From Rhodocytophaga rosea (GTDB lineage: Bacteria > Bacteroidota > Bacteroidia > Cytophagales > 172606-1), in NCBI RefSeq assembly GCF_010119975.1, contig NZ_CP048222.1:8842501-8906500 (forward strand): a DNA stretch of 64,000 nucleotides, in the 5' to 3' direction. The notes below the pieces were generated by a model. The model made no database searches, was not told the DNA's origin, and saw only the letters and a program-made list of their open reading frames with translations. The position numbers and the translations under genes were made by a program. This document shows positions 1 to 64,000 of the stretch, one piece after another. Within the stretch, counting starts at the first letter, position 1. Each line of letters opens with the position of its first letter.

Positions 1-2006
1 CCACCAAAAAGTAATTCTCCTGTAGTCCGTTTGGCACATACTTCCAGAAATTCTCTGCCAAACTCTTCCCCCTGCAATCCATCAGTTGCATCATAATTCC
101 GGCAAACTTTGGTTGCAGGCGTAAACCGGCAGATTCCCTGGTTAGTAGATAACCATAAATTACCCAATCTATCGCCAAGAATAGCCACAATATGATTGCT
201 GGGAAGGCCATCATGTGTAGTATAGGCAGTAAAAAGCCCTGTTTGCGGATCGTACCGGTTAAGGCCTCCCTGGTTGGTGCCTATCCACAAAATGCCCTTC
301 TCATCTTCAAATAAAGAGCGGATATCTCTATCATTTAAATGCCCTGATGGATTAGAATAATTAGGTTGGAAACGGGTAAATTTTCCGGTAGCCGGATCTA
401 ATTTATTGAGCCCTCTACGGTTGGTAGCTGCCCAGATAGCACCCGACCGGCTAATGAATAACGTAACCACATTATCGTCACTCAAGGACGATGAATCATG
501 CGGAATGTACTTATATTGCGTAAACTGCCGGGTGTGTTGATTAAACGATGCGATGCCGCCATAGCCTGCTATCCAAAGGTTATTTTCTGCATCTTCCCGG
601 ATGGACCGGATTTGAATGCCGGTATAAAAACGGCTGAACCGCTCTCCCCTGCCCTCTTTTTTGTGTAAATAACTGCCTGCCCCTACCCATAAGATGCCAG
701 AGCGGCTTTCGTAAATAGCGGCGACCTGGTTGCTGGCTAATTGTGTAGGATTGGTTGAATCTGCCATATAGGAAGCAAATTGCTTTGTTTCCGAATGTAA
801 GGCATGTAAACCACCTGCTTCATTGCCTACCCAGATGGTACCGGTCTGATCCTGACATAAAGCGGCAATTTTATTTTCCGGCAATTGGGAAGAATGTAAA
901 TCTTTATTCAGCTGGATTGTTTGAAATTTTTTAGGTTGAGGAATCAGTTTATTAATGCCATTATCTGTTCCTATCCATAAAATGCCGCACCGGTCCTGAA
1001 AGAAAGATTTAACTACGTTCTTGCTTAAATTACTAACCTGAGAAAAATTATCCTTTGAACCTTCCCATTGGCCGTTTCCTGCATTAAAGCGGACCAGTCC
1101 ATTCTTATTCTCCCGGGCCAGCCAGATTATACCAGAAGCATCCCCGAATAAAGCAGTTGGGCGGCCTTCAAAAAAATTTTCCGGTTCAGGCAAAAACGTA
1201 ACTGTAAGGCTGGTAGGATCTAACTTAGATAAATGACCTTTGGGAGAAGCGATCCATAGTGTGCCTTTATCGTCCTGATACATAGCCTCTACTCCTTGCA
1301 TAGGGCCATCCTTCATTGGAAAGCAGGTAAACTCACCAGTTTTCCGGTCGAACTGGTATAAACCTTTTCGTCCGCCTACCCATAGCCTTCCATACTGATC
1401 CTCGCAAACAGCAAATAATCCCAGTGTTTCGTCGGCAGGCGAATTGTATAAGCTGAATTTACCGCTATTCGGATCAAGCTGGTTTAAGCCTCCATGAGAA
1501 GCAATCCAAAGAAATCCATGGCGGTCTTCAAAAATAGAACGGCATACATTCCGGTCGTTAATCTTTGTCGGGTCAATCCGGTAAGAAGTCAGTTTTCCGC
1601 TGCGCTTATCCATCCGGTGCAATCCTCCCCCATGGGTAGTTACCCACAGTCTTCCCTGGCGGTCTTCTAAAATATTATTTACCCAGTTATGTCCTAAAGT
1701 GTTCTTTGGGTCTAAAGGATCAGGTTTATAAATAGTAAATGTGTAGCCATCGTATTTATTCAATCCATCCCTGGTACCCATCCATATAAACCCTTCCTGG
1801 TCTTGCCGGATGCAGAGCACGGTATTGTTTGAAAGTCCTTGCTTAACTGATAGGTGTTCAAAACTAACATCCCTATTAGCTGGCAAATTTACTTGTGCAT
1901 TTTGTCCGTAAACTGGAAGTATCCATCCCAATATACCAATCCCTACCATTAACTGCCGGAGCCAGCAGATGGCAAATTGAAAGAGTTTGGATTGAATGGA
2001 TAGCAT
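1..2006 (-). CDS. Two-component regulator propeller protein, partial
   Basis: Reading complement from an ATG at 2006, the frame stays open to the window edge (668 codons, no stop), so the 3' part lies outside. A hydrophobic N-terminal export signal (residues about 17-33, ending VYGQ) is followed by repeated propeller blades with the typical pattern (G-x-I/L-W-x-G-T/S-x-x-G-L-x-x-Y/F-D). The first blade contains FIWMGTRDGLNKYDGY. These periplasmic reg_prop domains normally precede a Y_Y_Y domain and a cytoplasmic histidine kinase, and in Bacteroidota they often sense polysaccharide breakdown products. The output domain cannot be seen, so hybrid kinase is inference. The neighbouring galactonate-dehydratase-like gene fits a sugar-linked role. 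Confidence 0.85.
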   Translation of the reverse strand, partial: MLSIQSKLFQFAICWLRQLMVGIGILGWILPVYGQNAQVNLPANRDVSFEHLSVKQGLSNNTVLCIRQDQEGFIWMGTRDGLNKYDGYTFTIYKPDPLDPKNTLGHNWVNNILEDRQGRLWVTTHGGGLHRMDKRSGKLTSYRIDPTKINDRNVCRSIFEDRHGFLWIASHGGLNQLDPNSGKFSLYNSPADETLGLFAVCEDQYGRLWVGGRKGLYQFDRKTGEFTCFPMKDGPMQGVEAMYQDDKGTLWIASPKGHLSKLDPTSLTVTFLPEPENFFEGRPTALFGDASGIIWLARENKNGLVRFNAGNGQWEGSKDNFSQVSNLSKNVVKSFFQDRCGILWIGTDNGINKLIPQPKKFQTIQLNKDLHSSQLPENKIAALCQDQTGTIWVGNEAGGLHALHSETKQFASYMADSTNPTQLASNQVAAIYESRSGILWVGAGSYLHKKEGRGERFSRFYTGIQIRSIREDAENNLWIAGYGGIASFNQHTRQFTQYKYIPHDSSSLSDDNVVTLFISRSGAIWAATNRRGLNKLDPATGKFTRFQPNYSNPSGHLNDRDIRSLFEDEKGILWIGTNQGGLNRYDPQTGLFTAYTTHDGLPSNHIVAILGDRLGNLWLSTNQGICRFTPATKVCRNYDATDGLQGEEFGREFLEVCAKRTTGELLFG

Positions 2007-2152
2007 AGGTAATTAAACTAAAAATAGTTGTGTATTTTAAACGAATAGTTCTATTTTTCAAAGCAAAATCGTTGATTTTACTTTAAAGACAACAGTTCTA
2101 TTTGATATAAAAATTACCAGTATCTATCAACTTTAGAGTGAACAGGGGTTAT

Positions 2153-3397
2153 TTACCAGTCTACTACCGAACCATCCCTGGGATCATACGATTCAGGATT
2201 TTTCCAGTCATGTCCGATTTTATCGGCTAACAGGTTTTCATCCAGCTCAATACCCAGGCCAGGCCCTGTGGGAATTAACACATTTCCATCTTTTTCGAGT
2301 TTGAATGGTTTCTTTAAATACCCCTCTCCTAAGGATACCTGCTCTTGTACCAGGAAATTGGGAATACTGGCGGCCAAATGCAGGCCGGAGGCAAGCGAAA
2401 TAGGCCCCATTGGATTATGAGGGGCAATTGGCACATAATAGGCTTCAGCCATACCAGCTATTAAACGGCCTTCCGTGATACCTCCAGCATGACAAAGATC
2501 AGGTTGCAAAATACTGGCAGCCCTTTTCTCAAGGATTTCCCGGAAACCCCACTTGGTAAATATTCTTTCACCAGTAGCTATGGGCAGATGGGTTCCACGG
2601 GCAATATCGGCTAGTACATCTACATTCTGCGCCTGCACAGGTTCTTCAATAAACATGGGATGAAAAGGTTCCAGTTCTTTAATAAGCACCTTAGATACCT
2701 GCGGAGGAATAGCGCCGTGAAAATCAATACCTATGTCCATTTCCTTGCCGGATGTTTGCCTGAGCGCAGCAAAATTATCCACGGCGTACTGAATAAATTT
2801 AGGATTCTCCACCATGCGGGAAGGTTGTTCATGAGCAACTCCCGTTTTAATCGTTTTATACCCTTCGCTCATTCTTTTCTTCATGTCTTCCGGAGAGCTA
2901 GCCCGGCCATATACACGAACCCGGTCACGGGTAGGTCCGCCGAGAAGTTCATATACTGGAATACCCAGAAGTTTACCTTTGATATCCCACAAGGCCTGGT
3001 CAATCCCACTTAAGGCGCTGGTAAGTATAGGACCACCCCGGTAAAAAGCATGCCGGTAAATGGCCTGCCAGTGATGGATAATATGCCTGGGATCTTTCCC
3101 AATCAAATATGGCTCAATTTCTTTAATGGCAGTTTGTATCGTAAGCGCTCGGCCTTCAAGCAGCGGTTCTCCCAAGCCAATCACGCTGGCATCTGTATGA
3201 ATCTTCAAAAAAATCCACCTGGGTTTAACCAGAAAGGTTTCCAGTTTAGTGATCTTTACCTTCTCCTTGTATTGAATGTGGCTGAATTCCGAGGCATACG
3301 AAGCAGTGGGCAAGGTCATTCCCAGCCCGACCACCCCTAACACAGATTGTATAGCACTACGACGGGATACACTGGAGTTTTTATTTGAGGATGTCAT
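2153..3397 (-). CDS. Mandelate racemase/galactonate dehydratase family enzyme, exported
   Basis: 414 residues of the enolase superfamily, closest by motif to D-galactonate dehydratase (DgoD): acid-sugar dehydration by proton abstraction next to the carboxylate. Visible active-site elements are D225-F-H227, the E251-E252-P strand, G-E277-R, D300 and H327-N-P-M-G-P, matching the Mg ligands (Asp/Glu/Glu) and the His general acid/base positions of the family. The N terminus has a twin-arginine-like motif (SRRSAIQ, residues 11-17) before a hydrophobic stretch and ASYA, suggesting Tat export to the periplasm, which is common for Bacteroidota versions. It stands alone, downstream of the propeller sensor on the same strand. 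Substrate is not determinable; gluconate- or rhamnonate-type acids are alternatives. Confidence 0.88.
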   Translation of the reverse strand: MTSSNKNSSVSRRSAIQSVLGVVGLGMTLPTASYASEFSHIQYKEKVKITKLETFLVKPRWIFLKIHTDASVIGLGEPLLEGRALTIQTAIKEIEPYLIGKDPRHIIHHWQAIYRHAFYRGGPILTSALSGIDQALWDIKGKLLGIPVYELLGGPTRDRVRVYGRASSPEDMKKRMSEGYKTIKTGVAHEQPSRMVENPKFIQYAVDNFAALRQTSGKEMDIGIDFHGAIPPQVSKVLIKELEPFHPMFIEEPVQAQNVDVLADIARGTHLPIATGERIFTKWGFREILEKRAASILQPDLCHAGGITEGRLIAGMAEAYYVPIAPHNPMGPISLASGLHLAASIPNFLVQEQVSLGEGYLKKPFKLEKDGNVLIPTGPGLGIELDENLLADKIGHDWKNPESYDPRDGSVVDW

Positions 3398-4069
3398 GCA
3401 AATTCATTTAGATGGATGGAAATTATAGTTATTCACTAATGAATATATCAATTAATAGATTAAGCGAGATAAAAAAAAGAACTTTGCCGGATAATTGTCT
3501 CTATACATGTTATTGCGTTCTTCAACTAAGACATTCATCCCTAGTGTATGGCCTAAAATACAATAAAAAAAGTGTCAGTTATACAGCCAGCTCGGCAGTG
3601 GAAGTATAGTAACATTTTCTTCTCTTTAGGCTAACTGGAATAGTATAGACCGGCTTTACGTTTTAATCAGAATTATTTTTTCATTGGTTAAGCCATCTGA
3701 AAGCACTAATCCGTTCACAGTTTACAATCACCTAATCCTTCCTTCTCAGTTAACTGCTTTATTTTCAATCTCACTTTATAATAGGCCTGAATGAAGGGTT
3801 TTATGCAAGTTTTTTGCTTTGTTTTATTTTTTGGCAGCTCACTTTCTACTTCCTGCAAAAAATGAATATACTCCTCTGGTTATATAATTATACTACGCTT
3901 TAAGTTTATAAACTAGCTATCAAGCAGGTAAAGAATGACGCTATTGAAAAAAATACGCTTTACCCGCTTTTCAACTTATTATCTAAGCCTTGTTGGATAA
4001 GTTTCATTTTCAAAAGAAATAAGGGCAGGATTTAGCGTAGCCTTACAATTGAAAATTAAGCCTGATCCC
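3398..4069. other. Intergenic stretch, no gene recognised
   Basis: About 670 bases between the divergent dehydratase gene and the secreted-protein gene. It is AT-rich; the short open frames here have no family features. It must hold the promoters of both neighbours, but I cannot point to a convincing minus-33/minus-7 pair. Confidence 0.5.
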
Positions 4070-4684
4070 ATGCGATATTTGTGTTTGTTGATGCTTGTGT
4101 TTGCTCCTTATTTTGTTATTCCTTCCTTGGCCCAGTCTTCCTACTATTATTCCAGGCAGGGACAAAAGTTAGAAGGCAATATTGTATTTCATCCTTCCTT
4201 GCAAGGAGCTAAAGGAATCATCAAACCAGGCTATATCCTCTTTAGTGAAGTGGGCAAGCAAAAGAGTCAAAAACTCACCCCAGAAGATATATCCGCTTTT
4301 GTAATTGGCAGCGATAGTTTTACTGTAGTCCATAACTTGAAACTTGCAGAAAATCAATCGAAAGAGGTAGAAGATGTGGTTCAGGTAGTAGAAAAAGGAA
4401 AGATGAATTTATACCTGCATACAAGTCGCCCGGGAAGTGAAATTACCTCTCCTTCTATAGAAAAATATATCTTGTTTTTAGCTGCCAAGAAGATATCCTT
4501 ATGCATTTATGATTTTGATAAACAACAAAAAGAAGTAGGTGCTTTATTTGAATCAAATCCCCGATTGAAAGAATTAATCATGAGTGGTAAAGTACAGGTA
4601 GAGTCGATTCCAAATTTAGTAAAAGCTTTCAATGGGGCCAGTCCCGGTGCTTATAGTTCCCGGCCTACTGCTCAAAATGATTAA
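4070..4684 (+). CDS. Secreted protein of unknown function
   Basis: 204 residues from the ATG at 4070. A TTG 21 bases upstream is in frame, but only the ATG puts the signal peptide (MRYLCLLMLVFAPYFVIPSL, then AQS) at the N terminus, so 4070 was chosen. The mature part resembles small Cytophagales secreted proteins that begin by describing 'xxGxKLEGNIVFxP...GYI' followed by alternating strands; no catalytic motif is seen. It is isolated, and the downstream hairpin at 4893-4931 separates it from a convergent gene. I do not recognise the family. Confidence 0.7.
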   Translation: MRYLCLLMLVFAPYFVIPSLAQSSYYYSRQGQKLEGNIVFHPSLQGAKGIIKPGYILFSEVGKQKSQKLTPEDISAFVIGSDSFTVVHNLKLAENQSKEVEDVVQVVEKGKMNLYLHTSRPGSEITSPSIEKYILFLAAKKISLCIYDFDKQQKEVGALFESNPRLKELIMSGKVQVESIPNLVKAFNGASPGAYSSRPTAQND

Positions 4685-4892
4685 GCATGTGTAGCTTTAG
4701 CCCTTTGAGAGCAAAAAGAGAATGGAACGATTTAAAAAGAAGGAACTCTGAAACCGATAATGCTACCGTTATCCAGCCAATTACTTTGGTTATAGGTTCG
4801 TACTGAGCTTATTTACAAAGTGGCCAGATAAGAGAAGACTCCTCCCGGACAATCATACAGATCGGCTTAAATCAAATAAAAGCAATATATAC

Positions 4893-4931
4893 AAGGGTTT
4901 ATGCTTGGCTAAGCCCACTTCATGAACCCTT
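4893..4931. terminator. Hairpin between convergent genes
   Basis: Arms AAGGGTTTATG (4893-4903) and CATGAACCCTT (4921-4931) pair at 10 of 11 positions around a 17-base loop. It lies between the convergent genes ending at 4684 and 4954, so it could terminate transcription from both sides. Confidence 0.45.
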
Positions 4932-4953
4932 ATATGTGCATATATGTGGAGCA

Positions 4954-5721
4954 TTATTGATTCTCATACCAGGTAATAATATCATCCGCCACTTTTTCCC
5001 ATCCTGGTTCTCCACAAATGAAATGGCTTTTATTTTCATAGATTTTTACATCAACCCGGCTAGCTGTATTCTTGTATTTTCCGGCTATGGTTTTGGTAAG
5101 TGTATCAGGAAAGATACTATCCTTACCGCCTCCAATAAATAATAAGGGTACATGTGGTTGTTGGAAGTCTATGTTTGCAAAAGAATCCAACACCAATTGT
5201 CTGCTTACTTTATAACTTTCAGGTACTGCAAAGTCTTCAAAGGCTTTTTCCTTTTCTTTATCAGGCAGGGTATTGAAAAAGGCTTTGTTGTACCACTCAC
5301 GAGAACCCATGAAATAAGCACTGCTTGAAAAAAAACCAAAGGCGGGTAGTACTATTTTTATGGTTGAAAAAGGAGGAAAGACATTTTTGGGAGGTGCCCC
5401 ATCTATGCTCACAGCAGCTATTGCCCTGCCTAATTGGGTTAATTTTAGGGCTGCCATTCCTGCCATGGAATGTCCAATAATGAGTGGCTTTTCCGGTAAG
5501 GTATCAATTAAGCTGGCAATATTATTTACCACCTCTACAAATCCTGTTTGAGTAAGCTGTGAATGTACTTTTTCTCTGAGTTGGGCAGGAATACCATCGT
5601 GTCCGGGATTGGCAGGGGTGTATACCGTATAGCCTTTTTGCTCGTAGCGTTTCCATTCCTTCCAAGAGAGGTTATTCACAAAGTTTCCATGAATGAGAAT
5701 GATCGTTTTTGATTTTGCCAT
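4954..5721 (-). CDS. Alpha/beta hydrolase
   Basis: 255 residues with the alpha/beta-hydrolase layout: oxyanion-hole motif IHGN (10-13), nucleophile elbow G-H-S85-M-A-G, acid residue in GGGKDSIFPD and catalytic His in NKSHF near the C terminus. A cap segment lies between the elbow and the acid. No signal peptide, so cytoplasmic. The family includes esterases, lipases and related serine hydrolases; the substrate is unknown. It is a single gene on the minus strand. Confidence 0.88.
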   Translation of the reverse strand: MAKSKTIILIHGNFVNNLSWKEWKRYEQKGYTVYTPANPGHDGIPAQLREKVHSQLTQTGFVEVVNNIASLIDTLPEKPLIIGHSMAGMAALKLTQLGRAIAAVSIDGAPPKNVFPPFSTIKIVLPAFGFFSSSAYFMGSREWYNKAFFNTLPDKEKEKAFEDFAVPESYKVSRQLVLDSFANIDFQQPHVPLLFIGGGKDSIFPDTLTKTIAGKYKNTASRVDVKIYENKSHFICGEPGWEKVADDIITWYENQ

Positions 5722-5957
5722 AAATAATATGTTAGTTAAAGTAAAAATCTACTCATAGGGGACTCATTAAATCCTCCTCAGAATGAGCTTTCATACCGTA
5801 TCCTGGTGGGCCTGCAGTTTCTTATCAGGATACTTGGACCAAATACATTTCTGCCTTTTTCCGTTTTATCTTATGGTTGTATGTATTGTCGAATGGTTCT
5901 TGACTGGAGACCAAATGATAGATCACTCCTTTTGTATGATAACATCAATTACTGCTC

Positions 5958-6386
5958 TTATACGATAGCGGCACCTATCATCCCCGGATTTTTTTCAGCG
6001 GTTTGCAGCACCCTTGCAAGGGTATCTACATTCACATCCTCTATTTTCCTAAACCGGATACAGCTTCTTCCTACGCTCACCTTCCCAAGTTGCTTTGCGT
6101 ACTTTTCTGCCACATACTGCTCCCCATCGATGGCACACACATAGATACTGATATAATTCTTTTGATTGGCAAGGGCAATGATGGGCCACACTCTTATTTG
6201 TTTTTTGGAATCCAGGTATCGGAATGAACCATAGCCGATCATATTGGCAGCAAAGTAAGGCGGTAGATTCGGAACTGTTATGCAGATAAAGTCGTGGAAA
6301 AAACCTATCTCTTTCTTTTGATGTTCCGGAACTTGTGAAAGATACTGCTCAACAGTGGCTGCTTCATTTTTTGCAAACATGTTCAT
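5958..6386 (-). CDS. DUF1801 domain protein
   Basis: 142 residues resembling the YdhG/DUF1801 fold: an N-terminal helix (VEQYLSQVPEHQKKEI), the PNLPPYFAANMIGYGSFRY segment, a central IRVWPIIALANQKNYISIYVC strand pair and the conserved GRSCIRFRKIEDVN end. Function of the family is unknown (it shares a fold with phosphoribosyl- and iron-related small proteins). No signal peptide. It stands alone between the hydrolase and the SMP-30 lipoprotein. Confidence 0.75.
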   Translation of the reverse strand: MNMFAKNEAATVEQYLSQVPEHQKKEIGFFHDFICITVPNLPPYFAANMIGYGSFRYLDSKKQIRVWPIIALANQKNYISIYVCAIDGEQYVAEKYAKQLGKVSVGRSCIRFRKIEDVNVDTLARVLQTAEKNPGMIGAAIV

Positions 6387-6962
6387 GAGGATAGGGGTTA
6401 ATTTGATTATGAATTAGCTACATTTCTGTCTCCGGATTTAAGCTAATAAAACTACAAATTAAAATATGACTCTACATGTATATCAAATCCTTTCTCGCCA
6501 TTAGTTTAAGCGTATTAGCACACATTTGCTATTGTTGCACAGGGGTTCAAGCTGAGTAACTGTACTTGATTTCTTTGCCTGGAGGATATATTGTAGTCCT
6601 CACTGTATAGAGTGAGGGTTCTATTCAACTACATATGGACAAACACATCGATTTGCTCCTACCAAAAGTAAAGGTAAAAGCAGAAAGAGAATTTTGAATA
6701 AGGGATTGTGAGCCATTCTTTCCCTCTTGCTCATATATGAGGAAGTTACGATAATTCCCCATTCGTGAAACTGTTAAAGTATTCCTTCTTCAAGATTAAC
6801 CCTGGGGATTTCTTCCATAAACCTGTCCAAAAAACTGGGAGCCTGACATAGTTAGCAATTTCACACTGTTCAAAGCCTCTCTTCAATAGCAATTTGTGAG
6901 GCCGGTTAGAAAGTATAGGATTGAGTTTTCCATCCTTTACAGCCAAGGATTTGTTACTGCCT
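6387..6962. other. Intergenic stretch, nothing certain
   Basis: About 575 bases. It holds a 66-codon open frame (6746-6946, minus) of unusual composition with no family features, and a direct GAGGNT-rich patch around 6583-6630 with partial pairing (TAGTCCTCACT against AGTGAGG). I regard it as non-coding or decayed. Confidence 0.4.
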
Positions 6963-7916
6963 CTATTTTTGTAACATCTGCCATTCGCGACCTGGCAAAT
7001 CTACACGAAAATACTCCATATTTCCCTGATCCTGTAGAGTGATATAAGCGATGTGACCATCCTGACCACCAAAAGCAATATTGGAAGGATTCTTCCCAAC
7101 TAACACTATTTCCTGTATGATTCTCCCCTGTGGGCTTACTTTTACCACCGTTCCTTTCCCATGACGGGTAATATATAAGTTTCCTTCTCTGTCACAACGC
7201 ATACCATCCATACCAAAATCTGCAAATTCAATTAGCAACCGTTTATTGCTGATTTTTCCCTCTGCTGATAAGTCAAAAACCCATACTTTGCGCTGTACAG
7301 ATTCATTAACATATAAAATATGCTCGTCGGGACTTACTTCTATGCCATTGGTCGTGCCCATACTGTCTGCCAAAAGTGTAGTGCTACCATCCGTGTCAAT
7401 CCGCCAAAGCTTTCCTGAACCCTCCTTCCAGTTAGGATCAGAGGCATATAAACGGTCTTTGCTATCAATGGCAAGATCATTAGGTTGATTCATCCTTGGC
7501 TCGTGGGCAAATACGGTTACCTGTTTTGTCGCTAGATCCACTTTTAATATATTGTGATTGGTATAATCGGCAATCAACATTTCCCCTCGGCTATTGAATC
7601 GGATTCCATTTCCAATACTACCATTCGCTAATTCTACTAGAATATGGCTTTCTCCTGAAGGGAATATTTGGCCGATGGTTCCCTGATGATGATAATTGAC
7701 CGCATAGATAGTACCCGCCTTATCTACTGCTGGCCCTTCAGCTCCGGAAGTAAAACTGTTGGCTGGCGTTAAAACAGATGAGGTAAATAAGGGTTGTGAA
7801 GCCGAGGGTAGCTTATTGGAAGAGCAGGCAATACCTGTAAGCAGCACTGTACCTACAAGGGTAGACAAACAGAGGTTATTTAATGAGGAGCTAATGGCAG
7901 AAGTAGTATGGTGCAT
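6963..7916 (-). CDS. SMP-30/gluconolactonase-like beta-propeller lipoprotein
   Basis: 317 residues. The N terminus has a signal peptide ending in the lipobox LTGIA-C31, so it is a lipoprotein. The rest is a six-bladed SMP-30/LRE-type propeller with blade motifs such as GAEGPAVDKAGTIYAVN, NQPNDLAIDSKDRLYASDP, GTTNGIEVSPDEHILYVNES, DGMRCDREGNLYITRHG and NPSNIAFGG. The N..D-E/N..D residues fit the metal-binding pattern of the gluconolactonase family, which hydrolyses sugar lactones. Acting at the cell envelope, it might open aldonolactones that feed acid-sugar dehydration, but the dehydratase at 2.2-3.4 kb is not in the same transcription unit. Confidence 0.85.
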   Translation of the reverse strand: MHHTTSAISSSLNNLCLSTLVGTVLLTGIACSSNKLPSASQPLFTSSVLTPANSFTSGAEGPAVDKAGTIYAVNYHHQGTIGQIFPSGESHILVELANGSIGNGIRFNSRGEMLIADYTNHNILKVDLATKQVTVFAHEPRMNQPNDLAIDSKDRLYASDPNWKEGSGKLWRIDTDGSTTLLADSMGTTNGIEVSPDEHILYVNESVQRKVWVFDLSAEGKISNKRLLIEFADFGMDGMRCDREGNLYITRHGKGTVVKVSPQGRIIQEIVLVGKNPSNIAFGGQDGHIAYITLQDQGNMEYFRVDLPGREWQMLQK

Positions 7917-8115
7917 AGAAAGAAAGGAATAGGCTTCACTTACACAAAATGATTTATTACAAATAGAGCCTTAAATATACTTTTTTTCTCTATACGATAA
8001 AGAACCCAAAGCCCAAACAATAGGGCTTCCGCACCAAAAATAGCTAAAAAAGAAAGAGTAGCTAAGTTTGCAGGATGAGCATAAAGCAACTACTATGCAG
8101 ATTAAAAGTTTTTAG

Positions 8116-8154
8116 AGTGGAAGGCCGCTGCCTGATCTTTTCTAACCTTCCACT
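8116..8154 (-). terminator. Long-loop hairpin, possible terminator
   Basis: AGTGGAAGG (8116-8124) pairs perfectly with CCTTCCACT (8146-8154) around a 21-base loop. It lies about 120 bases past the stop of the minus-strand gene ending at 8273. No clear T-run, hence weak. Confidence 0.35.
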
Positions 8155-8272
8155 TTAAAGGGCGAAACCCAGTATTTTCATCTATTCGCCGTACCAGTCG
8201 CTTAATAAAAATTATAGAGAACTAATTTCCGGATACCTATAAGCTGTCCTGACATTTTCCCGGGCAGAAAAT

Positions 8273-8578
8273 TTACTTTCTTATTTCCAGTTTTTCCAGC
8301 ATTTCATCGGTTACAGGCTCGCTATAAATTCCATAGGCATTCACCAGCACGCCTTTTAATTGATAACGTTCAGAAGATATGGCATACAGTATAGCTTGAT
8401 CTGAAGGATCACTTGCGCCTTCGAACCGGTAATAGGTATCTACTTTAAATTCATCCGTAAATATTTTGAACTGACCACTGCGGCATTCCAGGCAGGTTTG
8501 CCGTAAATTAAAATCTTCTACATATCCCTGCTTGCGTAATTCATTCATGGTATCTGAAAGTGTGACATATGTTTGCAT
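8273..8578 (-). CDS. Small conserved Bacteroidota protein (misnamed PRPP synthetase)
   Basis: 101 residues beginning MQTYVTLSDTMNELRKQGY. An in-frame ATG exists 37 codons upstream, but the extension is low-complexity and hydrophobic, and family members start at this Met, so 8578 was chosen. The family is widespread in Bacteroidota and is often labelled 'phosphoribosylpyrophosphate synthetase' in databases without any PRPP-binding loop. Recognisable core: EDFNL, C-L-E-C, FKVDTYYRFEG, S-DPSDQAILYAISS and LKGVLVNAYGIY. Role unknown. It follows the DUF417 gene on the same strand with a gap of about 170 bases. Confidence 0.75.
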   Translation of the reverse strand: MQTYVTLSDTMNELRKQGYVEDFNLRQTCLECRSGQFKIFTDEFKVDTYYRFEGASDPSDQAILYAISSERYQLKGVLVNAYGIYSEPVTDEMLEKLEIRK

Positions 8579-8747
8579 GGCTTTATTATTATTAGTTCCA
8601 GTAATAAGACAGATATTGATTGTAAAGAAATAATTTTCGATCATTCCAATACTTGCTACTTTCACCACAGGGTTAATTGACTGCTTCAATCATTAGTTTA
8701 GTGGTAAATGCATCCATCACCGTGGCCGGATAATTCAGGGTTGAATG

Positions 8748-9350
8748 TTATTTTAGCCTGTAATCAGAATTGATTAATTGTACCTGTTGTGACCGTATCA
8801 AATATTGTTTTGCCGCCTGTGCCATGGTGGCGACACTGGCTCCTAACATAATAACATCCTTAACTACCAGTCTTCCGGCAGCACTCAGGTAAGGAAACCC
8901 ATGCTCGGTATCACCTAAATCCGGCACCCAGGTTTCCGGAGTAGTAATTAAAAAAGTTAAGGTAACCAGTGACATCACAAAAGCTAAAAAACTGCCTACT
9001 GCCGATATTCCAGGCCAAACCGGATAGCAGGCAATCATCAACCCGATTAAAACGATAACAGCGCCGAGTCCATAAGAAAAGGCATAGGTATTGTTCTCTT
9101 TGTGCCAGGCAATGTTTTCTGATTTAAATTCTCCTTCTTTGTTCATGTGCTTTTTATATTCGGGTGCATCATATTTGTAAAAGAAATTCATGGTGGGACT
9201 ATTGGCCACAAAAGGGACAATGCCAACCGCTTCATATTTAAAAGCCTTCAATCCACCAATCCATACGAGTACAATTACCAAACCCCACCGGGCAAGATGT
9301 ACGCCGGTAGTCTGGAAACTAGCCGCATAGGAAAATAATTTATCTATCAT
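8748..9350 (-). CDS. DUF417 (YkgB/RclC-like) inner-membrane protein
   Basis: 200 residues with four hydrophobic helices (about 18-38, 90-110, 115-135 and 155-180) and family motifs RWGLVIVLVWIGGLKAFKYEAVGIVPFVANSP and LSAAGRLVVKDVIMLGAS. The family contains E. coli RclC (YkgB), which belongs to the reactive-chlorine resistance operon rclABC. A long polar insert between helices 1 and 2 (YKYDAPEYKKHMNKEGEFKS) is typical of the Bacteroidota branch. Its neighbours here are redox and electrophile-defence genes, consistent with an oxidant-stress role; the exact transport or sensing activity of the family is not established. Confidence 0.85.
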   Translation of the reverse strand: MIDKLFSYAASFQTTGVHLARWGLVIVLVWIGGLKAFKYEAVGIVPFVANSPTMNFFYKYDAPEYKKHMNKEGEFKSENIAWHKENNTYAFSYGLGAVIVLIGLMIACYPVWPGISAVGSFLAFVMSLVTLTFLITTPETWVPDLGDTEHGFPYLSAAGRLVVKDVIMLGASVATMAQAAKQYLIRSQQVQLINSDYRLK

Positions 9351-9500
9351 AACTTTATTGTTGATGTGTTTATAAGTTTTTAATAATCATTCACTTTCAA
9401 AGTTTCAGATTCTCTGACCTTTGTTGGCAACAGGGGCACCAAATCTATTCAGCAAATAGGGCATAATCCCTGATTGCGTCCATGGGTTTAGCCACCAGCT

Positions 9501-10421
9501 TTATTTTCTACTCCACAGTTCCCCGTTTTTAGAACTGTATTTTGTTATCTTCCCTTTTTCAAACAAACCATTTAGTATAGTTTCTGCCTCTTGTTTTTGT
9601 ATGTTTGAGAGGATGGCAAATTCTTTTGAAGTCAGCGTATGGTAGTGTGCAAAAAGGGTATCAACTGAGGTGTTAATAGTGTTTTTCACTGCCTGCGGAT
9701 AGAGTTTGAGTAAGGTTTGTTCAAACTGCTCGTAAGGCTTAACGCCGTATACTTTCAGTCGGTTATCTTCTGCATCTGTAAAAAAGATGGTAGGAAAACC
9801 CTTTACACCCAGGTTCCTGGCAAGCGTTACATCCTGCTCAAATAATTCTTCTGCTTTGCCTTCAAAATCAGATTTTAGTTTTTCAGCATCCAGTCCAGTT
9901 GCCAGAGCGGCTTGCTGCAGGTGTTCCCATCTGGTGATATTTTTCTTTTCCAGAAACACCATCTCCTTGATTCGTCTCAGAAAAGCCAACGATTTTTCCT
10001 CTCCCTGCAGTTGTGCTGCCTTAAAAGCGATGGAAGGCGGGTAGGAAGAAGCCAAGGGGTCTTCCAGCCAAAGGTCACCATCAATAGGCATCTGGTAATA
10101 GGCACTGACTTCGTCCCAGTGGTGGGCTACATCAGTAGGGTTACTTACATCCTTGCCGCCATAAGAATCCCATCCTTTCAGCAAGCCGCCCATACGATAT
10201 TCTATATAAAAATAATCCCCATATTCCAGTTTTAGCTTTCTTAGTTGCGGTTCAATGCCCCAGCAGGACGAACAAATGGGATCGGTAAAATACAGCAGAC
10301 GCAGTGGTTTTTTCTCTGCAGGAATAGTAACTCCGGTAGCAGACAACTGCGCTTCAGGTATTTCACAAATTCCGGTTTCTGGGTCACACAACAATACATG
10401 TATTTGCTCTTTGGTATGCAT
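9501..10421 (-). CDS. DsbA-family (SpxH/FrnE-like) thioredoxin-fold protein
   Basis: 306 residues from the ATG at 10421; an upstream in-frame start would translate through the perfect hairpin at 10437-10478, so the shorter start is preferred. The core has LLYFTDPIC50-S-S-C53-W-G, the MGGLL segment and the cis-Pro loop GVKGFPTIFF, placing it with cytoplasmic DsbA-like proteins of the SpxH (ClpXP adaptor)/FrnE type. No signal peptide is present. An N-terminal 40-residue tail with two Cys (C12 and C19) and a C-terminal winged-helix-like tail (SKEFAILSNIQKQEAETILNGLFEKGKI) are extra. Thiol-disulfide exchange or adaptor function in oxidative stress is the likely role. Confidence 0.82.
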   Translation of the reverse strand: MHTKEQIHVLLCDPETGICEIPEAQLSATGVTIPAEKKPLRLLYFTDPICSSCWGIEPQLRKLKLEYGDYFYIEYRMGGLLKGWDSYGGKDVSNPTDVAHHWDEVSAYYQMPIDGDLWLEDPLASSYPPSIAFKAAQLQGEEKSLAFLRRIKEMVFLEKKNITRWEHLQQAALATGLDAEKLKSDFEGKAEELFEQDVTLARNLGVKGFPTIFFTDAEDNRLKVYGVKPYEQFEQTLLKLYPQAVKNTINTSVDTLFAHYHTLTSKEFAILSNIQKQEAETILNGLFEKGKITKYSSKNGELWSRK

Positions 10422-10436
10422 ATACTTTACATTTAT

Positions 10437-10478
10437 GTTTCTCCTTTTCTGTTTCACTTGAAACAGAAAAGGAGAAAC
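10437..10478 (-). terminator. Perfect 19-bp hairpin between SDR and DsbA genes
   Basis: GTTTCTCCTTTTCTGTTTC (10437-10455) pairs perfectly with its reverse complement (10460-10478) around the 4-base loop ACTT. It lies 70 bases after the SDR stop and 16 bases before the chosen DsbA start. It could terminate the SDR transcript, act as an operator for the DsbA gene, or form a leader structure; no T-run follows on the minus strand. Confidence 0.6.
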
Positions 10479-10547
10479 GGTTATACATTTTTTAATACTT
10501 GGGCACATATCTGGCCCTATGCAAAATATTGGTATCCTGCGGCAAAT

Positions 10548-11300
10548 TTATTGGGCCAGATAACCGCCATCTACATTATAATAGGCGCCGGTAACAAAGG
10601 AGGCTTTATCTGAATTAAGCCACAGCGCCAGTTGGGCTACTTCATCTGAATTCCCTAGTCTTCCCATCGGGTGCAACCCTACCAGGGCTTTCATGGTGGC
10701 CTCATCTAAGTTATTGGTAAGTAAAGGGGTAAGAATATATCCTGGCCCTATGGAGTTGATACGGATCTTTTGATCTGCATATTCCAGTGCGGCTGCTTCG
10801 GTAAGCCCGATCACGCCATGCTTAGAAGCTACATACGCCGCAGAATTTCTGGTTCCTACTTTACCAAGGATAGAAGCGACATTTACGATACTGCCGCCCC
10901 CTGACGAGAGCATGGCCGGAATCTGGTAGCGCATGCCATAAAACACGCCTGAAAGATTAATGGCAATGGTTTTGTCCCAACCTTCAATCGGATATTCACC
11001 AACCGCTTTAAGCGGACCACCAATGCCAGCATTATTTACGGCAATATGTAAGCCTCCAAATTGCTGAACGGCCTGTTCGACTACCTGTTTATTATCATCG
11101 GGTTTGGAGGTATCGGCTTTTACAAAAATGGCATCACCGCCCTTTGCTTGTATCTCTTCTACGGTTTGAAGGCCTCCTTTTTCATCAATATCAGAAACAA
11201 CAATTTTTGCGCCTTCAGCGGCATATAATAAGGAAATTGCTCTGCCAATTCCGGAGCCAGCTCCGGTTACAATGGCTACTTTGTTTTCTAGTGTTTTCAT
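10548..11300 (-). CDS. SDR family NAD(P)-dependent oxidoreductase
   Basis: 250 residues, classical short-chain dehydrogenase: cofactor loop T12-G-A-G-S-G-I-G19, acidic D37 after beta-2 (favouring NAD), NNAG (89-92), and catalytic S143, Y156 and K160. The PGYILTPLL loop and the C-terminal SFVTGAYYNVDGGY are typical of the glucose-1-dehydrogenase/cyclohexanol-dehydrogenase-like group; the substrate is not predictable. It has its own promoter region with an FNR-type box (11423-11436) shared with the operon starting at 13883, so it is probably co-regulated with the electrophile-defence genes. Confidence 0.9.
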   Translation of the reverse strand: MKTLENKVAIVTGAGSGIGRAISLLYAAEGAKIVVSDIDEKGGLQTVEEIQAKGGDAIFVKADTSKPDDNKQVVEQAVQQFGGLHIAVNNAGIGGPLKAVGEYPIEGWDKTIAINLSGVFYGMRYQIPAMLSSGGGSIVNVASILGKVGTRNSAAYVASKHGVIGLTEAAALEYADQKIRINSIGPGYILTPLLTNNLDEATMKALVGLHPMGRLGNSDEVAQLALWLNSDKASFVTGAYYNVDGGYLAQ

Positions 11301-11369
11301 GGTTTTATATGTTAAAGGTGAAAAATAAAAATGGCTGCCTGTTCTTTCTCTTCTCTGCTTTCTACTTTA

Positions 11370-11436
11370 CAAAAGTACCCAATTTGCCCCCCCTATCCAT
11401 TGACTGTAAGCAAGAAAACCCATTGACTTAAATCAA
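11370..11436 (-). promoter_or_regulatory. SDR promoter with FNR-type palindrome
   Basis: Read on the minus strand: palindrome TTGATTTAAGTCAA (11436-11423), a half-site GTCAATG 23 bp further on (11404-11398), and a Bacteroidota minus-7 box TACTTTTG (11377-11370). The palindrome centre is 56 bp from the minus-7 centre, exactly as at 13916-13982. TTGAT-N4-GTCAA is the FNR/ANR-type consensus. Likely bound by the Crp/Fnr protein encoded at 14013-14594. Confidence 0.75.
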
Positions 11437-11583
11437 TAGAAATAGATGAAAGTAAGCTATTTTCCTTCAGTAAGGGCAATGGAAAGGAGAAAATCAGATC
11501 GAGTGACTAGAGAGAAGATTATAAATACCAAAGCCCAGTTGTCTGAAAGAATACCCGGGCTTTGGTATGTCTGGATAGCTTTA

Positions 11584-12075
11584 TTACGCTGCTTCTTTGA
11601 GCAATTCTTCCAGGTTAAGTGGATGGGTGTACATGGTGAGTGAGCCATCCGGATTTTTAGGCCATAACTCTTTGGGTTTGTCCCAGTAGAGTTCTACACC
11701 GTTATTATCTGGGTCACGTAAATATAGTGCCTGGGAAACCCCGTGGTTAGAGGCTCCAATATTTGGATAGTTGGCTTCCCGTAGCCTTTTATAGATGTTT
11801 GCCAGATCTTTTCGGGTAGGATACAGGATGGCTGTGTGATACAAGCCTACGCCTTCCCGGCTTGCAGGGGGCGCATCTTTACTATGCCAGGTGTTTAACC
11901 CGATATGATGATGATAGCCGCCTGCCGAGATAAAAGCCGCCTGATCTCCATAATACATCATTAGTTCAAACCCTAACAGGTCAACATAAAAAGCAAGCGA
12001 CCGTTTCAGATCTGCCACCTTCAAGTGTATATGTCCAATCTTTGTCTGGGATGGTATTTTATAGTTAGTTTTCAT
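11584..12075 (-). CDS. VOC family protein, CatE-like extradiol dioxygenase/glyoxalase
   Basis: 163 residues with two vicinal-oxygen-chelate modules. Candidate metal ligands lie in GHIHLKV (N-terminal His), GLYHTAILYP (second His) and NNGVELYWD (Glu). The HHHIGLNTWHS segment is typical of the CatE/MhqA branch. In Bacillus subtilis CatE is a catechol-2,3-dioxygenase made with the DoxX protein CatD to remove catechols and quinones. Here the DoxX gene lies 22 bases upstream on the same strand, the same pairing, so detoxification of quinone-like electrophiles is the best inference. Confidence 0.85.
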   Translation of the reverse strand: MKTNYKIPSQTKIGHIHLKVADLKRSLAFYVDLLGFELMMYYGDQAAFISAGGYHHHIGLNTWHSKDAPPASREGVGLYHTAILYPTRKDLANIYKRLREANYPNIGASNHGVSQALYLRDPDNNGVELYWDKPKELWPKNPDGSLTMYTHPLNLEELLKEAA

Positions 12076-12097
12076 GGCTAAATGCTTAGTTAATTAG

Positions 12098-12568
12098 TTA
12101 AGAAATGGATGAGGCAGGCATTGGTTCTTCTAGAGCAGCCTGCTTATTTTTTTCAGTTGCAGTTTGCAGCAAATAGTCCAGTGAGTATTTTCCTCCCCCT
12201 GCAAGCAACAACACCAGGTAAACCAATAAGTAAAGCAGGGCTGGTTCTTTTATACCAAACGGATCGGCTGCATGAATGAAAAGAGCCGCTATGGCCATGG
12301 TACTCATCAGCGGAATGACTGCCAGTCTGGTAGCCAAACCTGCTAAAAGAAACAGGGAACAAAGCACTTCTGCAAAAACGGCGAGGCCTAACGAAAGCTC
12401 TGCACTCATGCCCATTACAGATGGAAACGTTACAGGGTCTCCAGAAAGGAGCACTCCCAGTTTTGGAATGCCATGGGTTAGCATTAACACAGCTATTCCT
12501 ATTCTTGCCAGCAACAATGCCAAATCGGTGGCATGGGAGGCAGGTGTTATACTTAGTATCTTCTTCAT
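12098..12568 (-). CDS. DoxX family membrane protein, CatD-like
   Basis: 156 residues with four predicted membrane helices and the DoxX signatures LLLARIGIAVLMLTHGIPKL, ELSLGLAVFAEVLCSLFLLAGLATRLA and LLYLLVYLVLLLAGGGKYSLDYLL. DoxX proteins occur with dioxygenases and oxidoreductases in quinone- and thiol-stress operons (CatD, MhqP). It sits 28 bases downstream of yceI and 22 bases upstream of the VOC gene, so it belongs to the operon 13883-11584. The Ala/Ser-rich tail (EEPMPASSIS) is not conserved. Confidence 0.88.
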   Translation of the reverse strand: MKKILSITPASHATDLALLLARIGIAVLMLTHGIPKLGVLLSGDPVTFPSVMGMSAELSLGLAVFAEVLCSLFLLAGLATRLAVIPLMSTMAIAALFIHAADPFGIKEPALLYLLVYLVLLLAGGGKYSLDYLLQTATEKNKQAALEEPMPASSIS

Positions 12569-12596
12569 AGTCTGTTTTTATTTTATTTATGCTTGT

Positions 12597-13181
12597 TTAC
12601 TTGTTTTGAACAAACTCACCATCTGCTTTTATGCGAACTTCATCGCTGATCACCGCTTCCGGAAAAGAGGGCCCGATAGTAAAATCTGAGCGTTTGATGG
12701 TACCTGTTACCTGAAAACCAGCCGTTTGCTTTTTGCTCATCGGGTTTTCTATTGTGCCTTTGTATAGAAAATCCATCGTTACCGGTTTGGTAATGCCATG
12801 CATAGTTAAGTTGCCGGAGAGCTTATACTGGTTTTTACCTGCTTTTTTTATGGAGGTGCTCTTAAAAGTTAGTGTCGGATATTTCTCGGCATCAAAAAAA
12901 TCAGGACTCTTCAGGTGATTGTTTCTTTGCTCCACTCTTGTATCAAGAGAAGCTACTTTGGCGCTTAGTTCAACTACAGCATCACTAAAATCTGGTGTTG
13001 ACGAAGTAATGGTGACATCAAAATCGTTGAAAGTGCCAGAAACATCGGCAATGCCCAGGTGGGTAATCGTAAAACCAAGCTGCGAATGTGGATCATCATT
13101 TGTCCAGATATTGGGCAAGGTGGTAAACGCAGTTAGTGTTAAAAAGAAGAAAGCGGAAAAAATGATGGTTATCTTTTTCAT
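12597..13181 (-). CDS. YceI family periplasmic lipocalin-like protein
   Basis: 194 residues with a signal peptide (MKKITIIFSAFFFLTLTAFT) and the YceI barrel: SQLGFTITHLGIADVSGTF, the A-x-V-x-x-x-S-x-D-T-R-V-x-Q-R-x-x-H-L-K-S-P-D-F-F-D-x-E-K-Y-P motif, and GNLTMHGITKPV. The family binds isoprenoids or other hydrophobic ligands in a lipocalin-like pocket. Within this operon it may shuttle ubi/menaquinone-type lipids or hydrophobic electrophiles, which is inference from context. Spacing: 39 bases after the upstream gene and 28 before the DoxX gene. Confidence 0.9.
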   Translation of the reverse strand: MKKITIIFSAFFFLTLTAFTTLPNIWTNDDPHSQLGFTITHLGIADVSGTFNDFDVTITSSTPDFSDAVVELSAKVASLDTRVEQRNNHLKSPDFFDAEKYPTLTFKSTSIKKAGKNQYKLSGNLTMHGITKPVTMDFLYKGTIENPMSKKQTAGFQVTGTIKRSDFTIGPSFPEAVISDEVRIKADGEFVQNK

Positions 13182-13220
13182 AGTTGTATATTTAAATGTT
13201 AGGTGTTAAAAATATTGCAA

Positions 13221-13883
13221 TTAATTATGCAGGATTTTCCAACCGGCGAGCCAGTTATAGTTGTACTTTATGCCCAGTTTAATGAGCAGCAGTTGCATAT
13301 TCTCCAGCGTGCGGCTTTCCTTCAGGGAACCTGCAATGATGGGATTCAAACCTGCCGTTGTTACCAGTTCGGCTACTGTATCTACAGCTTCTGCATCATC
13401 TCCTGCCACAAAAGCATCTACTTGTTTGCCATCTATCACTGGTTGAGCAAAATCAGCGGCAAAAGTGGTATTGAAGGCTTTTACAATGGTAGAGTTAGGG
13501 AGTAACTTTTGCAATTCTTCCGCTGCACTCGTATCCGGAGAGGTGACCAGACCATCGTAGGTGACGTTTAAGGGATTAGCAATACTAATTACTATTTTTT
13601 GATTGGCCACTTCCAGTATTTTCCCGGCTACCTCTTTTTCAGCCTGATAGGGGACGGCCAATATGATTATATCTGCTTCCCAGCTTGCTTCTTTGAAACA
13701 ATCCATAGCTTCTGCCTGTGCTGAAGGATTGGATGTTTTTATCTCTCCCAGTAAGGATTGTAATTTGGTCTGGTCACTTGCACAAAGCAGCAGATTGAAG
13801 TTACCGTTGGAAAGACTTTTGGAAATAGCCGAGCCCATACTGCCGGTGGCTCCTATAATAGCTATGGTGGTGTTCGTTTGCAT
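13221..13883 (-). CDS. NADPH-dependent F420-reductase-like protein
   Basis: 220 residues with an N-terminal Rossmann motif (AIIGATGSMGSAISKSL), the ADIIILAVPYQ strand, VVISIANPL, and the NSTIVKAFNTTFAADF segment typical of the NADP oxidoreductase/coenzyme-F420-dependent family. Bacteroidota are not known for F420, so the bacterial homologues probably reduce another substrate; the true reaction is unknown. It is the first gene of a four-gene operon (this gene, yceI, doxX, VOC) driven from the FNR-box promoter just upstream. Confidence 0.82.
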   Translation of the reverse strand: MQTNTTIAIIGATGSMGSAISKSLSNGNFNLLLCASDQTKLQSLLGEIKTSNPSAQAEAMDCFKEASWEADIIILAVPYQAEKEVAGKILEVANQKIVISIANPLNVTYDGLVTSPDTSAAEELQKLLPNSTIVKAFNTTFAADFAQPVIDGKQVDAFVAGDDAEAVDTVAELVTTAGLNPIIAGSLKESRTLENMQLLLIKLGIKYNYNWLAGWKILHN

Positions 13884-13915
13884 ATCTTTTTCTAGTTAAT
13901 TTGTTTTTGATTATG

Positions 13916-13989
13916 CAAAGATACCAGCTACAAAAGCCTTCCGCATTGACGCTACGCAAGAAAAACCATTGACTTAAATCAATGGTTTT
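13916..13989 (-). promoter_or_regulatory. Operon promoter with FNR-type box overlapping a terminator
   Basis: On the minus strand: palindrome TTGATTTAAGTCAA (13982-13969) inside a longer 11-bp inverted repeat (13962-13972 with 13979-13989) followed by TTTTT, then half-site GTCAATG (13950-13944), then minus-7 box TATCTTTG (13923-13916). The palindrome-to-minus-7 distance is 56 bp, equal to that at 11370-11436. The same hairpin lies just after the Crp/Fnr stop codon (14013) and looks like its intrinsic terminator, so one sequence appears to serve as terminator and operator. Confidence 0.78.
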
Positions 13990-14012
13990 CAAGAATTAAA
14001 GAAGGTATAGTT

Positions 14013-14594
14013 TTATTTATTAGAAGCGATTCTTCTTCTGACACGGCTTAGCGTTTCGGGTTGGAGGCCCATATAGGAAGCAATCATGTGCTGGGGTACA
14101 CGCTCGGCAATATGTGGGTAAATGGCCATAAAATCCTCATAGCGTTGTTCTACCGACGAACTGATGATAGAAGTTAATCTGCGTTGCATCGCCAGATAAG
14201 CGCCAGTAACATTGAGCCGGGTAAAGGTTTCGTATTTTGGCATGGTTTGCAACAGCTCTTCATGCGACCGTTTGCTGATAAGTACCAGTTCGCAGTCCTC
14301 TATCGCATCTATATTATAGGTGGCCGGCTCTGCTGTTAAGAAACTATATAAATCGGAAATAATCCATCCTTCTAAACCAAATTGAATAATATATTCCATA
14401 CTCGCATCATCTACAGAGTAGGCCCGTAACACCCCTTTTTCAACAAAGGCAATTGACTTACACACATCTCCTTCCTGCAGCAGATATTGCTTTTTTCGGA
14501 GTTTCTTGGGCGTGAGATATTTTGTTATCTGTGCCTGTTCCTCAAGGGTAAGGGGGACTTTATTATTAAAACTTTGAAAGAATACTTCGTACAT
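14013..14594 (-). CDS. Crp/Fnr family transcription regulator
   Basis: 193 residues from the ATG at 14594. Upstream in-frame Met codons would add an unlikely 50-residue hydrophobic tail. An N-terminal cyclic-nucleotide-binding-like barrel (LTPKKLRKKQYLLQEGDVCKSIAFVEKGVLRAYS) lacks the Fnr cysteines and the arginine pair for cAMP. The C-terminal helix-turn-helix has the recognition helix Q-P-E180-T-L-S183-R184, the same E-T-x-S-R as FNR, which reads TTGA half-sites. This matches the TTGAT-N4-GTCAA boxes at 11423 and 13969, so it is the likely regulator of the SDR gene and of the operon downstream. The inducing signal is unknown. Confidence 0.87.
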   Translation of the reverse strand: MYEVFFQSFNNKVPLTLEEQAQITKYLTPKKLRKKQYLLQEGDVCKSIAFVEKGVLRAYSVDDASMEYIIQFGLEGWIISDLYSFLTAEPATYNIDAIEDCELVLISKRSHEELLQTMPKYETFTRLNVTGAYLAMQRRLTSIISSSVEQRYEDFMAIYPHIAERVPQHMIASYMGLQPETLSRVRRRIASNK

Positions 14595-15005
14595 GAGGCA
14601 ATAGATGGCTAATGATAGAAATATAGGCAAATTATTATCATTTGCCACGCAAAGCATAAGTAGATTAAAGGGAACAAAATAAAGGAATGTATGATTGGGA
14701 TTCCCCCATAAAAGTGGAAGGTGGGAAAAGAGTATATTACACACTCTAAACCACTATAATAATGGCAAATAAAAAGACCTATACCAGGGAGTTCAAAGAG
14801 GAAGCCATCAGCCTGGCATATAAAAATGGGAATGTCAGTGAGACTGCCCGTAGTCTGGTGTACACGACAGTATACTTCGGCGGTGGAAAAAGGAGTTGGA
14901 GGACCATCAGCAAAAAGCCTTTCCGGGTAAGGGCCATAGCCAGGATGAACAATTACGGCAGTTACAACGGGAGAATCAACGGTTAAAAGAAACAGTTGAG
15001 ATCGT

Positions 15006-15034
15006 GGAGCCGATGCTCACAACGTAGCAGGTCC
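15006..15034 (-). repeat. Mini-hairpin insert 1 (29 bp)
   Basis: Begins GGAGCCGATGCTC and ends GTAGCAGGTCC. Outer arms GGAGCC/GGTCC and inner TGCT/AGCA pair around an 8-base loop. It sits at the OrfA-OrfB junction, between codons for QRLKETVEI and KKQWVSDLN, and introduces TAG. Strand is given relative to the consensus GGACCTGC...CATCGGCTCC. Confidence 0.8.
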
Positions 15035-15280
15035 AAAAAGCAATGGGTATCGGATCTTAACCGGGGCTTGATCTGGGATCCGCACGAATCGTCCCCAGTG
15101 AGATACCAATTCATTCATCAAAACCGGGGACAATATGGCCTGAAGAGGCTCTGTGAAGCAATGCAGGTGTCGTTAAGTGGGTACTATGGGTGGCGAAAGC
15201 GGCCAGAAAGCACCCGTAAGCAGGAAGATGAGCGTATAGTAGCTGCGATCAAGAAGGTTCATAAGCAAAGCCGGCAGACA

Positions 15281-15310
15281 GGACCCGATGCTGACATCGT
15301 CTGCTGGTCC
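15281..15310 (-). repeat. Mini-hairpin insert 2 (30 bp)
   Basis: Begins GGACCCGATGCTGAC and ends TCTGCTGGTCC, the most diverged copy. It separates SRQT from GSPRTYVDLIEKG in the OrfB frame. Outer arms GGACC/GGTCC are perfect; GATG/CATC pair internally. Confidence 0.75.
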
Positions 15311-15527
15311 ATGGAAGTCCTCGTACATATGTGGATCTGATTGAAAAGGGTATATCCTGCTCAGAGAAACGAGTGGCTAAACTAATGAGAAGCCATCAGA
15401 TTACCGCTAAACGAAAAAGAAAGTTTGTTGTCACTACCGATTCTAAACATGGCCTGCCCGTGGCTGAAAACAAACTTAATCAACAGTTTAGTGCTTTTAA
15501 GGCTGATGAAAAGTGGGTTACGGATAT

Positions 15528-15556
15528 GGACCTGCTACGTGTGCAGCATCGGCTCC
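15528..15556 (+). repeat. Mini-hairpin insert 3 (29 bp)
   Basis: Begins GGACCTGCTACGTGTG and ends GCATCGGCTCC. Arms GGACC/GGCTCC and TGCT/AGCA flank the loop ACGTGTGC. It splits the first catalytic Asp motif, WVTDI before and TYVWTREGW after. The same insert is present in element copy 2 at 43027-43055. Confidence 0.85.
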
Positions 15557-15817
15557 ACCTACGTATGGACCCGGGAAGGCTGGTTGTTCCTGGCAGTGGT
15601 ACTGGATTTGTTTTCTAGAAAATTAGTGGGTTGGGCGATGAATCAAAATATGGAAACAGGATTAGTAGTGAGTGCTTTGCAGATGGCTCTGCTGGCTAGA
15701 AGCCCACAGAAGGGCTTGCTACATCACTCTGATAGAGGCTCTCAGTACGCCAGCAACGATTACCAGAAACTGCTTAAAGACAACAAAATGATTTGCTCAA
15801 TGAGCCGGAAAGGAAAC

Positions 15818-15847
15818 GGACCTCAAATGCTCATGATGGGCAGGTCC
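15818..15847 (-). repeat. Mini-hairpin insert 4 (30 bp)
   Basis: Begins GGACCTCAAATGCTC and ends GGGCAGGTCC; the outer arms GGACCT/AGGTCC are a perfect 6-bp inverted repeat. It splits SRKGN from [10 protein letters not shown] next to the catalytic Glu. Also present in copy 2 at 42736-42765. Confidence 0.78.
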
Positions 15848-16126
15848 ATTATGATAATGCCTGTATGGAGAGCTTTTTTGCTACGCTTAAACAGGAACTG
15901 GTCTACCATCGCCAGTACCAGACCCGCAAGGAAGCCAGAGAAGATATCTTTGAATACATTCAGGTATGGTACAATCGAAAACACAATTGAGCCGGGAGGC
16001 GAAGATTGCGCCCGTAGGGAACACTCAAAGCTGGGCTACTTAAGTCCGGAACAATTTGAAACTAAAGGGCAGTATCAGATAGCTGCCTAGTCTTTTCTTA
16101 CCCTACACGAAAAAGGGGGAAACCCA

Positions 16127-16424
16127 TTTTGATATAAAGTCAGATAGTATGTTTTTTATTATTTTGTTATTGTTACTGTCGTCTGTTAGACATGCCACCA
16201 ATCTATCAAACATTTCCGTAAATCGGTCCAGCTGCGGTAAGGCCCTGTGCTGGGAAAAGACCCATTCTTGATACCCTGTTTACCAATTCCGATACAGCCT
16301 GTCAGTTCTTAACTTAATGTCCATTTTTTTGAGGGAAGACCAATTCTGTATTATTTTCTTATACAACTATTGGCCACTTAACCATCTAACAACTTGTAAA
16401 TGATCAGGATCCAACACCCTGCTT
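16127..16424. other. Intergenic stretch with an IS-end remnant
   Basis: No gene. CTTAACTTAATGTCCATTTT at 16308-16327 matches the terminal repeat of the IS3-family element at 54765-56016, so it looks like a solitary IS end left after decay. The remainder has no recognisable feature. Confidence 0.5.
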
Positions 16425-17861
16425 TTACTCTTTAACGGATGGCTCTTCACTTTTATGTTTATACTTGATATTGGTAAAATATAGGGTGAGCCCCATCTGG
16501 TCATTTTGGCTTTCCATCCACTGCACCATGTATTCTTTGAATGTGGTCAGTAATGGTTTGTTTTCCGGATTGGCTGCCAGGTTGGTTAGTTCATAGGGGT
16601 CACGCTCCAGGTCGTAAAGTTCCTCCGCCGGCCGATGCTGATAATTTGCCACCAATGCGGCTGCTTTCTTATCAGTTTTTGCTTTTTCTACCCAGCTTTC
16701 CCAATAATCACGCCCATCTTCGGGTTTAGCATTGGTAATATGAGTCGTGTAAGTCCGCTGTGGCTCCAGGTTTAGGATGTACTTATATTTTTTTGTACGG
16801 ATGCTGCGTATGGGAAAATAATTAAAATCTCCATAGAAGGTATCTGCTGTATAGGTAGAGTAGATCGTGTCGCGGTGGGTAGGTTTGTTTTCTAGCAGCA
16901 CAGGCAGAAAACTTTTTCCATCAAGGCCTTCCGGAACCTGACCTTCTGCTACTTCCAGCAGCGTAGGCAGGAAATCGACAAGTGGTAATAAAACAGAAGA
17001 GGTACTGCCTTTTTTTACTTTACCCGGCCAGCGGACAACCATCGGAATACGAATGCCTGCATCATACAAATTCCATTTGCCATGTGGCCACTGTGGGCCA
17101 TGATCTGAAATATAAATAAAGAGTGTATTGCTTGCTAGATCATATTTACTAAGCGATTGCAGACACTTGCCAAGTGTTTGGTCAACATCGGTTACATCAG
17201 TAAAATATTTAGCCCGTACCTGCCGGGTAATCTCAGTGTCCACCAGATAGGGAGGAAGGTCCACCTGCGCTGGCGTGTAGCCTTCACTCTTTGGCCAGGG
17301 CACATGTGGATTGTCGGTGGCTACTACCAGAAAGAGCGGTTTATTTGCTCCTTTGGCCTGGGCAGCAAAAATGGAATCTATTTTAGAATAGTCTTTGTCT
17401 TGCTTCTTGATATAGTGATAGGGATAGGCCGCTCTTGGCCACAGATGATCTTTGCCTGCCAGCACAGTGTGGTAGCCTAATTCCTGCATATAGACAGGCA
17501 GGGTTTTGATACCAGGGTTAATCTTGCTGTGATTGGGATGTGCCCCATTTCTGGCAGGCATTAGGCCAGTACTGATCACTGCTCTGGAGGGTACACAATT
17601 AGGGGTATTGGCAAATGCACTTGTAAAACGTATCCCTTCCTTGGCAAATGCATCCAGATTGGGTGTACGCACAACTTTCGCTCCATAACAGCCGGCATCT
17701 TCATAACCATGATCATCTGCGATGAAGAGCACAATATTAGGCTTTTTCGCAGGAGCCGTGTTGTTTCCTTTCAAAGATGAATCATGACCATAGCTCATCT
17801 TTGCCGGGAAAAGAATGATTGTTGAAATAATAAAAATGAATGCCTTATAGAGATATCTCAT
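16425..17861 (-). CDS. Exported sulfatase (type I, formylglycine)
   Basis: 478 residues with a signal peptide (hydrophobic 7-20) and the sulfatase core: KPNIVLFIADDHGYEDAGCYG supplies metal-binding Asp residues, and C89-V-P-S-R is the C-x-P-S-R signature whose Cys is converted to formylglycine. Further motifs are GKDHLWPRAAYPYHY, DNPHVPWP and YISDHGPQWPHGKWNLYDAGIRIPMVVRWPG, like heparan-N-sulfatase/iduronate-type enzymes that desulfate glycans. A maturase for the Cys is required and not in the window. The gene is single and lies between insertion sequences. Confidence 0.9.
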   Translation of the reverse strand: MRYLYKAFIFIISTIILFPAKMSYGHDSSLKGNNTAPAKKPNIVLFIADDHGYEDAGCYGAKVVRTPNLDAFAKEGIRFTSAFANTPNCVPSRAVISTGLMPARNGAHPNHSKINPGIKTLPVYMQELGYHTVLAGKDHLWPRAAYPYHYIKKQDKDYSKIDSIFAAQAKGANKPLFLVVATDNPHVPWPKSEGYTPAQVDLPPYLVDTEITRQVRAKYFTDVTDVDQTLGKCLQSLSKYDLASNTLFIYISDHGPQWPHGKWNLYDAGIRIPMVVRWPGKVKKGSTSSVLLPLVDFLPTLLEVAEGQVPEGLDGKSFLPVLLENKPTHRDTIYSTYTADTFYGDFNYFPIRSIRTKKYKYILNLEPQRTYTTHITNAKPEDGRDYWESWVEKAKTDKKAAALVANYQHRPAEELYDLERDPYELTNLAANPENKPLLTTFKEYMVQWMESQNDQMGLTLYFTNIKYKHKSEEPSVKE

Positions 17862-18227
17862 GGATGTGCATTAAGTTAAAAGGGTACTCCATAACAGATG
17901 TTTTAAAAATTTAAAGCTATATATGGTTAAATGATTAGATCAAGTTAGTATTTTTGTAATGGTTAAGCATCCAGGAATTTTTTAGCTAAAATTTATCCTT
18001 TGTTGATTTGTAGTTTTTCAGTTTGATGTTTGAATCTTGCAAAAATGTGCCTGCTGAAGTTTTCAAGCAGTGCTACCCGAGCATCCATAGTTTGATTCTC
18101 AATTCACAAGATAGAATCATAATGGCTTGAAACAAAATATTGATTTGCCTTTTGACCTTTGCTTTCCTAATGTTTATCAAAGGATTTGGGACTCATTTCA
18201 TTTTCAACTTAGGTTTAATGATCTCTA
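17862..18227. other. Intergenic stretch upstream of the sulfatase
   Basis: About 365 AT-rich bases with no gene. It must contain the sulfatase promoter. It ends at an FNR-type palindrome (18228-18241) that abuts an IS630 insertion. Confidence 0.4.
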
Positions 18228-18241
18228 TTGATTTATGTCAA
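18228..18241 (+). promoter_or_regulatory. Third FNR-type palindrome, next to an IS
   Basis: TTGATTTATGTCAA differs by one base from the boxes at 11423 and 13969 and shares the preceding TCTA with the former. The IS630 element begins only five bases further on, so any promoter to the right has been separated from its gene. Confidence 0.4.
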
Positions 18242-18265
18242 TTCTAGTGTTCTAGCAATTTAATT

Positions 18266-18943
18266 TCATGTATTAATTTTGCTAATTTCTATGTATCTGT
18301 TTTTTAGTTTTACACGAGCTTTCTCAGTTGTAAACGACCAGTTGACTTTTACCGCTTTTAGATTTCGATTCTTTTGCCAAATAAGAGTCTCGGATTCAAG
18401 TATTTCCTGATTTGCGATTCGTCTGTCTAAGCACTGGCGTGCAAGGGATGAAAATTCCATTTCTGCCATGTTTAACCACGAGCCGTGTTTAGGTGTAAAA
18501 TGGAATTCCAGCTTATTTTTGAGTTGCCGGGCCTCTTCGAAGGGTAAATTTTCATAAAATGCCCCATAGGAATGGGTTTGATAATTATCCTGAACAAGTT
18601 TGATTTTAGTTTCAGTTGGATAATGTTCTTTGACCACCCACTGCATAAAGTGGCTATAATCAGCTTTAGTTTTTGTGGTGGTAACCTTTATATGCCGTTG
18701 CCCGGTATCCATATTGTAAGCCAGTAGCACATTACAAACGCCATTTCTTAGGTATTCCTGATGTTGTTTTTGTGTGCAATTAGCTTTAGCCGGAATGGGT
18801 GTCAACACATGGTCAATAAGTTGACAAGGACGTTCATCAAAGCATAAACGGACAATCCCTTCCTCTTGAGGTTGAGCGTACAAATCTAAAACATCTTCCA
18901 TAGTGGCAACATATTCGCCATTGATGATACCAATGCACCACAT
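18266..18943 (-). CDS. IS630 transposase, DDE part (OrfB)
   Basis: 225 residues from the nominal ATG at 18943, but the frame is open further upstream (LKPWLKQMWCIG) and is probably reached by frameshifting from OrfA. DDE residues lie in LCFDERP, KLVQDNYQTH and HGSWLNMAEMEFSSL. The product cuts and pastes the element at TA sites. Nothing indicates inactivation. Confidence 0.85.
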   Translation of the reverse strand: MWCIGIINGEYVATMEDVLDLYAQPQEEGIVRLCFDERPCQLIDHVLTPIPAKANCTQKQHQEYLRNGVCNVLLAYNMDTGQRHIKVTTTKTKADYSHFMQWVVKEHYPTETKIKLVQDNYQTHSYGAFYENLPFEEARQLKNKLEFHFTPKHGSWLNMAEMEFSSLARQCLDRRIANQEILESETLIWQKNRNLKAVKVNWSFTTEKARVKLKNRYIEISKINT

Positions 18944-18948
18944 TTGCT

Positions 18949-19392
18949 TTAACCAAGGCTTAAGCCTGCTTTTTTTAAAACTTGCCGGATGGATTCATTG
19001 GATATAGTTTCAACATAGTTAAGTTCAACCATTTTTTGGTTCAATAAGGATAAAGTCCAACGGGCAGAGCCGGCAGGCGACTCACTACAAGCCATACTGG
19101 TAATCTGTGCTTCCAAGCGTTGTGTAACGATAGGGGGTTGACCACTTCTGGGGCGTTCTTCCAAAGCATTAGATAGCCCTCCGGCAAAGTATCGCTTTTT
19201 AATGCGATAATAATGGTTACTGTCGATGCCTAATTCTGATTGAACTTCAATCCTTGATTTACCTGAATTCATTAATAATAAGGCTCTTGCACGAGTTATT
19301 TTGCGACTCTTGTGCGTTCCTTTTTTTATAATTGAGCTCAGTTCGGTTTTTTCTGATTCTGACAAACTTACTTTAGTAGCGATCCGTGCCAT
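18949..19392 (-). CDS. IS630 transposase, DNA-binding part (OrfA)
   Basis: 147 residues with two helix-turn-helix segments (residues about 30-55 and 60-85) and the ERPRSGQPP linker typical of IS630. Near its end the codons TTA AAA AAA form an A7 slippery run; a -1 slip there joins the frame to OrfB (SRLKPWLKQMWC), giving a full-length transposase. The OrfA stop lies just before the OrfB nominal start. Confidence 0.85.
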   Translation of the reverse strand: MARIATKVSLSESEKTELSSIIKKGTHKSRKITRARALLLMNSGKSRIEVQSELGIDSNHYYRIKKRYFAGGLSNALEERPRSGQPPIVTQRLEAQITSMACSESPAGSARWTLSLLNQKMVELNYVETISNESIRQVLKKAGLSLG

Positions 19393-19447
19393 GAGAATAA
19401 AAAGTTTATCCTCAAAATTAATAACTAAAATTAAATTGCTAAAACAC

Positions 19448-19766
19448 TAGGAGCTGTAATTAATTTAATTTAATAGTCTTGAACTTAGTCTATCTTACAG
19501 CGTGATCTTAAATGACAATTAATCGAAAAGGTAGTTAATTAAACTCCCCTTTTTGGAAGAATTATAGTCCTAGTTATCTTAACTTATGGCCCACTCTTTT
19601 GAGGGATCTCCAAAAAATCTTCTTTAGATTATATGAATCCTGAAGAATACAAGCAGCATTGGCAACAACTACTATTGGTTGCTTAACCTACTCTCCTTTT
19701 TGAGGGAGGAACTCCAAATTTCAGTTACTTAATTAGTAGCACAAGTAGTAAGGCATACATATTCTG
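19448..19766. other. Intergenic stretch with possible transposase tail remnant
   Basis: At 19632-19685 a plus-strand string reads MNPEEYKQHWQQLLLVA followed by a stop, resembling the tail of an IS3-type transposase. Two related G/A-rich motifs (TTTTGAGGGATCTCC and TTTTTGAGGGAGGAACTCC) flank it, possibly decayed IS ends. No intact gene. Confidence 0.4.
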
Positions 19767-21785
19767 TTACCAGACGGTAATTCTCTCCTTTTCGGGTTTA
19801 TACATCTTGTCAGTAGCTTGCAGATTGAATGCTTTGTAGAAGGGTGTAAAGTTCATCAGTGGTCCATTAACCCGCCACTTGGCTGGTGAGTGTGGATTGG
19901 TGTTGACATACATGCGTAAAAACTCATCCCTTGTTTTTACCCGCCATATTCTGGCTACTGATATAAAAAAGCGCTGATCCGGTGTAAAGCCATCCAGTTT
20001 GGTCGTGTCTTGTCCTTGTGCCGTTAATTTAAAGGCATCATAGGCAATAGCAACACCTGCCATATCGGCTGTATTTTCACCCACTGTTAATGCGCCTTTG
20101 ATAGGCATCGAATCGAGCACAGTAAACGAATTGTACTGATCAATCACCTGTCCGGTTCTGGCTTTAAACTTTTCATAATCCTGTTTTGTCCACCAGTTTT
20201 TTACGTTGCCCTCTTTATCATATTGGGCACCCTGATCATCAAATGAATGGGTAATTTCATGACCAATCACCATACCAATACCGCCATAGTTCAGGGCATC
20301 ATCGGCATATAAATCGAAATATGGCGATTGTAAGATACCGGCCGGGAAAACAATCTCATTCAACGGAGGATTATTATAAGCCGTTACTGTGGGCGGAGTG
20401 GTGTGCCATTCAGTTCTGTCGACGGGCTTGCCTACTTTAGCCAGGCTATAGAGGTACTCATTTTTATTAGCGGATAAACAATTTTCAAAGTAGGTATTCC
20501 TTTTCACCTCCACTTTCGAGTACTCTCTCCATTTATCCGGGTAGCCGATTTTTTCAGAGAAAGCCCCTAGTTTTTCCTTCGCCTTTGTCTTGGTGGAATC
20601 GCTCATCCAGTCTAGATTATTGATGCGGGCTTCAAATGCTTTTTTCAGGTTGTCTACCAGTACAACCATGCGTTTCTTAGCTTCTTCAGGGAAGTATTTT
20701 TTTACATACAACTGTGCCAGCGCATGCCCGAGTGATTGGTCGACCACCTGTGTCATTTCTTCGGCACGTGTTTTTTTAACGGCTTGCCCGGTCAATATTT
20801 TTGTATAAGCAAAGGAGGCATCCACAAAAGGTTGGCTTAACCAGTTGGCATACGTGGATAGGGCATTGGCTTTTAAGTAGACTTTCCAATCGTTGACAGG
20901 AATGGTTTTTAACAAGGCATTTAGCTTCTCGTAGTAAGGTGGTTGACCCATGTTGAGCGAATCAACCTGTAGGCCTAGGTTGTTTAGTAAAGTGGTCCAG
21001 CCCAGGTTGGGATGTTTTTTTGAAAGATCACTCACCGCTACTTTATTGTAGTTGGCCTGCACATCCCTAAGCTCGATATTGGTCCGGTGGGCGGCCGCTA
21101 GTTGTTTTTCAATTTCATAGGCAACGCCTGCACTTTTCTTGGCTTGGGTTGAATCACTTCCGGTTAGGGCAAACAAGGTGGTCAGATATTGCTTATAAGC
21201 TATTTGGATCGCAAGGGTGGACGAATCGGTCTTGAAATAATAATCTCTTTCGGGTAAGCCGATCCCTGTCTGATAAAAGTGGGCAATATTTACAGTACTC
21301 TGTTTATCATCAGGACCCACATAAAAACCCATCAGGGAGGTATTCCCTACTTTTAGCTCTTCAACGGCCATTACTACCAATGAAGGTATATCGCTTATCC
21401 CATCGATGCGGGAAAACACCGGCTTAAGAGGTTCATAGCCCCGGTTATTAATGGCAGTTGTATCCATGCCTGAAGCATAAAAATCTGCTACTTTCTCTTC
21501 GATACTTCCGGAAGGGTTTTTACTTTTGGAAAGACTGTCCAGAATACCTTGCAGCCGGATGCGCTGGGGGAAATTCAGAAATGAATAAGAACCTACTCCT
21601 GTCTGACTAGCCGGTATCTGGATGGTATCGTACCAGATGCCGTTAACGTAAGTAAAAAAATCGTCGCCGGGTGTTTTAGATAAATCTATTCCAGTTAAGG
21701 CAACGTGTTTCGTATCGGTATCGGAAATCTTTTGGCAGGCTGCCGCTAATAACAGCACTAAAGAAAAATATAATAGTCTTATCAT
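19767..21785 (-). CDS. M13 family (neprilysin/PepO-like) zinc peptidase lipoprotein
   Basis: 672 residues. A lipoprotein signal ends LLAAA-C17. Gluzincin motifs are present near residue 507: VIGHEITHSFDDQGAQYD supplies the two zinc His and the catalytic Glu, and GENTADMAGVAIAYDAF supplies the third zinc ligand. NAYYNPPLNEIVFPAG-like (here TAYNNPPLNEIVFPAGIL) and the C-terminal P-x-x-x-x-x-VW are also family hallmarks. It cleaves short peptides at the cell envelope. Length is normal, start is the lipoprotein Met. The gene is single. Confidence 0.93.
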   Translation of the reverse strand: MIRLLYFSLVLLLAAACQKISDTDTKHVALTGIDLSKTPGDDFFTYVNGIWYDTIQIPASQTGVGSYSFLNFPQRIRLQGILDSLSKSKNPSGSIEEKVADFYASGMDTTAINNRGYEPLKPVFSRIDGISDIPSLVVMAVEELKVGNTSLMGFYVGPDDKQSTVNIAHFYQTGIGLPERDYYFKTDSSTLAIQIAYKQYLTTLFALTGSDSTQAKKSAGVAYEIEKQLAAAHRTNIELRDVQANYNKVAVSDLSKKHPNLGWTTLLNNLGLQVDSLNMGQPPYYEKLNALLKTIPVNDWKVYLKANALSTYANWLSQPFVDASFAYTKILTGQAVKKTRAEEMTQVVDQSLGHALAQLYVKKYFPEEAKKRMVVLVDNLKKAFEARINNLDWMSDSTKTKAKEKLGAFSEKIGYPDKWREYSKVEVKRNTYFENCLSANKNEYLYSLAKVGKPVDRTEWHTTPPTVTAYNNPPLNEIVFPAGILQSPYFDLYADDALNYGGIGMVIGHEITHSFDDQGAQYDKEGNVKNWWTKQDYEKFKARTGQVIDQYNSFTVLDSMPIKGALTVGENTADMAGVAIAYDAFKLTAQGQDTTKLDGFTPDQRFFISVARIWRVKTRDEFLRMYVNTNPHSPAKWRVNGPLMNFTPFYKAFNLQATDKMYKPEKERITVW

Positions 21786-22086
21786 GGTTTGAAGGTGGAA
21801 TAATCAGGATGTAAAGGTGAATTCTCGCTAAAATAAAGAATGTATCGATCCAAAGGGAAGTTTTAATGAGCTTAGCAGTAAAAAAAATTGTTTAATGGCT
21901 AAGCAGTTTGTGTATTAAAGGACAAAAAGTAGTGATGGGTCTTTCAAAATAATAGAAGGATAGAAAAGATCAGGCAACCATAGAATAGGACTGCAAAGTA
22001 CAACTACACCTGTCAGAGTTTACGACAGGATTACATGGTAAGCAATGCGATAAATCAACCCTTTTCATCCAAGCCTTTTTGTAATA
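21786..22086. other. Intergenic stretch, no feature recognised
   Basis: About 300 bases between the peptidase start and an IS630 copy. It must hold the peptidase promoter; I see no clear TAnnTTTG box. Confidence 0.3.
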
Positions 22087-22131
22087 AGTAAGAGTACACA
22101 ATTAAGTATAAGATTTTGGCAAATTGTATCT

Positions 22132-22536
22132 TTGCTTATACAAGACTTAGAGAAGATTCATAAAGATAGTAAAAGTTATCAGGAACGTAACCGTTGCCAA
22201 TGTATACTGTTATCCAATCAAGGCTATCAAGTACAGAAGTTAGCAAGCATTTTTCAAGTAAGTCAGTTAAGTATTTATAAGTGGTTTGATCGCTTTGAGA
22301 AAACAGGTGTGGTAGGGTTAAAGAACCAAAAAGGGAAAGGCAGAAAACCCATCCTTACTACCAGTAATGCTACCCATGTTGAAGTAGTGGAAAATAGCAT
22401 AGAGAAAGAAAAACAACAACTTAAATTAGCTAAGCGAGAGATAGAAGCTAAATTAGGCACGGCTATGAGTGAGATGACCTTGAAGCGGTTTTTAAAAAAA
22501 TTGACTACCGATGGAAACGTTTCCGTAAATGGATAA
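22132..22536 (+). pseudogene. IS630 OrfA lacking its native start
   Basis: Compared with the second copy, the bases encoding the ATG's last base through residue 11 (MRYIKKITDKQK...) are missing, so the frame begins only from a TTG (LIQDLEKIHKDSK). The helix-turn-helix body is otherwise intact, ending with the A7 slippery run at 22494-22500. Translation is doubtful because the promoter-to-ATG distance is tiny and the ATG is gone. Confidence 0.75.
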
Positions 22537-22541
22537 AGCCA

Positions 22542-23150
22542 TTGCAAAACAAAGAAGCATATGAGCAGAAAGTCAAGCGATTACATGCTTTGCTTTATTT
22601 GGCACAGACAGGCAGTATAGATTTATATTTTGGAGACGAATCAGGGTTTTGCCTTACCCCTTGTGTACCTTATGGATGGATCAAAAAAGGCGAACACGCC
22701 CCTATTTTATCCCAAAGAAGTACAAGGATAAATGTATTTGGCTTGTTAAGTACAAATAATGAGTTGCTTACTTATCAGAAAAGTGGGAGTCTAAACGCTG
22801 ACTTTATCATTGAATGTGTAGAGGCCTTCTCAACATCTATTTCCAAGTTTACTGTCATAGTCTTAGACAACGCCTCCTGGCATACATGTGGCCTATGGGA
22901 AGTCAAAAAAGAAGAATGGGAACAGAAAGGATTATACATCTTTTTGCTGCCTAAGTATAGTCCTCATCTTAACAGGATCGAACGATTTTGGAAGCAGGTG
23001 AAATATCATTGGCTCAAAGCCGAAGACTATCTGTCTGTAGAAGCGCTTAAGGAGGCACTTTATACCATCTTTTTAGGATTGGGTACTTACTTTAAACTTG
23101 ATTTTAAAAAACTTGAAGTAGATGAAAATATTATACTTAATTGTGTTTAA
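22542..23150 (+). CDS. IS630 transposase DDE part (OrfB)
   Basis: 202 residues. DDE residues in YFGDESGFC, VIVLDNASWHT and HLNRIERFWKQVK. Its frame is open upstream of the nominal start through DYRWKRFRKWIKPLQNK and is joined to OrfA by a -1 slip. It differs from the second copy by H/Y and L/S substitutions. Confidence 0.85.
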   Translation: MQNKEAYEQKVKRLHALLYLAQTGSIDLYFGDESGFCLTPCVPYGWIKKGEHAPILSQRSTRINVFGLLSTNNELLTYQKSGSLNADFIIECVEAFSTSISKFTVIVLDNASWHTCGLWEVKKEEWEQKGLYIFLLPKYSPHLNRIERFWKQVKYHWLKAEDYLSVEALKEALYTIFLGLGTYFKLDFKKLEVDENIILNCV

Positions 23151-23155
23151 TTACT

Positions 23156-23368
23156 TAGTATGCTTTTAGGTTTAAGTTTTGAAAAAGGGGTGATAAAATT
23201 TATCATCCCTTTCAAGAAGTTTGAAAAATGGGGTGAGAGGGGAAAGAATGCAACCTTTCAATTCTAAACTAGCCTTTTTCTCCCCCTTTTTACCTGTCAT
23301 TTATTACACTTAAAATTAAAGAGTGATTTTGTCAACCTGTAGCCGGACAAGGCCCTGGCGGATCAAAT
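23156..23368. other. Decayed intergenic DNA with a dispersed repeat
   Basis: A stretch around 23319-23358 (GTGATTTT GTCAACCTGTA .. CCGGACAAGG) is about 80 percent alike to 60491-60531. Both sit beside degraded IS material, so this is probably an old element end. Confidence 0.4.
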
Positions 23369-23869
23369 TTGCTTCGTGAGTTCAAGCCACATGACGTACT
23401 GCACATTCGTTCCGCCTACTTTATGGAAAACTTCCTACGCACCATTGGGTTGGTTAAGAAGATGGGAATCAATGGAACAGCTGCCGACGGTGACCATGCC
23501 ATACCTATGGTTGCTACAAAAGATGTTGCCCAAGTGGCAGCCTTTCACCTGGCGAATCTTGACTTCAGTGGCAAACGTGTCCGTGCCGTTATGGGACCAA
23601 GAGACTATACCTACCGGGAGTTTACAAGCATTATCGGCAAAACCATTAGCAAGCCTGATCTGCCTTATGTTCAATTTCCGGTTGAGCAGGCGAAGCAGGC
23701 ATTTTTAAACAATGGTTTTTCAGAAGACTTCGTCGATAATTTACTGGGTATGGCAACCACTATTAAAACCGGATTCATGAATTATCAAACAAGAGATGAA
23801 TCCACTACCACTCTCACCACGGCCGAAGAGTTTGCCAGCCAGGTGTACGCCTCTGCCTATAATAAATAA
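23369..23869 (+). pseudogene. NmrA-like/NAD(P)-binding protein, C-terminal part only
   Basis: 166 residues matching the second half of NmrA/QOR2-type atypical SDR proteins (HIRSAYFMENFL, GDHAIPMVATKDVAQVAAFHL, YTYREFTSIIGK). The N-terminal Rossmann fold with its GxxGxxG loop is absent, because decayed DNA and an IS630 copy lie directly upstream. The remaining frame is intact, so truncation by insertion or deletion is recent. A role in quinone or azo-compound reduction is typical for the family; this fragment is unlikely to bind NADPH. Confidence 0.72.
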
Positions 23870-23913
23870 TTGATTGATAAGTAGAGAATTATAAAAATAA
23901 AAGAATTGCGAAA

Positions 23914-24175
23914 ATGCAACTGTTTGAACAAACAGGGCTAGGAAACTTAGCACTTAAAAAAGAATGATGATGTCTGCCATGACCAGGAGTCAGGCAGATA
24001 TAAATGGGGTGGCAGGTGATTTAACGGTTCAGTATTATACACAAAGGGTAAGTGCCTGACTGCAATTCAAGGAAGCCATTAGAATTAGTGAGCAGGCAAC
24101 CGGTAGCCCATTCACTCCGGATATTTATACAACTGAACAAATGGAAGTCTGGAAAAAAGTTACAAAATCGGTAAC
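23914..24175 (+). pseudogene. Old yellow enzyme (NADH:flavin oxidoreductase) remnant
   Basis: From the ATG at 23914 the translation gives MQLFEQTGLGNLALKK, then after a 2-base loss MMMSAMTRSQADINGVAGDLT, VQYYTQRVSA, and EQMEVWKKVTKSV. This is the N-terminal pattern of OYE-type alkene reductases (LFEPxxLGxLxLKNRxVMSPMTRSRA...YYxQRASAGL). Frameshift, stop codons and loss of everything beyond make it a dead fragment. Confidence 0.72.
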
Positions 24176-24391
24176 TATGCTCGGAGGTGGGCAACAAGGA
24201 TACATTGACTATTTATTTATAACCAAGGAAAAATCCACCACTGTATTCTCTCAATAATCTATTGAGATCAGCAAATCTGCTAGGCAGTTTTATAGTTGGT
24301 ACCAATAAAATAGGATGGCTGCTTAAGCCATTTGTAGTCCATATCACCAAAAGTTTGAGAGAGCCAATATCACCGGAATATTCAGACACAT

Positions 24392-24407
24392 TTTACCAAA
24401 TGGTAAA
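24392..24407. promoter_or_regulatory. Operator palindrome TTTACCA-AA-TGGTAAA, site 1
   Basis: A perfect 7-bp inverted repeat with a 2-base spacer, 33 bases before the Crp/Fnr pseudogene start. The identical 16-mer (18 with flanks) recurs at 25014-25029 before the SDR gene. Its binding protein is not identified. Confidence 0.6.
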
Positions 24408-24440
24408 CTCCTCGCTATTTACTTTGAATACCTTTCTGCT

Positions 24441-25006
24441 ATGAAACAATTGATAGACTATATCTTACAGTTTGGCAACTTAAATAAGCAACAAATAGCC
24501 CTTCTTGAATCTAAGATAACAGAAGTTGAGCTGTTAAAAGACGAGTATTTTTCCCAGGCAGGGAAGATTCCCCGGCAAGTTGGTTTTATTGTGGAAGGCG
24601 TGATACGAGGTTGTTATTACAATAACAAAGGAGAAGAAATCACCCGTTGCTTTATTAGCGAAAACAGTTTAGTGGTGGATTATTTCAATTTTGAGGCAAA
24701 TACTTCCTCTTCAGAATACCTCCAAGCTATTACCAATTGCAAACTCATTGTATTTTCAAAACAAGATTGGGAAGAGCTCTCCCATACGATTGTGGGTTGG
24801 GACATTATTCAGAACAAAATGGTTCAAAAGTGCCTTTTCCAAAAATCCAGAAAAGGTCCAGTCATTTCACAAGACGCTACTACCCGGATCTGGAATTTAT
24901 GAAAAACTATCCCTCACTTACAAACCGTATTCCTTTGGCTTACATTGCCTCTTACTTAAGTGTAACCCAATAATCCTTAAGCAGAATAAGAAAAAACATC
25001 CGCTAA
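24441..25006 (+). pseudogene. Crp/Fnr family regulator, inactivated
   Basis: MKQLIDYILQFGNLNKQQIALLESKITEVELLKDEYFSQAGKIPRQVGFIVEGVIRGCYYNNKGEEI is an intact nucleotide-binding-type barrel. A missing T near 24891 (CGG ATC for CGG TAT C) shifts the frame before YLEFMKNYPSLTNRIPLAYIASYLSVTQ, and a TAA then replaces a codon within the recognition helix (VTQ-stop-SLSRIRKN). The protein would lack its DNA-binding helix. It sits between two identical operator palindromes, next to the intact SDR gene. Confidence 0.82.
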
Positions 25007-25013
25007 GTTGCTT

Positions 25014-25058
25014 TTTACCAAATGGTAAACAGTTTTATTTTAAATCGATGCACTTTTG
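25014..25058 (+). promoter_or_regulatory. SDR promoter with operator palindrome, site 2
   Basis: TTTACCAAATGGTAAA at 25014-25029 repeats the site at 24392. A minus-7-like box CACTTTTG follows at 25051-25058, its centre 33 bp from the palindrome centre; at site 1 the corresponding TTACTTTG is 23 bp away. The 10-bp difference is about one helical turn. Confidence 0.55.
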
Positions 25059-25083
25059 CTTCATCAATTTAAAAAAATAAAAA

Positions 25084-25821
25084 ATGAAGACTGTAGTAAT
25101 CACAGGAGGCAACAAAGGCATTGGCTTAGAAACAATTAAACAACTTTCAAAAAAGGGTCTATTCGTTTATGTAGGTAGCCGGGATATTGAAAAAGGGAAT
25201 GCGATCGTAAAAGAATTAACCGGCAATGGTTTTAAAAACCTGAAAGCTATCGAAATTGACGTAACCAAGCTCGACACAATTCTATTTGCCAAGCACCTCA
25301 TTGAAAAGGAACAAGGCCATTTGGACATTTTGATAAACAATGCAGGGATTAGTGGAATTGTTCCTCAAAGTGCGCTCGAAACAAATATTGATCATTTCAA
25401 AGAAGTTTTTGAGGTCAATTTCTATGGTGTGGTAGGTGTTACACAGGCTTTTATTAACTTATTGAGAAAATCGCCCCAGCCAAGAATTGTAAATATAAGT
25501 ACCAGTGTAGGCTCGCTTTCGCTTCAAAGCAACCCAAGCTGGCCAGCGTATGAGTATGCTAAATATACTGTGTATGCTTCTTCAAAATCCGCGATGAATA
25601 TGTACACGGTTCAATTAGCTTACGAATTGCGTGATACGGCTTTCAAAGTAAATGCGGTTTGTCCAGGCTATACCAAAACTGATTTTACTAACTATAAGGG
25701 AGGTGAAGTTAAAGCAGCGGGAAAATGTATTATAAAATATGCCTTAATTGACCAGAATGGACCAACGGGAAAATTTTTCAGCGAAGAGAGCAATCCGCAC
25801 ACAGGCGAAATTCCCTGGTAA
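25084..25821 (+). CDS. SDR family oxidoreductase, carbonyl-reductase-like
   Basis: 245 residues: cofactor loop T7-G-G-N-K-G-I-G14, DILINNAGI, catalytic Ser in NISTSVG and Y-A-S-S-K. The long insert before the Tyr (SLSLQSNPSWPAYEYAKYTV) and PGYTKTDFTNYKGG resemble plant-type carbonyl reductase/menthone-reductase-like SDRs that use NADPH on aldehydes and ketones. The frame is intact. It shares an operator palindrome with the dead regulator upstream, so it was probably its target or a co-target. Confidence 0.87.
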   Translation: MKTVVITGGNKGIGLETIKQLSKKGLFVYVGSRDIEKGNAIVKELTGNGFKNLKAIEIDVTKLDTILFAKHLIEKEQGHLDILINNAGISGIVPQSALETNIDHFKEVFEVNFYGVVGVTQAFINLLRKSPQPRIVNISTSVGSLSLQSNPSWPAYEYAKYTVYASSKSAMNMYTVQLAYELRDTAFKVNAVCPGYTKTDFTNYKGGEVKAAGKCIIKYALIDQNGPTGKFFSEESNPHTGEIPW

Positions 25822-25951
25822 CAATCACCTAAAAGCATTAAACAACAAACTGTTAACAGGCACTTCGCGATAGTAGGGGTGACGTGCTAAATTGAGCTAT
25901 GAGCTTTTAATTTTCCATTATCCCAAAGCTCCAGCCAAAATCTATCAGCAT

Positions 25952-25990
25952 ATCAGCTTTTGTTTATATATTTTATACACAAAAGCTGAT
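25952..25990. terminator. 12-bp hairpin downstream of SDR gene
   Basis: ATCAGCTTTTGT (25952-25963) pairs perfectly with ACAAAAGCTGAT (25979-25990) around a 15-base AT loop, between convergent genes. Confidence 0.5.
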
Positions 25991-26057
25991 AAAGTTTACT
26001 AAATATCTCAGAAAGGTGGAGGCTGGAAAGAAAGCGGATTTAGCCTTTAGATTCTGG

Positions 26058-26102
26058 AGTTTCAGCAAAAGGCAGTTTTATTAACTGCCTTTTGCTGAAA
26101 CT
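26058..26102. terminator. Perfect 20-bp bidirectional terminator hairpin
   Basis: AGTTTCAGCAAAAGGCAGTT (26058-26077) pairs perfectly with 26083-26102 around the loop TTATT. It lies 76 bases past the stop of the minus-strand cysteine-synthase-like gene and faces the convergent SDR gene, so it likely terminates both. Confidence 0.7.
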
Positions 26103-26177
26103 GAAATGCCGAGGCAATAGAACAAATAACATACTTAACCAGTATCGTCAACCTATTTTAAGAGAAGACTGTAGGTA

Positions 26178-27107
26178 TTAGAAAAGGGAGTTGATTACCT
26201 CGCCATACTTATCAGCACTGTCAGCAAACACAGTCACTATTATCCCTTCATCTATTTGCTCTGCTACTTGAACTGCACCGGCTAAGGCAGCTGCTGAAGA
26301 GGGACTTAGTAGTAGCCCTTCCTTTACAGCTACTCGCTTGATCCACTCATAGGCTTCCTCCGTGCTCACAGCTAATGTCTGATGAGCTAGACTGGCATCA
26401 TAAATGGCAGGAGCTGTTGAACTCCCTAAATGTTTCCATCCCTCCAAAAGGTGTGTGGATACATCCGGCTGTAGAGCAATCAGGCGAATGGCAGGGTTTA
26501 ATTCTTGAAGTCTTCGGCCTGTCCCTACTAAAGTACCTGTTGTGCCTAAGCCGGCTACAAAATGTGTTACTCTGCCACGGGTTTGCCTATAAATTTCTTG
26601 AGCAGTGGTTTGATAGTGGGCTTTCCAGTTATTCTCATTTCCATATTGATTGATGTGAAAATAGCGATTAGGCTGTTTTTTGAATAGGGAAAGAGCCATT
26701 TGTTGAGCTTCATCTCCGGTGGTAGGTGCAGAGGTATAGATAATGTTGGTCTGTAAGGCTTTTAGAATAGTACTCCTTTCTTTGGAAGCTGTCTCAGACA
26801 TAAAAATGGTAACAGGGATACCCAACCGTGCCCCAATGGCTGCATACGCAATCCCGGTATTGCCACTGGTAGCATCCAGGATATGTCTGTAAGAAGTGAG
26901 TTCTCCACTAGCAACTGCCTGACTAATCATGTGAAAAGCAGGACGAGCTTTCACACTACTGCCTAACTGTAACCACTCAAGCTTAGCATAAATGCGCACA
27001 TTGGCTTTGTTGAAGGCATGTCTAATGAGAAAAAGAGGTGTTTTTCCAATGAGTTTTCCTGTGGCTTTCAGCAATCGATCTGCCTGATGTGGGCGTATAG
27101 TAAGCAT
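26178..27107 (-). CDS. PLP-dependent cysteine synthase family protein (CysM-like)
   Basis: 309 residues of fold-type II PLP enzymes. The Schiff-base lysine is K53 in GSSVKARPA, the substrate loop S81-G-N-T-G85, the phosphate-binding loop GLGTTGT and the pyridine-nitrogen Ser in LSPSSAAALA. SSVKARPA and the end FADSADKYGE resemble the CysM/O-phosphoserine sulfhydrylase branch rather than CysK. It would make cysteine from an activated serine. No regulatory domain. Single gene with its promoter upstream at about 27120-27180. Confidence 0.87.
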   Translation of the reverse strand: MLTIRPHQADRLLKATGKLIGKTPLFLIRHAFNKANVRIYAKLEWLQLGSSVKARPAFHMISQAVASGELTSYRHILDATSGNTGIAYAAIGARLGIPVTIFMSETASKERSTILKALQTNIIYTSAPTTGDEAQQMALSLFKKQPNRYFHINQYGNENNWKAHYQTTAQEIYRQTRGRVTHFVAGLGTTGTLVGTGRRLQELNPAIRLIALQPDVSTHLLEGWKHLGSSTAPAIYDASLAHQTLAVSTEEAYEWIKRVAVKEGLLLSPSSAAALAGAVQVAEQIDEGIIVTVFADSADKYGEVINSLF

Positions 27108-27222
27108 GGATTTTAAATTTTGTTAACTCTGCAGAGGTTGGCAAGCCAAGCAAACTGCGAATATATCCAAAATTTGTAGTGTAATCTATATGTGGTTAAG
27201 AAAGGATTGGTTAAAATAATTA

Positions 27223-27262
27223 CCCCTTTGGCTCTACTTCTAATGGATCTGATTTATTGGGA
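27223..27262 (+). repeat. 40-bp dispersed repeat, copy 1
   Basis: Starts CCCCTTTGGCTCTACTTCTA and ends TTATTGGGA; matches 62427-62466 at about 36 of 40 positions. Function unknown. It lies upstream of the cysteine-synthase-like gene and downstream of the giant gene. Confidence 0.6.
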
Positions 27263-27393
27263 AAAGATAATATGGAATAAATAGTAGCGTGATTAAGTTT
27301 GTCAAGAGTCAAAGAGATACAAATTATATCAATCTCTTTATATTCTGCCTCTCTTTTCAAATTGTTTATATTTCATACGGAGCAGGCATACTA

Positions 27394-30300
27394 TTATTTC
27401 TCATGAATGATGAGCAAACGTTTATAAATAGGAACCTTCCCCTTACCACTGATATGAATTAGATAACTACCTTCTGTATAAGAGCTTGTATTTAACACAA
27501 ATGCTTGTTGTCCCTTTGCTACTACTCCATGGCTTATTTTCTTGCCTATCAAATCATATACTACCCACTCCCGGTCTGCTGTTAGCGGCTGCCGGAATAC
27601 CACCTTTGACTGGTTGGAGGCAGGATTAGGATAGAGCATCACTCCGTCTTCTAAGGTTTCTACATCTTCTAAGGCGGTAATTACTTGTGGTAGGATGGCA
27701 GGTTGTTTGATAGCTGCCTGATAAATCTCTTTTGTTTGTGCATCTTGTATAAAGACTACTACAGCCAGCTGACTTGCATCTTTTACATGGACAGGCTGCC
27801 ATGAGTGAGTAATGGTTTCCGATGTACCTGGCATCCATGGGTGTGTAAATAGAGTACCTGCTGCATCAGGCAACATTTTTCTGAGTACATTTTCAAACGT
27901 GGGAGCACCCTCATAAATATCTCTTACTTGTTTTTCTATGACTGCTATGTGTACAAAAACAGGGTTCTCTACTTTCAGGCTGGCAGACACTTTTGCTGAG
28001 ATGTTCCACATATTCTCATCACTGGCAGGAAAATCTATCTCAATACCGAAAGGAGTTTCCAGTAATTTCCTCCGCTTCAACACTGGCACTCCCCAAGGTG
28101 AAAACTTTTTATCTTCCATATAGCCATCTACAACCGTCCTTGGTGTTTGAGATATTCCGTAGTACAAGGCTCTCGCACTTGGATCAGCTACATTACTTTC
28201 ATTGAGCGGATCTATGTCAGGAAAATTTGTATGATATTGAATATCAATAGCTTCCTCATTATTAATATCTGATAAGTTATTAATGAAAGTATTTTCATTT
28301 ATAGCTTCCTGATTGCCTGTATTAGTAAAGTGTTCTAATAATACAATCCTGTCCCGCTCTCCTATATAAACATTATCAAAAGCAAAACCGTCCAGCTGCA
28401 CATCTGCCGGATTATCCTGGTTGCTGCCAAAGGCAATGCGGAACCTAACACTGCTATGCCCTTTGAACTCATCCAACGCATACTTAGCACTTTGCCATAA
28501 GCTGTCTACCCCTGACCAGCCGATCTGTCCTATCACTTGTTCGCCGGGATTTCCTATAATAGCAGATTGATTGTACCATTCTAATCCTTCATTAATACCT
28601 CCTACATTCTGCCAGCTGCTGCCTCCATCGGTTGAAGCTTGTAAGACTGCCCCATCAAAGCCTTTTTGTGTATGGCTAAAGATATCCAGTGAGATCATTG
28701 GCCGCTTTAAGGTAGTAAAGTTAAAGCAAGGACTATATACATAAGAATGCTCATTGCTTTGATAGTTTCCGGTCAGGTCTGTCATCCAGACATGTTCCCC
28801 GGAAGCTGCCTGATGTATTACCGCTCCTGCGGGTTTACCCTGCTGCCAGCTAACGTTTGATCCATCTGCTACCCATCCTTGGGTAGAGCCTTCAAAGCCT
28901 GCTACATAAGGATAAGCAGAAACAGATGGTAGGATGTATATCTCTTTGGTGAAAGTAGCACTACAAGTAAAGTTACTTTGCACGGTCAGACTTACCAGAT
29001 ATTTTCCTGCTTGCTCATATTGATGTGATACCTGGTCAGATGAACGGGTATAGGTTTGTTGGCTGCCATCACCAAAGTCCCATGTCCAGGAGGAGATTTC
29101 ACCAAACTCTGCGTTTGTCTGATGGGTAAATAAAGTAGTTTCTCCTTCACAGATGCTTCGCCATGTGAAGTCAGGTACAGGAATATTACCTATGGTAATA
29201 ACCATGGATTTGCTATTTGTACAACCTGCAGCTGTAGTTACTTCTAAACTGACTGTATAATTACCGGCTGTAGTATACTGGTGCTGCGGGTGTTGCAATA
29301 AGGAAGTATTTGCCTCTTCAGCCAGAGCATCTCCAAAGTGCCATTTCCAGGAAGTGATGTTTTCGCCATTGCCAACAACAGAAAGATCTGTAAACTTAAC
29401 TATACTGCCTTCGCAGACATCACGTAAACTGAAGTTAGCTACAGGTACTGCATTAATTACCACTTGCTGGTCATCATAATTTATACATCCATTGCCATCA
29501 CTATAAGTATAGCGGATGGTATGCGTACCCACACCGGCTATGGAAGGATTAAAGGAACTTCCACTGATGCCTTTCCCTGTGAATACACCTCCGGCAGGAA
29601 AACCTGTTAAACTCACAGCGGCTGCATCTACACAATATTGCGCTGCCAGGCCAAAAAAGTTTACTACTGGAAGTTCATTAACCACTACCGTTTTCTCAGC
29701 AAAACTACTGCAACCATTCAAATTAGTGAAGGTATAGCGGATTACGTGACTACCTATGCCAGCAAGTGATGGCCTGAAAGTAGAACTACCCGCCACAATA
29801 CCTGGTCCTGAAAATGTACCGGTCACACCTCCTGCTCCATCATTATCTGCAGGAAAGCCTGTTAGCAGGATGTCTCCGGCATCAATACAATAAGCTTTCG
29901 CTATTATGAATGTTACAGAAGGTAAAGCATTTACTGTAATACTCTTTTCAATATAGTTGGTACCGCCTAGAGCATCTGTATAATTGTACCTGACAACGTT
30001 AGCACCTGTTTTTGCGATAGAAGGCCTGAAAATGTTAGTACCTGTCACTATCCCATCGCCGGTAAAATAGCCGCCCAAAGGGCTGCCTACTAATACTACG
30101 TCTTCTTCACTGGTACAATATGGTCCTCCTACTTCACCTATACCTACTGTGGGCAAAGGTTCTACTGTTACAGTCTGTATCTGTAGATTCTCACAGCCAT
30201 TAGTATCGCTATAACTATAGATAACCTGGTAGGTACCCTGACCAGCTTGAGCAGGTATAAACGTATTTCCACTGATGCCTTTCCCTGTGAATACACCTCC

Positions 30301-33300
30301 GGCAGGAAAACCTGTTAATTTTATCGGGGCAGCGCCGTACGAATATAAAGCCGTACCTCCTGCACCAATATTGTTGAAACCGCTGAAGCTAACAGAAGGC
30401 AACGCATGTACAATAACTGTTTTCTGCTGAAGATTTACACATCCATTGCCATCACTATAGATATAGCGGATGGTATGCGTACCCACACCGGCTATGGAAG
30501 GATTAAAGGAATTTCCACTGATGCCTTTCCCTGTGAATACACCTCCGGCAGGAAAACCTGTTAAACTCACAGCGGCTGCATCTACACAATATTGCGCTGC
30601 TAAGCCACTGAAGTCAACAATTGGCAACGCATATACAGTGATTATTACCTCATCAGTTACAGCTGAACAAGGGCCTGTTCCGTCTGCATCGTTGGTTGTT
30701 AAAATAAGCACAATAATTTTACCTGCTTCACTTGGATCAGGTGTATAACTAGCTTTCAGATCATTGACATTACTGAAAGTACCTTTACCTCCACTCCAGG
30801 TACCACTTGTAGCTGCTCCTCCAATTGATCCTGATAAACTAACAGAGGCGTTTACGCATACTGTCCGGTCTGTGCCTGCATTCACTGTGGATATAGGATT
30901 AACAATAATGGTAATACCTGAACTGGCTTTAGAACAGCCATTCGCTGAAGTTACAAGTGCGCTTATAATCTGGCCATTGGTAAGGACAGAAGTAGTGTAT
31001 TGATTGGACGGTCCTTTCTGTTTCGATACGCCATTTACAAAGAATTCATAGTTAGAGGCAATATCAGAGTTAGCTGTAAAGGTAACAGGCTCTCCAGCAC
31101 AAATGGTATTATCAGCAACACTGCTAGTAAGGGTAACGGTAGGTAAAGGATTGACAGTAGTGGTAATCCCTGAACTTGTCGTAGAACAGCCACTAGCTGT
31201 GGTTACTCTCACCGTTACCGTTTGGCCATTGGTAAGACTGCTGGTGGTATAACTGGGAGAAGCTCCATCCTGTACTAAGCTTGCTCCGATGTAAAACTTA
31301 TAGTTGGTAGCTGTAGCTGAACTAGCCGTAAAAGTAAGAGTTTCTCCTGTACAGATAGTGTTATCACTATCGCTGCTAGTAAGGGTAACGATAGGTAAAG
31401 GATTGACTGTAGTAGTTATGCCGCTGCTTGTTGCTGAACAGCCATCAGATGTATTGACTCTTACCATTACGGTCTGTCCGTCTAAAAGACTAGCAGTGGT
31501 GTATTGATCAGAGGCTCCACTTTGTACAATGATACCTGCCACAATAAACTCATAACTGGTAGCAGTAGCAGAAGTAGCTGTAAAAGTCAGGGTTTCTCCT
31601 ACGCAAATTTTATTATCACTATCGCTGCTAGTAAGGGTAACGGTAGGTAAAGGATTGACAGTAGTAGTAATCCCTGAACTTGTCGTAGAACAGCCACTAG
31701 CTGTGGTTACTCTCACCGTTACCGTTTGGCCATTGGTAAGACTGCTGGTGGTATAACTGGGAGAAGCTCCATCCTGTACTAAGCTTGCTCCGATGTAAAA
31801 CTTATAGTTGGTAGCTGTAGCTGAACTAGCCGTAAAAGTAAGAGTTTCTCCTGTACAGATCTTATTATCAGCATCACTACTAGCAAGACTAACGATAGGT
31901 AAAGGATTGACTGTAGTAGTGATGCCACTGCTTGTTGCAAAGCAACTACTGGAAGTAGTTACTCTTACTGTTACTGTTTGGCCGTCTGTAAGAGCAGAAG
32001 TAGTATACTTATTGGAGGCTCCACTTTGTACAATGATACCTGCCACAATAAACTCATAACTGGTAGCAGTAGCAGAAGTAGCTGTAAAAGTCAGGGTTTC
32101 TCCTACGCAAATTTTATTATCACTATCGCTGCTAGTAAGGGTAACGGTAGGTAAAGGATTGACAGTAGTAGTGATGCCACTGCTTGTAGTTGAACAACCA
32201 TTGGCTGTTGTTACTCTTACTGTTACTGTTTGGCCATTGGTAAGGGTAGAAGTAGTAAAAATATTAGTTGCACTCTTCTGTTTCGATGTGCCATCTACAA
32301 AAAATTCATAGTTAGAAGCGATATCAGCGTCGGCCGTAAAAGTGACAATATCACCGGCACATATTATGTTGTCAGCATCAATGCTAGTAAGGGTAACGGT
32401 AGGTAAAGGATTCACTGTAGTGGTAATGCCGCTGCTTGTAGTTGAACAGCCATTAGCAGTGGTTACTCGCACGGTAACGGTCTGTCCGTCTGTAAGAGCA
32501 GAAGTAGTATACTTATTGGAGACTCCACTTTGTACAATGATACCTGCCACAATAAACTCATAACTTGTAGCAGTAGCTGAAGTAGCAGTAAAGGTAACAG
32601 ACTCTCCGGCACAGATCTTATTATCAGCATCACTGCTAGCAAGACTAACAGCAGGCAATGGATTGACTGTAGTAGTGATGCCACTGCTTGTAGTTGAACA
32701 ACCATTGGCTGTTGTTACTCTTACTGTTACTGTTTGGCCATTGGTCAGACTGCTGGTGGTATAACTGGGAGAAGCTCCATCCTGTACTAAACTGGCTCCG
32801 ATGTAAAACTTATAGTTGGTAGCTGTCGAGGAACTAGCTGTAAAAGTAACAATATCTCCTGAACAGATAGTATTGTCGGCATCGCTGCTAGTAAGTGTAA
32901 CAGTAGGCAATGGATTGACTGTAGTGGTAATCCCTGAGCTTACCGCAAAACAACCATTGACTGTTGTTATTATTACAACAACCTTTTGGTTATTTGTCAG
33001 CGAATTTGTAGCAAAAATATTAGAAGTACTATTTTGTGCAGATATCCCATCCACAAAAAATTCATAGGTAGATGGTATACTAGCGTTGGCTGTAAAAGTA
33101 ACAATATCCCCTGAACAGATAGTATTGTCGGCATCGCTGCTAGTAAGTGTAACCGCAGGCAATGGATTGACTGTAGTGGTAATCCCTAAACTTGTTGTAG
33201 AACAATTATTAGCTGTACTCACTCGTACCGTTACCGTCTGCCCATCTGTAAGTGAAGCAGTGGTGTATTGATTAGAAGCACCACTTTGTACAATGATACC

Positions 33301-36300
33301 TGCCACAATAAACTCATAACCTGTAGCAGTGGAGGATGTGGCTGTAAAAGTCAGGGTTTCTCCGGCACAGATCTTATTATCACTATCGCTGCTAGTAAGG
33401 GTAACGGTAGGTAAAGGATTGACTGTGGTGGTAATCCCTGAACTTGTCGTAGAGCAGCCACTAGCCGTGGTCACTCGTACCATTACCGTCTGTCCATTGG
33501 TCAGACTGCTGGTGGTATAACTGGGAGAAGCTCCATCCTGTACTAAACTTGCTCCGATGTAAAACTTATAGTTGGTAGCTGTAGCTGAACTAGCCGTGAA
33601 GGTAATAATGTCACCGGCACAAATGGTATTATCTGCATCGCTGCTAGTCAAAGTGACGGTGGGTAATGCATTCACTGTGGTAGTGATGCCTGCACTCATT
33701 TCACTACAAGCACCCGGAGTAGTTACCCTCACGGTTACAGTTTGCCCGTTCAATAAGGCATTTGTAGTAAAAATATTAGTTGCACTGTTTTGTGCAGATA
33801 TACCATCCACAAAGAATTCATACGTTGTGGCAGTGGAAGAAGCAGCCGCAAAGGTAACTGTTTCGCCAGTACAAATCTGGTTATCCGCATCACTGCTAGT
33901 CAAAGTGATTGTTGGAATTGCATTTACGGTAGTAGCGATGGCATTACTTACAGTTCCACAACCATTTGATGTACTTGCTCTTACTGTTACTATCTGATTG
34001 TTTGTAAGTGTATTATTAATAAACGTATTTGAAGCGCTTACTTGTTGAGAAACGCCATCAACAAAGAACTCATAAACAGTAGCTATATCAGATGTGGCAG
34101 TAAAAATAAGTGATTCTCCGGCGCAAATGGTATTATCACTATCACTGCTGGCAAGGCTAACTGTAGGAACTGCATGCACTGTATGGGTAATAGTGCTGCT
34201 AGTTGCAAAACAACCATAGGCATTAATAGCTTTCAAGCTTACGGTTTGACCGTCAGTAAGTGTAGAAGTAGTAAAAATATTCGTCGCACTTTTTTGCCTG
34301 AGTATACCATCTACAAAGAATTCATAGTTAGTTGCTGTTGGCGAGGAAGCGATAAAAGTGACCGTTTCTCCGGCACAGATCTTATTGTCCGCATCACTAC
34401 TTGTGAGTGTAACTGTAACTGTTTCAACAATGGTAGTAATGGCATTACTGGTTGCAGCACATCCATTATCAGTAGTAGCTTTCACTGCTACAGTTTGCCC
34501 ATCGGTAAGTGTAGAAGTAGTGAAAGTGTTGGAAGCGCCATTCTGTACAGAGGTTGAACCTACAATAAATTCAAAATTCGTAGCTGTCGCGGCGTTAGCT
34601 GTAAAAGTAATTGTTTCTCCGGCGCATATTCTGTTGTCGCTATCGCTACTTATTAAGGACGCAACAAGCACTTTAACTTGTTGTGTTATACCAGAACTAA
34701 CAGCGAAACACCCATAGCTATTTGAAGCCTTTACTATTACTGTTTGCCCATTAGTAAGTGTAGAGGTAGTGAAGGTTTTTGAAGCACTGTTTTGCTTAGA
34801 AACGCCATTGACCAAAAACTCATAACTGGTAGCAGTAGCAGAAGTAGCTGTAAAGGTGACGGCATCCCCAGGACAAGTAATATTATCCGGATCATTGCTT
34901 GTGAGCGTTACAGCAACAGTATAAGCTGTTGTAGTAATACCCGCACTTGTGATTGAACAGCCATAAGGACTGGTTGCTTTTACTGTAACCGTTTTGCCAT
35001 CTTCTACAATACTTGTAGTAAATGTATTAGAGGAGCCATTCTGAACTGAAACAGCACCTACGAAAAATTCATAAGTCGCCGCTATATTAGAAGAAGCGGT
35101 AAAAGTAACTGTTTCACCAATACATATCTTATTGTCACTATCACTACTTGTCAGGTTAACCGTAATGGCATATACAGTGGTAGAGATTGAATTACTTGTT
35201 GCTGTACAACCATCAGAAGTAGCTGCTTTTACAGTAACGATCTGGCCATTTATCAGAGTATTGGTACTATAGCTGTTGCTGGCTCCATTCTGTTTCGATA
35301 CCCCATCTACAAAAAATTCATAAATGGTAGCAGTTGAGGAGGTAGCTGTAAAAGTAATTGTTTCCCCGGCACAAATGGCATTATCCGCATCGCTGCTGGT
35401 TAAAGTAATGAGCGGTAATGGATGTACAGTAACTGTAATACTATTGCTTAGCGCTGAGCATCCGCTAGCTGTCGTAGCTTTAACATAAACTACCTGGTTA
35501 TCAGTAAGTGTAGTTGTAGTAAAAATATTGGTGGCACTATTCTGAACAGAAACGCCATCTATAAAGAATTCATAGGAAGTAGCTGTGGGAGCATTGGCTG
35601 TATATGTAACAGACTCTCCGGCACAAATGGTATTATCTGTATCGCTGCTAATCAAATTGGCTGCTAATACTTTTACGGCTGTGGTTACAGCATTACTGGA
35701 TGCAATACAACCATAACTATTTGTAGCCTTTACCATTACCATTTGCCCATCGATGAGGGAAGTGGTAGTAAAAGTGTTAGAAGCACTATTTTGAACCGAT
35801 GCTCCATCCACAAAAAATTCATAGTTTGCTCCTGAACCTGCTAAACTACTAGTGAAAGTAATCGCATCTCCCGGACAAATCGTATTATCGGCATCACTAC
35901 TCGTAAGGTTGATTGCCACTGCATACACAGTAGTAGTAACCGCATTACTGGTAGCAGTACAAATATTTGCAACAGTAGCTTTTACAGTTACGGTTTGTCC
36001 ATCAGCAAGAGAAGAGGTTGTATAAGTATTAGAAGGTCCGTTTTGTACAGAAGTGGCTCCTACAAAAAAATCATAACTGGATGCTGTGGCAGAAGTAGCT
36101 GTAAAGGTAACAGCTTCTCCAGCGCATATTTGGTCATCCGCATCACTACTGGTTAAACTAACTGTTACAAAGTATACTGCAGTAGTAATACTGTTGCTTG
36201 CAGCTGTGCATCCATTGAAATTAGTAGCTTTTACAGTTACCGTTTGCCCGTCGGCAAGTGCAGCAGTAGTATATTGATTAGTAGCTCCGTTTTGCACAGA

Positions 36301-39300
36301 AGTAGTCCCTACAAAAAACTCATAGTTAACAGCGCCGGCAGCATTGGCTGTAAAAGTCAGGGTTTCTCCTGCACAAATCTTGTTGTCGGCATCACTGCTG
36401 GTAAGCGAAACGGTGGGCAGAGGATTCACTATAGTGGTGATGCCACTGCTATTGGCCGAACAGCCACTGGCCGTAACGGCTGTCACTCTCACCGTTTGGC
36501 CATTGGTAAGCCCAGAAGTAGTGTAGGTACTAGAAGTACTATTTTGAACAGAGAGGCCATCGACAAAGAATTCATAGCTTGCTGCAGCAATGTTGGCACT
36601 GGCTGTGAAAGTAAGAGCTTCTCCCAAACAGATCATGTTATCTGCATCACTGCTTGCTAGGCTTGTGGTTAGTGAAACGACATTTATTTTAACAGCATTG
36701 CTAGTGGCAGTACAGCCGTAGGTGTCGGCAGCAATCACAGTTACCGTTTGTCCATCGGTGAGGGAAGTGGTGGTGAAGGTGGTAGCAGCACTGTTCTGAA
36801 CTGATACCCCATCTACAAAAAACTCATAGCTTGTAGCTGTAGCAGAGCTAGCCGTGAAAGTAAGGGCATCTCCCGGACAAATACTGTTATCAGCATCACT
36901 GCCGGAAAGGCTTACAGCTACTGTGTAAACGGTGGTAGTGATCCCTAAACTGAAAGTCTGGCAACCATACGCATTGATGGCTTTCACAGATACGGTTTTA
37001 TCATCCACCAAACTATTGGTGATATACTTGTTAGAAGCTCCGCTTTGAACCAGAGTGGCTCCTACAAAAAACTCATAGCTAACAGCTGTAGGGGAAGTAG
37101 CCGTAAAAGTAACTACATCTCCTACACAAATCTTATTGTCAGCATCACTACTGGTCAAACTAACTGTTATATTTTCAATCAGGGTAATGATAGCATTACT
37201 AGTAGCTGCACAGCCATTGGCAGAAGTAGCTTTCACAGTTACCATTTGTCCATTGGTCAAGGTTGCTGTATAGTCAGCAGCAGCACTGTTCTGAACAGAT
37301 ACCCCATCCACAAAAAAATCATAGCTAACAGCTCCTGCAGCATTGGCTGTAAAAGTCAGGGTTTCTCCTGTACAAATCTTGTTATCGGCATCACTGCTGG
37401 TAAGCGAAACGGTGGGCAGAGGATTCACTATAGTAGTGATGCCACTGCTGGTAGCCGAACAGCCACTGGCAGTAACAGCTTTTACCATCACCGTTTGGCT
37501 GTTGGTAAGCCCAGAAGTAGTATAGGTATTGGAAGTACTATTTTGAACAGAGAGGCCATCGACAAAGAATTCATAGCTTGCTGCAGCAATGTTGGCACTG
37601 GCTGTGAAAGTAAGAGCTTCTCCCAAACAGATCATGTTATCTGCATCACTGCTTGTTATACTCGCTGTTAAAACTTTTACGGCAGTAGAGATACTATTAC
37701 TGATTGCGGCACATCCATTTATCCCTGCTTTAACCATCACCGTTTGTCCATCGGTGAGGGAAGTGGTGGTGAAGGTGGTAGCAGCACTGTTCTGAACTGA
37801 TACCCCATCTACAAAAAACTCATAGCTTGTAGCTGTAGCAGAGCTAGCCGTGAAAGTAAGGGCATCTCCCGGACAAATACTGTTATCAGCATCACTGCCG
37901 GAAAGGCTTACGGCTACGGTGTACACGGTGGTGGTGATCCCTAAACTGAAAGTCTGGCAACCATACGCATTGATGGCTTTCACAGATACGGTTTTATCAT
38001 CCACCAAACTATTGGTGATATACTTGTTGGAAGGTCCGCTTTGAACCAGAGTGGCTCCTACAAAAAACTCATAGCTAACGGCTGTGGCAGAGGTAGCCGT
38101 AAAAGTAACTACATCTCCTACACAAATCTTGTTGTCTGTATCGCTGCTTTTAAGTGTTACTGTAGGTACCGGATTAACAACAGTAGAAATAGCATTACTA
38201 GTAGCTGCACAGCCATTGGCAGAAGTAGCTTTTACAGTTACCGTTTGACCATTGGTCAAGGTTGCTGTATAGTCAGCAGCAGCACTGTTCTGAACAGATA
38301 CCCCATCCACAAAAAATTCGTAATTGATAGCAATGTTAGAAGTGACGGTAAAAGTGACCTCATCCCCAGTGCAGATCTTGTTATCCGCATCGTTGCTGGT
38401 TAAGTTGACTAATACGTTTTCAACTACTGTAGTTATAGGATTGCTGACAATTGAACAACCGTCAGCAGAAGTAGCTATTACGGTTACCGTTTGTCCATCG
38501 GCAAGAGAATTTGTCGTAAAAATAGTAGAAGCGCCATTCTGTACAGAGGTTGAACCCACAAAAAACTCATAACTAACAGCTGTGGCAGAAGTAGCTGTAA
38601 AAGTAATTGTTTCACCTATACAAATGATATTATTGGCATCACTGCTCGTTAAACTAACGCTAGGCAAAGGATGTACGGTAGTAGTAATATTGCCACCGAT
38701 GGTTGTACAGCCATTCGTATCTGTAACTTTTACTGTTACACTTTGTCCATCGCTAAGGGTACTTGTTGTAAAGGTATTAGAAGGTCCACTTTGGACAGAA
38801 GCAGCATCTATAAAGAACTCATAATTTGCAGCAGTTGCAGAAATAGCTGTGAAAGTGACGGTTTCTCCGGCACATATAATATTATTGGCATCACTGCTGG
38901 CTAAACTAACAGTAGGCTTTGGGTTTACTGTGGTGGTAATGCCTGTAGTAAATAGACTTCCATCCGTGCATCCTCCAGAATTATAGGCTCTAAACGTTAC
39001 TTTTTGCCCATTCGTAAGTGTAGAAGTTGTATAGGCATTGGAGGTACTATTCTGAACCGATACTCCATCGACAAAAAACTCATATGCATTTGTGCTGGTT
39101 GCACTGGCTGTAAAAGTGACAGTTTCTCCTGTGCATATATTGTTATCAGCATCACTACTGATTAAATTAAGTGCAGTAGGGTAATACGAACTTGAAAATG
39201 ATGCATGATTTACTCCATCCCCATTATTGTCCCCTATTATATTGGCCGTTGATGATGGATCTCTTACTAATTGTCCGCTACCTGGTACGCCAACTGCTCT

Positions 39301-39738
39301 AACATATGCATCTTTTAAGATGAGTTTGTCAAATGAGCCTCCCTGATTCGAAACATTATAATTAATTGTAATTCTTCTTGTAGCTAAAGAATACGAAACC
39401 CAGTTTATAACCAGACCATCTGAACCTGTTACAGCTGTAATGGTACCTGAAGTAGGATTAAATTCAAAATTAGCAGGAAATGCAAAAACTAAAGTCTGAT
39501 TAAACCCAACCCGAAAATCATCTTTCAGTCCTTCTGCAATAGTTATATCTCCAAAGGGAACATAGCCTCCTCCGATACATAAATTGGCAGCCCCTGTGGC
39601 AGGAGTTATAACTACATTACTATAAACTAAATTGGAAGCAAAAAGCAATAAAAAAACAGCTAATGCCATTGTTCTTTTTGACAATAGTATAGCTGATGAA
39701 AAAAAACAATATATGTAAGAAGTAAAAGTTAATTTCAT
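27394..39738 (-). CDS. Giant secreted Ig-repeat/PKD surface protein with type IX secretion signal
   Basis: 4,114 residues. A signal sequence lies in residues 1-40 (an internal Met24 is an alternative start). A unique N-terminal domain (about 41-188) is followed by 33 tandem repeats of about 84 residues, pattern SSDADNxICxGExVTFTA...YEFFVDGxSVQ...TTxxLxNGQTVxV...GC...SxGITTxV, two Cys each. Then come degenerate AQYCVDAAAVSLTGFPAGGVF modules, two PKD domains (WHFGDA and WDFGDGSQ), a jelly-roll-like segment, an Omp28-like segment (LLEHFTNTGNQEAINE) and a C-terminal type A sorting domain (VMLYPNPASNQSKVVF...KRLLIIHEK). Exported by the gliding-linked type IX system; adhesion or gliding role inferred. 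Confidence 0.93.
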   Translation of the reverse strand: MKLTFTSYIYCFFSSAILLSKRTMALAVFLLLFASNLVYSNVVITPATGAANLCIGGGYVPFGDITIAEGLKDDFRVGFNQTLVFAFPANFEFNPTSGTITAVTGSDGLVINWVSYSLATRRITINYNVSNQGGSFDKLILKDAYVRAVGVPGSGQLVRDPSSTANIIGDNNGDGVNHASFSSSYYPTALNLISSDADNNICTGETVTFTASATSTNAYEFFVDGVSVQNSTSNAYTTSTLTNGQKVTFRAYNSGGCTDGSLFTTGITTTVNPKPTVSLASSDANNIICAGETVTFTAISATAANYEFFIDAASVQSGPSNTFTTSTLSDGQSVTVKVTDTNGCTTIGGNITTTVHPLPSVSLTSSDANNIICIGETITFTATSATAVSYEFFVGSTSVQNGASTIFTTNSLADGQTVTVIATSADGCSIVSNPITTVVENVLVNLTSNDADNKICTGDEVTFTVTSNIAINYEFFVDGVSVQNSAAADYTATLTNGQTVTVKATSANGCAATSNAISTVVNPVPTVTLKSSDTDNKICVGDVVTFTATSATAVSYEFFVGATLVQSGPSNKYITNSLVDDKTVSVKAINAYGCQTFSLGITTTVYTVAVSLSGSDADNSICPGDALTFTASSATATSYEFFVDGVSVQNSAATTFTTTSLTDGQTVMVKAGINGCAAISNSISTAVKVLTASITSSDADNMICLGEALTFTASANIAAASYEFFVDGLSVQNSTSNTYTTSGLTNSQTVMVKAVTASGCSATSSGITTIVNPLPTVSLTSSDADNKICTGETLTFTANAAGAVSYDFFVDGVSVQNSAAADYTATLTNGQMVTVKATSANGCAATSNAIITLIENITVSLTSSDADNKICVGDVVTFTATSPTAVSYEFFVGATLVQSGASNKYITNSLVDDKTVSVKAINAYGCQTFSLGITTTVYTVAVSLSGSDADNSICPGDALTFTASSATATSYEFFVDGVSVQNSAATTFTTTSLTDGQTVTVIAADTYGCTATSNAVKINVVSLTTSLASSDADNMICLGEALTFTASANIAAASYEFFVDGLSVQNSTSSTYTTSGLTNGQTVRVTAVTASGCSANSSGITTIVNPLPTVSLTSSDADNKICAGETLTFTANAAGAVNYEFFVGTTSVQNGATNQYTTAALADGQTVTVKATNFNGCTAASNSITTAVYFVTVSLTSSDADDQICAGEAVTFTATSATASSYDFFVGATSVQNGPSNTYTTSSLADGQTVTVKATVANICTATSNAVTTTVYAVAINLTSSDADNTICPGDAITFTSSLAGSGANYEFFVDGASVQNSASNTFTTTSLIDGQMVMVKATNSYGCIASSNAVTTAVKVLAANLISSDTDNTICAGESVTYTANAPTATSYEFFIDGVSVQNSATNIFTTTTLTDNQVVYVKATTASGCSALSNSITVTVHPLPLITLTSSDADNAICAGETITFTATSSTATIYEFFVDGVSKQNGASNSYSTNTLINGQIVTVKAATSDGCTATSNSISTTVYAITVNLTSSDSDNKICIGETVTFTASSNIAATYEFFVGAVSVQNGSSNTFTTSIVEDGKTVTVKATSPYGCSITSAGITTTAYTVAVTLTSNDPDNITCPGDAVTFTATSATATSYEFLVNGVSKQNSASKTFTTSTLTNGQTVIVKASNSYGCFAVSSGITQQVKVLVASLISSDSDNRICAGETITFTANAATATNFEFIVGSTSVQNGASNTFTTSTLTDGQTVAVKATTDNGCAATSNAITTIVETVTVTLTSSDADNKICAGETVTFIASSPTATNYEFFVDGILRQKSATNIFTTSTLTDGQTVSLKAINAYGCFATSSTITHTVHAVPTVSLASSDSDNTICAGESLIFTATSDIATVYEFFVDGVSQQVSASNTFINNTLTNNQIVTVRASTSNGCGTVSNAIATTVNAIPTITLTSSDADNQICTGETVTFAAASSTATTYEFFVDGISAQNSATNIFTTNALLNGQTVTVRVTTPGACSEMSAGITTTVNALPTVTLTSSDADNTICAGDIITFTASSATATNYKFYIGASLVQDGASPSYTTSSLTNGQTVMVRVTTASGCSTTSSGITTTVNPLPTVTLTSSDSDNKICAGETLTFTATSSTATGYEFIVAGIIVQSGASNQYTTASLTDGQTVTVRVSTANNCSTTSLGITTTVNPLPAVTLTSSDADNTICSGDIVTFTANASIPSTYEFFVDGISAQNSTSNIFATNSLTNNQKVVVIITTVNGCFAVSSGITTTVNPLPTVTLTSSDADNTICSGDIVTFTASSSTATNYKFYIGASLVQDGASPSYTTSSLTNGQTVTVRVTTANGCSTTSSGITTTVNPLPAVSLASSDADNKICAGESVTFTATSATATSYEFIVAGIIVQSGVSNKYTTSALTDGQTVTVRVTTANGCSTTSSGITTTVNPLPTVTLTSIDADNIICAGDIVTFTADADIASNYEFFVDGTSKQKSATNIFTTSTLTNGQTVTVRVTTANGCSTTSSGITTTVNPLPTVTLTSSDSDNKICVGETLTFTATSATATSYEFIVAGIIVQSGASNKYTTSALTDGQTVTVRVTTSSSCFATSSGITTTVNPLPIVSLASSDADNKICTGETLTFTASSATATNYKFYIGASLVQDGASPSYTTSSLTNGQTVTVRVTTASGCSTTSSGITTTVNPLPTVTLTSSDSDNKICVGETLTFTATSATATSYEFIVAGIIVQSGASDQYTTASLLDGQTVMVRVNTSDGCSATSSGITTTVNPLPIVTLTSSDSDNTICTGETLTFTASSATATNYKFYIGASLVQDGASPSYTTSSLTNGQTVTVRVTTASGCSTTSSGITTTVNPLPTVTLTSSVADNTICAGEPVTFTANSDIASNYEFFVNGVSKQKGPSNQYTTSVLTNGQIISALVTSANGCSKASSGITIIVNPISTVNAGTDRTVCVNASVSLSGSIGGAATSGTWSGGKGTFSNVNDLKASYTPDPSEAGKIIVLILTTNDADGTGPCSAVTDEVIITVYALPIVDFSGLAAQYCVDAAAVSLTGFPAGGVFTGKGISGNSFNPSIAGVGTHTIRYIYSDGNGCVNLQQKTVIVHALPSVSFSGFNNIGAGGTALYSYGAAPIKLTGFPAGGVFTGKGISGNTFIPAQAGQGTYQVIYSYSDTNGCENLQIQTVTVEPLPTVGIGEVGGPYCTSEEDVVLVGSPLGGYFTGDGIVTGTNIFRPSIAKTGANVVRYNYTDALGGTNYIEKSITVNALPSVTFIIAKAYCIDAGDILLTGFPADNDGAGGVTGTFSGPGIVAGSSTFRPSLAGIGSHVIRYTFTNLNGCSSFAEKTVVVNELPVVNFFGLAAQYCVDAAAVSLTGFPAGGVFTGKGISGSSFNPSIAGVGTHTIRYTYSDGNGCINYDDQQVVINAVPVANFSLRDVCEGSIVKFTDLSVVGNGENITSWKWHFGDALAEEANTSLLQHPQHQYTTAGNYTVSLEVTTAAGCTNSKSMVITIGNIPVPDFTWRSICEGETTLFTHQTNAEFGEISSWTWDFGDGSQQTYTRSSDQVSHQYEQAGKYLVSLTVQSNFTCSATFTKEIYILPSVSAYPYVAGFEGSTQGWVADGSNVSWQQGKPAGAVIHQAASGEHVWMTDLTGNYQSNEHSYVYSPCFNFTTLKRPMISLDIFSHTQKGFDGAVLQASTDGGSSWQNVGGINEGLEWYNQSAIIGNPGEQVIGQIGWSGVDSLWQSAKYALDEFKGHSSVRFRIAFGSNQDNPADVQLDGFAFDNVYIGERDRIVLLEHFTNTGNQEAINENTFINNLSDINNEEAIDIQYHTNFPDIDPLNESNVADPSARALYYGISQTPRTVVDGYMEDKKFSPWGVPVLKRRKLLETPFGIEIDFPASDENMWNISAKVSASLKVENPVFVHIAVIEKQVRDIYEGAPTFENVLRKMLPDAAGTLFTHPWMPGTSETITHSWQPVHVKDASQLAVVVFIQDAQTKEIYQAAIKQPAILPQVITALEDVETLEDGVMLYPNPASNQSKVVFRQPLTADREWVVYDLIGKKISHGVVAKGQQAFVLNTSSYTEGSYLIHISGKGKVPIYKRLLIIHEK
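30885..39171 (-). repeat. Array of 33 tandem ~251-bp repeats inside the giant gene
   Basis: The repeats encode residues about 190-2950. Higher-order structure is visible: repeats 4-7 and 8-11 form a roughly 1-kb duplicated block (near-identical DNA around 36900-37250 and 37890-38250), and repeats 23-32 alternate two subtypes (NYKFYIGASLVQDGASPSYT and YEFIVAGIIVQSGASN), indicating recent unequal exchange or gene conversion. Confidence 0.9.
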
Positions 39739-40686
39739 TTATCCACAAACTCTCCTGTAGTGTTTGTTTTAATCAAAGCAGTAATGTTTCTCAAACTAAT
39801 TGTATTAAGTAGTATTAGGATTCATTTCACATAATTCTTACAGTTTTGTTTCCTATAACCTATCTTCGAGTTTCTTTTCCTATCGCACTTTTTTCCTGCA
39901 TCGGTACAAATTACTACCTCAAGACTTTTTACTAACTTTTAATCTGATAGTCACTGCGCCTTTACTGTAGCTATGTACATCCACAATCAGTTTTATTAAT
40001 AGGCAAGGAACTTGGTTTTCATTATGTAGGGAACTAGATAAAAAATAGTTATATTTTCCTGCTGCAAAATCACTGTTGTGCTATAAAAATTATATTTAGA
40101 AACCTGCCTGTACAGAGTAGACCTTGGTAAGTCCATTTATGCAGGCTAATCTTAATTTATAGTTAAAATCAATTTTTCCATTATTCAATATAATATCACT
40201 TTTCTTAAAGAGTATATATATCAGAAATTGTAAATGGATTGGTAGTGTAACATTTGGCCAGTTGATCTCATATTAACGCCGTTCTTACGAGTAATAAGTT
40301 ACTATTCTTACCTATAAACTGGCATTTAAATGTATACTTACAAAGTATGATACGGCTTGAGTGGGGCTTTCATCTGATTGGAATTGCAACAGTTTACTGG
40401 AGGAAATCAGGCAGATAATCTTTTTTCTTCTAAATAAGATTGATACTATAAAGGGCCACTATTGCCTAATGTATAATGCTTTCTTTTTCTGTTATTTCCT
40501 ACTTCTATATATTCAAAAATAGAGAGTTTCGCCTGTTCATTGTCAAGATAGACAATTTAGTAAACTAGCTCATTTTTAAAATTTTTAAAAAATTCCACTA
40601 CGCTATTATAGAGAGATATTTGCTTTTCTTCTCATCTTAAGCTGTAGTATAATTTATTGACTGTCACAGACGCTAGTTCAAGCTAT
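39739..40686. other. Long AT-rich intergenic region
   Basis: About 950 bases without a supportable gene, upstream of the giant gene. It must carry that promoter. No repeat or hairpin stands out until the IS200/IS605 end at 40687. Confidence 0.45.
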
Positions 40687-41239
40687 GCCCTTTAGGGCAA
40701 GGCTTTAGCTTCTACAAATCTGTATTAGATTTGTGGGATGCAAAATTTACGAAAACCAATCCATAGTGTCCATCAGCTACAAGTGCATATTGTATGGAGT
40801 ACAAAGTATAGGTTTCAAGTATTGAAGGGGGAAATACAGATACGCTGTAGGGATTTAATACGTCAGAGTTGTGATCGTATGGATGTGCAGCTCTTAAAAG
40901 GGGTAGTAAGTAAAGACCATGTGCATCTGCATTTAAGTTATGCCCCAAAGCTGAGTATAAGTGAGATAGTGAAACCTTTAAAGGGGCGCAGTGCAAGAAT
41001 ATTGCTGGAAGAGTTTGGCGAGCTGCGCAAACGGTATTGGGGCGGTCATTTTTGGGGGATAGGCTATGGGGCATGGAGTAGTGGTAATATAACTGATGAA
41101 ATCATACAGGCTTATTTGGAGCATCACAAGGAGGACCCTAATGGTGATGAGAGTTTTATTCTTGAGTAGTTAATAGGCTTGAGCCTACATTCAAATGGCT
41201 TCAGCCACTGTTTTCAACCTATGGGTTTCTAACCCATAG
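40687..41239 (+). mobile_element. IS200/IS605-type element
   Basis: A single tnpA between hairpins: GCCCTTTAGGGC (40687-40698) and ACAAATCT-GTATT-AGATTTGT (40714-40734) on the left; TAGGCTTGAGCCTA (41174-41187), TGGCTTCAGCCA (41196-41207) and CTATGGGTT-TCT-AACCCATAG (41219-41239) on the right. Such end hairpins are the substrate of the HUH transposase. Exact ends are not defined. Confidence 0.8.
40738..41169 (+). CDS. tnpA: IS200/IS605 family transposase TnpA
   Basis: 143 residues. HUH motif H61-V-H63 (SKDHVHLHLSY) and catalytic Tyr126 (IQAYLEHHKED), with HIVWSTKYRF at the N terminus. It transposes single-stranded DNA through hairpin recognition. Intact length for the family; no tnpB accompanies it. 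The start overlaps the left-end hairpin by position (ATG 3 bases after it), which would restrain translation, a known trait of IS200. Confidence 0.92.
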   Translation: MQNLRKPIHSVHQLQVHIVWSTKYRFQVLKGEIQIRCRDLIRQSCDRMDVQLLKGVVSKDHVHLHLSYAPKLSISEIVKPLKGRSARILLEEFGELRKRYWGGHFWGIGYGAWSSGNITDEIIQAYLEHHKEDPNGDESFILE

Positions 41240-41359
41240 TATTTTGAGTTTATACCACCAAATATTATTTTACCGGTAAGTGCAAAAGGAAATAGAGAAT
41301 AAGCCTAAGAAGCTGTTTAAGTTAAAAAGGGAAAAGGCTAAAAAGCTTAAGTTTGTTAT

Positions 41360-41584
41360 GTGCAAAAACAATACAGTAGCGATTTAACCGATTCCCAATG
41401 GGAAGTTATTTCAAAATATATTCAATACCAAAGGAAGAGTAAGCATGCTTACGGAAGAATAGTAGAGGCCATTAGTTATAGCTGTAAAAACGGATGTGTG
41501 TGGCGGGATTTACCTATTGACTTTCCACCTTGGCAAACCGTGTATTATTACTTCGACAAGTGGGACACATTTGTTTTCTTTTAG
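41360..41584 (+). pseudogene. IS5-family transposase N-terminal fragment
   Basis: MQKQYSSDLTDSQWEVISKYIQ...WRDLPIDFPPWQTVYYYFDKWDTF is the first ~70 residues of an IS5-type transposase, ending where the end of IS3 element A copy 2 begins (41594). The DDE core is missing, so it was truncated by that insertion. Confidence 0.8.
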
Positions 41585-41868
41585 CCAGATTAAGTTTCCC
41601 CCTTTTTCGTGTAGGGTAAGAAAAGACTAGGCAGCTATCTGATACTGCCCTTTAGTTTCAAATTGTTCCGGACTTAAGTAGCCCAGCTTTGAGTGTTCCC
41701 TACGGGCGCAATCTTCGCCTCCCGGCTCAATTGTGTTTTCGATTGTACCATACCTGAATGTATTCAAAGATATCTTCTCTGGCTTCCTTGCGGGTCTGGT
41801 ACTGGCGATGGTAGACCAGTTCCTGTTTAAGCGTAGCAAAAAAGCTCTCCATACAGGCATTATCATAA

Positions 41869-42731
41869 GAGAATGTTTTGAAATATTATTCGGTTTTTCT
41901 TTTGAGCAGAGTATCAATAAAGGCTAATTGTAGCATGGCTTCCGAACTTTCTGTGCTTTTTTCAAAATCACGGCTCAACCTACGCTTAAAATTGAGCCAT
42001 CCGTAGCTACGTTCCACTACCCAACGGCCCCCTGCCGGGACAAAGCCTTTCACGCTTTCAGGCTTTTGTACAATTTCTACACTCCATCCATATTGTTTTT
42101 TCACTTCTTCCACAAAAGTCTCTGTGTAGCCATTATCTGCTTTCAGGGTATGCAGGCGGGCGGACTTGCCCTTCAACTTAGCTGCTAACTCATATCCTGC
42201 TGTGGTGTCTGATATATTAGCAGCTGTAATATGCACCGCCCAGGGGATACCTAAACAGTCCACAGGCAGATGTCTTTTTCTGCCATTCACTTTTTTATTG
42301 CCATCTATGCCTTTATCCTGACTGGTAAATTGTATAATCTTAACACTTTGGCTATCAATGGCCAACACGCTTGGCAGGGCTTGTCTGCCTGCTTTTTTTC
42401 TTTCTCTGCCTGCTAAAAAAGCTAACAACTCTTCAATAATGCCCCGCTTTTTCCACTGCCTGAAATGATAGTAAATGGTTTGCCAGGGTGGGTACTTACT
42501 TTCCATATTGCGCCATTGGCTGCCCGTAGTTAGCAGCCAAAGCAGTGCATTGATTATCACCCGTTTTTCATGTTTAATCTTTCTTTGGTTATCAATTATT
42601 TCCTTGATAACTTCCCATTCAGGGTCAGTGAGCGCAGAGAATTTTTCTTGCATAAACTTGATGATTAGACACCTCAAGTTTACTCACTGATTCTTTCTTT
42701 TACCCTATTTTTATTCTTCCAAAACGTTCTC
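41869..42731 (-). mobile_element. IS5-family (IS427-type) element
   Basis: 863 bp with ends GAGAATGTTTTG and, read inward from the right, GAGAACGTTTTG, flanked by the target duplication TAA (41866-41868 and 42732-42734). It is inserted in IS3 element A copy 2, one base from hairpin insert 4. Confidence 0.9.
41886..42653 (-). CDS. IS5 family transposase
   Basis: 255 residues from the Met at 42653 (MQEKFSALTDPEWEVI), preferred over a Met 8 codons upstream that has no family match. DDE: AIDSQSVK, LKADNGYTE and VVERSYGWLNFKRRL. The VERSYGWLN motif is uninterrupted, which shows what the hairpin-bearing IS5 at 58320 should look like. Full length and probably active. Confidence 0.88.
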   Translation of the reverse strand: MQEKFSALTDPEWEVIKEIIDNQRKIKHEKRVIINALLWLLTTGSQWRNMESKYPPWQTIYYHFRQWKKRGIIEELLAFLAGRERKKAGRQALPSVLAIDSQSVKIIQFTSQDKGIDGNKKVNGRKRHLPVDCLGIPWAVHITAANISDTTAGYELAAKLKGKSARLHTLKADNGYTETFVEEVKKQYGWSVEIVQKPESVKGFVPAGGRWVVERSYGWLNFKRRLSRDFEKSTESSEAMLQLAFIDTLLKRKTE

Positions 42732-42735
42732 TAAT

Positions 42736-42765
42736 GGACCTGCCCATCATGAGCATTTGAGGTCC
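42736..42765 (+). repeat. Mini-hairpin insert 4, copy in element A copy 2
   Basis: Same 30-base hairpin as 15818-15847, at the homologous transposase position (GGACCTGCCC...TTTGAGGTCC on the plus strand). Confidence 0.78.
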
Positions 42766-43026
42766 GTTTCCTTTCCGGCTCATTGAGCAAATCATTTTGT
42801 TGTCTTTAAGCAGTTTCTGGTAATCGTTGCTGGCGTACTGAGAGCCTCTATCAGAGTGATGTAGCAAGCCCTTCTGTGGGCTTCTAGCCAGCAGAGCCAT
42901 CTGCAAAGCACTCACTACTAATCCTGTTTCCATATTTTGATTCATCGCCCAACCCACTAATTTTCTAGAAAACAAATCCAGTACCACTGCCAGGAACAAC
43001 CAGCCTTCCCGGGTCCATACGTAGGT

Positions 43027-43055
43027 GGAACCGATGCTGCACACGTAGCAGGTCC
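43027..43055 (-). repeat. Mini-hairpin insert 3, copy in element A copy 2
   Basis: Homologous to 15528-15556 with one change in the arm (GGAACC instead of GGAGCC on the plus strand), at the same WVTDI/TYVW position. Confidence 0.8.
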
Positions 43056-43098
43056 ATATCCGTAACCCACTTTTCATCAGCCTTAAAAGCACTAAACT

Positions 43099-44296
43099 TA
43101 AGATGAAAGAAACCAAGATTAAAGAACATCGTCGCAAGTACGATACTGAATTTAAGCAGCAAGTACTGCAAATGATTTCAAATGGCCGTCCGGTAAGAGA
43201 AGTGGCCGAATCACTCGGTATTGGCGAAAACCTAATTTATCGCTGGCGTAGCGGTCAACAGATTCAAGATAGAGCAGGGAAAGAAAATAGTGCTGTAACA
43301 ATTGACCAGCAAACTTTACTACGGCGCATCCGGGAACTAGAAACCGAACGCGATATTTTAAAAAAGCATTGGCCATTTTCAGCCGTCAGACTTAAAGCAG
43401 CGGTATATGTTTGTACGTGAGCATACCCAAAAGTGGCCTGTCCAGCTAGTATGCCAGGTGTTACAGCTCAGCCGTAGTGCTTATTATAAGTGGCTATCAG
43501 GTAATTTAGCACTGAGCAGCAACCAAATAGAGAATCCGGTGGATAAAGCAGTAAAAGAAACGTTTGAGCAACACCGCCGTCGTTATGGCGTTCGGCGCAT
43601 AGTAGTGGAATTGCAAGAAAAGGGTTTAAACATTGGCTCTTACCCTGTTCGTCAAGTGATGCAAAAGAATGGTTTAAAAGCCATCCAACCGCGCAGCTTT
43701 GTTCCCCGTACTACGGCATCCATATCTGATTAGCCCTAACTGGTTGCTGGGACGGCCCTTTCCGGTGAACCCCAATGAAGTATGGGTAGGCGATATTACT
43801 TATATTGCTATGGCTAATGGTAGTTTTCTGTACTTGGCTGTATGGATGGACTTGTATTCACGTAAAACAATTGGCTGGCAGTTAGAAGATAATATGAAAG
43901 AAGAATTGGTCATTGCTGCTTTTAAAAAAGCTTGTCAGAACCGTTTAGTTAAGGAAGGACTCATTATCCATTCTGACCGTGGTGGCCAATATGCAGGCAA
44001 CATTTTCCGGAAATTAATTTTAGATAAAAAAATGTTCAGAGCATGAGCCGAGCCGACAACCCGTATGACAACGCTTTTATGGAATCCTGTTTTAGCCGCT
44101 TCAAGGCAGAATTGATGCAGGATGGTGTTTTTGTAAGTAAAGACGATGCTAAAACTGAAATCTTTGAGTATATTGAAATGTATTATAATCCTATAAGAAG
44201 GCATTCGGCCTTAAACTACTTAAGCCCGATTAATTTTGAATTCAAGTATTATAACAACTAAGCAAATTTACTGTCCTCCTTTTTCTACACACCTCA
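43099..44296 (+). mobile_element. IS3-family (IS150-like) element, degraded
   Basis: A second IS3 type without similarity to element A. The right end, read inward, is TGAGGTGTGTAGAAAAAGGA; it cuts the porin gene at 44294-44296. The left end is fused to element A copy 2 and was not identified. Confidence 0.75.
43103..44261 (+). pseudogene. IS3 (IS150-like) transposase, frameshifted
   Basis: OrfA (MKETKIKEHRRKYDTEFKQQVLQM...LETERDILKK) ends at an A6G slippery string near 43359-43366. OrfB begins FVREHTQKWPVQLVCQVLQLSRSAYYKWL. An about 8-base loss near 43722 (before ISPNWLLGRPF) and a 4-base loss near 44040 (before MSRADNPYDNAFMES) break the DDE domain (GDITYIAM, HSDRGGQYA, ESCFSRFKAEL). Confidence 0.83.
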
Positions 44297-44710
44297 AAAC
44301 ACGCCTGCATCTATCCATATATTTTTATTTGTAACTACTTTTATGCCTACATTCCCTTCAAACAGATTTCTGAATATAGCAGGTTCGGCACTGTAATTAG
44401 CTCCCATATTGCTGCCAATAGCTGGCCGGAAAGTCGCTCTTGCTCTTTTTGAAGAGAATTTGAGATCAACAAAAGCAAGATTTATGCTAAACTCATTGTG
44501 GCGATTTGAAGATACAAAGTAAGGCCGGTCTTTGGAAGGAGGTCTGCTAAAATCATATCCAAAATATATATCTATATAGCCACCAACTGTTACCTGGGGC
44601 AATGCCTGATTTTTTAATACGCCGGCAGATATGCTGTCTACATCTGTTTGAGCCATTCCAAGCAAGAAAACACCCAAAAATAAAATGATAAATAAGCATC
44701 CTGTTTTCAT
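44294..44710 (-). pseudogene. Outer-membrane beta-barrel porin, 5' fragment
   Basis: 138 residues: signal peptide (MKTGCLFIILFLGVFLLGMAQ) then VGGYIDIYFGYDFSRPPSKDRPYFVSSNRHNEFSINLAFVDLKFSSKRARATFRP, the start of the putative beta-barrel porin-2/OmpL-like family that accompanies kdp genes in Bacteroidota. It stops at WIDAGVF where the IS3 end begins; the remaining roughly two thirds are not in the window. Confidence 0.78.
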
Positions 44711-44815
44711 CCTCCTTCTGTATGTAGATAGTGCATGCCTTTACTTATACTTAAATAATGGCTAAGTAAGAGTACACAATTAAGTATAAGATTTTGGCAA
44801 ATTGTATCTTTGCTT

Positions 44816-45247
44816 ATGCGTTATATCAAGAAGATTACAGACAAGCAAAAACAAGACTTAGAGAAGATTCATAAAGATAGTAAAAGTTATCAGGAACGTA
44901 ACCGTTGCCAATGTATACTGTTATCCAATCAAGGCTATCAAGTACAGAAGTTAGCAAGCATTTTTCAAGTAAGTCAGTTAAGTATTTATAAGTGGTTTGA
45001 TCGCTTTGAGAAAACAGGTGTGGTAGGGTTAAAGAACCAAAAAGGGAAAGGCAGAAAACCCATCCTTACTACCAGTAATGCTACCCATGTTGAAGTAGTG
45101 GAAAATAGCATAGAGAAAGAAAAACAACAACTTAAATTAGCTAAGCGAGAGATAGAAGCTAAATTAGGCACGGCTATGAGTGAGATGACCTTGAAGCGGT
45201 TTTTAAAAAAATTGACTACCGATGGAAACGTTTCCGTAAATGGATAA
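44816..45247 (+). CDS. IS630 transposase OrfA (DNA-binding part)
   Basis: 143 residues from the ATG (MRYIKKITDKQKQDLEKIHKDSKSYQERNRCQCILLSNQG in pattern), with helix-turn-helix segments (residues about 30-60). Codons TTT TTA AAA AAA near its end form an A7 slippery run; a -1 slip continues as IDYRWKRFRKWIKP into OrfB. Confidence 0.87.
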   Translation: MRYIKKITDKQKQDLEKIHKDSKSYQERNRCQCILLSNQGYQVQKLASIFQVSQLSIYKWFDRFEKTGVVGLKNQKGKGRKPILTTSNATHVEVVENSIEKEKQQLKLAKREIEAKLGTAMSEMTLKRFLKKLTTDGNVSVNG

Positions 45248-45252
45248 AGCCA

Positions 45253-45861
45253 TTGCAAAACAAAGAAGCATATGAGCAGAAAGTCAAGCGATTACATGCT
45301 TTGCTTTATTTGGCACAGACAGGCAGTATAGATTTATATTTTGGAGACGAATCAGGGTTTTGCCTTACCCCTTGTGTACCTTATGGATGGATCAAAAAAG
45401 GCGAATACGCCCCTATTTTATCCCAAAGAAGTACAAGGATAAATGTATTTGGCTTGTTAAGTACAAATAATGAGTTGCTTACTTATCAGAAAAGTGGGAG
45501 TCTAAACGCTGACTTTATCATTGAATGTGTAGAGGCCTTCTCAACATCTATTTCCAAGTTTACTGTCATAGTCTTAGACAACGCCTCCTGGCATACATGT
45601 GGCCTATGGGAAGTCAAAAAAGAAGAATGGGAACAGAAAGGATTATACATCTTTTTGCTGCCTAAGTATAGTCCTCATCTTAACAGGATCGAACGATTTT
45701 GGAAGCAGGTGAAATATCATTGGCTCAAAGCCGAAGACTATCTGTCTGTAGAAGCGCTTAAGGAGGCACTTTATACCATCTTTTCAGGATTGGGTACTTA
45801 CTTTAAACTTGATTTTAAAAAACTTGAAGTAGATGAAAATATTATACTTAATTGTGTTTAA
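45253..45861 (+). CDS. IS630 transposase OrfB (DDE part)
   Basis: 202 residues with DDE residues in YFGDESGFC, LDNASWHT and HLNRIERFWKQ. Reached by -1 frameshifting from OrfA. Appears intact, so this copy could supply transposase for the deleted copy at 22 kb. Confidence 0.87.
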   Translation: MQNKEAYEQKVKRLHALLYLAQTGSIDLYFGDESGFCLTPCVPYGWIKKGEYAPILSQRSTRINVFGLLSTNNELLTYQKSGSLNADFIIECVEAFSTSISKFTVIVLDNASWHTCGLWEVKKEEWEQKGLYIFLLPKYSPHLNRIERFWKQVKYHWLKAEDYLSVEALKEALYTIFSGLGTYFKLDFKKLEVDENIILNCV

Positions 45862-45945
45862 TTACTTATAAGGCAAATAACAGATAGAATAAAGCGATTC
45901 AAAGCGAAAAAATGCCATTCTACAACTTAATTAAAACAAGTTAAT

Positions 45946-46827
45946 CTATTGCCCAATCCTCTGTAAAGTAATTTGCTCAGCAGGCTGATACACCAAAGGC
46001 ACTTGCTCCACTTCTACATCACTTTTATCTAAGCCAAACGCTTTTTCATCCCGTTGGCCTATTTTTTTAAGCAAAAAATACCCATTCAATAGCAGCCCTT
46101 CCCAAAATGAAAACTCATTTTCTACCGAGAGAAATTTTTCGATCACAATAAACTTAAAATCAGGTTCGGAATTATACTTACTTGCTCCATCCGGACGCAG
46201 ATGTAAATTAAGTTCTTTATTGGCTACTAATTCCTGCACAATCTTTTTAAAATACAATTCGCTTCTTGCCTGTAAACGAAAGCCAATATTAATAGATACT
46301 TTAATGACTTGATCATCTACTAATTCAAGTACCTGATAACTTAAGCTGTAGGGGCTATCTGTGCGGTTGATATGCAAAAACCAATATACCTCTGCCCTTT
46401 TTGGTTTTTTAGAGAAGATCGATTTGATAATTTTCTCTTCAATGTGCACGCGTTGATTGGCTTTAGAAAGGTAGATCAGATGGGTAGCGAATTTAGGAAC
46501 CCCCTCATCCCGGCTCAATTCACCCAGCAAGGCTGTATATTTTCCTATCTCTACAAACTTTACAAACCGGTTGTTTATTTTACGGGCATTGTACCACACA
46601 TACATCACTAAAAAAATCAGTAACTCAAAGAACAGAAACATCCACCGCTCTTTAATCTTGACTACATTCGTAACGAAAAAGGAGGATTCTATAAGGCCAA
46701 AAAGCAGCAATATTCCCATCACCAGGTAGAGGTTCCATTTCTTTTTGTAGCGTAAAAAATAACTCAACAGAACAGTAGTCATCATCATGGCTATCGTTAT
46801 GGAAAATCCATAGGCTGCTTCCATATG
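45946..46827 (-). pseudogene. kup: KUP potassium transporter, C-terminal part
   Basis: About 290 residues continuing exactly from the N-terminal part beyond IS21: MEAAYGFSITIAMMMTTVLLSYFLRYKKK, further membrane helices, and the long cytoplasmic tail (YWFLHINRTDSPYSLSYQV, GFRLQARSELYFKKIVQEL). KUP proteins import K+ with protons. Cut off by IS21 from its promoter and N terminus, it is non-functional. Confidence 0.9.
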
Positions 46828-47067
46828 TGGAGAATCCGGAGCATGCTGACCCCTTTTGAAGCCCCGGATTCCGGCAAGTAAGTAGCTAAAAAGCTGCAGA
46901 TTATGTCATTCCGGCAGATATTGACCCCACTTTTGAGCAGCTATAGCTACTAATTCCGGACTCTACCAGCCCTTGCAGGAAAGATTCCGGACGATGCTGA
47001 CCCCCTTCTGCTCGTAAAAGACTACAGGATTTGGTTCTTTGGTGATCACTTACCAAACAGAGCACCG

Positions 47068-48633
47068 ATGGCTGGAAAACCAAAACCTATGAGTCAGATC
47101 AAACAACTACTGCTGCTGCATCAGCAAGGTAAAGGCATTAAGTTCATTGCCCGCAGTCTTTCCCTGAGCAAGAATACGGTCAAGGCGTATCTTGCCAAAA
47201 CAGCCCTGCTGCCATTAAGCGTGGAGCAACTGCTGTCCCTAGCCGATCCGCTGCTGGAAGCAAAATACCATGCCGGTAATCCTGCCTACAAAGACACCCG
47301 CTTTGACCACTTCAAAGAAAAGCTCGACTACTTTGCCTCAGAACTCAAGCAGGTAGGTGTCAACAGAAGATTGCTGTGGGAAGAGTATAAAAAAGAGTAT
47401 GCCCAAGGCTACGGCTACTCCCAGTTCTGTTTCCACCTCTCTCAGCAGTTATTGGCCCGTAAACCTACCATGGTCCTAACTCACAAAGCGGCTGAAAAAC
47501 TATTTATCGATTTTGCCGGAAAAAAGCTTTCCTACATTGACAAAGACACCGGCGAAGTGATCTATTGTCAAGTGTTTGCGGCTTGTCTGCCTTATTCTGA
47601 CTACAGCTTTGCCATGGCTGTTCCCAGTCAAAATATAGAAGACTTCCTGTATGCCCTCCGGTGCTGTTTAGAAGAGATCGGTGGTGTGCCAAAGGTGCTG
47701 GTACCGGATAACTTAAAGTCTGCCATTGTGAAAGCCAGTCCCTATGAACCGGATGTTAATCGTGCCATGGAAGATTTTGCTAATCATTATGGGGCAGTGG
47801 TGATTCCGGCCAGAGTGCGTAAACCACAGGACAAGGCCTTGGTAGAAAACGGGGTAAAGCTGATCTATAACAGGGTCTATGCTAAACTGCGCCATCAACA
47901 GTTCTTTGATCTTTCCTCCCTCAATAAAGCCATCAAGGAGAAAATCCGTGAACATAATCAAACCAGGATGCAAAAGAAGCCCTACTGCAGACAAGAAAAA
48001 TTCTTAGCCGATGAAAAACACCTACTTGGGCCACTGCCAGACTATAGTTTTGAACTCAAGTATTACCGGGAGTTGAAAGTGGCCCAGAACAACCACATCT
48101 ACCTGGCTCAGGATAAACATTACTACAGTGTACCCTACACTTACATTGGCTTGCAGGTAAAAGTGATCTACACCCGCTCGATGGTGCATATCTACAGCAA
48201 AGGCGAGCAAATAGCTTTGCATGTGAGAGATTACCGCATGGGCAGCTATACCACTATCAAAGAACACCTGTGTTCCCACCATCGGCACTACCTGGAACGT
48301 AGCCCGGAATACTACCTGAAAAAAGCCCAAAGTAAATCAGAAGAGTTCTACAAGCTTTTGGAAGGACTCTTCCAGCAGAAACGCTATCCTGAGCAGCTAT
48401 ACCGCACCTGTGATGGCTTGTTGCGCCTGGCAAGCAGAAGTGATGCAGATAGCTTCCGCAAAGCATGTTTGATTGCTATTGAACATGGCAATTACACCTA
48501 CCGCTTTATGCGCAACCTACTGGAAAACAACATGGTGCATGACCAGGAGCAGATTATAGAACGGTCCTTGCCGGAACATACTAACATCCGGGGCAAAGAG
48601 TATTATACCCAATTTTTATCCACCCTCAACTAA
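47068..48633 (+). CDS. istA: IS21 transposase IstA
   Basis: 521 residues. N-terminal helix-turn-helix (GIKFIARSLSLSKNTVKAYL) and an integrase-type DDE core: FIDFAGKKLSY, VLVPDNLKSAI and KPQDKALVENGVKLIY. Followed 23 bases later by istB. Works with the IstB ATPase in replicative transposition. Intact length. Confidence 0.93.
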   Translation: MAGKPKPMSQIKQLLLLHQQGKGIKFIARSLSLSKNTVKAYLAKTALLPLSVEQLLSLADPLLEAKYHAGNPAYKDTRFDHFKEKLDYFASELKQVGVNRRLLWEEYKKEYAQGYGYSQFCFHLSQQLLARKPTMVLTHKAAEKLFIDFAGKKLSYIDKDTGEVIYCQVFAACLPYSDYSFAMAVPSQNIEDFLYALRCCLEEIGGVPKVLVPDNLKSAIVKASPYEPDVNRAMEDFANHYGAVVIPARVRKPQDKALVENGVKLIYNRVYAKLRHQQFFDLSSLNKAIKEKIREHNQTRMQKKPYCRQEKFLADEKHLLGPLPDYSFELKYYRELKVAQNNHIYLAQDKHYYSVPYTYIGLQVKVIYTRSMVHIYSKGEQIALHVRDYRMGSYTTIKEHLCSHHRHYLERSPEYYLKKAQSKSEEFYKLLEGLFQQKRYPEQLYRTCDGLLRLASRSDADSFRKACLIAIEHGNYTYRFMRNLLENNMVHDQEQIIERSLPEHTNIRGKEYYTQFLSTLN

Positions 48634-48656
48634 TCTACTCCTAACTAACAAAACAG

Positions 48657-49376
48657 ATGATGCAAATCCAATCCCAACTCAGTCAGTTGCAACTCCACGG
48701 AATGAGTCGCAGCTGGCAGGCACTGCTAGAGACAAGAAAATGCCATGAACTCTCCTTGAGCGAGGGACTCGAACTACTGCTGCAGGCAGAAGAAAATGAG
48801 CGAAAGGAACGAAAGTTCCGCCGCTTGCAGCGCAATGCTTTTTTCCGCTACCAGGCTTCTATAGAAGAATTGCAGCCGGGTAGCGCACGTGGCTTAGATA
48901 AATCCCTGCTCAACGGGCTGGCCACAGGAGAGTACTTAATCAAAGGGGAGTCCATCCTGATTAGCGGTGCTACTGGAGCAGGCAAAAGTTTTTTAGCTTC
49001 TGCTTTAGGACACCAGGCCTGTGCACAGGGATATTCAGTAGCTTATTTTAATGTAGCTAAACTGCTGCTGAAAACAAAGATGGCCCGGGTAGATGGCAGC
49101 TTAATCAAGTTCTTTGAGAAGCTATCCAAAACCCGCTTACTGATTTTGGATGACTTTGGCTTAACCCCTTTAGAAGCAGGACAGCGATTAGACCTGATGG
49201 AGATGATCGAAGACCGCCATGCCCGTGCCTCTACCATTATTGCTTCTCAACTACCGGTCAGCAGCTGGTATGAAGTAATTGGGGAAGCAACTATTGCCGA
49301 TGCCATCCTCGACCGGCTGCTGCATACCTCTTACCGAATAGAGTTGAAAGGTGAAAGTTTAAGAAAAAAACACTAA
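48657..49376 (+). CDS. istB: IS21 helper ATPase IstB
   Basis: 239 residues, AAA+ family related to DnaC: Walker A G104-A-T-G-A-G-K-S111, Walker B LLILDDFGL, sensor STIIASQLP and arginine finger region AILDRLLHTSYRIELKGES. It selects targets for IstA. Two codons (ATG ATG) at the start; either may be used. Confidence 0.94.
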   Translation: MMQIQSQLSQLQLHGMSRSWQALLETRKCHELSLSEGLELLLQAEENERKERKFRRLQRNAFFRYQASIEELQPGSARGLDKSLLNGLATGEYLIKGESILISGATGAGKSFLASALGHQACAQGYSVAYFNVAKLLLKTKMARVDGSLIKFFEKLSKTRLLILDDFGLTPLEAGQRLDLMEMIEDRHARASTIIASQLPVSSWYEVIGEATIADAILDRLLHTSYRIELKGESLRKKH

Positions 49377-49462
49377 CATTGTCAGACCATCGGGTTCTTT
49401 GAACCACTTCCTTTTTGGTGTGTCAGTATCGCCAAAGGGGGTCAACATCACCGGAATATCCA

Positions 49463-50529
49463 CATATGTGTCGAAGTCTCAAAATAGAGAATCATCCCGA
49501 TACAGCCTATCCATAGAATGGTGTTTACACTAGGGATATAAATCTGCCCTTTAAGTTCCGTTGGCTGCCTAGTAGTGACTCTTGGCCAGAAATTCAAACT
49601 CATGGCTTCACTGATCAGGGTAAACGAACCGCTGATCAGGGCTTGAGAAGCGATAATGGTGGCAGCCGTTGCAATCACTATTCCTGGCAGTAAAAACCAG
49701 GGGGCATCATCTCATAAAACGGGTTTCTGCCTTCTAAAAGTGAAGAATCCTGCCTGATCAACCATGCACCCTGTCCTAAATAATTGACTACCAGGCATAG
49801 TTTTACAAAAATCCAGGAAACGCGGATATTCTTGCGGCCGCAATGCCCCAGGTCGGAATACAAGGCTTCTGCACCGGTTGTGCATAGGAAAACAGCCCCT
49901 AATAACCAGAACCCATGCGGATACTGCGTAAGTAGTTGATACCCATAATAGGGATTTAATGCGTTGAGTACAGTTGGGAATTGGATGATCTGTGAAATAC
50001 CTAAGGTAAATAACATAGTAAACCAGATCACCATGATTGGGCCAAAGGCACTGCCCACTTTTTGAGTGCCAAATCGTTGGAAGAAAAAAAGCAACGAAAG
50101 AATAACAATAACGATCGGTACAGTAGGCAAATCGGGGATAAGTATTTGTAAACCTTCCACTGCAGAAGCTACGGAAATGGGTGGGGTAATAATACCATCA
50201 GCAAGCAAGGTAGTTGCTCCTAATATAGTGGGGATTACTAGTTTCTTACCATATCTTCTTACTAAGGCATATAATGAAAATATTCCTCCTTCTCCATGAT
50301 TATCTGCCTGCAGGGTGAGGACAATATATTTAAAGCTTGTTTGAAATACCAGTGTCCAGAAAATGCAGGAAATGCCTCCAAACACTAAGCTTTCTTCAAT
50401 AGTTTTCTCCCCTACAATCGCTTTCAGCACGTATAGCGGGCTTGTGCCAATGTCTCCATAGATGATTCCCAAAGTGACTAAAAGTGAGGCAACAGTTATC
50501 CTGTTCGAATGCGTGTGATCCGGGTTCAT
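49463..50529 (-). pseudogene. kup: KUP potassium transporter, N-terminal part
   Basis: Begins VASLLVTLGIIYGDIGTSPLYVLKAIVG with the family motifs GEGGIFSLYALVRR, TLLADGIITPPISVASAVEGL and FLCTTGAEALYSDLGHCG. A C-run of five (plus strand G at 49700-49704) instead of six after MMP shifts the frame before FLLPGIVIATAATIIASQALISGSFTLISEAM, and IS21 then cuts the gene. It lies 24 bases downstream of kdpE, so a kdpDE-kup operon existed. Confidence 0.92.
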
Positions 50530-50553
50530 ATGATTAAATAGTATGTGGTGTAA

Positions 50554-51237
50554 TTACTCTTTTGCAAGGAAGCGGTATCCGACTCCTGATTCTGTTAATA
50601 TATAGGTGGGTTGATTAGGATTATCTTCAATTTTCTTTCGCAGTTGCGCAATAAATACCCTTAAGTATTGGGTTTCATGTATATAACCAGGTCCCCATAC
50701 TTCTTTTAATAAATAGTGATGGGTGAGTACTTTGCCTTCATTTTTGGCAAATAAGGCAAGCAGGGTATACTCGGTCGCCGTAAGCTTTACCAGCTGTTGG
50801 TTCTTTTTTACATTTCTTGCAATAAAATCAATGCTTAACCCATTTACCTCAAGAAGAGGAGTAAATTCAATGGAGGAAGAAGTTCTTAGAGAGGAGCGTA
50901 TTCTTGCCAATAGCTCTCCTGTTCTGAAAGGCTTAGTCAAGTAATCATTTGCTCCATTATCTAGGGCCTGTATGATATTTTTCTCCCCATCTTGAACTGA
51001 AAGAATAATAGCTTTGGAATACCATTCTCTTAATTTAACAAGTACCTGATGGCCACTTTCATCGGGTAAGCCTAAGTCTAATAAGATCAGGTCAGGTGGA
51101 TGAGTAGCAGCGGCGATTAAGCCTGCTTTACCTGTGGCTGCTTCCATTACCGTATATCCACTCGATTCCAAGGTAATTTCAAGCAACTTCCTTATTTGTC
51201 CTTCATCATCAATTACTAAGATCTGTGGCTTACTCAT
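50554..51237 (-). CDS. kdpE: KdpE-like OmpR-family response regulator
   Basis: 227 residues. Receiver domain with phospho-acceptor D54 (LILLDLGLP) and K in DYLTKPF; C-terminal winged helix (LTATEYTLLALFAKNEGKVLTHHYLLKEVWGPGYIHETQYLRVFIAQLRKKIE...GVGYRF), a close KdpE pattern. It activates potassium-uptake genes. Its start overlaps the end of kdpD by 8 bases. It remains intact although both its partner kinase and its target kup are broken. Confidence 0.93.
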   Translation of the reverse strand: MSKPQILVIDDEGQIRKLLEITLESSGYTVMEAATGKAGLIAAATHPPDLILLDLGLPDESGHQVLVKLREWYSKAIILSVQDGEKNIIQALDNGANDYLTKPFRTGELLARIRSSLRTSSSIEFTPLLEVNGLSIDFIARNVKKNQQLVKLTATEYTLLALFAKNEGKVLTHHYLLKEVWGPGYIHETQYLRVFIAQLRKKIEDNPNQPTYILTESGVGYRFLAKE

Positions 51238-52310
51238 TCTTCAAGGCATTTAAGTAAGAAGTCTCTGCAGGTATTTCAATAGTAAATTTCGCTCCTCCCT
51301 CCTGCTTATTTGTTAAACCCACTTTCCCATCATGTGCTTCCACAAAACCTTTGACGATAGAAAGGCCTAAGCCTGTCCCACTACTGGTGGTTCCTTCCAG
51401 TCTGTAAAATTTATCAAACACCTTATCAATGGTAGAAAGGGGAAATCCATTGCCAGTATCACTGACCACAAGCAATAACAGATCATCCTGGCAGCTTGCT
51501 TCAATAGTGATTTGGGAGTTAACCGGAGTATATTTAACGGCATTCTCAACTAAATTCAACAGTACATGTTCCATCATGGCATAATCTATCTTGAATAAAG
51601 GAAGCGTAGCAGGTATCGAAACCTTGATCGAATGATGAGAGCCCAATGTCTATCTTTTTGAGCATGTTGTAAACAAGTTCATGGATATCACACCAATCTT
51701 TGTGCGGCCTTACAAATCCTGATTGGATTCTTGAAATACTCAGTAAGTTGCTTACCTGTTGATTAAGCCGTAAAGCAGCCAGAGATATTTCCTCTACTAA
51801 CAACTCTTTATTATTGTCAGAAATATTAACCTCCCTTGACAGGAGGTTGTCAGAGGCACCAATAATGGTGGCAATAGGAGTTTTTAGTTGATGGGAAAGA
51901 GAAGTAATGAGTGTATCGTATAATTGCAGGCTTTTTTCTTTTTCCTCTTTTAATCTTGCCTGTTTTTGTACTTGCCTGATCTTAAAAGTTAAAACAGCAT
52001 TTAATAAGGAAATGACAAAGTACATTAAGAGCATGAGCCTATCTTCTGTCTGACCGATTGAAAAAGTAAATCTGGGAGGAATGAAAAAAAAGTCCCAGAT
52101 AAAAGCACTTAGCAGGGCAGCAAGCAGGACAGCCGTAATATCGAAGAACATGGCAAGTAAAGAAACGCTCATCATCAGTAGCAAAGCCACTACCCGATAC
52201 CCAATCAGGTCCGATAAAGTAAAGCTCAGCCCCCCTACAAAGCAAACAAGCAAAAAACTGATCAGGTATTGCCTTTTTTTACTCAACTCAGTTATAAACA
52301 AATTAGCCAC
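51230..52310 (-). pseudogene. kdpD: KdpD-like sensor kinase, frameshifted
   Basis: Starts at GTG 52310 close behind its promoter. Four membrane helices of the DUF4118 domain (about 14-110), HisKA with H140 in SLSHQLKTP, then HATPase (NLVENAVKYTP, DTGNGFP, GTGLGLSIVKGF). An extra G in ATTGGGCTC (plus strand CCC at 51642-51644) shifts the frame between KKIDIG and SHHSIKVSIPATLPL, before the ATP-binding domain. The N-terminal KdpD/universal-stress sensor region of proteobacterial KdpD is absent; the short form is normal in Bacteroidota. A homopolymer sequencing error is an alternative to true mutation. Confidence 0.85.
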
Positions 52311-52334
52311 CTATGTTGATTTATTTGTCTTACA

Positions 52335-52400
52335 AAGATGCTGATAAGATTATAAAGAAATTATAAAGAAGTTAATGGGAGTATAAAGAAATTATAAAGA
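52335..52400 (-). promoter_or_regulatory. kdpD promoter with two KdpE-like operators
   Basis: On the minus strand two identical 17-mers TTTATAATTTCTTTATA (52400-52384 and 52369-52353) start 31 bp apart, three helical turns, and a minus-7-like CATCTTTG (52342-52335) follows. TTTATA-N5-TTTATA closely resembles the E. coli KdpE operator TTTATA-N5-TTTACA. The proximal site takes the place of a minus-33 element, as expected for an activator. Confidence 0.75.
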
Positions 52401-52765
52401 TGAGCTGCAATTCAATTGTATTCTTCACAAAGATTATACACTTACAAGATAGTAGGCACACATAGGCTTGCAGATTTTGGAAGATAGATTTATTTTCTTT
52501 GTATCCTTGTGCCGGCTTCTTCCTTTTAGGAATTTACTAGATTACCACGCTAGAAAGGAGATTAAGGTAAGCAACTTATGAAAGTTGTTACCAATTTTGT
52601 TCATATCCTTCAGAACTAATACAGGCTAAAAATAAGAATGTTTCTTTTTGCTGTTTTACCACGCTTTGGCCCTGGTACTTTTAACCGGATGGTAAGCTAC
52701 GCACTATTAGATAAGCTAAATCTGAAGATTAGAGTTAACTGAAAGGGGAATTAACTTAACTGCAT
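52401..52765. other. Intergenic stretch upstream of kdpD
   Basis: About 365 bases with no gene or repeat recognised. It separates kdpD from the small gene ending at 52766, both on the minus strand. Confidence 0.4.
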
Positions 52766-53017
52766 TCATTTCATAACTTGATCATCCAGGACGAGAGCAA
52801 TAGCTTCAAGCAAGCCAATATCTATTTTTTCTCCTTTTTGTAAAGCCTCTAATTCTGCTACAGCTCTATATTTCCCTTCTTCATCTGCTTCATACATCAT
52901 CTGCCTTCCGGAAACATCTACTACGATTTTATAACTGTAGCTATATGATAATATTTTAGCCTTAAAACATAAGTGTTCCCCTTTATAATCTACAGGTATT
53001 TCCAAGATCTCGTCCAT
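52766..53017 (-). CDS. Small conserved Cytophagales protein, unknown function
   Basis: 83 residues: MDEILEIPVDYKGEHLCFKAKILSYSYSYKI, a beta-rich first half, then a helical acidic end (AVAELEALQKGEKIDIGLLEAIALVL). Similar small proteins with this beta-then-helix order are common in Cytophagales genomes; no function is known. Single gene. Confidence 0.65.
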   Translation of the reverse strand: MDEILEIPVDYKGEHLCFKAKILSYSYSYKIVVDVSGRQMMYEADEEGKYRAVAELEALQKGEKIDIGLLEAIALVLDDQVMK

Positions 53018-53136
53018 AAGCTAAATCTACCCCTACTTTGTCTGATCTACAAATTAGACATGGACTTATTTTACCCCAGATAAACATCCTCTGTACTCAT
53101 AAGTAAAACTTAATGGCAAGTAAGAGAGTGATAGTT

Positions 53137-53955
53137 TTAATCTTTAATGTACTGTAAATAACGCTCTGCTGACCTTTGTAGAGCAGTTTTAGCATTTTTT
53201 TCTATGGTGCTGCGCCTCCACCAGGCACCATAGATACGATCATAGGTAAAAGGCTCAACGGCACTAACAATCTTCTTTACCTTAGAAGCAGACAAAGGAA
53301 TCAGATTAGGATAACTATACATAAAGCTGACATGCTTACGATCGGCAACTACCTGGATGATATCCCCTGTCAATAATACCCCTTTCCCGGCAGCACCAGC
53401 AGGCCAATGCAAAACAACCCCTCCCTGAAAGTGTCCACCACAGCGTATCAAGGTGAGTTCTGTCAGTATTTGTAAAGTTTCTCCTTGCCAATACTCAATA
53501 CACTTATCCGCACGCATGACATAGGAACGATCATCTTCATGTAAATAAATAGGAATATTACCAAAAGCCTGACTCCATTCTACCATGGTTGTGTAGTAAT
53601 GGGGATGTGAAATAGCGATGGCTGCTAGTCCACCCAAACCTGCAATAATATCTAGAGTTGCCTCATCTAGCAAACTGATACAATCCCAAAGCAGATTCCC
53701 TGAAGGGGTACGCACTAGTAAAGCCCTTTGTCCGATGCCAAATTCAGGTACAGTTCCTATGCCATATAGGTCTTCCTCCTTTTTGAGAAAGCAATTCTTA
53801 TGGCTATTTCTTAGTTTTTGCAGGCTTGTCCATTGCTGTCCGCCTACCGGCAGATATTGACGTTCATCTTCACAAATAGGACAAGAGTTTGGTGGAGTCA
53901 GAGAGGGGCTAAATTGAGTTCCACAAGTAATACAAATGTAGGAAGCAGAAGCCAT
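53137..53955 (-). CDS. MBL-fold metallo-hydrolase with N-terminal zinc ribbon
   Basis: 272 residues. N-terminal C9-I-T-C12 and C27-P-I-C30 form a rubredoxin-like zinc ribbon. The body has a metallo-beta-lactamase layout: ISHPHYYTTMVEW at the usual HxHxDH position (variant H-P-H-Y-Y-T), CGGHFQGGVVLHW and LLTGDIIQV. The altered first motif means metal binding is uncertain. The family is found across bacteria without assigned substrate. Not in an operon. Confidence 0.75.
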   Translation of the reverse strand: MASASYICITCGTQFSPSLTPPNSCPICEDERQYLPVGGQQWTSLQKLRNSHKNCFLKKEEDLYGIGTVPEFGIGQRALLVRTPSGNLLWDCISLLDEATLDIIAGLGGLAAIAISHPHYYTTMVEWSQAFGNIPIYLHEDDRSYVMRADKCIEYWQGETLQILTELTLIRCGGHFQGGVVLHWPAGAAGKGVLLTGDIIQVVADRKHVSFMYSYPNLIPLSASKVKKIVSAVEPFTYDRIYGAWWRRSTIEKNAKTALQRSAERYLQYIKD

Positions 53956-54029
53956 AGAATTAACTATAGTAAAACAATAATATCAGTGACGCAAATTGAG
54001 AGTTTATTTAATTTCCCTTTGGGGTAACA

Positions 54030-54470
54030 CTACTTTGAAGATTCCTTAATGTAACTATTTCTCCCATTTTTAATAATAAATACAAGTAGCACCTTAGCAG
54101 CCTTAGATGCATTGGTATTTTTAGTCAGCGAGTGTAACACGTTGCGTTTCTCATAGAACATTTTTCCTTCTCCAAAGGCGACGGGCTCTTTTTTGTCTAG
54201 CCCAATCAATACCTCCCCTTCTAATATATAGCCGAATATTTCACAATCATGGCGATGCGCAATGGTATCTGTTGCCCCTGGCGCTAGTGTCAGGATGGAG
54301 GATTCAACTTTGAACTCTTTCAGCTGGGGGTCACTGAGCATTTGTGAGAGTACTGGGGAGAAACTCAAAGGCTCCTCCTTAGTGCTTTCTTTCGTGGAAT
54401 GATGTTGGCCTTTAACTGGTGCAGCAAGTAGAAGGAGAAATACCATCAATATAGTCAGGGATACGTTCAT
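54030..54470 (-). CDS. Exported cupin-domain protein
   Basis: 146 residues from the Met at 54470, which places the signal peptide (MNVSLTILMVFLLLLAAPVKG) at the N terminus; an in-frame Met 22 codons upstream would bury it. Single cupin barrel: IAHRHDCEIFGYILEGEVLIGL holds the H-x-H-x4-E-type metal ligands and FYEKRNVLHSLTKN the C-terminal His. Periplasmic cupins of this type are often annotated as quercetinase-like or sensing proteins; substrate unknown. Confidence 0.82.
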   Translation of the reverse strand: MNVSLTILMVFLLLLAAPVKGQHHSTKESTKEEPLSFSPVLSQMLSDPQLKEFKVESSILTLAPGATDTIAHRHDCEIFGYILEGEVLIGLDKKEPVAFGEGKMFYEKRNVLHSLTKNTNASKAAKVLLVFIIKNGRNSYIKESSK

Positions 54471-54764
54471 ATAATATGCGTTTAGGATTGGTTTGCTTTT
54501 TTCTTCAATCATTTCTTGGGTAAACTTATTAGGCAATTATTTAACCTTTATAGCGCAGATATCACAAAAGCGAGTAGTCCGGTATATTGCCTTTTCAACA
54601 CCTGATCCCTTTAAACAAAAAAACTTACTGGACTTTTCTCGAAAAAGTGGATGATAAGTTAAGCGCTTAATGATAGTAAATTTGTAATTAAATGAAAAGC
54701 TATGATTATGTTTTAGAACATATGTTTATGTTAAAAATTATTCCCTGGACTTGCAACAAAATAG
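54471..54764. other. Intergenic stretch with a solo IS end
   Basis: GTGGATGATAAGTTAAGCG at 54647-54665 resembles the terminal repeat of the adjacent IS3 element, in the same orientation as that element's left end but about 120 bases outside it. No gene. Confidence 0.5.
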
Positions 54765-54775
54765 TGGACAATAAA

Positions 54776-55978
54776 TTAAGCTGTGTTTTGATGTTGATTT
54801 AATAATTTTTCCATTTGAGCAGTGCTCCTGTATCCTAAAGCAGAATGTAGCCTTTTTCGATTGTAAAACACTTCCAGATATTCAAAGATAACCACTCTGG
54901 CTTCTTGCTGATTAGCAAAACTTGAACTGTAAACACACTCTGTCTTTAAAGTTTTAAAGAAACTTTCTGCTACTGCGTATCCCAACAGTACCTTTTCGAC
55001 TCATGCTTTGACTGATAACAGGAACTAGCTTTAGCTGACCTCTAAATTCTTCAGAACCATACTGTACGCCACGGTCTGAGTGAAAGATTAATGGGTGTAC
55101 AACAGGCCTATTTTTCAAGGCCATATGCAAGGCTGCTACTGTAGTAACCCTTGTTTGCATTGTAGTGCTTAAGGCCCAGCCTACAACCTTTCTATCTGCC
55201 AGGTCCATTATTATAGTCAAATAAAGCCTGCCTGTCATAGTTTTTATATAGGTGATATCTGATACCCAGGCCTATCCTGTAGCTGCGGCTGAGAAGTTGC
55301 GATCTAACAGGTTATCACTTACCATGTAGTTATGTATTGAATCTGTTGTCACTTTAAATCTTCTTGTCTGTTTTGTTCGCAAGTGAGCTTTTTTCATTAG
55401 ACGAGCCACTCTTGGTCTTGATACAGAAAAAGAATTAATTTTTAATTGCTACCTGATCCTAGGGCTGCCATATGTACACTTACTATCTACATATATCTCT
55501 GTGATCTTTTTACTAAATTGCTCATTTTCAATATCTCGCATAGAAGGTTTGTTTTTAAGATAGGCATAGAATTCGCTTTTGCTCACTTTCAGTACATTGC
55601 ACATCATCTCAATGGGAAATAAGATTTTATGGTCCTTTATGAAGCGGAAGATTTCCCATCGTTCCTGGAGAAGATGCTTACGGCCTTTTTTGGACCTGCC
55701 TACGTTGTGAGCATCGGCTCCATATCGCGTTCAAGTTCTGCTACCCGTAATTGCTTTTTAAGTAAGGCTATTTCTGCTTCTTGTGCGGTAAGTTTGGGCT
55801 TGCCATGACCAGGAAAACCGCCTTCTTTCTTGTCCAGATATTCTTTACGCCAGCGATAAATTAAATCCGGACTTATATCTAATTCTCTGGCTAGCTGGCC
55901 ATAATCTGTACGGCTCTTGCTTAACTCTACGGTCATGAGCTTAAACTCTTTATCAAATTTTCTTCTTCCTTGGGGCAT
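54776..55978 (-). pseudogene. IS3 element B transposase, disrupted
   Basis: OrfA (MPQGRRKFDKEFKLMTVELSKS, helix-turn-helix, leucine zipper ALLKKQLRVAELERD) is stopped by the hairpin insert at 55692-55721. OrfB (FIKDHKILFPIEMMCNVLKVSKSEFYAYL, WVSDITYIKTMTGRLYLTIIMDLADRKVVGWA, HSDRGVQYGSEEFR) has a TAG at about 55274 and two single-A losses near 54987 and 54996 in [20 protein letters not shown]. Not functional. Confidence 0.85.
55692..55721 (+). repeat. Mini-hairpin insert 5 (30 bp)
   Basis: Plus strand begins GGACCTGCCTACG and ends GAGCATCGGCTCC. It lies in IS3 element B between codons for AELERDI and the AAAAAAG slippery string at the OrfA-OrfB junction, the same functional position as insert 1 in the unrelated element A. 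Confidence 0.82.
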
Positions 55979-56036
55979 ACGATTAGGTTACAATTTTTCG
56001 CTTAACTTAATGTCCACTTCAATGTAGCAGGTTCAC

Positions 56037-56846
56037 TTATGCGTTTATTTGACTCATGATCAATTTATCGATTTGCTTGTCGGATAGAATCCTTCTCAAA
56101 AATAACAAAAGTGAAGAGGCCATTTGTGAAGTGGTATATCTTGTTTTTAGGCTTTTTGCTTCTATTCCTTTCCTGACAAGGTTAGCTATCACGATTGGCT
56201 CCACAACATCCTTAGATAGACGGGTAAATACATGGTGTGTTTTAGTGGCCAGTTCTTTATAAGCGGTATGTCCCGATACTTTCAGGAGAATATCGGTTGC
56301 AACATTGCCCCATTCGGATTGAGTAGCTCCCAACGATCACATCGATACCGAATTCCCTGACTTCATTTCGCATACTATCGCTCAAGGCCTCCAGGGCAAA
56401 CTTGCTGGCATGATACCACCCCTTAGTGGAAAAGCAATTTTACCCCCAACAGAGGAAATGTTAACAATCTTAACGTATGTATTTTCCCGCATTTTGGGCA
56501 GTACCAGTTGTGCTAAACGCATGGCACCACATACATTTACTTCGAGTTGATAACATGCCTCTTCCATAGGTATGTCTTCAATGGAACCTTCCAAACCAAA
56601 GCCTGCCTTGTTAACTAAAATTTCAATGCTTCCTGCCTGTTTGAAAATTTGGTTTTTAGCCTCCTTCACACTTTCTTCTTTTGTAATTTCCAAGGCAATG
56701 GGTTGGATGCCGTAGGCTTTCAGGTCTTGCATTTTTTCCGATCTGCGTGCAGCCCCATACATCTGGTAGCCGTTTTGTGCTAAATAAATTGCGGTTGCTT
56801 TGCCAATTCCTGCCGAAGCGCCTGTAACAAAAACTGTCTTTTTCAT
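56037..56846 (-). pseudogene. SDR oxidoreductase, frameshifted
   Basis: Starts MKKTVFVTGASAGIGKATAIYLAQNG (cofactor loop T-G-A-S-A-G-I-G) and includes ILVNKAGFG and NISSVGGK. Near 56415 bases are lost in the LRGG-W-YHASKFALEAL active-site segment, and near 56325 a loss of about 8 bases removes IEP of the PG motif before GATQSEWGNVA. The rest runs to SQINA. Retinol-dehydrogenase-like SDR; inactive. Confidence 0.85.
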
Positions 56847-57085
56847 ATCTATAAAATTTATAGTACAAAGATGCATTGGCCTTGCCAGGCGTAGTTTGTT
56901 GAAAAGTTCAAGTTTTAATGCTGAAAAGGTCAAAGCTGACTTACCCTTTAAAAGCTGAAAGTAAACAAGAGAGCAGATTTGAATTTACAATCGGGAGTTA
57001 ATTATAAGGGGAGAATAAATTGGCTGATTTCTAATCCTTTTCCAATCCTGCTCAGCCATATACGCTAGTGAATCGGTCATAGCTT

Positions 57086-57544
57086 TTATGATTGTAAAAA
57101 CGCTTTCATTTGATGAGGCATCGGATAACTCCCTTGCATTCTTCTCATCAGCACTACTTCACCTAAGTGAAAAGAAAGATGCATGGCTAGTTCTTGAATG
57201 ATTTTTAACTTATCTGTTACATCTTCATCTGAAGCTGATAGCAAATCTACTACCCTTTCTATGTCCTGCAATTGCTTTTTAAACTTCTCCACCCCTTCTT
57301 GTAAGATGGCTTCACTGGGTGGGACTATTTCGCTAACCCAAGTATCTACTTCACTAAGGTGCTTTTCTGGAATAGCACCTTGCAAACAGCCTATTTGATA
57401 AGCTTGCCAGGCAATTAAATGATTGAGTATTTGCCAGACACTGGTGGGAAATTGATCCTGAAAAGCACCACTGTTTGCAACAGTTAAATTGTCAAATGCT
57501 TTGTAAGTATCAAATACATCCTTAAATATAGACTTATTCATCAT
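57086..57544 (-). CDS. DinB family protein
   Basis: 152 residues, four-helix DinB/YfiT-like bundle with the metal-binding His pattern: HLIAWQ (helix 2) and H-L-S-F-H-L-G-E (C-terminal helix). The family includes thiol-dependent and damage-inducible metalloproteins; the substrate here is unknown. Single gene, intact. Confidence 0.85.
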   Translation of the reverse strand: MMNKSIFKDVFDTYKAFDNLTVANSGAFQDQFPTSVWQILNHLIAWQAYQIGCLQGAIPEKHLSEVDTWVSEIVPPSEAILQEGVEKFKKQLQDIERVVDLLSASDEDVTDKLKIIQELAMHLSFHLGEVVLMRRMQGSYPMPHQMKAFLQS

Positions 57545-58227
57545 TATTTCTTCCCTTTATGCTTCTGTACTAAAGGTTCACACTCATCCGGCCGAGTATA
57601 GTATGGTGATCAAAGGAGGCAGGAGGGTCGAATTTAGTTTGTGCCCGGCATGGAAGGTACATTTGAAGGAAAGGTACCATTATTATCCAAGGGGTGCAAG
57701 TATCCAGTATGTGAACCTGGCCTGATTGGTAGCCTGCAAAAATTAGGCTTCCTCCTTATAAAGTTGAATGATTTACCTTTTGCAGGCTACTTTTATAAGT
57801 AAATAGAAGGTCAAAGGGAGAATTATTATATATGGCATCAATGGATTCAAGCAGAGATACCTCCTTCCTATTGAGTAGTTTCAAGAAAGGGTGGTTAAAT
57901 TAACCTCACATTTTGAATTACTCCCAATTGTGATGGTTTTTCTTCTTACTGCCTGACCGAAAAATGGGGTATGACACCATAAGGCGTTAAAAAAGGGGGT
58001 TAGGTTTGCATTTGGCTCCCTATATCCTCACCTGGATACTTTTGGTAGGTAAACCCGAAAAATACATCCTTTTCCAAAGGTGCTTTCCACTTGGGTTCTC
58101 TATCCAGCTTGATGAAGCATTTTTTGACCAGGTAGAGGCCTACCCAGAGCCTTGTACATGGGAATGTAATCGCTTGAAGAGGGAAAATAACTGCTTTTGC
58201 TATTCCGCACTTAATTCTAATCCATTA
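57545..58227. other. Intergenic stretch with a long-range inverted repeat
   Basis: GTAGCCTGCAAAA (57729-57741) and its reverse complement (57778-57790) form a 13-bp stem with a 36-base loop. An open frame at 58006-58245 (79 codons, plus) runs into the IS5 end and shows no family features; it may be a relic. No supportable gene. Confidence 0.45.
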
Positions 58228-58319
58228 GAAGGTGTTTGGAAATAGAAGAGAGGTTTTTTAGGATTTTGGAAAAAGACTATCAGCCGGTAACTTGAGTTTG
58301 CGAAACAAAAAGTTACTCC

Positions 58320-59108
58320 ATGTATGAATTACATGAAAATCTGACTGATAGTCAATGGCAAGTTATTAAAAACATAGTAGATGATGGACGAAAGAGAAAA
58401 GTTTGTTTAAAGCGTGTAGTGGATGCCTGCCTGTGGCTGACCAGAACCGGAAGTCAGTGGCGGAATTTGTCTCAGACCCATTATCCTGTATGGCAAACGG
58501 TAGCTTATTATTTTTATAAGTGGCAAGATAATGGGGTCTGGCAACAAGTGCGGGCGATGTTAGTGAAAAAGGAACGAGAAAGACAGGGACGACAAGCAGA
58601 GCCTTCCAGAGTGGCTATTGATAGCCAAAGTGTTAAACAGTGTGGTTGCTTTTCTGAGCAGGTAGGTGTAGATGGTAATAAGAAAATAGATGGTAGGAAA
58701 CGGCATTTGGCGGTTGATAACTTAGGACTTCCCTGGGCTGTTTATGTAGGAGCTGCTAATGAGTCTGATGCCGTAGCAGGCTTTGAATTATTACCACAAC
58801 TCAAAAGCTGTAGACGGCTAAGTTTGATCTGTGCCGATGCAGCTTATAAAGGTGAGTTTGTCTCTTATGCTTATTATTATGGGTGGAAAGTAGACATCTC
58901 ACAAAAGCCTCCTTCCAAGCAAGGATTTATTCCTCAAAAGGGAAGGTGGCAAGTGGAAAGATCTGGACCTGCTACGAGTGTGCATCGGCTCCATGCCTGG
59001 CTGAATCATTATCGAAGATTAGCTAAAGATTATGAAAGAACTCCTGCTTCTGCTGTCTGTTTTATAGAATTAGCTTTTATCAATATCATTTTATCAAAAA
59101 TACCTTAA
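58320..59108 (+). CDS. IS5 transposase with nine-residue hairpin-encoded insertion
   Basis: 262 residues. DDE: AIDSQSVKQCG, LICADAAYKG and the Glu of GRWQVERS. Directly after VERS the protein reads GPATSVHRL before HAWLNHYRRLAKDYE, whereas IS5 relatives run VERS/T-H/Y-A/G-W-LN without a gap (compare the element at 41886). The insert is in frame, so the gene is open, but it lies next to the catalytic Glu and probably impairs activity. Confidence 0.88.
   Translation: MYELHENLTDSQWQVIKNIVDDGRKRKVCLKRVVDACLWLTRTGSQWRNLSQTHYPVWQTVAYYFYKWQDNGVWQQVRAMLVKKERERQGRQAEPSRVAIDSQSVKQCGCFSEQVGVDGNKKIDGRKRHLAVDNLGLPWAVYVGAANESDAVAGFELLPQLKSCRRLSLICADAAYKGEFVSYAYYYGWKVDISQKPPSKQGFIPQKGRWQVERSGPATSVHRLHAWLNHYRRLAKDYERTPASAVCFIELAFINIILSKIP
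58965..58992 (+). repeat. Mini-hairpin insert 6 (28 bp)
   Basis: Begins GGACCTGCTACGAGTG and ends GCATCGGCTCC. Net addition is 27 bases if the final C belongs to the target, giving an in-frame insertion in the IS5 transposase. Confidence 0.82.
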
Positions 59109-59353
59109 CTTATTTCCAAACACCTTCTTATACTGCACAGAAAATACTATCTCCTCTCCAATAGGTTGACAAGCGAGGGTAATTGATAATCATTCATTAT
59201 TGATACTATAAACTTTAAAATCCTTGATGGGAAAGCAAACGTTTCTCTTCTCTCTACCTCTGATTAAAATAGCAAAATAAGTAATGTCATTCCACTAAGT
59301 TACTTTCTGAGTTGAATGGCATTAATAGTATAAATATTTAATTAACCTCAACA

Positions 59354-60172
59354 ATGAAAAAACTTTATAGTGCTTTCTTATCAGTAATAGTCTGTGGTTA
59401 TCTTTCTTCTTGTGGATTTGAAAGAATAGATGCAGGACATGTGGGTGTAAAGGTAAAGCAGTTTGGTGATGATAAAGGTGTAGATGAGGTAGTACAGGTA
59501 ACAGGTACTGTATTTTATAATCCTTTCACAGAATCTATTTTTGAATTTCCTACTTATACTCAGCATAAAGAGTACCAGCCATTTGTAGTAAATTCCAGGG
59601 ACGCTTCTGAATTTACTGTTGCTCCATCCATCAACTATTATGTAAAGGCTGAGAAAGTACCTTCTATTTTTAAACAGTATCGCAAGCAATTACCCGAACT
59701 AGAAGAAGCATTCATAAAAACAGCTACCCTGGAAGCGTACCGGATCGCTACCAATAATTATACAGCAGATTCGCTGATGAGCAACAGAGATAGATTTGAG
59801 GCCAAAGTAAAAGAATTGCTTTCAAAGCAGTTAGAGCCGGAAGGATTTATTCTCCAGCAGTTAACCTCCTCCCTTACGCCTCCTCAAAGCTTACGTGATG
59901 CCATCAATGCAAAGAATATGGCCATACAAAAAGCCATGCAAGTAGAAAATGAGGTCAAAAAAGAGCAAGCACAAGCACAAATTAACGTTGCCAAAGCAAG
60001 AGGCGATGCAGAAGCACTACGTATACAAGCCGATGCAGAAGCATATGCCAATGAGAAAAGACAGGCTTCTCTTACTCCATTAGTAGTCCAGCAGCAGTTT
60101 ATTCAGAAATGGAATGGTGTTTTACCGCAATATGGTAGTGTTCCACAGATTTTTAGGGATGTCTCTAAATAA
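59354..60172 (+). CDS. SPFH/prohibitin-domain lipoprotein
   Basis: 272 residues. Lipoprotein signal ending YLSS-C20, then a Band 7/SPFH domain (ERIDAGHVGVKVKQFG, YNPFTESIFEFPTYTQ, VAPSINYYV) and a long C-terminal helix rich in Ala, Glu and Lys (KAMQVENEVKKEQAQAQINVAKARGDAEALRIQADAEAYA), the typical coiled coil. Such proteins form ring-like membrane scaffolds; a lipid anchor instead of a membrane helix is typical of Bacteroidota versions. Single gene, no NfeD partner. Confidence 0.9.
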   Translation: MKKLYSAFLSVIVCGYLSSCGFERIDAGHVGVKVKQFGDDKGVDEVVQVTGTVFYNPFTESIFEFPTYTQHKEYQPFVVNSRDASEFTVAPSINYYVKAEKVPSIFKQYRKQLPELEEAFIKTATLEAYRIATNNYTADSLMSNRDRFEAKVKELLSKQLEPEGFILQQLTSSLTPPQSLRDAINAKNMAIQKAMQVENEVKKEQAQAQINVAKARGDAEALRIQADAEAYANEKRQASLTPLVVQQQFIQKWNGVLPQYGSVPQIFRDVSK

Positions 60173-60764
60173 ATTATAAAAATCAATAATAAAAGGGGTT
60201 TACATTGGCTGTTCTACTACAGGTAGTCGAAAGCACCTTCTAAATAGAATAGTTGAACAAAAATCAGATTATGTAAGTGAAAGCATTGTAGGGCAAGGGT
60301 AAATACATTTCCAATAAAAACTTTTGAAGACTATATTTTCTACTTTTGCACATTTGTCCAGTATCAAGAAAGGAGAAGTAAATGTAACTAGTATACAGCC
60401 GATGTAACAACCTTTTCTTGATAGTGTATGTGATGAAAAAAGGGGGAAATTAAGGTATGTAACTATTCTTCTCTCCTCTTGACTTCTAACATGACTGATT
60501 TTTTGTCAATCTATATCCGGACAAGCCCAGGTCAGTCCTAATATGGCTATCCTACAATCACGCTTAACTTAGTGTCCATTTTTTTGCTAACTCCAGGTTT
60601 TACTACCTCTCGCTCTGCTCAAACTAATTTTATACTATTGAAAATGGGCTCGCAATATTTTGCAGCCCATTTTGAAGTTTACAATTAATGACACCTATTT
60701 AATCAAAGTTAAATTCGGTAGAAGCACATTATACTATAAGGCTGTCAATTACCTATTAAATACT
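60173..60764. other. Decayed intergenic DNA with IS remnants
   Basis: Contains a diverged repeat shared with 23319-23358 (60491-60531) and a solo IS3-B end CGCTTAACTTAGTGTCCA at 60561-60578. A string AAAAAAGGGGGAAAT near 60436 resembles the end of element A. No gene. Confidence 0.5.
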
Positions 60765-61877
60765 CTAAGCATACATGTTCCAAGAATAGGTCATCTGATA
60801 CTGTCCGCCATAGCCATTATAAGTCACTACATGTTGTGGACTGTAGGTATTTCCACTCCAGCGAGCAGTAAGGGAGGGAATGCTACAGGAAAGAGCAGGT
60901 CCTCCAAAAATCTCATCGCCTACTATGTTTTTAAACAGAGTAAAAGCGGCACCTACAGCAGCGCCAACCACAGCCCCTATAATAGCTCCCACTGGTCCGC
61001 CACTCGATCCAATGGCTATTCCCACGGCTGCAGCCAAAGCAGCGGTTATTTCCTTCTCAACACTTTTAGTAAGATTATATAAATATTCCCAAAAGTCTCC
61101 CTTGTCCTGCTCGGCTAATACTGGCGTTACCCAATAAGTCTTTGGAAAAGCAGTCCCTTCATTGAGATTAAAATAGGTGAAGCGCAGAGGGGGTGAATAG
61201 TTTTTTTGTTGACCATCACTGGTAAAAGTTTGTACTGAAAAGTCCTTCACTGTTTTGGTGTCCCCGTTTTCGTCTGCTGAAGCTCCGCCAAGTCTCATTT
61301 CATCACTCGCTTCTAACCCGGCAATTCCATCACTGGTTCTGTCTCTACAGACAACTGTATGAATCCTGAATTCTAAATTGTCGGTGGGTGCTGTAGCAGC
61401 TAAATTACTAATTTTTGCTTCTCCATTACTTTTTGCTTCTCCACCAAGAATAGTAGAGGTTGGTAGTAAGACATCACCATGTACTTTAGTAAGGCCCTTG
61501 AGGTGATCTGCGGAAAATTTAAGATGTTGTGGGAAAAGAATGGCCTTAGCCTGAGACTCTATAGATTCTGCCTTTGTTAGATCCACTTCGGATAAATCTC
61601 CATAATGGGCTACCCGTTTTTCTTTAGATGCCTTAATCCGTCTCATAATTTTTATCATGGCAATCTGTTTCTTCTCCTCGGAAAGTATTCGAAAGCGGGC
61701 TGCTATGATTTGTTCAAACGAAGTAGGATCGGCTGCAAGTGGATACTTGGTAGGATCTTGATGATTGGCGGCTACTTTCTCAATAGCTAGTTCCAATTTT
61801 AGCATGACATGCTTTACAATTGCACGCAATTTAGGATCGACAAGTTGTGTGCTGTCTGAGATGGTTATTTGTTCCAT
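60765..61877 (-). CDS. Hypothetical protein with glycine-zipper segment
   Basis: 370 residues, no signal peptide. Helical, charged N-terminal half (LRAIVKHVMLKLELAIEKVAANHQDP, KKQIAMIKIMRRIKASKEKRV), a middle beta-rich domain (NLEFRIHTVVCRDRTSDGIAGLEASDEMRLGG...TVKDFSVQTF), then a glycine-zipper/alanine-rich membrane-like stretch (about 272-316, GxxxG repeats such as GGPVGAIIGAVVGAAVGAAF) and a short C-terminal beta segment with aromatic residues. The zipper resembles membrane-inserting toxins or pore proteins, but no known family was recognised. The middle domain pattern 'DE.RLGG...' recurs in predicted eukaryote-like or toxin-associated proteins, which is only suggestive. Confidence 0.65.
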   Translation of the reverse strand: MEQITISDSTQLVDPKLRAIVKHVMLKLELAIEKVAANHQDPTKYPLAADPTSFEQIIAARFRILSEEKKQIAMIKIMRRIKASKEKRVAHYGDLSEVDLTKAESIESQAKAILFPQHLKFSADHLKGLTKVHGDVLLPTSTILGGEAKSNGEAKISNLAATAPTDNLEFRIHTVVCRDRTSDGIAGLEASDEMRLGGASADENGDTKTVKDFSVQTFTSDGQQKNYSPPLRFTYFNLNEGTAFPKTYWVTPVLAEQDKGDFWEYLYNLTKSVEKEITAALAAAVGIAIGSSGGPVGAIIGAVVGAAVGAAFTLFKNIVGDEIFGGPALSCSIPSLTARWSGNTYSPQHVVTYNGYGGQYQMTYSWNMYA

Positions 61878-62426
61878 AAGATAAAATGTTTAATTATTTG
61901 AAAATGAGTAAGATGATTGAACTAAAGGCAAATGAGTAGAATTCAAACGAAGCCCATTGGATTTTTTTGCTTTGATATAGGATCGTTAGCGGTTCCCTTG
62001 GATGGAAATCCAGGTATGGATTGTCTACTTCTTTTAATGGATGGGTGTAGGTTGAACTTCAGCCAAGCCCTACCGAGGCGCGCTTCTCGTCAAGGCTTTT
62101 AGAATTTGTTTAGTGAAGGTAGTTAGGCAAGCCGTAGCATGATAATACTGTTTCACAATTGGCACTTAGTAGTTAGCAAGTGGTCATTCTGAAGGGATAA
62201 GTGTGTTGGCAAGAGCCATCAACTTAAACAGGAAAGAGAGTCGGTGCATGGCACTTTGGCAACTTGAGGGCTTAGTCAGATTCTTCCAGCAGATCGTGCC
62301 TACTAAGGGAAGCATACCTGCAAGGTAATCGACTAGATAAATGTTTAAGCAGAAAAATAGATGTACAAATATTTGTTATTGCTTTTGAGCCGTATTATGA
62401 AAGGCAATTAGAAGTAAATCCATTTC

Positions 62427-62466
62427 CCCCTTTGGCTTTACTTCTAATGTGTCTAATATATTGGGA
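62427..62466 (+). repeat. 40-bp dispersed repeat, copy 2
   Basis: Matches 27223-27262 at about 36 of 40 positions. In this copy the first half is also one arm of an 11-bp inverted repeat. Confidence 0.6.
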
Positions 62467-62517
62467 GGGCCTGAATCAATGGTATGAACCCCGGGACAGA
62501 GCTCCGAACCCTTGTTT

Positions 62518-62534
62518 CCGAGGCAGAGCCTCGG
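62518..62534. repeat. GC-rich hairpin CCGAGGC-AGA-GCCTCGG
   Basis: Perfect 7-bp stem with a 3-base loop in AT-rich surroundings, about 160 bases before the lipoprotein start. It may be a REP-like sequence or a terminator of something upstream. Confidence 0.45.
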
Positions 62535-62691
62535 GGAATTAAACCACTAATGATTAAATAGATAACAGATTCATCAAATTTTTAAATATACATTTGTGTG
62601 TATATATGGTTTACTCTTCAAACAAAAACATTGAATGCACGTACAATCAATAAAAGCTGAAGAATACATTCTTCTTTCAACTCTGTTTACG

Positions 62692-63111
62692 ATGCAATCT
62701 TTATCATTTACTTTGAAACAAATAAGATATTTCAATCTGCTTACTCTAATTGTGCTGTTGATTAACTCTTCCTGTAAAAAGGATGATGTATCGCGCAATG
62801 ACTTTACTGGCCGCTACGATCTAACAGAAAATAGTATTACCCAAGGCAGTAGCCGCACCTATGAAATCAATATCAGGCGTTCTTCACAGGGCAATGATCA
62901 GGTAATTATTGAGAATTTCTATGGGGCAGGGATTACGGTGAATGCCACATTAAGCAATACGCGTATCACTATTGCTGAACAGGAATCGGGTAATTTTATC
63001 CTACAAGGAATTGGTGCCTTAAATGGCTCAGAATTGACCTTAACCTTTGATGTAGAAACTAAAGGGACCTCCATCATTGACTATTGTACAGCTACTGGTA
63101 CACGAAAGTAA
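62692..63111 (+). CDS. Small lipoprotein, unknown function
   Basis: 139 residues from the ATG at 62692; this start puts the hydrophobic segment and lipobox LINSS-C28 at the right distance, whereas an upstream in-frame Met at 62635 adds a polar tail. The mature part (FTGRYDLTENSITQGSSRTYEINIRRSSQ, ITVNATLSNTRITI, LNGSELTLTFDVE) is an all-beta lipocalin-like pattern often seen in Bacteroidota lipoproteins. Function unknown. Confidence 0.78.
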   Translation: MQSLSFTLKQIRYFNLLTLIVLLINSSCKKDDVSRNDFTGRYDLTENSITQGSSRTYEINIRRSSQGNDQVIIENFYGAGITVNATLSNTRITIAEQESGNFILQGIGALNGSELTLTFDVETKGTSIIDYCTATGTRK

Positions 63112-63280
63112 GATTAAGATTCTTCATTAGCCATTGTTTACTGCTATTTAAGCTTATGAAAATTACCTACTAGTCAATTGGTTACTTAAAATGGGTAGTC
63201 AAAATAACTCCTCTCTAAAATATCTAGAATCATGTAAGGCTAGTGGTGAACTGTGTTGATAAATAAGGGTGATAAAAGGC

Positions 63281-63583
63281 TTATCCTTTGTCTTCAAGAT
63301 AGAATTTGACAGAAATAAATATCTCATTTTTACTGAAGACCCATTTTTGAGGGGTTGCATAGATATACTCAGGATCTAGGGCATTTACCTCTTTCCTGGC
63401 TGTATCCATCAACTCTACATACAAATCATTCTGTTTATTTTTAAATTGATTGTAGATCCCTTCCCCATCTATAATGCGAATGATAATTCCTATCCATTGC
63501 CGTTCCTGTCTATAGTCGTAGCTATGCATGTGGCAGACAAGCTGTAATTTAACGCTAGCAGAAGTATATTTTTCTTCCATCAA
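63281..63583 (-). CDS. Hypothetical protein
   Basis: 100 residues, no signal peptide or motif I recognise. Beta-rich start (SASVKLQLVCHMHSYDYRQERQWIGIIIRII) and a mixed second half ending ISVKFYLEDKG. A second Met directly follows the first. It lies 94 bases downstream of the next minus-strand gene and may be cotranscribed with it. Confidence 0.55.
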   Translation of the reverse strand: MMEEKYTSASVKLQLVCHMHSYDYRQERQWIGIIIRIIDGEGIYNQFKNKQNDLYVELMDTARKEVNALDPEYIYATPQKWVFSKNEIFISVKFYLEDKG

Positions 63584-63677
63584 TACTCATTTGTATAGGT
63601 ATAATCTCTTTCTCAAATAAGATAGTCTAATTTTATATATTATTCGTAGCTGACTCAGGCTGGAGAGACGTTTTATT

Positions 63678-63890
63678 TTAATAGCTTCCAGCTTCATCAA
63701 TACAATTGCCCTGATCATCATACAAATAAGCTTTCAGCATCGTATCTCCTTTTCTTACACATTCATATTTGGCTTCTGAGAGAGTATCATAATCGGCATA
63801 TACCCAGCTTTCTCCATCAAAGGTATCAACTTGCACTAACCTGAATTTACCTTCAGGTGCTTGTAGTTCTACACCATTTTTATCTTTCAT
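63678..63890 (-). CDS. Small hypothetical protein
   Basis: 70 residues: GKFRLVQVDTFDGESWVYADYDTLSEAKYECVRKGDTMLKAYLYDDQGNCI. The beta-helix-beta order with a final 'LYDDxGxxI' is common in small Bacteroidota proteins of unknown function. Possibly in one transcript with the 100-residue protein downstream. Confidence 0.62.
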   Translation of the reverse strand: MKDKNGVELQAPEGKFRLVQVDTFDGESWVYADYDTLSEAKYECVRKGDTMLKAYLYDDQGNCIDEAGSY

Positions 63891-64000
63891 ACTAATTTTT
63901 CCTTTAAATGTTCTAAGTATGTTAAAGATTGCAAAATTTGTGTGAATAAATCTGAAGTTATATGGAATTTCTCAGAGTAAACTTTCAATTATTTAAACCG

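Follow-up and report, generated by a model that had tools for sequence, protein, structure and literature searches.

Candidate very small, structured mobile elements inserted in transposase genes of Rhodocytophaga rosea and related Cytophagales

In the mitochondria of Magnusiomyces capitatus, byps are short mobile hairpins in coding sequence that are bounded by takeoff and landing codons and skipped in translation. Fungal mitochondrial DNA also harbors double-hairpin elements and GC clusters, which are tens of nucleotides long, palindromic, diverse in sequence and conserved in structure, and which move without a known enzyme, and among bacteria the small dispersed repeats (SDR) of Nostoc, about 21–27 nt in length, are precisely inserted, without a known mechanism. 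The Rickettsia palindromic elements are palindromes of 105–146 bp inserted in reading frames, where they form translated in-frame fusions within conserved genes (PMC2229807), and REP/REPIN sequences with TnpA-REP are palindromes of 20–40 nt, which are thought to be mobilized in trans (PMC8266576, PMC3116915).

In the stretch of 64,000 nt of the genome of R. rosea, a soil bacterium, that was analyzed here (the window), a preliminary description had placed eight hairpins of 28–30 nt in transposase genes and in both orientations, and all eight are present as described, both ways round relative to the host gene. The window contains six matches to GGACC-N15..24-GGNTCC and three to GGACC-N15..24-GGTCC; shuffled sequence gives means of 0.33 and 0.18, respectively, and none of 100 shuffles attains either count. 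The hairpin at 15281 satisfies both patterns, which gives eight places, not nine. Four hairpins lie in one IS3, two in a broken second copy, one in another IS3, and one in an IS5-type transposase; the Pfam matches of the hosts are rve/HTH_21/HTH_Tnp_1 (IS3-type) and DUF4096/DDE_Tnp_1 (IS5-type), upon which the IS names are our own assignment. The first IS3-family transposase region (Pfam; approximate limits 14760..16090, + strand) contains a type B hairpin of 29 nt at 15006..15034 (− strand), between EI and LKK of orfA (the DILKKA position); this site is empty in the homologues L108 and L109, with one nucleotide replaced, and in L136 and L062, with two replaced. A type B hairpin of 30 nt at 15281..15310 (+) lies between RQT and YGSPR and is absent from L108 and L109, and another of 29 nt at 15528..15556 (+) separates VTD from ITYVWT, which we take to be the site of the first catalytic Asp, and is absent from L062, L109, and L136. 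The fourth, of 30 nt (15818..15847, +), lies between RKGN and (C)YDNA, presumably just before the catalytic Glu, and is absent from L062 and L136; one nucleotide is replaced at each of these three sites. A further insert of another type is found near the 3′ end of the gene (~15985-16020, +) and is absent from L062 and L081. The broken copy, 99.7% identical to the first IS3 over 367 nt, carries second copies of the 15818 insert (42736..42765, −) and, with one substitution, of the 15528 insert (43027..43055, −). The second IS3 type (approximate limits 54817..55980, −), which has stop codons in orfB, contains a type B hairpin of 30 nt between DI and LKKA (55692..55721, +), and four more related IS3 hold this insert at the corresponding place. 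In the IS5-type transposase (Pfam; approximate limits 58310..59108, +), a type B hairpin of 28 nt between VERS and xAWLN (58965..58992, +) adds a net 27 nt in frame and without a stop codon; an empty copy of this site (L210) is present elsewhere in the genome, and seven of seven near-identical IS5 copies are filled.

The hairpins are insertions. In this genome and in related ones there are homologous transposases that lack them, which does not agree with the alternative raised in the preliminary description, that they are native sequence found at the same place in all homologues. Of 260 comparisons covering 98 sites, 130 show the insert to have cost the host one nucleotide; the other values are scattered and in part alignment noise. 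At sites where it can be judged, the lost nucleotide is usually T on the coding strand. Target-site duplication, a trait of MITEs, was not seen at the sites read, where one nucleotide is usually lost, and 12 hand-picked sites give a weak Y[T]R consensus with exceptions and nothing beyond it. In a few contexts read by eye, no matching takeoff and landing codons were seen. The elements measure about 16–34 nt overall; net insert lengths of 16, 20, 23, 28, 29, and 31 nt are not multiples of three, and net lengths of 27 and 18 nt also occur. An identical 30-mer, GGACCTGAAATAAGATTTCATCTTAGGTCC, is present in two unrelated elements of R. rosea (G000), one an IS1182 and the other an IS3, and also in a further rve transposase, from genome G001; it is thus common to unrelated IS and two species. 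In IS1182, each of four positions is occupied by a single family in all filled lineages observed (GERLP, type A; GSGQN, type B; SYHP, a TTGACC hairpin; YRHYH, type C), and the IEANL position holds two hairpin types. Positions recur in IS3 as well, in diverged IS, where a single position may hold different families (RYGS, type B and another; GN, type A and others), and a rule of one family per position holds for the four IS1182 positions only.

Beyond GGACC...GGNTCC, the single consensus palindrome of the preliminary description is replaced by several hairpin families, and its single stem with one bulge gives way in type A to two interleaved helices (a-b-a′-b′) enclosed by a closing stem. Among eight type A 30-mers, with four 32-mers excluded for a gap misplaced in the alignment and type B aligned but uncounted, 15 cells show two-sided changes against 4.7 in shuffled alignments (0 of 500 shuffles reach this value), and two of the five measures of the test (pairs with a two-sided change and pair types) are no higher than in shuffles. 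The minimum-energy folds of 15281 (z −1.89) and 15818 (z −2.46) are better than those of shuffles, and those of the other six of the eight window copies are not (z −0.37 to 0.22). Judged by eye, the types other than A appear to have the same fold. An Rfam search of the window gave no match above the gathering score, and a resemblance to group II intron domain V was weighed by eye and dropped.

The R. rosea genome contains 50 covariance-model matches below E 1, and hairpin copies are also found in an isolate, Rhodocytophaga aerolata, and in two MAGs from Cytophagales; the covariance model gave no match below E 1 in four further members of the family. In G000, 35 of the 47 places matching GGACC-N-GGTCC are inside transposase genes. 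This count is no proof in itself, since the reversed-pattern control has 268 matches; under the strict type B pattern there are 28 matches against 0. Sorted by eye with the hosts known, 36 of the 47 places are folded and 11 are not, and an automatic criterion, an inner inverted repeat of at least 4, agrees in 38. Judged by the pattern scan, the hairpins do not occur at equal density in ordinary DNA, the other alternative that had been named at the outset. Most of the host genes are transposase genes, which between them span no fewer than six Pfam types (rve, DUF4096/DDE_Tnp_1, DUF772, DDE_3, Transposase_mut, and other DDE_Tnp_1), and two matches (7601227 and 7399510) are in frames without a Pfam transposase match. 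Hairpins also occur inside or next to one another. A scan of a genome collection with the type B pattern gave 71 matches, of which 53 prove from their flanking sequence to be other DNA, 32 of them lying in one recurrent clostridial reading frame, and the viral contigs scanned gave none.

Two pairs of alike filled IS3 with shared inserts in genome G002 have 7/8/8 and 10/9/12 differences at the three codon positions (together 17/17/20; dN/dS 0.74 and 0.48), whereas the intact pair L260–L261 differs 40/21/82 (dN/dS 0.14), and the even distribution has a neutral look. L214, which has at least eight inserts, also appears neutral, with unique changes of 29/36/17, and further lesions are present in filled copies. 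Transposase genes of the rve type whose frame of 294 aa is unbroken, on the other hand, occur in up to eight equal copies. In contrast, L119 (three inserts) shows purifying selection on its own branch (10/1/24), and L215–L221, with one insert in common, differ 39/16/84; we read this selection, provisionally, as having preceded insertion. We favor, with moderate confidence, very small (about 16–34 nt) structured mobile elements with a strong site preference, which insert in the coding sequence of IS transposases and as a rule inactivate them. The fold would be the feature that a mobilizing protein or RNA recognizes, the coding-strand bias may reflect a step on mRNA or on an exposed coding strand, and filled IS, mostly dead, would be carried by related transposases or filled after spreading. 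A search that covered Y1 transposases found no mobilizing enzyme. The mobile mini-element in transposases that was proposed earlier is supported by the empty sites, the identical 30-mer in unrelated IS of two species, and the 35 of 47 places. The several families, the recurrent positions in diverged IS, the usual loss of one nucleotide, and the likely death of filled genes, as opposed to tolerance of a byp-like insert, had escaped the preliminary description.

A bolder proposal, which we regard as tentative, is that a scaffold GGACC-T-a-AT-b-AT-a′-AT-b′-A-GGTCC with free covarying triplets is programmable-looking and homes to catalytic motifs of transposase genes, serving in anti-transposon silencing or representing the smallest excisable bacterial elements known (mini-intron or bypass). 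It is on balance unlikely that the hairpins are removed from RNA as mini-introns or skipped by the ribosome as byps are, leaving functional transposases and filled IS that spread by themselves. Near-identical IS are all filled (IS1182 5/5, IS5 7/7, IS3 8/8, and three copies of an IS256), which suggests that filled copies can still spread; an equation of multiple copies with function is weakened because intact IS1182 (L231) and IS3 (L260 and L261) are present in the genome and the eight-copy IS3 has an extra frame change. In multi-copy families, skipping the hairpin length minus one usually keeps the frame, and in one IS3 clade such a skip at the DILKKA site would join orfA and orfB directly; in the same clade four of the five members have the same 30-mer without a change, although their flanks have diverged to a dS of about 2. 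Between IS of these families dN/dS is low (0.08–0.37 in the majority of pairs whose dS is finite, with 0.42 and 0.58 for two IS5 pairs of genome G004), but the two shared-insert pairs and L214 look neutral, and in the eight-copy IS3 the frame that a one-nucleotide change re-establishes past the DITY insert is that of the plain DNA and not that of a skip. The argument that a constant skip of hairpin minus one proves splicing was dropped because the insertion mechanism alone gives minus one and because the skip required varies at one site (GWA; r = 0, 1, and 2 in L007, L106, and L068).

The concentration of inserts in transposases of at least six Pfam types, at or beside DITY, GNxYDNA, VERS, and ADGGFGSGxN, which we take to be catalytic motifs, and the recurrence of one element at one site in diverged IS would also suit a host or plasmid system that silences IS through short hairpins at catalytic motifs, with many families for many targets. 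This is improbable, since a conserved motif is a conserved DNA target in any case, some hairpins are found within or adjacent to other hairpins, and no candidate locus was found in a search limited to Y1_Tnp. Nor is there guide complementarity between insert and flank, the longest match within 40 nt averaging 5.44 with the own flank against 5.20 with others (78 contexts); a loop-to-target guide was rejected, as matches of 8–9 bp are no commoner with the own flank than with other flanks. It is very unlikely that the hairpins are non-autonomous elements mobilized, in the manner proposed for REPs, by a Y1 transposase of the IS200/IS605 type. All four insert-bearing genomes (G000, G001, G002, and G004) have Y1_Tnp, with one copy inside the window (about 40765-41124), and G003 and G005 lack it, but it is also present in G006 and G007, which give no insert match below E 1. 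The hairpins near four Y1 genes are perfect and unlike GGACC...GGTCC, no fixed 5′ flank is seen, and loss of a nucleotide at the insert is not expected of this class of transposition; the link is not supported. A sequencing or assembly artifact, or native transposase sequence, is scarcely credible, having in its favor the repetitive setting alone and the probable indels of G004, a MAG, and against it homologues without hairpins, and the related, differing copies with compensatory changes that are carried by a single-contig genome of 8.98 Mb, an isolate assembly, and two MAGs.

If the favored reading is true, precise movers of 16–34 nt with a covarying two-helix fold, which come back to identical codons in transposases of several families, would rank with the smallest mobile DNA known and would call for an enzyme or pathway that cannot yet be named. 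If the filled genes are dead, the elements would form a natural brake on insertion sequences, and if they are expressed, a bacterial mini-intron or bypass.

Like byps, these are short mobile hairpins within coding sequence, with many per gene; they are unlike byps in being bacterial and mostly in transposases, and in that the filled genes look mostly dead. With fungal double-hairpin elements and GC clusters they have in common a size in tens of nucleotides, palindromic form, conserved structure over diverse sequence, and the lack of a known enzyme, but those belong to another domain and other locations, whereas these lie mainly at transposase motifs. The Nostoc SDR, likewise bacterial, are by description similar in size and in precision of insertion; they are not known to be confined to transposases or to have an interleaved-helix fold. 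As in Rickettsia (PMC2229807), palindromic insertions lie within reading frames, but here they are 16–34 nt long, mostly out of frame, and in transposases, with the IS5 insert (net 27 nt) open and in frame. The size range of 20–40 nt is that of the REP/REPIN palindromes, which are mainly extragenic with a tagged end, whereas the places in G000, without a tagged end, lie for the most part (35 of 47) in transposase genes, and the cognate Y1 transposase flanked by matching hairpins that marks REP/RAYT was not found at the four Y1 loci.

All eight hairpins that the preliminary description had located in the window were confirmed, and their hosts are, as it had held, transposase genes: one IS3 gene with four hairpins, a second copy, broken, in which two of those recur, another IS3 gene and an IS5-type gene, the IS families of hosts being our assignment with the help of Pfam matches. 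Two GGACC hairpin patterns occur 6 and 3 times in the window against 0.33 and 0.18 expected, and neither count was reached in 100 shuffles. The possibility, raised earlier, that the hairpins are native sequence was examined in homologues without hairpins, which align across the junctions of all four hairpins in the first IS3 gene; for the IS5 hairpin, an empty copy (L210, with an in-frame stop of its own) lies elsewhere in the R. rosea genome. The window hairpins are insertions. Towards its 3' end, the first IS3 gene has a different GC-rich insert (TTGAGCCGGGAGG..., window 15985-16020), which is missing from the homologues L062 and L081.

Filled and empty copies were compared among the retrieved loci (260 comparisons, 98 sites): on balance, one host nucleotide is lost in 130 comparisons, two in 39 and none in 23, and 68 have other values, which are partly alignment noise. 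The 27-nt type C insert gives a net change of +29 and the TTGACC type one of +23. Where the codon allows judgement, the lost base at 12 hand-picked sites is mostly a coding-strand T, independent of element orientation, the third-position case at the DITY site being weak; the known exceptions are window position 15006 (A in loci L108 and L109), an HPT|QI site in the MAG G004, and the GWA site, which lacks 1, 2 or 3 nt depending on the copy. Since this bias is tied to the coding strand in either orientation of the element, it suggests that mRNA, or else the coding strand when exposed, may be involved at one step of insertion.

Type A hairpins have the layout GGACC-T-a-AT-b-AT-a'-AT-b'-A-GGTCC, in which a and b are triplets and a' and b' their complements. 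In eight distinct type A 30-mers, 97.9% of cells pair, two-sided changes occupy 15 cells (shuffled mean 4.7) and covariation scores 0.423 (0.137 shuffled), with none of 500 shuffles reaching any of the three values; two further counts, of pairs that change on both sides (4 vs 2.9) and of pair types (7 vs 7.0), did not exceed the shuffles. When the partners are moved by one column, pairing falls to 44-62%, the structure itself having been derived from these same sequences. Type B (GGACC-TGC...GCA-TCGG-N-TCC) has a helix order like that of type A, as judged by eye only. Some copies have both ends altered together (GAACC...GGCTTC), and shorter hairpins with the stems TTGACC, CTGAGC, CGGATG and TGGAGC occupy further sites in the same genes. 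A single IS1182 gene of R. aerolata (L214, G001:C140:6000-10500) carries at least eight inserts from different hairpin families; one of them is a 48-nt version resembling a hairpin nested in a hairpin. Type B hairpins also lie inside or beside other GGACC hairpins in L101, L114 and L076/L200 (G004), so one element may be a target for another as well.

The search of the whole genome and of relatives that the preliminary description had proposed yielded further copies in R. rosea (8.98 Mb, single contig), R. aerolata and the relatives G002 and G004. The strict type B pattern has 28 copies in R. rosea against 0 for controls, and a covariance model, with which 150 of the 809 first-look candidates were scored, gives at least 54 matches (at least 50 with E < 1). 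The pattern GGACC-N-GGTCC occurs there at 47 places, 35 of them within or next to reading frames for a transposase or integrase (rve, DUF772, Transposase_mut, DDE_3; two, 2399211 and 8969103, assigned by neighbourhood) and 12 outside such frames, 11 of the latter being without a fold by eye and one (7601227, L085) folded. Type-B-like hairpins in frames without a Pfam transposase match are found at L085 (G000:C1:7601227-7601256) and L268 (G000:C1:7399510-7399539), the second being a further covariance-model match besides the 47 places. Among seven family relatives, the model has 9 matches in R. aerolata, 8 in G002 and 30 in G004 at E < 0.1, and none below E 1 in G003, G005, G006 and G007; the GGACC-N-GGTCC pattern alone gives raw counts of 5 in G003 and 12 in G005. 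The strict pattern is present in 2 of 59 genomes, R. rosea among them. Of 71 matches in the genome collection, 18 are genuine by context (14 in YX2bin28, 1 in YX1bin7 and 3 in R. aerolata records), and the other 53 were judged from context not to be the element.

With a probability of roughly 0.58, the hairpins are mini-elements that move, are recognised by their structure, prefer certain sites and inactivate transposases. In deep IS comparisons, dN/dS is 0.08-0.37 in most of the pairs whose dS is finite, two IS5 pairs of G004 having 0.42 and 0.58; the period covered may be older than the inserts. The cleanest of the tests compares closely similar copies that have inserts in common, codons around insert sites being omitted: L106-L107 differ at 7/8/8 codon positions 1/2/3 (149 codons, dN/dS 0.74) and L222-L225 at 10/9/12 (228 codons, 0.48), compared with 40/21/82 (0.14) in the intact pair L260-L261 and 39/16/84 in L215-L221, with one insert in common. 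Unique changes, a test that tilts to positions 1 and 2 because it requires agreement of the other rows, number 29/36/17 in L214, 13/14/8 in L121 and 29/31/27 in L113, against 10/5/13, 4/4/13 and 8/6/12 in L230, L231 and L232, which are intact. Copies with light filling give a mixed picture (L119 10/1/24, L215 6/6/15, L221 5/1/6, L217 8/6/8, L227 1/4/2, L089 3/4/3, L015 5/3/3). The third-position share in G004 is 0.35-0.37 for IS5 copies, 0.40-0.49 for IS4-like and 0.44-0.52 for IS630, with one close IS630 pair at 2/1/1; the two IS5 subgroups of R. rosea differ at 2/0/3. Several filled copies have additional stops or frame shifts.

Inactivation has L119, L215-L221 and the wholly filled multi-copy IS against it, the last being near-identical sets of IS5 (7/7), IS3 (8/8) and IS1182 (5/5). 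Removal of the hairpins at the RNA level, or their bypass by the ribosome, is unlikely. Mobilisation in trans is possible, since intact IS relatives occur in R. rosea, as do rve genes with unbroken 294-aa frames in up to eight equal copies (assessed as a group), and the IS5 insert, at net 27 nt and with an open frame, may simply be translated. In another IS3 (L001/L265, G000:C1:44703-45199 and seven more copies), the DITY insert (net 29) shifts orfB out of frame; a one-nucleotide change ~80 nt downstream restores the frame, so that 345 aa are open in 7 of 8 copies. That the filling of transposase genes is the work of a dedicated anti-IS system is less probable still.

The inserts of 12 IS1182 loci are distributed in mosaic fashion: at least eight positions are involved and exact empty sites occur, the automatic counts being incomplete (one L217 insert was missed, for example); four positions each hold a single element family in all filled lineages seen, and the IEANL position holds two hairpin types. 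The DILKKA, RYGS, DITY, GWA and GN positions of IS3 are reused in diverged IS, some by different families. The DILKKA insert is present in all five members of one IS3 group (contiguous in a tree read without support values), four of them having the identical sequence and the fifth two changes, although the flanks are near saturation; this near-constancy reflects either strong constraint or the repeated arrival of elements at a single site. In five related IS3 (window 55692-55721, L001, L009, L004 and L267), the DILKKA insert puts an in-frame TAG directly before an A run, presumably the orfA/orfB slippery site. One identical type A 30-mer is shared by an IS1182 and an IS3 of R. rosea and another rve transposase of R. 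aerolata, which shows that the elements move. A Y1 transposase (IS200/IS605-type) is not supported as the mobilising enzyme: Y1 genes are present in all four hairpin-bearing genomes, but they also occur in two hairpin-free genomes, and the hairpins beside four Y1 genes are unlike the inserts. The window has an open Y1 gene of 146 aa at 40765-41124. Guide pairing of insert to target was tested and rejected.

A literature search, with subscription journals mostly outside its reach, found no description of such transposase hairpins. The known systems with which they are to be compared are byps, double-hairpin elements, GC clusters and the SDRs of Nostoc.
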